The position numbers and the translations under genes are program-made. From positions 1 to 64,000 of the forward strand of contig JBAMJV010004358.1 in NCBI GenBank assembly GCA_037951105.1: DNA of 64,000 nt. Direction: 5' to 3'. This DNA comes from Echinarachnius parma. Lineage: Eukaryota; Echinodermata; Echinoidea; Clypeasteroida; Echinarachniidae. Under the pieces are notes generated by a model. It was not told the DNA's origin and ran no database searches. It was given only the letters and a program-made list of their open reading frames with translations. Shown piece by piece: positions 1 to 64,000 of this stretch (the stretch's first letter is position 1; the number at the start of each line of letters is the position of its first letter).

Positions 1-47
1 CACCCTGTTGTTGTCTCACTGCTGTCTTTTTTTCCATGTGATGACAG

Positions 48-3000
48 GTCGTGAAGCTATCACCGCAGATAGATGCAGCCGAACTTAACATTATGGAGGA
101 TAATGATGGTCATGATGCTGTTGTCACAGTTACCGAACAATTGGATGAACTGAGGATAGAAGAGAGACTGAGTCAGAGGTTGCTCGAGATCGTGGACAGT
201 GCATCATCCCTGACGGCGAAAGAGGACCTGATCGTCACTTTGAGGTGAGCGATGATTGGGTAACACATCATCTTGTAGGTCAGAGCTATCTCGTTGTGAT
301 GTCAAATTTTCAGATAATGATTATTATTATTATATTTTTGGAAATATTGATCAAAGAGAGCTATATTGGGTGTCTACAAGGCTCCCCAAACTTGTTTATC
401 TCAGAAGTACAAAAAGTGACTTTATAGTGCAATTATCTTTCCTAGCCAGTCTTCACCCAATTTCGGTCTGTTTTATCTTATTATATACTAGTTAGTAAAA
501 TCAGAATTTAGAGGTGTAGGATTACAATTTGGGGTAAGAGTTATTAGGTTAGCGGTCACATTTTGGGGGTTGGTGAAAGGGAACTTTTTAGGCATGATGT
601 GCTAGACCAAATGAGACCAACTGATAATGAACCCAAAATACCACTTGTTCACAAAGATATTGATATTGTGCAGTTATTGTAAGCAGTTGCCTAGTTGATA
701 TGTGGCAAGGCACCATCAACGTGCAACTTCTAGCGCAGGTCTTGTTTATTCTTGTGAAAGTTATTCCAAAGCCAAATGCTGCCATTTTTGCATACTGTTT
801 TTTTTCCTCTTGGGTATCACTAATATAAATGGAATTTATGTTTTGGAGATCACAATCACAGGAGGCTGCCATGTTTTCCAACCATTTACATGCCATGTGA
901 ACTGAGCATGCAGTAACAATATCAGGTTACGTTACTGCTGTTGTAAAGTCTGTTGCTATATTAGTGGTTATGTGACCTTCTTTTGTTCGTGCATGCTCAG
1001 ATTACATGGCATGCAGACCCATGGGAAAAAATGGCAGCCTCTATTGGTCAGTCAAAACAGATGACAGTGGTCTCAAAAGACATTTTCTATCATAAGTGAT
1101 ACTCAAGAAGAAGTGACACAAATTATGCACAGTAACAGTAAGCAAAATTGACAACATGTAGCTTCCCTTTGAATTGCTGCGGTAGTGGTAAGAAATTCAA
1201 GAATTTCACACAATTACATTCTCTCTTTTTTTTCATGCAACCCACAGACATAGGTTACTGGTCCATCTAGCCAGGCAGACGGGTCACACCAAAGTCATGC
1301 TCGGAGATAACGGCTCCAGGCTAGCGGCCCAGGTCCTGACGGGTATGGCCGAGGGTCGGGGGGTCACGGTACCTCTTCAGGTGGGCTTCGCAGATGACAG
1401 GGAGGCAGACTGCGCTTTTGTAAGACCCCTCAGGTGAGCAAGCATTGCGACATTGTAAAATTGTATCCTGCTGGTCACCCCAAAACCTTGCTTGGCAATA
1501 ACAGCACCAGGCTAGCGGCACAGGACCTGACGGGTATGGCCGAGGGTCGGGGGGTCACGGTCCCTCTACACGTGGGCTTCGCAGATGACAGAGAGGCAGA
1601 CTGCGCCTTTGTAAGACCCCTCAGGTGAGCAAGCATTGCAACATTGTAAAATTGTACCCCATTAGTCACATCCAAACCTTGCTTGGCAATAACGGCACCA
1701 GACTAGCGACACAGGTCCTGACGGGTATGGCCGAGGGTCGGGGGGTCACGGTCCCTCTACAGGTGGGCTTCGCAGATGACAGAGAGGCGGACTGCGCCTT
1801 TGTAAGACCCCTCAGGTGAGCAAGCGTTACAAAATTGCACCGCATTGGTACTCTTTGTGAAGATCTAGTTAAACAAATTATCATGGGTGAGATTTACAAA
1901 TTGGTCCGAACCTGTGCCAACCTCTCTGAACATTCATAAGTAGGCTAGTTTGTGCACACTACCTAACACTGAGCCAGTGTGTATTTTGCACTATGTACAA
2001 GGTGTTTGCAAGATGGTACCGCGAGTCTGATTTACAAATCCAAATTGCATTTACATCTTGATGTAAAATCATTCGTTCTTTAATGCCTTCTATTTCCCTT
2101 GTTTCTCCTTGGCGTTTCAGAGAGTTTCCCAGTCGTGAGGTCTCTTTGTACAATCATCTGAGTGGAGTGGACTCCAACCAAGGCAGGACCGTATGCCAGC
2201 ATCAATACCCCGACTCCAGATTTTATCAATTTTTTCTTGTATGTCATTATTTCTCCCAAGAGCTGTTTTCGTTGATGTTTTGGGGATTTGCCACGTCAGG
2301 AGTTGAATCATCCAAGTTGTGTGGAGTCCGGTTTTGTCCCCCAAATCACAACTAACGGAGTACCATATGCCAGCATTAATATTTTAATGACATAAAATTT
2401 CCCTTGTTTTTCGTTTCAGAGAGTTTCCAAGTCGTGAGGTCTCTTTGTACAATCATCTGAGTGGAGTGGAATCCATTTGTCTCCCAACAATCACAACCAA
2501 GGCAGGACCGTATGCCAGCATCAATACCCTGACTGCAGATTTCATCAACGGTCTTCAGGTCAACTTCTCTTCCACAGTAAACACTGTGCTTCGGTAAGCT
2601 GTGGAAAGAAACAAATAGAATTGAAACACTTGATCTAATGTTTCATGCTGGGGAAAGATGATTCTATTATCAACTAATATGTGCTTGATATTAAATATGA
2701 TTTCATCTTTAGAAAGTGGAAAAACAAAACTGTAAAGATTTGTATTATAGGTTTTTTACCAAATTCTGTAGTTGGATCCTGACTTAAATTGATTTTGGGG
2801 GGTACAGTACAGACTCAAGTTGTAATGTAAAACATTGAAAAGCAATGTTTTATTGTCCAGCCCACCGAGGTGGAGGGAGACTAAGGGATCCACATTGGTC
2901 AAAGGTCAAATGAGGTCCAATGTTGCATGGATGCGCGCAAGTGGGCGAGACACTTTACGGCTATCGCCTTGTTGTAATCTAAGATTCGGAATGGATGGGT

Positions 3001-6000
3001 TTGACTAAAACACTGATTTATTAGCAGGCAGGCCTGTTTCTAAGCTCTGGGTCAGTGAAAATTCATGCTCCTGATCAAATTATTATCAAACTAATAATCA
3101 ATTATCAGATCTCTTTAATTAGTCTATTTAAAGGGAAACGCTGGAATTTTTCTCTGACTGTTTCTAATAAGTGCATAATTCGTGTCACTTCTGGTAATTT
3201 ATATCCGCTTCGGTATCTCTTATAATGGAAAAAATACATTTTTTTGAAACCACTATCAACTGATTTGACTGACCACTGGAGGCTGCCATGGTTTTCAACA
3301 GTACTGCATGAAATGTCATCTGAGCGCATTTGAGCATGCACTAACAAAAGCGGGTTATGTAACCGCTATTTTGAATCTGCTGCTATGTCAGGTATATACA
3401 CTTATCAGTAACATTAAGCAAAAATGCCAGCATTTGACACCATCAATTTATTCAAGGATGTTTTATAAAGATATCAAATCAAACTCAACAAAGACATACA
3501 ATATGTCAGCATTCATATCTGAACAACAGCTTGAAAAAATGTAATGTGATGTATAATATGTTGCTATAATAAAAAATATATATATTCATGACATCCCAAA
3601 GCAAAGAACACCTTAGAGATAATACAGTATACACCCATCAATACATCAATTTATAACATTAATAAGATCAAACAACTTATCTATGAATGGCTGCCAACCA
3701 TCCGTCGCCACGCTCCCCCCGCTGCGACCGCATCAAGTGACCGTAATGCAGATTGCCACGTGCTTCCCGCTACGTCCATATTTCCCCCGGTCGCCCCCGC
3801 TGCGACCGCGCCCGCACCGAGTGACCATGGTGGTTCTTGCCACGCGCTTCCCGCTAAGTCCGCATTTCCCCCGGCCGCTACGGGCGGTGATTGGCCAGCG
3901 GCACCGGCCAATGGCAGCGCGGTGTCCGCACCGAACGATACTGCACAGAAACCTCGCAGGCGGAAACACGCTCGCAGCGCAGCGCTCAGTCCACATTGCC
4001 AGATGAAGGCTAGCAGTTCGCAGCCGAAACGTCGCAATACACCAGTTTGCATACATCGTGAGGCAACCGATCTATTCGTTCTTTTTTTCAACTTATCTAT
4101 CCTTCTTAACCACTTATTATTCACAGAACGGGAGAGAAGCTGTGCACAGTGACCAAGTCAGGGGAGGAGGCAGACTGCATTATGTGCAAGGTTAGTCAAT
4201 AGTGCAATGACTATATCTAGATCTCAATAATCTATGCTGGAAATGATCTTTTGTACACTGTGGCCCAGTGGTGCCAAGTGGGGAGTTTTCACATTTGAGT
4301 GGCCCCCATAACCCGAAAGTGGTGGCCCAAGGCAGAGAGAAAAACATTTTAGTAAATTCTTTCATTTTTAGTTTACCATTTGGGCAGTAGAATTTGCATG
4401 GATGAAATTGTGGTGGTCAATAGCTAGAACAGTCCTGTGTATAGTGACCACCTAAGGTAAACAAAAATAGTTGCCACTGTAGACAGGTTTCAAAAATACT
4501 GTTTACGTTACATGGGAATTCTTTGAGTGCCCACTATAGGTAGGTTGGCTGCTATAGACAGGTGGCCACTAAGACAGGTTTGACTATATATACAGTATAT
4601 TGGCCCCGGACCAGTAAGCCTGTGCTTCTTTCAAGCTTTGCCAATAATTATCGTGATTATCTTTTCTCCAGGCTCCGCTGGATACGGCCGTCCCACAATG
4701 CTCTGCCCTGGAGTCTACCCAGCATTCCATGCAGCTGATGACTGCAAGTGCAGCTAAAGATCGGTCGAACCCCACCAGCGCGCAGTGTTCATCTCAGCAG
4801 CCTTGCAGAACCGAGGGCGAGGGGGTACCGGTAGGGGAGTCATCAACTGGGGAATGTTGCGGGGAGGGGGATGGCAGTTGTCGGTCTTCTACAAAGAAAG
4901 AAATGTGAGTACCCTCCTTTTTATGCCTCTGCAACGTAGTGGCCGGAGGCATTGGCCCGGATTCACAAAGGAGGTTTGTACAAACCATGGTTCAAACCGT
5001 GGTTTACATCTATGGAATGCCAATTGTAAACTGATGGAGAGAGAATGTGTACCATCAACATTGTTAACAAGTAAGGAATTTACATTCTCTCTCCATCAGT
5101 TTACAATTGGCATTCCATAGATGTAAACCATGGTTTAAACCATGGTTTGTACAAACCTCCTTTGTGAATACGGGCCATTATGTTTTTGGGTTGTCTGTCC
5201 GTCCGTCCGTCCGTCCGTCCGTCCGTCCGTCCGTCCGTACATACATACGTACATCCTGTTCTTGCTATCGCGATATTAAAAAAACCAATTGACGGGTTTC
5301 GACCAAACTTGTTACTTTCATGTATCTCGATAAGCCAATGAACTGATTAGATTTTGGGGTCATGAGATCAAAGGTCACAGGACTCATTATATATGCAAAA
5401 ATAGCTTGTTAACGTGATATCTCAAGAACCAATTGACGTAATGAGAGAATGAAGCTATTCGATTTTGGGGTCATGAGGTCAAGTTCAAAGGTCACATGGT
5501 TCATTAAATGTGAAAAATGGCTTTTAAGAATTTGTTGGCAGATCGCTGTCGAATCTTGGTACGTATGTATATTGAGGAGCCAATGAACTAATTAGATTTA
5601 AAGGGTCACTAGGTCAAATATCCAAGGTAACTGCTCATAAAAATTGTGCCTTGGCGGAGGCATCATTTTCGCCTGTGCGCAGTCGAAGATCCATCTAGTT
5701 TATATGAGAGTAAAATGTTACTATGACAGATGTAGGGTTTATGAGGTCAGAAGGGTATAGGGCTAATCATTTGACAATGATCTAATTCTATTTTGTCTTT
5801 TTATAGATTGAACATAGAACACCATGAATCTGTGTGGATATACTGTTGTAAGATCCATAATTTTAGGGTGCATATTTGTTGAGTCCACATGGCTATTTCT
5901 GGTTTATTTCTTTAAAAATTGTGTTCTTTTCCTCAGCTCTTTTGCCGAGGTTTCTCGATGGCTGTGCTATGGATGCCGAATTACACTGCGTGAAATGGTA

Positions 6001-8828
6001 TGTTAACTGTTGTAATTGATTAAACCATTCAGGTCCCGTAAATACTTGGGTGTGGGTCTATGGAGGATAAATACCATAACAAAATCAAACAGTGCTGAAT
6101 GGGTTAATGAATAATTTGTAGTAAATGACCTAATGTATCGTATTATCCATGATGGGTGTAAAAGTAAAAATAATAACAGGACTGGAGATTTGCTGAACTA
6201 CTCTCTTGTGACCACAATGAAATAATTGTTTCTGCTTTAAGGCTCATTGTTGAGTTGATGGCAAGTAAAACCTTGATGAAATGATGTTTTCTATCTTGCT
6301 CTTCAAGACCGAAAGCCAGGCTGGTAAGGGCCCAACACCAAGTCCAGCCTTTATAGAAAGAAACACAAAAATACTGTTGCCCGAATATAAGAAATGAAGA
6401 TATGAAAGTTATGCACTCGGTGTGGTCTCCCCATGAAGACCATTGCCATGACCCCCTATCTGTAATCATACTCTATGCCGCTTGTATTGGTGAGCAGATG
6501 GGTCAAATTTATAGCGTTCTATGGTGTGGCAAGATTGGTAGAGCGCACGCTTTCCGATCATGAGATCCCGAGTTCAAACCCTGCCCACCGTGTTTGTCCT
6601 TCAGCAAGACAATATCCACAATTGCTGCTCTCTACCCAGGTGTATAAATGGGGACCTGGTAGGAGGTGAAAGCCTTTATGTGAAGGATCGATCTTTGAAA
6701 AGGCCATGAGCCACTTGGAAGGAATGCGCCCCAGGGAGTGGAGATGGTGCACACAATGTGTGCTGGTTTGCATTGTATCCTATGACCAGGGTAATAATAT
6801 AATTGTAAAGCGCTTAGAGATGCTTATCAATCATATTAGGCGCTATATAAATCAAGTATATTATTATAAGTCAAATAAGATAATTTTGTTTGTATTGTGA
6901 GTTGTACTTTTTCCATCAGTAAAGTTTATGGTTTGATATAATTCTTTTGATATATATATTTTCTTTTTTTACAGAAAGATACTAGTTTTCTTCCTAACTA
7001 TGTGCTTGAGGAGACGGGGAGAAGGCAAAGAAGGTGAGCCTTGAGAGAAGACTAGTAATCAATTATCTGCCCATGGGGGGGGGGGGGGGGGGGGGGAGGG
7101 GGGGGGGGGTGGCTTGCGTGAAGAGTTGCCATAAATCTTACAGCTACGATTAAAACGCAAGTCAGAAAAAATCAACGTATACACATTTGAGCGAGTCAGA
7201 TTGCGCACTAAGGCACATTTTCTGACTTGTTAGTTGTATATAATCACAACTTTGTGTGATTGATCGCAATTCTGTATGCAACATCCCCCTGATTGAATAG
7301 ATAAAGAGACATTTAATAACTTCAAATGATAGATTTACTCAAATTAAAATAGTTATGATAATGAAATATTACCTTCAGCAGGTGAACAAAAAGGTAAATA
7401 CAGTGGAACCTCTCTATAACGAGCTCTGTGATAATGAGGTACCTGATATAGCAAGGTAATTTCACAGGTCCTGGTCCTTTGTGTTTTGTTGTTTTTAAGC
7501 CCTGATACTACAAGATTTCTGGTCAAGGTCTACTTGTATTTTGATGTTTTTTAAGAACTGATATTACAAGATTTCTGGTCCAGGTCTATTTGTATTTTGT
7601 TGTTTTTTATGCCCTGATACTACAAGATTTCTGGTCCAGGTCTATTTGTATTTTGTTGTTTTTTATGCCCTGATACTACAAGATTTCTGGTCCAGGTCTA
7701 TTTGTATTTTGTTGTTTTTATGCCCTGATACTACAAGATTTCTGGTCCAGGTCTATTTGTATTTTGTTGTTTTTATGCCCTGATACTACAAGATTTCTGG
7801 TCCAGGTCTATTTGTATTTTGTTGTTTTTTATGCCCTGATACTACAAGATTTCTGGTCCAGGTCTATTTGTATTTTTTTTTTTTTTATGCCCTGATACTA
7901 CAAGATTTCTGGTCCAGGTCTATTTGTATTTTGTTGTTTTTATGCCCTGATACTACAAGATTTCTGGTCCAGGTCTATTTGTATTTTTATTTTTTTAAAG
8001 AACTGATACAAGATTTCTGGTCCAGGTCTACTTGTATTATTATTTTTTTTTAAGAACTGATACTACAAGATTTCTGGTCAAGGTCTACTTGTATTTTGTT
8101 GTCTTTTAAGCCCTGATCCTACAAGATTTATGATATAACGATGTAAATTCTATGGACTAAACATGCTCGTTATAATGAGGTTTCACTGTACCGAGGAACA
8201 ATTTAAAACACTTTAATGTAAATTTGAAAATTTCTAACAACGTCTAATAATTTCTCATTGTGGCATTATTCATAATTGTATAGAATGTGTGTGTATATTT
8301 TTCTTTAAAGCCAAATGAGACTTTAAATTACAGAAATCCACTCTGTTGGCCTAACAAATTGATCAACATGGTTAAAATATTTTTTTGTTTTTGTTTGGGG
8401 CGTTTCCCATTACTGTCATTTAGCCTTAAAATGAAATTGCTATGACTTATAAAGAGGTGATCTGGACTAGTGGTAGGAGCTCTGCTCTTCGCACTAATCA
8501 GCCTGGGTTCAAAACCTACGCTGCGTCTCTCGGATGGTGACGAAAAAGGGCAATCATTGCCGTAAGTGTAACTAATTAAAATTGATTGAACTCGTCTGTA
8601 AGAACCAAATAATCAACTAAGATTGAATTGGTTATTTCCACCATGTTTTTCTTAGATGGTGACGATGAAGGGCGGTCCCAGACGTAACTAATACACATTT
8701 ATTGAACTTGTCTGTAAAAAACAAATAACCAACCCTCATCAAACATTTACATTCTCATTCATTGTTTTCCCAGGTCTGAGATGAAGGAGGAGATACAAGA
8801 TTTCCTCTTGGCCGATGAGGACAGATGA
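48..8828 (+). CDS. CTU2: CTU2, cytoplasmic tRNA 2-thiolation protein 2 (3' eight exons)
   Basis: C-terminal 342 residues of CTU2/NCS2, which with CTU1 and the URM1 sulfur relay thiolates the wobble uridine of cytosolic Lys, Glu and Gln tRNAs. Exons read from the sequence: 48-244, 1248-1433, 2420-2593, 4127-4190, 4672-4904, 5937-5997, 6975-7033, 8774-8828. All have GT donors and AG acceptors, and the phases join without a stop (1029 nt). Family hallmarks are the TKVMLGDNGSRLA stretch, GRGVTVPLQVGFAD, REVSLYNHL, the paired zinc-type cysteines CIMC and CYGC in the fourth and sixth exons, and the acidic tail EIQDFLLADEDR before TGA. The serine/glutamine-rich exon 4672-4904 is the variable linker. 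The first exons (ATP-pyrophosphatase-like N-terminus) are upstream of the window. Recognition is from family memory; no search was run. Confidence 0.9.
860..1042. repeat. Foldback element in CTU2 intron
   Basis: GAGGCTGCCAT at the left end is matched by ATGGCAGCCTC at the right end, with further inverted matches inward (ATGCCATGT and ACATGGCAT; GAGCATGCA and TGCATGCTC). A related, less complete stretch starting GGAGGCTGCCATGG lies at about 3280-3420 in another CTU2 intron. This looks like a small non-autonomous inverted-repeat element; class unknown. Confidence 0.6.
1434..1815 (+). repeat. Two degenerate tandem copies of CTU2 exon 1248-1433
   Basis: Directly after the genuine exon, two more copies follow with a period of 191 bp; each ends in the same CCCCTCAG|GTGAGCAAGC exon end and donor (at 1433, 1624 and 1815). 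The last two-thirds of each copy is almost identical to the exon (GMAEGRGVTVPL, VGFADDREADCAFVRPLR); the first ~50 bases are diverged and the acceptor AG of the true exon is not preserved. Each copy is open in its local frame, but 191 is not a multiple of three, so reading straight through is not possible. Most likely a local DNA duplication that is not spliced in. Confidence 0.8.
2121..2400 (+). repeat. Degenerate copies of CTU2 exon 2420-2593
   Basis: A copy at 2121-2240 begins after a good acceptor (GGCGTTTCAG) and encodes the same REFPSREVSLYNHLSGVDS start as the true exon. It has lost about 20 bases after that and has no donor. A second, more diverged piece at about 2318-2385 matches the middle of the exon (TCACAACTAACGGAG... 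ATGCCAGCATTAATA). Together they form a partial tandem array just before the functional exon. Confidence 0.75.
3672..4080. repeat. GC-rich repeat island in CTU2 intron
   Basis: A sharply bounded GC-rich block inside an AT-rich intron. It has an internal tandem duplication of about 78 bp (GCTGCGACCGC at 3721 and 3799, each followed by CCGCTA.GTCC and TTTCCCCCGG). It ends with GATGAAGGCTAGCAG and GCAGCCGAAACGTCG, which resembles the stem II plus GAAAC part of a hammerhead ribozyme as found in Penelope-like elements and retrozymes. Open frames run through both strands because of composition; I do not call a gene. Retroelement fragment is an inference. Confidence 0.45.
4430..4595. repeat. Tigger/mariner-like repeat of the 'ACAGGTTTGACTGTA' family, partial
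   Basis: Alternating TGACCACCT, GACAGGT and TGGCCACT words, ending ACAGGTTTGACTATA, match fuller copies at 41272-41442 and 42344-42521. Further copies are at about 18990-19066, 30375-30840 and 59478-59635. The fuller copies have inverted ends starting CAGTCAA and are flanked by TA. Confidence 0.6.
4921..5700 (-). repeat. Dispersed 'TATGCCTCCGC' repeat, copy A (interrupted)
   Basis: Minus-strand copy of a repeat seen four more times at 36660-40554 and about 44095-44895. Starts TTATGCCTCTGCAACG, includes a GTCC microsatellite at 5191-5237, GGGTCATGAG..AAAGGTCA blocks, and ends GGCGGAGGCATCATTTTCG plus AGTCGAAGATCCATCTAGTT. A 223-bp foldback element has inserted at 4954-5176. Lies in a CTU2 intron. 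Confidence 0.75.
4954..5176. mobile_element. 223-bp foldback MITE, copy 1
   Basis: Nearly perfect hairpin: GGCCCGGATTCACAAAGGAG at the left is complementary to CCTTTGTGAATACGGGCC at the right, and almost all of each arm pairs around a centre at about 5065. A second copy of the same length is at 30460-30682. The insertion interrupts the host repeat GGAGGCATTATG, leaving GGAGGCATT before and ATTATG after, so ATT looks like a 3-bp target duplication. No protein; non-autonomous. Confidence 0.85.
6022..6110. repeat. Short TTAA-ended repeat (about 90 bp)
   Basis: ATTAAACCATTCAGGTCCCG at the left and GCTGAATGGGTTAATG at the right form imperfect inverted ends. Similar sequences are at 25670-25763 (TTAACCCGTTCAGGAC to AAAGGGGTTAA) and about 27728 (TTAAACCCATTCAGGAC). 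Probably a tiny element with TTAA target preference; assignment tentative. Confidence 0.45.
6520..6868 (+). mobile_element. tRNA-derived SINE
   Basis: tRNA-like head with an A-box region GTGGCAAGATTGGTAGAGCG and B-box-like GAGTTCAAACCC. A conserved body follows (CAGCAAGACAATATCCACAA, CAGGTGTATAAATGGGGACC), with a tail GCGCTATATAAATCAAGTAT followed by ATTATTATA. This is the classic layout of tRNA SINEs in marine invertebrates. A partial relative is at about 43366-43445. Confidence 0.8.
7401..8188. mobile_element. TA-flanked Tigger/pogo-like element carrying a minisatellite
   Basis: Inverted ends of about 23 bp: CAGTGGAACCTCTCTATAAC at the left, and GTTATAATGAGGTTTCACTG at the right, whose reverse complement begins CAGTGAAACCTC. 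Each end is bordered by TA (7399-7400, 8189-8190). Almost the whole interior is a tandem array. The ends resemble those of TcMar-Tigger elements. No transposase inside. Confidence 0.7.
7486..8125. repeat. Minisatellite, about 57-60-bp unit, roughly 11 copies
   Basis: The unit GATACTACAAGATTTCTGGT + CCAGGTCTATTTGTATTTTG + TTGTTTTTTATGCCCT repeats with little variation in the middle and more variation at both edges (AAGAACTG in place of GCCCTG), the usual pattern of an array growing from its centre. Sits in the last CTU2 intron. Confidence 0.9.
8446..8735 (+). mobile_element. Degenerate tRNA-like SINE fragment
   Basis: Head TGGACTAGTGGTAGGAGC plus CTGGGTTCAAAACCTACG looks like decayed A and B boxes. 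The downstream body is partly duplicated: ATGGTGACGAAAAAGGGC at about 8534 and ATGGTGACGATGAAGGGC at about 8656, each followed by CGTAAGTGTAACTAAT or CGTAACTAAT and TTGAACTCGTCTGTAA or TTGAACTTGTCTGTAA. Confidence 0.55.
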
Positions 8829-9850
8829 TACAAACCAAAAAGGACCAGAATTGATGGGGTTCAAATGCAAATACTGATACCCAAAAAAATGACAACAATA
8901 AAAAAAATGTGTGATACTTTTAATCATGTCTTCAAAAATATACCTTGATATGTGAAAAGTAATATATCATTTTAAAAAGTTATAGGATGGTACCTTTATC
9001 TCAAAAATTACCAAAATGATGTTTATCGGGTTTTGCATAAAAACGCTTCAATTAGATATCATAGCATTACTTCATACCTAATCATGGTTTTTAAGTGTAC
9101 TTGAATATGTATGGCCTTGCTCAGGAATTATCGTGTTACAAGTTAGTAATTACCGAGAGAAATTGTAGCCAAATTTATTAGAATAGAGGCTTGAATCTTA
9201 GGAATTGGCATCTTACCAGTTTCAGTTTCACCTATTAAAAAAGTACACAATTAAAATAATTGTAATGACTTACATAGCATTTCTAGTGAGATCATTTCTT
9301 CAAAATGATTTTCCTTTTAATTTCATTGTTAGTGTCAATTCTTGTCCAGTTTACACCCAATGAAATGTTAATTATTTTAACTTGTATAACAGGCAATTGC
9401 ATAGCATTGTTTTATTGATGCGGGGGGAGAGGAAGGGGGGGGGGGCACACCACTTATGGGGGCAGGTCCCCCCCTCCATCTATTTCTTCATTCATTATGC
9501 TGTTTTGATTTCTATCGTTTTTATCAAATTACATTTGGGGAATATGTGCCCCTGGTAACTGTATAAACTACCCCCACTGATTTTAAATGCTCAAAAGTTA
9601 AAAACATTTCACAAATCACGCATCCAGTCGTGTTACCTTCAAATGAGATAATTTTCCTCTAATACTTGGAGCATGGCATGTATAACAAATTTGGCAGTTT
9701 ATACTAAATTTACAGCTGAGTGATATAATGTCCCATAATTATTCATTAAATAAATAAATGTACCCCAGGCTCATCATGTCTTTGAATTGTCACCTGAAAA
9801 ATAATGTAACAAAGTGTCAGTTTTGTCACACTTTAATAAAATAACATTAG
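8829..9850 (+). other. CTU2 3' untranslated region and flank
   Basis: After the CTU2 stop the sequence is AT-rich and non-coding. Candidate polyadenylation signals on the plus strand are AATAAA at about 8897 and in CTTTAATAAAATAA at about 9832. A short GC-rich stretch with a G run lies at 9421-9446. No further ORF supported. Confidence 0.4.
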
Positions 9851-10513
9851 TACAAAAAAAATTGATATTTGATTTTGTCATAGTTTTGTAACTTTCTTTA
9901 GCTTGATTGTGTGTATGCTTGTGTGGGCCTTTTAAATTTAATGTCAAATGCATGTTAATAACACTTAGACATTGTAAAAGATGTGGAATTTGATTATGGG
10001 TATTTAAATATTGCAGTAATTAGCAAAAACTTTCCTTTTTTTGTAAAGTTTCACTAAATTAATGTTTGTATATATATATGCATATTTGAGTGTCATATAT
10101 GGTTTAATTTCTTATATTAATACAATGTTTTTACTACTAGATATAGGTTTTAGATCTAGATTTTTATATACACGTTATGTTGTTTGATTGATTTATTCAG
10201 TTCACAATTCATTTTGGGGGCTTTTTCCAAGACTGTCATAAGACTTAAAAACATCTCATCAAAAGACAAAATAGTTGAACATTTCTAATATGTTTGAGTG
10301 ATAACTTGTGCATGCGTGTGTCTGTGTATATGTGTGTGTATGCGTCTGTGTATTTATACTTATGTGTGTGAGTGTGTGTGTGTATGTATGTATCTGTGTC
10401 TTTTTTTATAGTGTGTTTGTTGTCTTTGTATGTGTGTGTGTGAGAGTGTGCATGCATGTATGATTCTTTCTATTGAAAGTTACTCCAATAACCGGGTTCG
10501 CTCTAACCTTTAA

Positions 10514-10955
10514 AGGCATATATGCGTGGGTTATAAAGGGTAGTCAGCAAATTCCAACTCGACTCCACCGTAATCTCTCGAGGTAAACTCACGATATGTG
10601 TTGGATCGATCGAAGAGCGGTGCTTCGAAATATCTGAACACGGGCCTTCTTATGAAATTGCATGCAGCAAGAATTTCTCACGCTGTCACCTAAGACATCA
10701 AACAGCGGCGCTTTGAAGTATTTGCGGTTAAGCGTGTTACGTGATATTTTCGCTCGTAAACATCTCTGATGGATCTCCATTCGACTAGTACAAACATTCC
10801 GAACGCGACTATTTTTTATGCATTTTTTACTCGGGTATTCGGAAGTGGGGACAGTTTGCGATCGCTACTTATAACTGAGCCAATGGGGATTACGTACCGT
10901 GCGTAAAAGTGCGCAAGATGGATCCACGCGTCTAATAACCCACGCATATATGCCT
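10514..10955. mobile_element. 442-bp TTAA-flanked element (Kolobok-like) with long perfect terminal inverted repeats
   Basis: Left end AGGCATATATGCGTGGGTTA is the exact reverse complement of the right end TAACCCACGCATATATGCCT. Both are bordered by TTAA (10510-10513, 10956-10959). TTAA duplications with ends starting AGG fit Kolobok; piggyBac ends normally start CC. The interior is more GC-rich than its surroundings, has no transposase, and two AGCGG.GCTT words in it hint at internal repeats. Confidence 0.75.
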
Positions 10956-11012
10956 TTAAACAAATAAAAAATAAACAACATACATTTAAGGGTATGTGTG
11001 TGTGTGGTTTTA

Positions 11013-11046
<34 letters not shown>

Positions 11047-11964
11047 TGTGTGTGTCAGTTGTGCGTGCGTGCGTGTGTATATGCGTGTGTGTTTGTGTGT
11101 GTGTACGTGCATGCATGTTTGATCCTTTCTATTGCAACACTGTTCGCTCTTTAAAAAATAAGAAAAACAATTATGTTTGAGTGACAATGTATGCATGTGT
11201 GTCTGAACTTGTGTGTGTGTGTGTGTGTGTGGGAGGGGGGGGGGGTATTAGTGTGTATGTTTATGTCTGTGAGTCTAAGTGTTTGCATGTCATAATATGG
11301 TGATCGTACATTTTGAAGGAAACAATTCATAAATATGCACTTTTCATCAAGTAAATTAAGTTGAAGTAATGCATTAAATATTTTGTTTTTAATGAAATGC
11401 ATTTTATGCATGCCGATTTCAGATAAGTATAAACAAAGTGAAACATTTACAATCAACAAAAATAATATATTCCACTCGACGGTCGACATGTATCCTCCAT
11501 TTAGAATATAAAGTCCGATATAAAAGTAAACCCCATGTAGAGTCAGCTATTTCTTACTAATACAATAATATATTATTCATCATAAAATGTATCGAGTAGG
11601 TACAGTGCAGTTTTTTTCAAAATACGGTACATGACATTACTGTCGCCACTCGGAGCATAAGATAACAATGAAAAACTGCAACCAAATGCATATTGGGCTG
11701 CAAAGTTGTAGAAATATCAGAATACACTGGAGGTATGTAGCTGCGGATTTGTCCAGTTTTGGGTTATCAGTGTAGCCAACAGTAAGGAAAATAAGACTAG
11801 TTTTTAGCCAATACATGTAGTTGTTTTTCAATCTGAAAATTAAAAGGTGAAAAGCTTATTAATGGAAAGATTTTCAAGTTGTGGTGCAAACTTTAACAAA
11901 ATATGTATTCATTATGTCCCGATTGCCAATTCTTGGTTTAAAACCGAGAGTCCTGCATGACAAG

Positions 11965-12261
11965 CATTGGCGTAGCTAGGTCGGACTGATTGGGGGTGGG
12001 GTGGGGGTGGGGGGGGGGGCACACGAAGTATTGGGGATACAAAATGGTACCATACTACCATATATGTTTTATATCGTTTTACTCACATTATCGGGGGGGG
12101 GGGGGGGGGGGCACCCCCGTGTCCTTCCGAAGCTATACGCCCATGGGAGTAGATACTTACGTAATACCTATTCATCTGGGGGGATGAATGAATAGATCAC
12201 CCCCCCCCCCAGATGAATAGGTATGAATAGGTACAGATCTACGCCCATGGCTACGCCACTG
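11965..12261. mobile_element. Inverted-end element with G runs
   Basis: Ends ATTGGCGTAGCTAGG and CCATGGCTACGCCACTG pair as inverted repeats. Inside are long G runs (12007-12019, 12092-12111), and at 12170-12223 an internal palindrome where CCTATTCATCTGGGGGG pairs with CCCCCCAGATGAATAGG. Similar words occur at about 53177 (GCGGCGTACGTAGCACAGGG), 54210-54225 and 59635-59800, so a dispersed family is likely. Confidence 0.55.
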
Positions 12262-13333
12262 AGTGATGACAATAAATCAATCATAAACATGTATGTTTAT
12301 GTTTCATGTACTGCAGAGTTCATTAACGCGATACCTCACACATAATCAATGCGCATTTTTACAGTTATTTTGTTATGTTAAAATCAGTCTTGGAAACAAT
12401 CTATTTTGTATTGTTATGTTTGTTAGAACTACAAAATGTAACAGGCGTGACTGTCCGTAATATATATAGGTGCGTGTCCCACCGTATTGGTGCAGCCTAT
12501 GTGTGTGTGTGTGGGGGGGGGGGGGGGGGTGGTGCAGTGGTAAGGAAAAAAAGGGGGCAAATGCACACCTGTCACCAGTGAAAGAGAGAGAGGGGAACAA
12601 AAAAACGAAATAAAGATTTTGATTGGATGGATGGGACTCCGCGAGACTCGCCTTGTAACTTGATCTCTGATTGGACAGCTGATTTCTTCTGACCCGTCTG
12701 ATTGGTTAAGAGAGACGTATGTTAATTGGAAGAGAGTTTTCCCCACTAAGGGGAAGACTGGTAGTTCTCACAACTTGCGCGAATATTGTACGGACAGGTG
12801 TTTTCCGTTTTCTGCGTGACCGATGATCCAATCGTGGGCCCATCGACAAGATTTGTTTCTTCTTCGAAATAAACAAGGCATGCTGTTCTTTGATCGGTGG
12901 CTAATGCACAATCCACATGTTGGCCGTTTCCTGTGTACACGCATAGTTCCCATATCCCTGGTTTACGTATATAACTTTCTGCACTTACCAAAGAACGTGA
13001 AACGGTATATCTAGTTCCGTGTAATTTACTTGAGCTAGTATTCTACTTCCAGTGTTCTAGGGAGAGTAGTACGTACATTTGTAGGCATATTTTGTGGAAT
13101 CATGATTTATTATTATTAAAGTATGGATCTTGATTTTATGAACAGTCTGGCTTAAACTTAAAGCTTGTTGGAACAAAGCGATGTTGTTGTTTCTACCCTT
13201 AGAACGTTACAACGTTAAATTGATCATCAGGCCTTTTTGTTTAACTTGAGGAAGTTAAGGTAGATGTTTATTATATGTAAATAATTTTCTTTTGACCTGA
13301 TCATTGAGGAATATAACTGAGTTATTTAGAAAC

Positions 13334-14166
13334 ATGGTTGTTAACAACGACGAATTCCACCGGCGGACATCGCTCTCGTCAAGTCTTCGTCGACTGCGCA
13401 ATCGGAACGGGACGACATCGACCGCCAACCTCGACCTCATCCAAAACGATTACGCACAGGATCAGGAGGTCGATGATGTGGGAATAGACAACCCGATCTC
13501 GATTATATGCGATGTCGATAGAGATATCTCGAGAGCGTATTATACTTGCGAGCAGAACGCTAGTTGCGAAGCTGAAGGAATTAAAACTACACATCTATCA
13601 CAATTAAAGTCGGCGCAAGACGACATCCGAACCCCAATCACCAATTTGGAAAAATTACATACGGCTGGAGAGGATGATCATGATGATGATGTAAAGAGGA
13701 AATCCAAATGTTCTTCAAGTTCTTTTCCTCTCAAGCGGACGTTCGGGTCGCTCCACTGCTTCGCCATGCTGCTGGGCGTCATGGTCAGTTTCGGCTCCCT
13801 GTTCTCCGTACGAAATATCGTCGTCAACGCGGGCGGCCTCGTTCCCGCCATCTTCGTTTGGATCTCCGCTGGAGCGATGATGTTCGTCGGCGCCCAGTGC
13901 TACGCGGAGCTAGCGACGTCGGTGGGGAAGTCCGGCGGTGATTTCATCTTCCTGTTCCACGCCCTTCCCAATACGATGCCGTCGTTCATGCAGGTATATG
14001 ATCGATGTTCTGAAAGTATGATGAATGATGATGATGATGATGATGTTGATGATGATGATGTTGATGATTATGATGATGATGTTGATGATGATGATGTTGA
14101 TGATTATGATGATGATGAGTAGCCTATGATGATGAAGATGATGATGATGTAGTAGTAGTAGTAGCC

Positions 14167-14252
<86 letters not shown>

Positions 14253-14300
14253 ATAATAGTAGTAGTAGTAGTAGTAGTAGTAGTAGAAGTAGAAGTAGAA

Positions 14301-14357
<57 letters not shown>

Positions 14358-14388
14358 CTAGTAGTAGTAGTAGTAGTAGTAGTAGTAC

Positions 14389-14474
<86 letters not shown>

Positions 14475-17400
14475 TACTATACGAGTTGTAGTTGTAGTTA
14501 GTAATATTAGTAGTAGAAGTAATCGTAGCAGCAGCTGTAGTAGTAGTATCAGTCTTCGCGTAATGAAGTGATTCATCGTCAATCATCATTTAAAGGTACA
14601 TGATTTGACCAAACATTTCTTACACCTGTTCAAGGGGTAAAGCATACCTTAACAAAATATATATCGAATTTGTATAGTAGCAGGATTAGCGTGGTCGTCG
14701 TTATTATAAGTAAGGAGTTAGTAGTATTCACTTTCATTAATTTGAGCCTACACATTTCAAATAATGTTTTTTTTTTAAATATAGATATGTTCTATGCCTT
14801 TAATTTGATTAACATTGAACAGGTGTGGATGGGTCTAGTCCTCGGTTCTGGAGCCAGTATATCGGTGCTAGGGCGAATGGGCGGCGTCCACTTATTGAAA
14901 CTAGTATGTCCGAAGTGTCTTGACCTCGACAAATCGCAGCTGCCCATCAACCTTGTTGCAGCCGTGATTATTTGTAAGTCAAAAATTAAGCTTCTAATGT
15001 TGACTTCTAAAATTCTTGTCATATAATAAAATATATCCAAAAGTGAATCGACTTCTTAGTTTGGATAATAAACCAATTTGTACAATTTTTCCTGAGATTA
15101 GCTTTTTCAATCGTTTTTCCATGGGTATAGGGTGCATGGTTTTTCAATACGTAACTATTAAATTTAGTTTTTTTAAATCTTTTCATTGAAAAGTAATGTA
15201 ATATCACTTTTCAATGAAAATATACTACAGTATATGTATGTTTACTTAATAATATTTATACAGATTTAGGAAATAAACACACAAAACAAAACAATTGCTG
15301 GACATGTATTGTTAAATCCGAGGATTTTCTTTTATGATTATATGCTACAAAAAATATTAAACTATAGCTCATAACTTTAATTTTAAGTTCGTTTAGATGG
15401 TTTCTCATATATGACATGTACAGTATATAATTTTCTTTGTTATTGTAATCGTTAATGCATTTATACAAAATAATGATGTTCTCCGTCGTGTTTAGTAAGT
15501 CGGATTTGAAAAGTAGTCCCCGAAAATAATTTATTCAATTTTTCGTGTTATTCTGTAGGTCTGTTCATTGCCGTCCACTGTCGCAGTTCTCTCGCCGCCG
15601 CCCGCGTTCAGGTGGTTCTCACAGCGATAAAGTTGTTCACATTTTGTTTCGTCATCATTCTAGGATTTATCCATCTAGCTACAGGTAATTATTAAGATAA
15701 TATTCATTGTAAGAACATAATTATGCGGTTATAATAACAACCAATTATACTTTTTTAACGAGATATTGTGTTTGACTGCAGGCAAGGCAACGCTGCTATT
15801 AAAATATCAATGTAATAAAGATAATTCGAGATTTGTAATAATAAAATTTGATATATTTATAAATCATAAGTTATAATCAATAAGACATGTATTATTATTA
15901 TATTGATCCGCGATGGTGAAACCCTTTTATGATCCCAATACATAAAATAAAACAACGTTTCTTTGTAATGTGATGTTTTCAATTTAGGCTGGAAGTCCAA
16001 CTTACAAGAAAACGCATGGTACGTTCCGCCGACTGGCGATCTAAATCCGATGATATCATTTGCTGTAGCATCAATGTCGTATTCGGGATGGTAAGTGAAA
16101 TGGTATAGATGTAGGATAAGCTAGAGTTAGTCTATGACTATGTATCATGGGATTAAATGACACATTTATAGCGGAACAATTATCGCTAGAGCAAAATATA
16201 ATTGAACATTGCACCCCTTTATTATGAGCTAGCTTTGGGTATATTCTTGACTAGTTGACTAGCACTATATATAACTAAGTGTCACTTTTGGTTCTCTTTA
16301 AGATCTTCGACTTTTTAATCTCAAAATGTTTTGTTTTATCTTTTAGATTAATAATTTAATATGCTTCTATATTTTCTTTTAGTTTCTCATTATTCTTTGC
16401 TTATATTTAACCTTGGTATTTTTGTAACGATATGTTCTCTTTTACACTCTTTGTATTTTATGATGTAAATGCGTTGTTGTTGTTAATAAACTGTCAAGCT
16501 TCACTGTACTAAAATTAGCTTTGTTCCCTGTTATTTCCAGGCAGACTGTTGCATTCATGACGGAAGAGGTTAAAAAGCCAGACAAGTAAGCTAAAAATGT
16601 AATGATATTTAATAAACGTGCACAAAAAGTGTATGACTGTTTTCTAAAATTGTACAATATTTTCAAGAAATTGGTGCTTTTAGTGGTTTGTATTAAAATG
16701 GGCAGGTATGAACGATATTCAATTTAATGAAAAATATGTAATTTCGGCAGTTGAATTCCAAACATATTTACCGTCTCTATGCGGCACATTGATTTCCGTT
16801 ATGATCAAACTGATATAAATAAGTCATGTTTGATTGGTTGGTCTATTCCATAACCATAGTGGCCATCTCTTATCTGTATATAGACTTTATTTCCAATTGA
16901 TACTTCGTGACCTGTATTAAATTTTCTTCTCAAAATGTTAAAGGAATCTAGTAACTTTCTGACATGTGCAAAAAGTGATTAATGGTTGATACAATGTGTG
17001 TTATCGTGATCTGATACGTATGTCCACTGAATAATATGTGAACGTTTCATGTTAAATGGATGTTATATGGCCAAGTAATGGGCGAACATGCAAAGTGATA
17101 TTCACTAACTCATTGCACTGACTTTGTACACGGTATTAACTTTCCATTGGATAGTTAAAAATCTGAACACATCAATCGTAAATATTTTTTTAACGAAAGG
17201 ATAATTTAAAAAACGAAACCTGTTCCATGCTTCTAGTGTTAGTATGAAACAATGTATGAGAGAACCGCTAGAGTTCCCAGTATATTTTGAGGATTTGGAC
17301 AATGTTACTAGATCCCTTTAAATGGTTTCTTTCCTTAATTTTCTCTTCTTTCTCAAGGACGGATATGATCGCCATACCGTAAATACATTTACCAGAACTT

Positions 17401-20400
17401 AGCTTATGTTATAACTTTTCTTTTTCCTTTCTTCATTTCCCTTCTTTCCCAAGGACGATTCCGTTTGTGACGTCACTTTCGGTCATAATCGCCATACTGC
17501 TCTGCATCGGACTCAACATAGCTTATGGTACCCTACTGACCCAGGAAGAACTTCTTTCGAATCAGCCGATTATCATGGTAATTAGCAAAATTGTCGAAAT
17601 CTACTAAACTTTCCTAGTTCTCACATTATCACATAACTTCTTGTACTCGAATTACCATTAGCAATATGGAGCAGGTTTTGGTTTTTTCCGAATTTCACTT
17701 TCGTTATAAAGATATTTATATCTTTCGTTATAAAGATATAATTGATTCAACAGATAGAGAAACGGACCAGAAATATAATATGACTAAAAAAGAGCAAAGA
17801 AAATGCCGCTGGAATCCAATTTTCTTTGCTCTTTTTTAGTCAAAAATATAATTGAATACAGTGTTCGGATTTTCATTTATCTAATGGAAAATTATAACTG
17901 TTTACAAAGTACGTGCAGCGAGTTAGTGAACACCACTTTGCATTTTTGCTCATTAGTCGGTCAACCAATTATATTATTGTATTTATATTGATTATTGTAC
18001 ATATCAACCATTATCTAAATTTTAATAACTTAACAACTTATTTTCAATACAGTATTAAGTGAACTGACAGTAATTTTCAAAAAATGCTTTCTTAGTTACT
18101 TATTCATTTGTTTCGTATGAAATTATGTCATACGAATTACATTCAAATTAAGCCAAACTATCATGATATTAGTTTGGCGTAGTTTTAATATAATTATTGT
18201 GCGTCGTTGTATGTTTTCATCCGATTGTTTGTAAAGGCGGACGTTTATCTCTTCGATATGGAGAATGTTGTACCCCCACAATTACCAATATCGATGGGGA
18301 AGACTTTGATTTCTGTGGGATGTAATACTGACGCTTATTTCCATTACTCTAATCATTATCGATTATCTAGTTATATTAGTATATTATCATTATTCATGTG
18401 TTTCTTTATCCATGAATAACCCAGGAAAATATAACTATTCATCCCTTTTCTCGCGTTTTCAGCTCGTAGGATACAAAGTTCTGGGATCGTGGGCGCGGCT
18501 GGTTCATCTGCCGATCGCTGTCTGTGCGCTCTCCGATCTGAACGTCGTCATCTTTACGGTATCTAGGTTTGTATAATTGTGTACTACGTCACTTTAACCC
18601 TATAAAGCCTTTTTTTGTTGGGGGGGGGGGGGGGGGGGGCGTGCCCCCTTCCATATTCGTTGCCACTTCTACAAGTTTTGGTCGATTTTCACCAAATTTA
18701 GTGACTTTTCCTAAAATCTTATTGCTAACATTTTGATTAAATATTGTAACCCCATTCCCATTATGCCAATAGTAACCACGAAATGAAAAGCATGTTTTCA
18801 TTTCGATGACATTTTTTCCTTTTCTCAGAGTAGACAAGTCAAGTTTTTGTTTGTATCAAATGTGATACAAATTATCAACAATAAGTTGTCTTTTATTAAA
18901 ATCAACTTCAATGGATTCGTTTTTTGCCAAAATCAATGAAAAATAATAAGAAATTTAAAAACACTGTATATATCTATTTGCAAATAATATATATAGGGGA
19001 TCATTTTTGTGGCCACTATAGGCAGGTTGGCTGCTAAAGACAGGTGCCCACTAAAACAGGTTTGACTGTAAACATAAACAATTAGTAATTTACTACATAT
19101 ATAATTGTGTATATTGTATCTTACACTGCAGAATGTTCTTCTCGGCCGGTCGTGAAGGACAATCGCCACAACTTTGGTCAGCGGTCAGCGTGAGACATAA
19201 CTCCCCCACACCTGCTATTCTTATTATGGTAGGATATACATCACGACCAAATTGATATCATTGCAGCAAATAGTCTAAATCGTATACAAAGATACAACTT
19301 TTAATATTAAAATAAAATTAATAACAGCAGCTGTTATTAATTTTATTTTAGTATTATAAGTTGTATCTTTATATACGATTTAGACTATTGTAGATATATG
19401 ATCTCCCCAAAACATGGATAATTTAATCACCACGGATCTTGCCAATGACATCCCATGGCTCATCTTATTACACTGTTAAAACGCTGTGTAAAAAAACGCT
19501 GTGTAAAAATGGTTGTAAATCTTTTCATCCAACTTTAGGTATAGCATGATTAGTTGTATGAAGAATGGTTGCGTGAAGCGGCCATTATTCAAGCGTTGAT
19601 GAAACGTGTTAAATCACGTGATAGTTTCGACCGCAAAATCACCGCGTCAAAACCTCTTTTGTCCCTTCGCAAACCAAGCGAACCGAGATACCGCAGTCGA
19701 TAGAGAGTGAGACTTATAACCCAAAGATCCCCGGTTCGAATCCTACCCTTGCCCCTTTTACATCTTGTTTTGTATTTGCTATTTCAACAACGGGATTGTT
19801 GAAATTTATTCTAAACAACAGTTGTAGAACAGTTGTAGAACAAATTAAAACAACAGTTGTGTAAACTTTAAACAACTGGGGTTGATGAATGTTTCCAACA
19901 ACAGTTGGATGGTTCATATGTCAAACAGCGGTTGTTGAAAATTTCAACAAGTTGTTGAATTTGTTTACACAGCGTTTTAACAGTGTATGGTAGGATATAT
20001 CACTGCCGAATTGATATCATTGCTGTTATTAACTTTATTTTAGTATTATAAGTTGTATCTTTATAGATCTCCCCAAAACATGGATAATTTAATCACCACG
20101 GATCTTGCCAATGAAATCCCATGACTATTCTTATTATGGTAGGATATATCACCGCCAAATTGATATCATTAGTGTTATTCATTTTATTTCAGTATTATGA
20201 TAGTTGTATCTTTATATACAATTTAGAATATTGTAGATATAGATCTCCCCAAAACATGGATAATTATATCACCACGGATCTTGCCAATGACATCCCCACT
20301 ACGACTATTATTATCACTGCTAAATTGTTGTTATATGATACTTAGTATTACAATTACTGATTTTTGTAACCTTATTATAAGTTATATATCTACAACATTT

Positions 20401-20793
20401 GAAAACATTTTATACGACGTAGAACTATACCTTATTGATCGATGATTTGGTCAGTTGTCAATGGTCAATTTCATACAATATTTCTGGTTCCTTTTCTCTA
20501 TGTTTGAATATAATTTTCATGTTATTGTTCGTCCTCAGGCACCCATCGCCTTGTCACTCCTCTTTGTGGACGTTAGCCCTATCCTAGCAACGTTTGGCCC
20601 CTTCCAGTGGTTGACCAGTGCAATAGTGGTGCTTTCGCTTCCTATCTACAGGATACGATATCCAGATCTACGCAGACCGTTCAAGGTAAACAATACATTA
20701 TTTTAAAGTAACATTGAGCACCTGTTCTAAGGGGGCGGGGGGAGTTGTACGATTAAATCTATCTTTCTATCTTTATATATATATCTATCTTTA

Positions 20794-20829
<36 letters not shown>

Positions 20830-20855
20830 AGTCCATCCGTTTTTCTGTCTGTCCG

Positions 20856-20916
<61 letters not shown>

Positions 20917-22464
20917 TTATCTATCTATTCATCCATCCATCTATATATCTCTTTATCTATGTTCTGTTTGTTTGTTTGTTTCTTTCTCTGTATGTATACC
21001 ATTGATCACACTTTTCTTCCCATTGTTATTTCCAATTATCAACATCTGCTACCATCTTCTTGCCCACACACTAGCAATCAAGATAAATTTTTGTCCTGGG
21101 ATTACATGCCAGGGAGCCTGACATAATCTGAGTCTGTCACCCAGCTCCCAAAAGCGTGCATATTAATATCTTTATTCTACATCTTTTACCATTGTTAACA
21201 CCCTCTTTTTCCAAATGTAGGTCCCTATGTCATTTACAGTACATCCTCTTCGTGACCACACTGGCAATCAGCCACCTTCATCCCCTAGGGATTGCGTTGG
21301 GTGCGTACAGCCCCCCCCCCCCCGAAAAAAGGTCCACTTTTTGTCAGTCTTGGCCATCTAAACTAGTTGTCTCTGGCAACGATCAGTCTTTTTGACAACC
21401 CCCCCGCTTACACAACTAAACTTGTGGTCTTGGCCTCAGCCTCGAAAATGTTTTCCGACGGACACCCCCCCCCCCCCCCCCCCCCCCCTCCTCTTGAAAA
21501 ATCCTGGCTACTGGCCTGGTATCTGCATTCTGCATTGTTTATTGATTAATATAATATCTCAATCAATTATTGACTCCTATTTTGCAATTATACAGGTGCC
21601 CATGTTATTCCCAGTCATCTACATCCTCTACTGCATTTTCCTCACTGGACTGGCGATCAAGAAAGACGCCAGAGTCCTCGGCATACTTCTAGCCACCCTT
21701 GTGCCTGCTTTCCCGCTCAACATACTGCTCATCAGATTGAAGAGACCTAGATGTTTTCTGCGGCTAGTAGGTAAGATTCGACACTAAATATTATGGTGTA
21801 ATTTGGTCGGATATTTTATTTTATTTTATTTATTATTATTAATTTATTATTATTATTATTTATTATTATTATTATTATTATTTATTTTTTTTTGGGGGGG
21901 GGGGGGGCGCACATTATTGAGAGGCACACCTTATGTATTTAATTACTTGTTCACAGATTTTCCCCTTAGTGTTTTATTCTTCTTCAAATTATTGGGGCGC
22001 ACCGCTGGACCCACGCCACGGACTATAATAATGACAAGGAGACCCTTGCAAATTATGAATTTTACTCAAGGTAGAATATGAGGAATTATAATGTCAATTT
22101 TTTTAGCGGAATATTATTGGCAAGGAAATAACAAAAGTAATGATCGCGCGTCATTATGGACTATCTGTCACATTAAATCAAAATAATTATCATTTGTGTA
22201 GACAACACTAAATAAGATTCTTTAAAGAAATACTTACTATATTGTTTAATGGTAGGTTAATGCAAAAACCTAGGTTGACATGTTTAAAAAGATATTTTAT
22301 ATAACTATATGAAAACAAAAGGGATTACTACAAATGTGATTATGTTTACTAACAATTTCAATCTCTTGACCTTTTGCTGTTGTGCAGGACATGTTACCAG
22401 TTTTCTACAAAAGCTTCTGCTGGTTGCTCCACCTGATGAACCCGAAGATGTGATCAAATTCTGA
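13334..22464 (+). CDS. SLC7/LAT-like amino-acid transporter, 11 exons
   Basis: APC-superfamily transporter of the SLC7 light-chain kind, a 12-helix plasma-membrane exchanger. Exons: 13334-13993, 14823-14973, 15559-15684, 15988-16090, 16541-16585, 17454-17577, 18463-18566, 19132-19228, 20539-20685, 21596-21770, 22388-22464 (1809 nt, 602 aa, no stop). ATG at 13334 has A at -3; the open frame upstream lacks another ATG. Family marks: [13 protein letters not shown] after helix 6 (LAT E.V.NP.KN.P), [11 protein letters not shown], and YPDLRRPFK. The first ~130 residues are a hydrophilic, acidic tail ([15 protein letters not shown]), longer than in most LATs. Helix 1 reads [10 protein letters not shown] where typical LATs have GSGIF, so substrate cannot be guessed. 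Could alternatively be a divergent invertebrate-specific APC member. Confidence 0.85.
14020..14480. repeat. Trinucleotide microsatellites (GAT)n then (TAG)n
   Basis: GATGAT/GATGTT repeats at 14022-14152 run straight into a (TAG)n/(GTA)n tract of about 320 bp at 14153-14474, with a few AAG, AAT and ACT variants. They occupy intron 1 of the transporter. Long leucine- or tyrosine-coded frames on the minus strand are by-products. Confidence 0.95.
16955..17315. repeat. Dispersed repeat in transporter intron
   Basis: TCTAGTAACTTTCTGACATG to TGTTACTAGATCCCTTTAA are inverted ends of about 15 bp around a block containing CCAAGTAATGGGCGAACATG and CAAAGTGATATTCACTAACT. Reverse-complement relatives are at about 17880-17965 and 34020-34260 (GAGTTAGCGAATATCACTTT, ACAAAGTTACTAGATCCCTT). 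Confidence 0.5.
17344..17420 (+). repeat. Degenerate fragment of transporter exon 17454-17577
   Basis: TTCTCAAGGACG...ATGATCGCCATAC and AACTTAGCTTATG repeat, with internal loss, the sequence around the true acceptor and the body of the next exon (TTCCCAAGGACG, ATAATCGCCATAC, AACATAGCTTATG). A partial tandem copy lying about 105 bp upstream of the functional exon. Confidence 0.6.
17781..17842. repeat. Perfect 23-bp stem hairpin
   Basis: TGACTAAAAAAGAGCAAAGA + AAA at 17781-17803 is exactly complementary to 17820-17842, with a 16-base loop. It lies between exons of the transporter. The size would suit a small-RNA precursor, but the perfect stem and setting equally suit a tiny foldback element. 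Confidence 0.7.
19271..19387. repeat. 117-bp near-perfect inverted repeat
   Basis: TAGTCTAAATCGTATACAAA on the left pairs with TTTATATACGATTTAGACTA on the right, centred on CAGCAGCTG at about 19329. The right arm belongs to the repeated intron segment (also at 20022 and 20173); the left arm is an inverted copy of it. Confidence 0.8.
19471..19985. mobile_element. 515-bp TA-flanked element with tRNA-like promoter
   Basis: Ends CACTGTTAAAACGCTGTGTA and TACACAGCGTTTTAACAGTG are exact inverted repeats, bordered by TA (19469-19470, 19986-19987). Removing it restores CTTATTATGG, the sequence of the sister copies of the host segment. Inside, GTCGATAGAGAGTGAGAC and a perfect B box GGTTCGAATCC (about 19734-19744), then CCCCTTTT, mimic a tRNA gene. 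The right half is rich in short inverted ACAACAGTTGT words. Confidence 0.75.
20755..20960 (+). repeat. (CTAT)n microsatellite
   Basis: Tetranucleotide CTAT tract with CTGT and CCAT interruptions in the intron after transporter exon 20539-20685. Confidence 0.95.
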
Positions 22465-22550
22465 CCTGGAGTGCGTCAAGACTGAAAACGGTATACAGCC
22501 CCACCAATTTACTTTGGTGCACTGCAAGTGCATTACCACTAACCAGGGGG

Positions 22551-22846
22551 GTGTTTCACAAAGATCCTAAGTTGAACTTAACTCTAAGCTGGACTTGAAA
22601 AGTATGGAAAGCCGTTAGTTTCTTTGAATTTTCTTTTGTAGCAGTTCTTTTAAAAGCCATGAAATGTTAATAGTTTCTTTTACCAAGGAGATTTCATTTC
22701 CTTTATGTCACATTTATAACAAGTCTAAAATACTTGCATTTTTGCTTTTGAATGTATTTTATTCCAAGGCTACAAATGGCGTAGCCGTAGCATACTTTTT
22801 AAGTCCAACTTAGAGTTAAGTTCAATTTATGATCTTTGTGAAACAC
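22551..22846. mobile_element. Foldback element 'GTGTTTCACAAAGATC', copy 1
   Basis: GTGTTTCACAAAGATCCTAA at the left is matched by GATCTTTGTGAAACAC at the right; inward AGTTGAACTTAACTCTAAG pairs with CTTAGAGTTAAGTTCAA. A diverged second copy is at 24947-25245. Non-autonomous; class unknown. Confidence 0.75.
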
Positions 22847-23251
22847 TCCCCAGGGGTGAATCAAAACCGAAATCAAGGACGATGTCCCACATTTTTGTGG
22901 CCCCAAAATTCACAAATTAATATTGAAGTACAGTATTCATTTAAGCTTTGATTATTTTTATATAATTATTATCATATCAAACTTGGTCGATTCATGAAAA
23001 GTGTATAGCAAAGTGGGCTTTACAGGAATCAAACCCAAAACCTCCGGATAGCTAGGCCAGTGCTAAAATTAACCATCGATCACCGGTCTAGCAATCGGGC
23101 TGGATTCCAAGGGAGCCCATTTTGCTTTGCTCATATCATTTATGCCATGGTCAGTTTCCGTTATAACATGGGCAATGTTATATACAGCAGTTTTAAAAGC
23201 CTTCAAATTGATCTTTAAATTGGCGACGCTTTAAAAAATGTTACAATCACT

Positions 23252-23511
23252 ATATGTGACCAGCTATAGCAAAACCTGGCACTTGTCGGTAAAAATCAAA
23301 ATGTAGATTTTCATACCATTACAAAGGCCTCATCACAAGCTTTCATTTGATGCTCTGTTCTAACTAATTGGTCAATAATTGGCGAAGATATGATTGTTTC
23401 AATTTTGCAATCATATGTCTTTTACACACATTGTGTGAACTTTAAATGCCCATTTCTTCAAAACATGAATTACCGACAAGTGCCGGGTTTTGCTATAGCC
23501 AGTCACATATC
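23252..23511. mobile_element. Foldback element 'ATATGTGACCAGCTATAGC'
   Basis: ATATGTGACCAGCTATAGCA + AAACCTGGCACTTGTCGGTA at the left pairs with TACCGACAAGTGCCGGGTTT + TGCTATAGCCAGTCACATAT at the right: a terminal inverted repeat of about 40 bp. A related start, ATATGTGACCAGTCACAG, occurs alone at 61415. Confidence 0.75.
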
Positions 23512-24946
23512 ATATCATTCAAACGGACAACTTCAAACAAAATTTGTTGTATATATTTACTGAATGAAATACTTCAAGGACCAACAAGATGATAGACAGG
23601 TAAATTATTTTATAAGTATGTAAGTATATTTCTTTCAATTTGAAAATAATAATATTACAATAGCATTTGAGTTTTGAAATCAAATGCACAAATGCACATC
23701 TCATAATAATATAGTAAAACATCTTCTGGACAAGTTCACAAACTGTACATAACAAGTAAAACTTCACATAATGTTTGATAACAAATTAATCATTATATAT
23801 CATTTTTGTTACATCATTATTATTTTAGGATACGAAAGTAAGTCAGACAGATTTCAGACAGATTTCATTACTTTAGAAATTCAAAGAGAATATAGAACGA
23901 GTACGCTGCACAAATTGAAAAAATACATATATTCCAGCTCATTGCATGAATATCAATAGGACATAAAACTTGAAATATACATTTCCTATGTTTGAAATAA
24001 TACAAATTCGCTAAATATTTAAAATATAGTGAAATGAAACAAATTTTAATCTGTCATGTACACATTTGTTGATGTCAACACCATATAACCCTCATGAAGT
24101 GCATAAGTTATGAGTGGCCTAGTAAATTAGCAAATTGAATTTAGCGCTAGCATACATGACTTGTATTTTGTGCATAATTATGTATAATTAATGCATTCAG
24201 TTACAATACTCAAATAATTGTATGAAGGTGAACATATTTTATTTTTCATTCTGGCAGCTCAAAAAAATTGAATGTGATTACAAAAATGGCAAGGTTTTGA
24301 AAAGTGGTGCTGTATACTTTAAATGTAGCTTATACGAGGAAATTGTGATAATTTGAATGTTGAAGCAGTTTGGTAATAAATTTAAATAAAAAACAATTGA
24401 CAAAACTTTGCATTTTCTTTGCCTTTGTACATTGTAGTTTCAAACCCAAATAAATGTGCCTTGACTTTAGATAAGCTCACTTTATTAGAAGTAAATAATG
24501 GTTGATGATTATTTACATGACACTTTAAAAAGGAATCATATTCCCTGTTCATATCATCCCCTCTTCTCCCATAGATGAAGGCTCATATTCATAAAAACCA
24601 CACAAGCTAAGTTCAGTAGTCCATAATAAGTCTATTTTAGATGATCATAAGGCTAAGTAAACATCACAGTTTTCTTAGTCCACTTAATATAATATACTTA
24701 CACAAAATAATAGTCCAGGGGGCAGGGGCCCGATTACGGACCAGCGACATTTACCATGGTAATTAGCATCATTGGCTCTAACGCATCAATGTCAATATGC
24801 TAGAATAACATACAAATTAACATGACGTAGCAGAGCACACATACCGCCCTTACTCATTCAACCGTAAAGGATTACACAAGCATATCTAGAGATCAGTGGA
24901 ACTAGGGCTGGTCCTGGGTCATGATCGTGCTCTTGGCCACTGGCCA

Positions 24947-25245
24947 TGTTTCACAAAGATTTTAAGTAGAACTAAAATTCTAAGTTAGACTTACTATTAT
25001 GGTAGGCCATTTGTAACCTTGGAATATCACAATTTAAAATGCAAAACTGCAAATATATGAGACTTTTAAGAAAAGTTACTCCAAGAACATGAAACCTCCT
25101 TGATAATAAGAATATATCAATGATTTTTCACAAAGATTTTATGGTGTGTTTCAAATTTCTTTTGGCGATTTACCACTGAACAAACAACTTTCCATAGCTT
25201 TAAGTCCAACTTAAATTGAAGTTCAACTTAAGATATTTGTAAACA
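24947..25245. mobile_element. Foldback element 'GTGTTTCACAAAGATC', copy 2
   Basis: TGTTTCACAAAGATTTTAAG at the left and CTTAAGATATTTGTAAACA at the right, with an inner pair TCTAAGTTAGACTTA and TAAGTCCAACTTAAA. Diverged relative of 22551-22846. Confidence 0.6.
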
Positions 25246-25669
25246 GGTTATAATCCAGCACCATACAGTATCTCTCCAAAATTTGTGTTTGTTTCTAGGA
25301 ACTTACAAAGTTGCATTAAAATAGCAGGCAAAAATTAACAACACTGAAATTCTTACAGCACAACCAACTACAAGTTTGGAATGCTTTTCAGGATCATTAT
25401 CAATTAATTCCTCTTTCAAGACAAAACTTTTACAAGCTACAAGATGTTGTCTTTTAGCCAAACATACATTGTCTGAAAACACAGAGAAGTGGTCCTATTA
25501 TACTTAAACTAATTTGAATTGCCAACAAAAAAAAGGGAAATATTTTAAAAATATCATCTGACACATTCAGTGATGATTAATAACAAATATAGTACAATTA
25601 GCTTTGAAAGACAAAACATCTCAACATTTTCTCTTATACAGATCTTTTCAAAGTTACAAAATAAAACCA

Positions 25670-25763
25670 TTAACCCGTTCAGGACTTATTGATTTTACTA
25701 TAACAGGCATTCTCCAAACACCCAAGCATGATTAATTTTCATGACCAGCTCTAAAGGGGTTAA
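25670..25763. repeat. Short TTAA-ended repeat, second copy
   Basis: TTAACCCGTTCAGGACTTAT at the left and CTCTAAAGGGGTTAA at the right. Same family as 6022-6110; the TTAA borders and CCC ends resemble a miniature piggyBac-type element. Weak because the ends are short. Confidence 0.45.
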
Positions 25764-26589
25764 TTAATGATTACAGGGAAAATATCAACCCCTAGAGAAA
25801 AACGAAGCATTTTTTGCACAAGATTTCAAATTGATAAAATCAAGTGCATGTCTGCAAAAATGAAGCAACTTAATGGTATTTTTTTCCAAAAAGTCTGTTT
25901 AATTTGTCATGGGAAAACCCTTTAGGAACCCATCAGTGCCTAAGGCCCACATATTTGTGGTTTGGTAGTCCTACATTTAAACAAGAAGACTAGTTATGTG
26001 AAGTGTACAGGAAGAAAGAGCATACATTCCTCTATTCCTTTAGTTATTTTTTAATGATTTTTATTATTGCGTAAATCACTATAATTTAGCAAAATCCTTA
26101 AATTGGCAATATATTGTGATATTTAAAAAACAGATATTCGCGTTCAAATTGGCAACTTTGCGGCAAAGTTACTTCATATTTGTCTTAAATTGTAATTACT
26201 AAATATTTTCCACCTATTTTTATTTCATTAATAGATCGACAAAATTTAGGAGTTGCCAATTTGTAAAGGGAAAACAATGATCAATTTTGCCTTAAAATAG
26301 CTCTCGTCCTTGATGGGTTAACCTTAACCTTCTCATCTTTTAACTACACATAGCCTTTTGAAATAAAATTCCCTTCCAATAAAAGTGATAAATAAATCTA
26401 CAAATGACTGCATAGGTGGTCATGTATCAGTACAATGAGCTGAATACTTGATTGTTCATTTTTAAAAACTGAACAAAGAAGAAAATGATTCAACCTCCAA
26501 AAATAAATACAAATCAAGATTTCATTTTGGAAAATAATACACGTAAATAGCGAGTAAAGATACAATGACCCGGGCAGGTATCAGGCCAG

Positions 26590-27170
26590 AGATATTCAAA
26601 TGAGGGGCCTTCCTCCCCCACTCTCTTTCCTGCTCCGTAGGTGGTCAATGGTGGAGTTGTAGTGCTTTATGATCCGTTCTGTCTAATTTACTTCCTATAA
26701 CTAGTCATTCAAGCACTTATTCATATTTTCCTATATTATTAACACAATATGCAATAAAAAATGCTATAGCACAAGTTCTTCAAATAAGGGCCTTTCATTT
26801 CCACTCTCTTGCCTGCTCAGTAGGTGGCCACTGGTGACAAAGTAGTGCTTGATGATCTGTTCATTGTCGAAGATTCTATAGCGCAAGTCCATCAAACGAG
26901 GGCACTTCCTTCTGAACAAGAGTCCACATTTTCCTGTAGTATCATGGTATGAACAATTAAAGATTCTATAGCGCAAGTCCATCAAATGAGGGCCCTTCTT
27001 CTGCACTCTCTCGCCTACTATATAGGTGGTCAATGGTGTTGTAGCAGCGCTTAGTGATCTGTTTGTCAAAGATTCTATAGCGCAAATCCTTCCAAAGAGG
27101 GCCGTACTTCCCTTCTCCGTAGGTGGTCAATGGTTTTGTATGTAGTGCTAAGCAATCTGTTCTGCCTGGG
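26590..27170 (-). repeat. About five degenerate copies of the VPS35 terminal exon
   Basis: Downstream of the VPS35 stop codon, blocks at about 26592-26690, 26764-26866, 26870-26950, 26958-27065 and 27067-27170 repeat the end of the last coding exon. They share GATTCTATAGCGCAAGTCC(TTC/ATC)AAA.GAGGGCC, the AGGTGGTCAATGGTG block and the TAGTGCTT.GTGATCTGTTC block. Spacing is roughly 100-110 bp. Several keep the CTATAG stop context; all carry indels. They could be part of the 3' UTR of VPS35. Confidence 0.8.
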
Positions 27171-27225
27171 TAATTCACTCAATAAGAGTCCATATGCATT
27201 ATTTTTCAATGAACAGGCAAAGATT

Positions 27226-51895
<24,670 letters not shown>

Positions 51896-54800
51896 TGTCT
51901 GTTTAAGATTCTGTTTACAATTCCGTACAGGAAATCGGGATGTGCTCAATAATGGTGACAGATCAACCGGCAACCGTGTCCGAAATCGGCTACGCACTAA
52001 AATTTAGTGTTGCGTATATGCGCACTATACAACTCGACTATAGAACTATTCGGTATCCTAATTCCGATAGAAGAGTTCTTTAAATCTCACCTCGTTACTT
52101 TTTCCAGTACGTAAAATTACTGTCTAATCTTACGCAAATTACAGTATCTGACCTGTTTTTGCTATACATCTACGCAGAATTTTATGAAATCGAAATACTA
52201 AACTACTTATTGTGACAAATTACAAAACAATAAACAATAATATTATAGCAATTATAGCAAACAGCGGCCGCAAACAGAAAACTATTTTATAGCAATTTCT
52301 ACAGTATCATCAAGTCACAAAAAGATAACAAGAATAAAAACATAAAGCACTGGGTAATGGGTAGAACAGTCAAAACGCGATCTACTCAATTGCGTATTGA
52401 TTTATCATTTTACATCGTAAAGCCATTTCCCTACCACTGAATGGGGTGGGGTGGGGGGTGGGGTGGGGGTGGGGGCATTCCTTGTATTTCTCTATATTTT
52501 CAAAGATTTGTTCCTTATGATTTTAGTGTTGTTTTTTTCTTCAAATTATTTGATTTGATTCTTACAGCAATGCTATATTACAAATTATATTATAATACAA
52601 GTCGATAATGGTTAGGACTTAGGAACCGAATTAAAAAACGTAAGTTGTCAATAAGGACCCTGTTATACAGAACGCAAAATTTTACATCAGTTTGTTTATA
52701 TTCGTTCCGTAGACTAAATACCGTATGAATTTACAATTACATTAAGGAAATTATAATGGGGGCACATGCCTCTCATATGAATTATATTATCATGATATAA
52801 TTCGGATATGCTCATAACCACATGCTTTTTAGTACTATCTCTGACACACTAACTTGACTAGCTATATTTACATGTGACTCAAGTTTGTTATTTTTCTTCA
52901 TAAATTTAAGAAATGAACATAAACTGAACTGAACTAAAATTCGTATAACGCATGCTAAATTAATGTATTCACTATGATATTGGCGAAAAAAACATTTAGT
53001 TCACTAATTTTTTGAACAAAATCTTAATCTATAGTCACCTACAATTTTGGGGAAAAAAACTGGCCGGGGGAATTTTTGCCGGGATACCGCGTGCTGAAGT
53101 TTCATTAGTGCCAACTTCTGACTGAGGGCCCCGCCCCCCTCTCCCCTCCCCCAAATCGGCAAAGTCCGATAATATCAGCGGCGTACGTAGCACAGGGGGT
53201 GGGGTGGAACGGGAACTAATCCGGGGGGGGGGGGGTGGGGCGGGGGCTAAGCCGGATCGAGGATGTGCCTCAGCCAACTTCAAAACGGGGGTAGAAGAAG
53301 CTCATAGTCTATATAGTAAGAGCAGCTATGTTTCATCGTACTCCTAAAGAGCGGTATCATTAACTTATAGGTTGAGTTTTGGTAAAGAGAGTAACCTACA
53401 GTTTTGGTCAAACTGAATTTTAGTAACCAAAACCCGCACCTTTACATTACAAACTACCGTAATTCCACCGTGCTCGAAAGGAATACAAACTTGAAAACGA
53501 CCAAGTAAAAAGCCTGTGATCATTCAAAAGAGCCATTAAAACACAAGAGGGCGCTCTCTAAAAACTTATTGGTTTGAATAAATAAAATACTGTATTGTGC
53601 ATGTGATGTTTTGTTGAAATAGTGATTAGATAGAGAGATAATCAACAACTATTTAAGAACCCATTTTGAAAAGAGGAATCATTTAAAATTTGTTTTAAAG
53701 TCTGGTTCAAACTTATCAAATTATTGTGGGGCCCCAAAATTATTACAAATGGTTATGTTTATGCCATTTCAGCCATTTCTGAACTGATTTTGATCAAATA
53801 AAGTTTATTCTGTCATTAAAATCTTATGCTCTTTCAAATTTGACACTCAGATTTCATTATCTCACAAAAAATTAGTTTGTGTAGCGCCCTCTATACCAAA
53901 ACTTAACAACCCCTTTAAGGCCTTTTAAAAACGAAAATAGGACCCTTGTATATAGGAATGGCGATCGGCCTTTTTGATGTAGCCTAAATGAGACCCTTAT
54001 AGCTGCCGGATTGGCTCACTGAAAAAGGGGGTCTTTGAAGCGGCACATAACCTTAGTTGTACACGAGCCGAACCCCCCTCCCACCTCCCCTGGAAATTAT
54101 GCACATACCCCTAATTATTCGACAAAAACAAAAAACTTAGAGGTAAAATAAATAAATACATAATGTAGCCCCCAATAATATGGGTGGCCCCTCCCCCTAT
54201 CTGTATCAGTCCGACCACGCTAAGTCACTGTATACATCGTTTATGCTGATGAGAAATGATTTTGTTGGCAAATTAAATCGGTGCACTTTTGAATTTCCTA
54301 AACAAACTAAATGGTTTCGAGAGCCACCTTAAATGGGTAGTTTAGTTTTGGTAGAGAGGGCGCTGCACATCACAATTTTTTGTGAGGTAATGAAAAACTG
54401 AGTGTCGAATTTGAGAGAACATGCAATTTTAATGGCAGAATAAACTTTATTTGGTCAAAATCGACCCAGAAACGGCTGAAATATCAATAAATATATCTGA
54501 TCTTATAATTATTTGGGGCCCAAATAATTAGATGATTTTTTCAAATAAAACAAAAAATGCTTGCACTTTTTCTAAAAATTTCAAAAGCGTTTTTTTAAAT
54601 AGTTGTTGATGATATCTCTATTTATTCATTATTTCAATAAAACATCACATGCATTATTTTGTATGAAAAATGGTTGAAACCAATGCCTTTTTAGAAAGCG
54701 CCCTCTTGTGTTTGAATGGCTTTTAAAAAAATGATAACGGGCTTTTTACTTAGTCGTTTGTAATTTTGTATACCTTTCGAGCATGGTGTAGTTATAATAT

Positions 54801-55104
54801 TAGTTTATAATGTTACTGTCCAGGTTTGGTTACTAAAGTTCAGCCTTACCAAAACTGTACTACCCCTTTAAACTGCCCTCTTTGGAGCAGTTCAAGGTGG
54901 CTATCGAAATTATTTAGTTCCTTTTTAGGAACTTTTACCCTCATCTATAGATGCTGAACAGGCGTAAAATAGGTATTACCATAGTGAACTAGAACTAAAA
55001 CTGTCTACGGTATTTTGTGGGCCGAGTAATTTGTAGGTTGATATGTCTATACCGCGGAGGGGAGGGTCTTTTAGCACGCGATGAATGTATTCATGTACCA
55101 TGTT
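51896..55104. other. Intergenic region between divergent VPS35 and ORC6
   Basis: Contains the 5' UTR/promoter of VPS35 near 51896-52050 (no clear TATA), a G-rich quadruplex-like tract at 52441-52476, a G-rich block at 53040-53285 with an open but compositional frame, and a pair of inverted-orientation repeats at 53360-53910 and 54345-54880. No additional gene. Confidence 0.5.
53360..54880. repeat. Two copies of one ~540-bp element in opposite orientation
   Basis: Left copy 53360-53910 and right copy 54345-54880. GCATGTGATGTTTTGTTGAA with AATCAACAACTATTTAA on the left match the reverse complement of AGTTGTTGATGATATCTCTA with TTTCAATAAAACATCACATG on the right. Each copy has its own inverted ends around TTTTGGTA and TACCAAAACT, next to CCCCTTTAA, so these are probably two insertions of a MITE. 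Some 430 bp separates them. Confidence 0.7.
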
Positions 55105-55205
55105 CTTTGATTGGTCATCCGATTTAGGAAGATAATCTTACATGATTTCTCATTGGCTGATTCTATTAAAGGGCTGAAAAACCGGAAGTGTCACGCGCGA
55201 AATTG
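55105..55205 (+). promoter_or_regulatory. ORC6 proximal promoter: CCAAT boxes, ETS and E2F sites
   Basis: Within 200 bp of the ORC6 start codon: inverted CCAAT boxes GATTGGTC (ATTGG at 55110-55114) and CATTGGCT (ATTGG at 55152-55156), ETS-type CCGGAAGT at 55182-55189 and E2F consensus GCGCGAAA at 55195-55202. This combination is standard for replication genes activated at G1/S. No TATA box. The transcription start is not visible. Confidence 0.6.
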
Positions 55206-55300
55206 AGAGGAACAAAACATCAGTAATAAACCTTACTAATATTAGCGAAAGTTGTTTTTTGACCTTTGTTCATTCTCATCTATAACAGTCTCTTATCGTC

Positions 55301-58300
55301 ATGGATGTCCAGACAATGAAGAAACTTGGTGGGAAATTAGGCATCACCTCCAATAAGTTATTGAGGTAATATAAGTAACGGTGTGTTTGTGCATGTTGAT
55401 GTTACTTTTCCGCGTGTAAAATGAATGTTTGGCACGTCGCACGGCTCGGGCCGCGGGGCCGGGCCGGGCCGGGCGGCGGCGCGGCGGTAGCTTCGGTAGC
55501 GTAGCGGCTAGCAGCTAGCCAACGCCGCGCCAGTGCAGTACACAAACTCAGTGATATAATTGGCCAAAGAAAGCGTTAGGAAGACACATTTTCATTCATT
55601 TTTGGACATTATCATTGAACATGTCATACCTAACGCCATAGTGCAGAGTATACAAATTGCTGCTGGTGTATTGCTGGTGTATATGGACAGAAAACATGAC
55701 AAAAAATCGTACCAGAATTGATTTTTTTAGTTTTACTTTGAATTTTACACGACCTGGTCCTGGAAGAAAAGATCATTATCTTCATAATTCAGGGTGGATT
55801 TTAATTTGATGGACATAAACTTCGGAAATATCGGCACTTTTCTAGCCAAATTTGTGCGAAAATCAGTCCAAAATTGCCGATATACATCGTATGTAGTAAC
55901 AGTGCAAGTGCGCTTGTGGTATTTTTCTAGACTTTCAAAAGGCGTTTGATTCCATTAGTCATGATAATTAATATACTTCTTGCTAAATTGAATCATTATG
56001 GTATACGTGGTATTACACTGGCCTTATTTCAAAGTTATTTGAGTGATTGCAAACAATTTACTGTTTTTATTTTTCTCCATAATTCTTGCCAACAATCAAT
56101 CTGTTGTGGCATACCACAGCACTACGAACTATTCCCCATTCACCCTGTACAACGGTTGGCTGCAGCTCAGCGCGCGATCTCATTGGCTGCCTTGCTCATG
56201 ACGTAGCTCCTCGGTGCACGTGCCCGAAATCAGCTTTGCAGCTCTGTGTAGAATATCGCATGGAGGTAGTATCGATAGCACGCGCAGGCGCAATTGCGGG
56301 CGGCCACGATGCCCACCCCTTCTCAAAGTATCGTGAGCGATACTACACGCCAGCATCTGAGACGGTACAATTCCATGCATATTACAGCGACTGCTCTCAT
56401 ACAACCACAACACAGGTATTATACATACACATTATTAATCTAGAAACATCCACGAACACGATGCGACACCGACGGAAATTCGTAAGAATATCATGAAAAG
56501 TATACTACTTACCGAAATCACAGTAAGACCAAGGTATCGTATGGGCTTTCCGCTCTTGAACAGCACTTTCAAAAAATCGTGAAAAATAGAAGAAAAGTGG
56601 AAACTAGGCCGAGTTTGGTACCAGATGAAGCACAGTTGCAAGCAGAATCTTGTAGCACACCGCACGCAGGTGTAGAGGTAAGCTAGTGCGCGTGCGCATC
56701 CATTTCATTCATAAAAATCGGCCCGATGCTGTCGTAGTAGTGACGTCACGTAATTAGATGAATACGCGCTCGCTCGACGAAACCCGGAAGCAAACCCGGA
56801 AGCCATCCGTTCGTGCAATAGTTCGTAGTGCACAGGGATCGATTTTAGGTCTGCTTTTATTTTTGATATATATATATTAATGACTTACACAGAGTATCCC
56901 CTTATTTGAATTTTTTATTATTTACAGATGACACAAACATTTTTTATAAACATAAAAATGCTGATTCCTTGACTCAGATTTTAAATGTTGAATTGATAAA
57001 GTTAATGAATGGATAAAAGCAAACAAATTGCAATTGAATTATGATAAAACTCACATTATGGTATTTAATACAGGTGGGGATAATATGAATAAAATTCAAA
57101 TATGTATAAATGAAAATATAATAAAGCATGTTGACACAACTAAGTTTTTAGGTGTTACTATTGATAGAGACTTAAAGTGGAAGAATCATGTGTACGATAT
57201 TTTACGTAAAACTTTTAAGATGATAGGAGTCATGAGTAAATTGAAAGATACTTTACCACAGAATGTTCTATTGCTATTATATAATTCTATGATATTACCC
57301 TACTTGTCTTATTGTAATATAATATGGGGATCCTGCAATAAATATTTACTTGATCGTATTTTACTCTTGCAGAAAAGGGCAGTTCGTATTATTTGTCATA
57401 AGCCATTTTTAAGCCACTCAAGACCCCTATTTTTAATGTTGAAAATTGTACCCATTAATTTATTGTATGAATTCCAGTTGTGTGTGTTTATGTACTCATT
57501 TTATAATAATTTATTACCAAAATCAATTAGCAATACCTTTCAGTGCAATAGTGATGTTCACCACTACAATACTAGAACTGCTTCAGATATTCGTGCAATA
57601 TATGGACGTAAATCCTTCTCAAACTCTATATTTTTATGCAAAGGTCCATTATCATGGAATAGAATAGACTACCTATTGAAATTAAACAGTGTAAAACTTT
57701 AAGCAATTTTAAAAGAAAGCTCAAATCATACTTAATGCTACAAATTTAGATGCAACATAACTTTTTCTTCTCTCTTTCTTGTTTTTATAGTAAAATTTTA
57801 GAAATTTTTAGTAATTCACATTTTCCCATTTTTTTTTTTTTTTTTGTATAGATTAATTAATTTTTAATTTTTTTGGTCGTATGTATACCTTTTATTCGCT
57901 TGCCCCGAGGATTGTCTATTTATAAGTTCTTTGTAACTTCCAGACAATCCTTCCACTCTTCATATCTGTTCTTTGATTGTTTTTTTTTCTTTTCTTATTT
58001 TATCCTGTGTTTGCAATGTACTTTATGTATTGTAATGTTATTTTGTATACTTGTACAAATGTATTATATTGTTTTTATGAAAGTGGAAATAAAATTCAAT
58101 TCAATTCAATTCAATGCAATTCATAGATGGCCCCTAGGGTCAATGCATACATACTTGATGTACATGTATTGCTGGCAGTGGGGACTGCAATCATAGGCAA
58201 GAAATTTGGATCGTTTTTCCTAAATTATTTTTGGATTTCAAGTTTTCAACTCTGGATTTTAATTTCTACCAAGAGGTATGATTCCCTTTTAGATGTTTAT

Positions 58301-60139
58301 CACAGTAAAGACTAATTCTAGTGATACATATCACATTTTAATGTCTTTCTAGTCTAGCATATCAGTATTGATTTCTCACACACTGGAAATACTACATCTG
58401 TACTACATATCATTGCAAGGGGCTTATACAGTAAGCCCCTTGACTTGCAGGGGTGGTGTGGACTTTGGTGCCATATGAATTGAGGGAAATGCCAATTTGG
58501 ACATTATCTTTGAAGACGTGCCCACGACTTGGTATGTATGACTAAAAGAACCCATGCTCTATGCAATTTGTAGTGCATTGGTTCTTTTAGTCATGCATGC
58601 CAAGTCGTGGGGCACGTCTTCGAAGAGAATGCCCCAAGGCCCAATTTGATGATTAAGTAAAGCAGTGAATAGATTGATTGTTCAGGGTACGCTACAACTT
58701 GCAAGTGCACAGACGGCTAGTCAAATTTCATAAATGTCCAGTTTGGTTGCAGTTCGGGTAATACCATGTATGGTAACAAACAACTACGAAAGGAAAGAAG
58801 CAAGAATTTGCCAAGCATGATTTCTTTCTTTTGTTTCACATTGCCTTTAGTTTTTGTGGGCAAGTTCATTTTCTGTTTGGGCAATGAAGTAAAATGTGAA
58901 CATTTAGGCATTCTCTACCAAAGCGTGCCCACGACTGTACTTGGCATGCATGACTAAAAGAACCTAAGATCTATGCAATTTGTATAGAGCATCGGTAACA
59001 TTTTTGTCACTAAAGGCATGCATACCAAGTCATGGGCATGCTTTAATAGAGAATGCCAACATTTATTTTCATTTTACTTGCCCCAACAGGCAAGAAGAAA
59101 AACGTTACTGAGGAGGCCCTTGAGCTAGCTGCCAATTCGATGATGATTTGACCTTATTCCTACATGTGTATGTATCTACAGGAGGGCACAGGAGCTACAC
59201 AGACTGCCATGAATGCCTCATGCCAATCTGTAATGTGCCCTTGGGCTAGCTGTCAATTTGATGATGATTTGACCTTAAAATAATAATTCCTTCATGTTTG
59301 TTTGTTTCTACAGGAGGGCACAGGAGCTCCACAGACTGGCCCTGCTGCGATGCAGCTCGGCCCTGGCCATGAATGCCTCGTGCCAGGCCGTCATGTGCCT
59401 TGAGCTAGCTGCAGCGGAACAAGACCACCCTGTCGACAAGGTAGGTTGGTTCACAACCCATCCCACCTAGATTATAGTTAAACCTGTCCCAGTTGCTGCC
59501 TGTCTATTTATATTGCAGCCAACTTGCCTATTATTTTGGCCACCATGGGTGATCCCCTTGCAGAGAAAAATCATGTTATAAAACCTGTCTCTATAGAGGT
59601 CACCTGTCTACAGTGGTCACTATTATTGTTTCCCTTAGAAGCATAGCAAAAGGGCCGGGGCACAATCGCCCCCCAATAATTTGATCAAAACGATTTGAAA
59701 AAAGGGAGCAAATTATAAAGGCAAATTTATGTAATGTGTGCACCCCAATAATTTGGGTTACTCCACATTCAGTCCAACCATGCCAAGCCACTGTTCTAGC
59801 CGAATAACTGTGTCACGCTCAAAATGGGCAAGTGTGAGTATAGTCTTACAATGATATGAATGAAGTCTCAAATATCATGTTCTAAATGGTATAACCTTAT
59901 TATGAAGTTACTGGATCACTTTAAGTGACTCTCTTCTTTTGTTTAATACTTCATTGTTATTTACTTTTTGTATAGACCTCGGCCATTCAGCTGTCGGGTG
60001 TCAACAAGAAGGTCTACACATGTTCCTTTAAGACATTCCAGACTCTGCTGGACATGGAGCCAAAAGTGAGCATCAGAGATTTGGCTGTCCAGTTTGGCTG
60101 TGTAGGAGCAGTGGACCATGCAAACAAGGTTCTCCAAAG
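55301..60139 (+). CDS. ORC6: ORC6, origin recognition complex subunit 6 (first three exons)
   Basis: Smallest ORC subunit, needed for MCM loading at origins. Exons 55301-55365, 59314-59440 and 59976-60139 join in phase to 118 codons plus two bases. ATG at 55301 has G at -3 and +4. Residues seen match the N-terminal TFIIB-like cyclin fold: KKLGGKLGITSNKLLRRAQE, ASCQAVMCLELAA, HPVDKTSAIQLSGVNKKVY, IRDLAVQFGCVGAVDHA. Human ORC6 is about 252 aa, so the second cyclin-like half and C-terminal helix are missing and presumably lie beyond 64000. Intron 1 holds a LINE with a nested transposon; intron 3 holds a pogo-type pseudogene. Confidence 0.9.
55430..55535. other. Small CpG-dense island in ORC6 intron 1
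   Basis: CACGTCGCACGGCTCGGGCC then GCGGGGCCGGGCCGGGCCGG and GCGGCGGCGCGGCGGTAGC: extremely GC- and CpG-rich within AT-rich DNA, starting 65 bp after the ORC6 first exon. May be part of the promoter, though the GGGCC run is also a simple repeat. Confidence 0.6.
55915..58122 (+). mobile_element. 5'-truncated, decayed non-LTR retrotransposon (CR1/L2/Rex1-like)
   Basis: Reverse-transcriptase remnants in order: FLDFQKAFDSISHDN at about 55926 (usual D..KAFD.I.H), GIPQ interrupted at 56119 and resuming as QGSILGL at about 56832, FTDDTN at 56930 (the YADD-type catalytic box with A changed to T), then an open 224-codon stretch 57028-57702 with KTHIMVF, KFLGVTIDRDLKW, LPYLSYCNIIWG and NTR. The 3' end is an AATTC microsatellite at 58093-58122. 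Stops and the nested insertion show it is dead. The thumb/C-terminal style fits the CR1/L2/Rex1 group; exact clade uncertain. Confidence 0.85.
56120..56830. mobile_element. 711-bp non-autonomous DNA transposon, Transib/RAG-like ends
   Basis: Starts CACTACGAACTATT and ends AATAGTTCGTAGTG, exact 14-bp inverted repeats. It is flanked by CACAG on both sides (56115-56119, 56831-56835). Removing the element and one CACAG restores GGCATACCACAGGGATC, which codes for the standard reverse-transcriptase motif GIPQGSILG, so the 5-bp target duplication is certain. CAC-starting ends with 5-bp duplications characterise Transib and RAG-like transposons (ends CACWATG-like). The interior is GC-richer than its surroundings with one unplaced 100-codon frame; no transposase recognised. 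Confidence 0.75.
58510..58626. mobile_element. Foldback element 'CGTGCCCACGACTTGG', copy 1
   Basis: TTGAAGACGTGCCCACGACT pairs with AGTCGTGGGGCACGTCTTCG, and GACTAAAAGAACC with GGTTCTTTTAGTC. A diverged copy is at 58907-59057. In ORC6 intron 1. Confidence 0.7.
58907..59057. mobile_element. Foldback element 'CGTGCCCACGACTTGG', copy 2
   Basis: GGCATTCTCTACCAAAGCGT + GCCCACGAC at the left pairs with ATGGGCATGCTTTAATAGAG + AATGCC at the right; inner GACTAAAAGAACC is kept on the left arm only. Confidence 0.65.
59100..59290 (+). repeat. Degenerate copies of ORC6 exon 59314-59440
   Basis: At 59181-59256 the acceptor TCTACAG and GAGGGCACAGGAGCT.CACA, then CCATGAATGCCTC.TGCCA and ATGTGCC, repeat the true exon with about 35 bases deleted, which breaks the frame. 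A tail-only fragment (CCCTTGAGCTAGCTGCCAAT) precedes it at 59120, and both are followed by the same TTGATGATGATTTGACCTTA, showing two rounds of duplication. Confidence 0.8.
59478..59800. repeat. Tigger-like fragment plus GTGGCTTGG-type element fragment
   Basis: 59478-59635 has CCTGTCTATTTATATTGCAG, CCAACTTGCC and GTCACCTGTCTACAGTGGTC as in 41272-41442. 59635-59800 carries GGCCGGGGCACAATCGCCCC and AGTCCAACCATGCCAAGCCA, related to 11965-12261. Both lie in ORC6 intron 2. Confidence 0.5.
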
Positions 60140-60189
60140 GTAAGTTATTCGACCTAAAAATATGTAAATTACAAATTATAATTTGTCTG

Positions 60190-61320
60190 CCATTTGCGGA
60201 TGAGTACACGTGGAAATAGGGCAGCCTGCCCACATTTAGTGTCAACGAATCCGTCATCAGACTGGCATACAAACATGCCAGCAATAGAGGCGATGCCGAA
60301 GAAGCAGAAAGCAATAATGGAGAATACAGCGCAGCGGCCAGTATTAGAAAAGAAGCCTCTTGGATCCACGCAGACTATGGGCCTGTCCACCAAGGACATC
60401 GCCCGACAATTTGGTGTCACCAACTTTTCGGGCATTCCGGTTCATGCGAAGGCATGACTTGTCCATTTGCCTCCAGACCCACATCGCAGAGCAACCCCCA
60501 GACAACATTGGGGAGGAAACAATGAAGTCCCAGCAGTTTGCCATCAACCTCCGCAAGTAGCACGACTACCCCCTCAGTCAAATTGGCAACGTTTATCAGA
60601 TGCCATTAACGTTTTATCTTCTACCATCTCTACGAAGGGGGAGAAGACAGTTGTAGTCGTCACTACCGGCCATGAGAAGGACCGCTTCACTGGTATGCTG
60701 AGCTGCACTGCAGATGGCAGCAGCTGCCCCCCTCCCCCATACGTGATCTTCAAGAGAAAGACGCTACCTAAGGTTAAGTTCCCCCCCGGGAGTCATCGTT
60801 TGGGTGCAGGTCAAAGGCTGGATGGACCAGGCTCTCACCGATGACTGGTTGCGTGTGGTTTAGGGGGGGGGGGGCCGGCATGCCAGGCTGTCACCAAGGA
60901 CTGGCTGCGTGTGGTTGTCCGTGAACTGTTCAGGCAGCGGATCATGCTGGTCTTAATAGAGGCATTGAACTGCCACAAGTTGGAAGAAACCAAGTCCTCT
61001 CTTCTCTGTCTGAACACCGACCTTGTAATGATTCCTGGTGGAATGACTGGTATGCTGCAACTGCTCGACGTTGCTGTTCAAGGACGGCTCAAGGAGCAGT
61101 GGATGGTGAACGGGGCAAGGAGAAGACACAAGCAAGACCAAGAAGGTGGATCTCCCTAACCATCTGTTGGGGTACAGTTCTCTGCCGAGGTGTGGGAGGA
61201 TCCCCCAGCAGCTACCATTGCCAATAAAGAATTCCTACAATGCTGCATCTCCAACGAGTAAGACGGGAAGTAGGACAATGTGAACGAGACCGACTCTGCT
61301 AGAGACCATACCTTGAAGGA
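60190..61320 (+). pseudogene. Pogo/Tigger-type transposase pseudogene
   Basis: Fragments in changing frames give the expected order of a TcMar-Tigger transposase: DIARQFGVTNF (60395-60430), FMRRHDLSICLQ and FAINLRK (60446-60560), TKGEKTVVVVTTGHEKDRF, CTADGS and VIFKRKTLPK (60630-60775), then NTDLVMIPGGMTGMLQLLDV (61014-61073) near the third catalytic region. At least two frameshifts, stops, and a G run at 60862 break it. Located in the ORC6 intron after exon 3. TIRs not identified. Confidence 0.75.
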
Positions 61321-61429
61321 TGTAGCTCTTTACCCTCAAGAGTGCAGTCTGATGATGCTTTTTGGCTTTTTGATGATGCTTTTGGCAGGCTGACTGAAAA
61401 ACATGTAGCTCATATATGTGACCAGTCAC

Positions 61430-62640
61430 AGATAGGAGAAACGAAACTAAGTCGGATAAATAATTTTCTGGATTTGTATCTAGTTCGAATCAGCATTATC
61501 TAAGCTTTAATATGATTTATAAAACGGCTCTGGTAAATTCAGTAACGTGATTGGTTAAATCCAGTCACATGACTATTCATTAAATTTCAACAAACAAACA
61601 AGAAAAGCGTAACACACATGTGTTGTCACTTTTTGTTGCGCGATATTTGCACGGCTGTGACGTCACAATGCTTGTTGACATAGTTCTACGAAGTCAAACT
61701 TGCGAAAGTGATTAAAAAAACGATGGAAAATGCTTCGTTCTGTAAATAATGTGTTCTGTAGTAAATAAATCTTAGCAGATTCGTAAATTATATGGTATGT
61801 GGTTTGATATTGGGAAGTTTTGGAATGGAAATGCATACAATTCTTTGATAATTCTCACTTTTAACGGGAAAATTTTCCGATTTTTGGCGACTGCATTTGA
61901 TCTGCTGAGCTGTGCAAGTCAAATTCAGTGAAGCGAGTGCAATCTAGTGATGATTAATTTGGTAAATTCCTAATAAATTCACACTCTAGAGAGTAGATAG
62001 ACTTGGTTACTAATTGTGGAGAGCCTGTTTTCAATAATCTAGCAAAATAAAACAATCCGTGGTTGAGCCTGTTTTATAAAACAAATAATACACGGTCATT
62101 ATCGTGCATCATGTAAATGCAGCGTACTCTCGGTTATGTTAGGTGTGCGCATGCGCACTCGGCTTGCGCCTCGTGCACATCGCACACCTAACATAACCTC
62201 GAGTGCACTGCATTTACAGAATGCAGTCTAGACAGTGTATTATTTGTATAATAAAGTTTGTCTCATAATGATTCTGCAATGCAGAGTTATTGACGTTTTT
62301 CTAAGGGCAATTTTGAACGGTCTGGAAATAAAATGCAGAGAAAATCGCTCAAGAAGATTTACATCCGTTTCGAGAGTGAAATTAGCTTTCTAAGCAGGCC
62401 ATACGTGAACCGGTTGCATGAATAGAATGGCGTAGAAACCTTTATCCAATTTTCTTGAAAACTTGCATATATATCAGTAAATATGTATGACTTGCACCTT
62501 CCCTCCCAAAATTGTTGAATATAATCCATGCTTTGTAGAGATATGTAAAGATTTAATTGAAATTTATGTGATTTTGAAATGCCAAACTCGGATTCAAGTA
62601 CACACCGCGCACAGGATACAATAGCGAGCACTTTTACTTA
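61430..62640. other. Gene-free stretch after the transposase remnant
   Basis: AT-rich, no coding evidence apart from compositional frames. Holds the foldback element at 62081-62248. ORC6 exon 4 was looked for here (cyclin box 2 and the C-terminal motif) and not found. Confidence 0.4.
62081..62248. mobile_element. 168-bp foldback element
   Basis: ACAAATAATACAC pairs with GTGTATTATTTGT at the outer ends, and TGTAAATGCAG...GGTTATGTTAGGTGTGCG with CGCACACCTAACATAACC...CTGCATTTACA around a loop GCGCACTCGGCTTGCGCC. Confidence 0.8.
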
Positions 62641-63328
62641 ACATAAGGGGGTCTTATCTGCTCCCCCCTAGACATGCTCTCGTTATTGTTCGACTAATCG
62701 ATATTGACAGACAGTGCAGCCATCCCTTTGAAAAATAAAGCTGCGACGGGGCTAAACAATACACTATTAAGGCGCACTTTCCTTCCTATCTTATGCAATA
62801 CCTTACAAGAGTTCATGATAAGATAATGGAACATTAATAATTAATTATTCAAACCCAGCGAAGTCATCGTCATGTAGTATTATCTGTCTTATTTGTTTAA
62901 CTAATGTACCTCTTCTTTTCATGTCATTACTTCCCTGTTGTATTATATGGACGATCCAGTAGGGTAGACTGTTTCCGGGACTGTATAAATCGAGCTTTCA
63001 TTTATTTGTTATTATTATTTGTTGGTCATTGCCAATTTGCAGACAGCATTGATTACGTGTTCATATTACTCGCACTAATTGTAGTCTATTCACTTTGCAT
63101 TTTTGGCAACTGCCTACAAACGAGTGCTAACTTTAACCACACTGAATGCTGCTAGCTTCTTGCATGTCGCTTTAATGCTCATTTTTGCGTTACTTCATTT
63201 TGTTGTTGAACAACGATCGATTTCTAGGTCTAATTCACTTCAGAAAAATTACTTTTCGTAAGAAGTTAATTCTGGATATTATGTAACTATTGTCCAGTAT
63301 ACGAATGATGCGCAGGTATGAGTGGGTC

Positions 63329-63433
63329 GGTAGGAATTGTTTGCACAAGGTAACTATGGGACTGTTAAACCCACGAGGCAAAGCCGAGTGGGTTTAGACT
63401 AGTTTCCATAGTTACCGCGTGCAAACAATTCCA
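63329..63433. mobile_element. Foldback element 'GGAATTGTTTGCAC'
   Basis: GTGGGTC..TAGGAATTGTTTGC pairs with GCAAACAATTCCACGGACCCAC, and GGTAACTATGG with CCATAGTTACC. AAACCCACGAGGCAAAGCCG + AGTGGGTTT makes the apical stem. Related in style to 49158-49310. Confidence 0.75.
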
Positions 63434-63527
63434 CGGACCCACGAAATAAACTTGCGCATCATCTGTTTTATAGAATGGGCATTGTTACGCCCCCCAAAAA
63501 GTCAAAAAATAAAAAATTAGAAAAATT

Positions 63528-63690
63528 ACCGGATGCATGAAATAATTTTACCGGACGCATGACATTTTTTACCGGACGCATGAAATTTTTTACCGGACGC
63601 ATGAAATTTTTTACCGGACGCATGATTTTTTTACCGGACGCATGAAATTTTTACCGGACGCATGATTTTTTTACCGGACGCATGACTTTT
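63528..63690. repeat. Minisatellite ACCGGACGCATGA, eight copies
   Basis: The core ACCGGACGCATGA separated by 7-10 T/A bases occurs eight times; the first copy has one change (ACCGGATGCATGA). Total unit about 20-22 bp. Followed by TTTTCATGCATCC, an inverted partial core. Confidence 0.9.
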
Positions 63691-64000
63691 CATGCATCCT
63701 GTACAATTAATTGTCTGCACAAATTTTGCTCTCAACCAATCAGATTGCAGAGATTTATCAACCCATTCTATAATAGAGATTGGTATATTCATCGATCAAA
63801 GCATCAATATTGGTAATGTAAAACAAACAAGTGATACAACACTGCATTTTTGCTGATGCTTGCGTGATTCTTCTGAGAAAGGTTTTCCGAACCAGAGAGC
63901 TCTTTCTAGTCCCAGCATTCCGGGTATTTGAGGAAAAATGGCTAGGCTTGCGTGTAGGAATAAAAAATAAAAAACTTGCACCTGGCCCATGGTAGTTATA

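Follow-up and report, generated by a model that had tools for sequence, protein, structure and literature searches.

Nearly half of the exons examined in unrelated genes of this genome are accompanied by local, partial copies of themselves, here called echoes, which lie most often at a near-constant offset of about 188 bp from the sequence they repeat. This offset is newly found here and was absent from an earlier note on the same DNA, which had described tandem, decayed copies of exon pieces in all four genes of the window (the whole 64,000-nucleotide stretch that was analyzed). We see about an even chance that these are mirage-type echoes produced by backward template switching over ~190 bp and that their formation is nearly neutral.

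Partial exon copies in four genes of the window

The window forms the start of contig C4356 in an assembly of 1.2 Gb and 14,790 contigs. Its self-alignment yielded 83 local direct repeat pairs. This self-comparison confirmed that partial copies of their own exons occur in all four genes (CTU2, a transporter, VPS35, and ORC6) and, together with exon inventories, recovered nearly every case that had been listed, with E-values of about 7e-9 to 4e-158. The names CTU2 and ORC6 follow the earlier note. VPS35 lies on the minus strand and has 16 coding exons, as judged by comparison with the human sequence. The features are as follows.

1248..1433, plus strand: CTU2 exon, source copy; acceptor ending in CACAG, donor CAG/GTGAGC
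1474..1819, plus strand: CTU2 exon, 3' part echoed twice together with its donor and ~40 intron bases; 88-91% identical, period 191, both haplotypes
2092..2548, plus strand: second probable CTU2 exon and its copies; exon identity by eye, window haplotype
19215..20314, plus strand: repeated segments of the transporter, which by eye is SLC7-like; offsets 149, 692, 761, 842, 910
26595..27161, minus strand: last VPS35 exon (E16, 27226-27395), 3' part echoed in an array downstream of the exon; both haplotypes
41804..41940, minus strand: echo of the 5' part of VPS35 E10 (41486-41749); offset 180, 85% identical, both haplotypes
46444..46958, minus strand: VPS35 E5 (46150-46385), 5' part echoed three times; first offset 186, both haplotypes
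47116..47842, minus strand: VPS35 E4 (47890-48063), 3' part echoed four times; spacing 167-204
48173..48281, minus strand: VPS35 E4, 5' part echoed once; offset 187, 91% identical, both haplotypes
49875..50008, minus strand: echo of the 3' part of VPS35 E2 (50146-50241) with ~79 bp of intron; offset 192, 90% identical
50955..51070, minus strand: echo of the 5' part of VPS35 E1 (50750-50851); offset 174, 89% identical, both haplotypes
59116..59206, plus strand: ORC6 exon (about 59300-59450), 5' part echoed at an offset of 121; window haplotype only

The CTU2 array comprises 2.9 units in the self-alignment and is plainly tandem. The second probable CTU2 exon (~2092-2229) is followed by a copy at 2397-2548 and a weaker intermediate copy at 2306-2381, with offsets of 305, 174, and 145. 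In the transporter, the repeat set at 19215-20314 consists of genuine copies, and the assignment of an exon as the copied element was made by eye and from the earlier note; the other transporter case (17344-17420) proved marginal, being a single 36-base pyrimidine-rich match (83%, offset 97) that is absent from the repeat pairs to which the E-values given above belong. The repeat pair at ORC6 joins 59116-59206 with 59237-59338. By eye, a 236-codon open frame at 56992-57702 resembles a fragment of a non-LTR reverse transcriptase, and overlapping open frames downstream of ORC6 (60182-61159) resemble a pogo/Tigger-type transposase.

Echoes of six of the 16 VPS35 exons (E1, E2, E4, E5, E10, and E16) lie where the earlier note had placed them; exon length does not separate these six exons from the other ten (p 0.33). 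Intron sequence was copied along with the exon pieces, amounting to ~79 bp at E2 and ~32 bp at E4 (exon borders are approximate), which supports the claim that they arose at the DNA level and rules out processed retrocopies. Also borne out is the claim that unrelated genes are affected alike while their main exons stay readable. The VPS35 exons themselves are free of stops; several echoes, that of E10 among them, contain stops.

Echoes on two haplotypes

A second contig, C1417, aligns to the window in reverse, from end to end with interruptions. The alignment spans 54,677 columns that are 93.7% identical (6.3% mismatches), with 72 indels of at least 40 bp over 64 kb. On this sequence evidence we take the two contigs to be the two haplotypes of one animal, assembled separately. 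Gene counts from the assembly would be inflated, because haplotypes are kept here as separate contigs. The copies of the first CTU2 exon and all six VPS35 echo cases are present on both haplotypes and have diverged by 5-28%, so these shared copies are not assembly errors. An artefact, which the earlier note had entertained, would find some footing in an assembly that keeps two haplotypes and contains repeated regions; misassembly would yield near-identical copies, however, and we regard this explanation as scarcely credible.

Copy number differs between the haplotypes for the ORC6 unit, an echo of VPS35 E14 (59 bp, present on the other haplotype only), and the E4 3' array, which has four echoes on the window haplotype and one or two on the other in the stretch searched. 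The E2 echo lies 557 bp distant on the other haplotype and adjoins a 364-bp insertion. Near 15.6 kb, beside a probable transporter exon, the haplotypes differ by 210 bp, and the copies are 211 bp apart on the other haplotype. Such differences of one unit, 121 bp in the case of ORC6 and 210 bp in that near 15.6 kb, reveal turnover of units. The idea that haplotype indels represent fresh echoes was rejected, as 51 of the 72 indels of at least 40 bp have no local match. Those situated at echoes look like units lost from or gained in old arrays.

The haplotypes also differ at other repeats. Two MITE-like hairpin copies of ~235 bp (4947-5181 and 30453-30687; 94% identical, arms 95-98 nt, loop 33 nt) occur in the window, the first of which coincides with a 226-bp indel at 4954 and is missing from the other haplotype. 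A long GAT-type trinucleotide array (14021-14500), which follows immediately on a transporter exon and in frame would encode an aspartate tract, differs by ~300 bp between haplotypes, and a minisatellite with a 55-56 bp unit (7443-8132) is shorter by 611 bp on the other haplotype.

A mitochondrial contig of the assembly (L070) carries COX1, tRNA-Arg (trnR), ND4L, and COX2 and uses TGA as a sense codon. This order is tabulated for a starfish, and the gene orders of starfish and of 27 sea urchins are stated to be identical (PMC6262923); a sea cucumber has it as well (PMC11245801). COX1 looks most like that of a sea urchin. An amphioxus origin, suggested by the likeness to mirages (see below), is argued against by the mitochondrial order; a search for the GFP family also gave no match, which carries little weight because its control gave none either.

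A near-constant offset

Genome-wide searches for the kinesin and cullin families supplied 60 exon loci, of which 39 were kept after 21 were dropped as overlapping or near-identical alleles. When each local repeat cluster in the loci is represented by its minimal offset, the distribution peaks at 180-200 bp, and smaller heaps appear at these values in the window and on the second haplotype. Offsets of 165-215 bp were found for 33 of 55 exon clusters versus 8 of 47 non-exon local repeats (Fisher 1.5e-5), where the window contributes the minimal offset of each cluster (for E16, the best-scoring 184 instead of 90) and the loci their best-scoring pair. With minimal offsets throughout, the counts are 31 of 55 and 8 of 47 (p 4.5e-5). 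With the probable CTU2 exon at 2092-2548 counted among the exon clusters, the result is 33 of 56 versus 8 of 46 (p 2.0e-5), or 31 of 56 by minimal offsets (p 9.3e-5). The window's exon list for this split includes transporter exons placed by eye. Across the 51 exon clusters with offsets between 100 and 400 bp, the median is 188 and the interquartile range 176-204.

Within the window, 7 of 11 exon clusters and 0 of 19 others fall in the narrower range of 170-200 bp. The kinesin and cullin loci in their first classification gave 20/36 versus 11/36 in the range of 165-215 bp (p 0.056; p 0.21 for 170-200 bp). When their exons were annotated by paralogue search, a reclassification made after inspecting translations, the split became 24/44 versus 7/28 (p 0.016; p 0.12 for 170-200 bp). 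By eye, 4 of the 7 non-exon locus clusters in the 165-215 bp range (4 of 8 pooled) resemble unannotated kinesin or cullin exons. That range was chosen after the first offsets had been seen; a fresh test was provided by 24 exons picked later from the match lists of chaperonins and adaptins, in which 9 of 13 best offsets fell within it versus 0 of 5 for non-exon repeats. Longer arms go with shorter gaps only weakly (r -0.33, p 0.075, n 23), and it is thus the offset peak by itself that argues for a constant step.

Shape of the copies and their spacers

Most echoes reach one end of their exon. Among 58 hits, which derive from 30 exons (in the loci, exon limits are approximated by domain borders; L064 and L067 are dropped, and loci outside the 39 are included), 26 lie upstream and reach the exon start only, 15 lie downstream and reach the exon end only, 14 reach neither end, and 3, all belonging to one exon (L068), reach both. 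The reverse arrangement, in which a 5' end is copied downstream or a 3' end upstream, occurs in 0 of the 58. This is the pattern expected of local duplication across one junction with the complete exon retained. Whole-exon tandem duplication, with both splice sites and an open frame, is not what the hits represent, given that both ends are held in 3 of 58 and that several copies contain stops. For the same reasons, the proposal that such copies are a major source of new exons was not supported.

Spacers were compared with their flanks by local alignment in 44 gapped pairs with spacers of at least 25 bp. No homology was seen in 31, and 13 retained it; in simulations that left out indels of at least 40 bp, the test had a power of 88-98% at 20-30% divergence. 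Given this power, simple decayed tandem duplication fails to account for most gapped pairs, and the 13 homologous spacers indicate that some pairs are plain tandem duplications that have decayed. The proportions are similar when the arms are at least 85% identical (17 of 25 without homology, 8 of 25 with), and for offsets of 150-230 bp, 6 of 24 spacers are homologous. True multi-copy tandem arrays are present in CTU2, L047, L068, and L015. The description of the copies as tandem therefore applies to CTU2 and several arrays and fails for the many pairs whose spacer of at least 25 bp has no sign of copying; plain slippage, which had been offered as a mechanism, is insufficient for the latter. 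A very recent tandem duplication of 156 bp that involves no exon is found in L081:1-362 (98.5% identical).

Echoes in other genes and the excess at exons

As the earlier note had surmised, the tendency extends beyond these four genes. Before any loci were dropped, a copy touching the exon was found in 28 of 60 kinesin and cullin loci versus a mean null of 0.30. In the retained set, 17 of 39 exons have a local copy versus 10.7 expected from stretches of the same length taken from other parts of these loci (p 0.013), and the excess is seen at stricter identities as well (13 versus 8.1 at 80%, 6 versus 2.6 at 88%; p 0.02-0.10). In VPS35, the 6 of 16 exons hit at the 80% cut-off compare with 2.0 expected from non-exon pairs (p 0.0085) or 3.3 from all pairs (p 0.094); at the loosest identity cut-off, VPS35 has no exon excess (6 versus 5.6 or 7.1). 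Echoes accompany 13 of the 24 chaperonin and adaptin exons versus 2.05 expected, a somewhat low expectation because these stretches are only 1.1 kb long; the match lists from which the exons were picked are by themselves too insensitive to reveal echoes. Pooling the three sets gives 36 echoed exons of 79 (46%), with search settings that differ somewhat and well-conserved genes only.

Clusters with offsets of 165-215 bp contact exons in 40 of 53 cases versus 23.1 expected from random shifts within the stretches. In the window, which was not chosen for its exons, 6 of 9 such clusters touch exons, and the per-cluster chances sum to ~2. Local repeats away from exons are common too: of 30 clusters in the window, 19 were classed as non-exon, among them the one at 2092-2548, which probably represents a CTU2 exon. 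Elsewhere in the window, a dispersed repeat family with 137-153 bp spacing and TGACCTTTGACCT-like motifs occupies 36658-40555 and 44123-44860.

A copy of a constrained exon remains recognizable longer than a copy of an intron, and the exon bias is therefore partly ascertainment. Indeed, when cut-offs were matched for age (88% for exons, 80% elsewhere), the excess in the 165-215 bp class shrank to 10 versus 6.2 expected (p 0.044), in line with what the earlier note had suspected; in this test, the clusters judged by eye to derive from exons (window 26595; L013, L018, L033, L061) were left counted as non-exon, and the window exon list again included the by-eye transporter exons. Looser intron cut-offs gave p values of 0.07 and 0.21. 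The intron background consists of the window, the second haplotype, and exon flanks only. The exon bias is present in the raw counts, and ascertainment may explain a good part of it.

Age and constraint

For 13 echoes present on both haplotypes, 1594 alignment columns contain 147 fixed differences between exon and echo, whereas echo alleles differ at 56 columns and exon alleles at 16. None of these 16 exon-polymorphic columns is shared by the echo on the same haplotype, a comparison with few informative sites in which echoes were chosen for presence on both haplotypes and exon columns common to several echoes were counted repeatedly. Because of the fixed differences and the absence of shared polymorphisms, the 13 echoes are older than the haplotype split and not visibly converted since. 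In the cullin locus L040, echo and exon agree at every one of 98 bases, and this echo is hence recent or was converted.

Mismatches in 33 exon-echo pairs number 78, 73, and 203 at the three codon positions (57% at the third). This tally uses the best hit on each of 33 exon sides, excludes L064, L067, and L068 (echo-centered), L040 (no mismatch), and L054, and takes in loci dropped from the 39. Of 348 changes, 183 are synonymous and 165 non-synonymous. The synonymous share exceeds that expected for a freely decaying echo and could reflect past constraint or old gene conversion. Individual pairs can be more extreme (14 synonymous versus 4 non-synonymous for E10, 7 versus 0 for L030).

A model for the echoes and its alternatives

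We favor a model in which a growing DNA end would step back by approximately one nucleosome repeat (about 190 bp) and re-copy 50-200 bp. If the end then ran on, a tandem unit would result that could later expand or contract; if it returned instead, a gapped echo would be left. Copying across a single junction would be nearly neutral, because the full exon and its outer splice sites stay in place, and selection would tend to purge copies of a whole exon. Published nucleosome repeat lengths are 207 bp for Hydractinia somatic cells and about 250 bp for sea urchin sperm (PMC9903204). Because of the latter value, the nucleosomes that set the step, if any, are probably not those of mature sperm.

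A stronger version, which we consider rather improbable, holds that the process is directed to exon boundaries. Here, a nucleosome on a GC-rich exon would join entry and exit DNA, and a stalled end would jump back ~190 bp and insert a templated copy; the fossil echo beside nearly half of exons would then record germline nucleosome spacing. The opposite position, which we deem possible although doubtful, is that ordinary tandem duplication of ~190 bp occurs everywhere and that the association with exons reflects ascertainment together with selection against whole-exon copies: intron copies decay to invisibility, and exon copies, one partner of which is constrained, stay recognizable. The real multi-copy arrays (CTU2 with its 2.9 units, L047, L068, L015), the small age-matched excess with its marginal p values under looser cut-offs, the homology kept in 13 of 44 spacers, and the lack of an excess for VPS35 at the loosest cut-off are all in keeping with ordinary duplication. 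It accounts less well for the different offsets of non-exon repeats, only 8 of 47 of which fall in the 165-215 bp range (4 of these 8 being exon-like by eye), or for the 17 of 25 spacers that lack homology between arms at least 85% identical, despite good power.

Such spacers, along with sharp edges and the synonymous excess, would be explained if ancient 190-bp duplications had their exon parts kept alike by gene conversion while the spacers decayed, and the identity of the L040 echo to its exon over 98 bases fits this account. Yet the E2 arms take in about 79 bp of intron, and 0 of 16 exon-polymorphic columns are common to the echo, albeit with few informative sites; we judge this account unlikely. 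More improbable still is that the echoes function as alternative or mutually exclusive exons. The mostly synonymous pairs (E10, L030) would suit such a role, but both exon ends are present in 3 of 58 hits, all from one exon, stops interrupt several echoes including that of E10 itself, and 165 of the 348 pooled changes are non-synonymous. We infer that backward template switching, with a step that a nucleosome may set and a selective filter acting on whole-exon copies, best accommodates the tandem and gapped forms together.

Comparison with known systems

If nearly half of an animal's exons are flanked by partial copies with a near-constant step, then a duplication process associated with exons would be common and yet easily missed in annotation. 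Echoes would then act as a source of decoy splice sites and of raw material from which introns could be gained, and would confuse exon annotation and PCR. It is tempting to speculate that germline chromatin spacing might be readable from sequence. A literature search at the level of listings, outside subscription papers, turned up no sea urchin example of such echoes.

Misprocessed Okazaki flaps in yeast rad27 mutants generate small local duplications during lagging-strand synthesis that are strictly tandem and flanked by short repeats. The echoes are likewise small and local, whereas many of them are gapped. Intron gain by tandem duplication is also a local duplication within a gene, but it yields a new intron at that place; in the present case, the copy decays within an intron that the gene already had and keeps. 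In lancelet PGBD5, tandem repeats with units of 60 and 108 bp lie at splice sites (PMC3902484). These duplications cover 5' and 3' splice sites, as echoes do, in one gene of a different lineage.

The closest likeness is to the "mirages" of amphioxus, described in Adh3 and the globin genes BflGb6 and BflGb9 (Ebner et al. 2010, PMC3087553). Mirages are tandem copies that span a 5' or 3' exon-intron boundary, with units of 150-160 bp in BflGb6 and 157 bp in BflGb9. The BflGb6 mirages number 6 and 3 copies on different haplotypes, their units are 81-100% identical, many mirage copies retain splice signals, and splicing is described as undisturbed (PMC3087553). The echoes share two of these properties: they are local copies with exon and intron bases across a boundary, and their copy number varies between haplotypes. 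In arrangement the likeness is partial: mirages are tandem, and so are the echoes of CTU2 and of several arrays, whereas a spacer that shows no homology separates 31 of the 44 gapped pairs. Ebner et al. reported mirages from a handful of genes and proposed a broader occurrence among cephalochordates (PMC3087553); the echoes occur in an echinoderm, as indicated by mitochondrial gene order, at nearly half of the exons tested and at an offset of ~188 bp. "Mirage-type" here denotes likeness, not descent. If the present reading is true, it suggests that amphioxus mirages are one instance of a wider deuterostome phenomenon.
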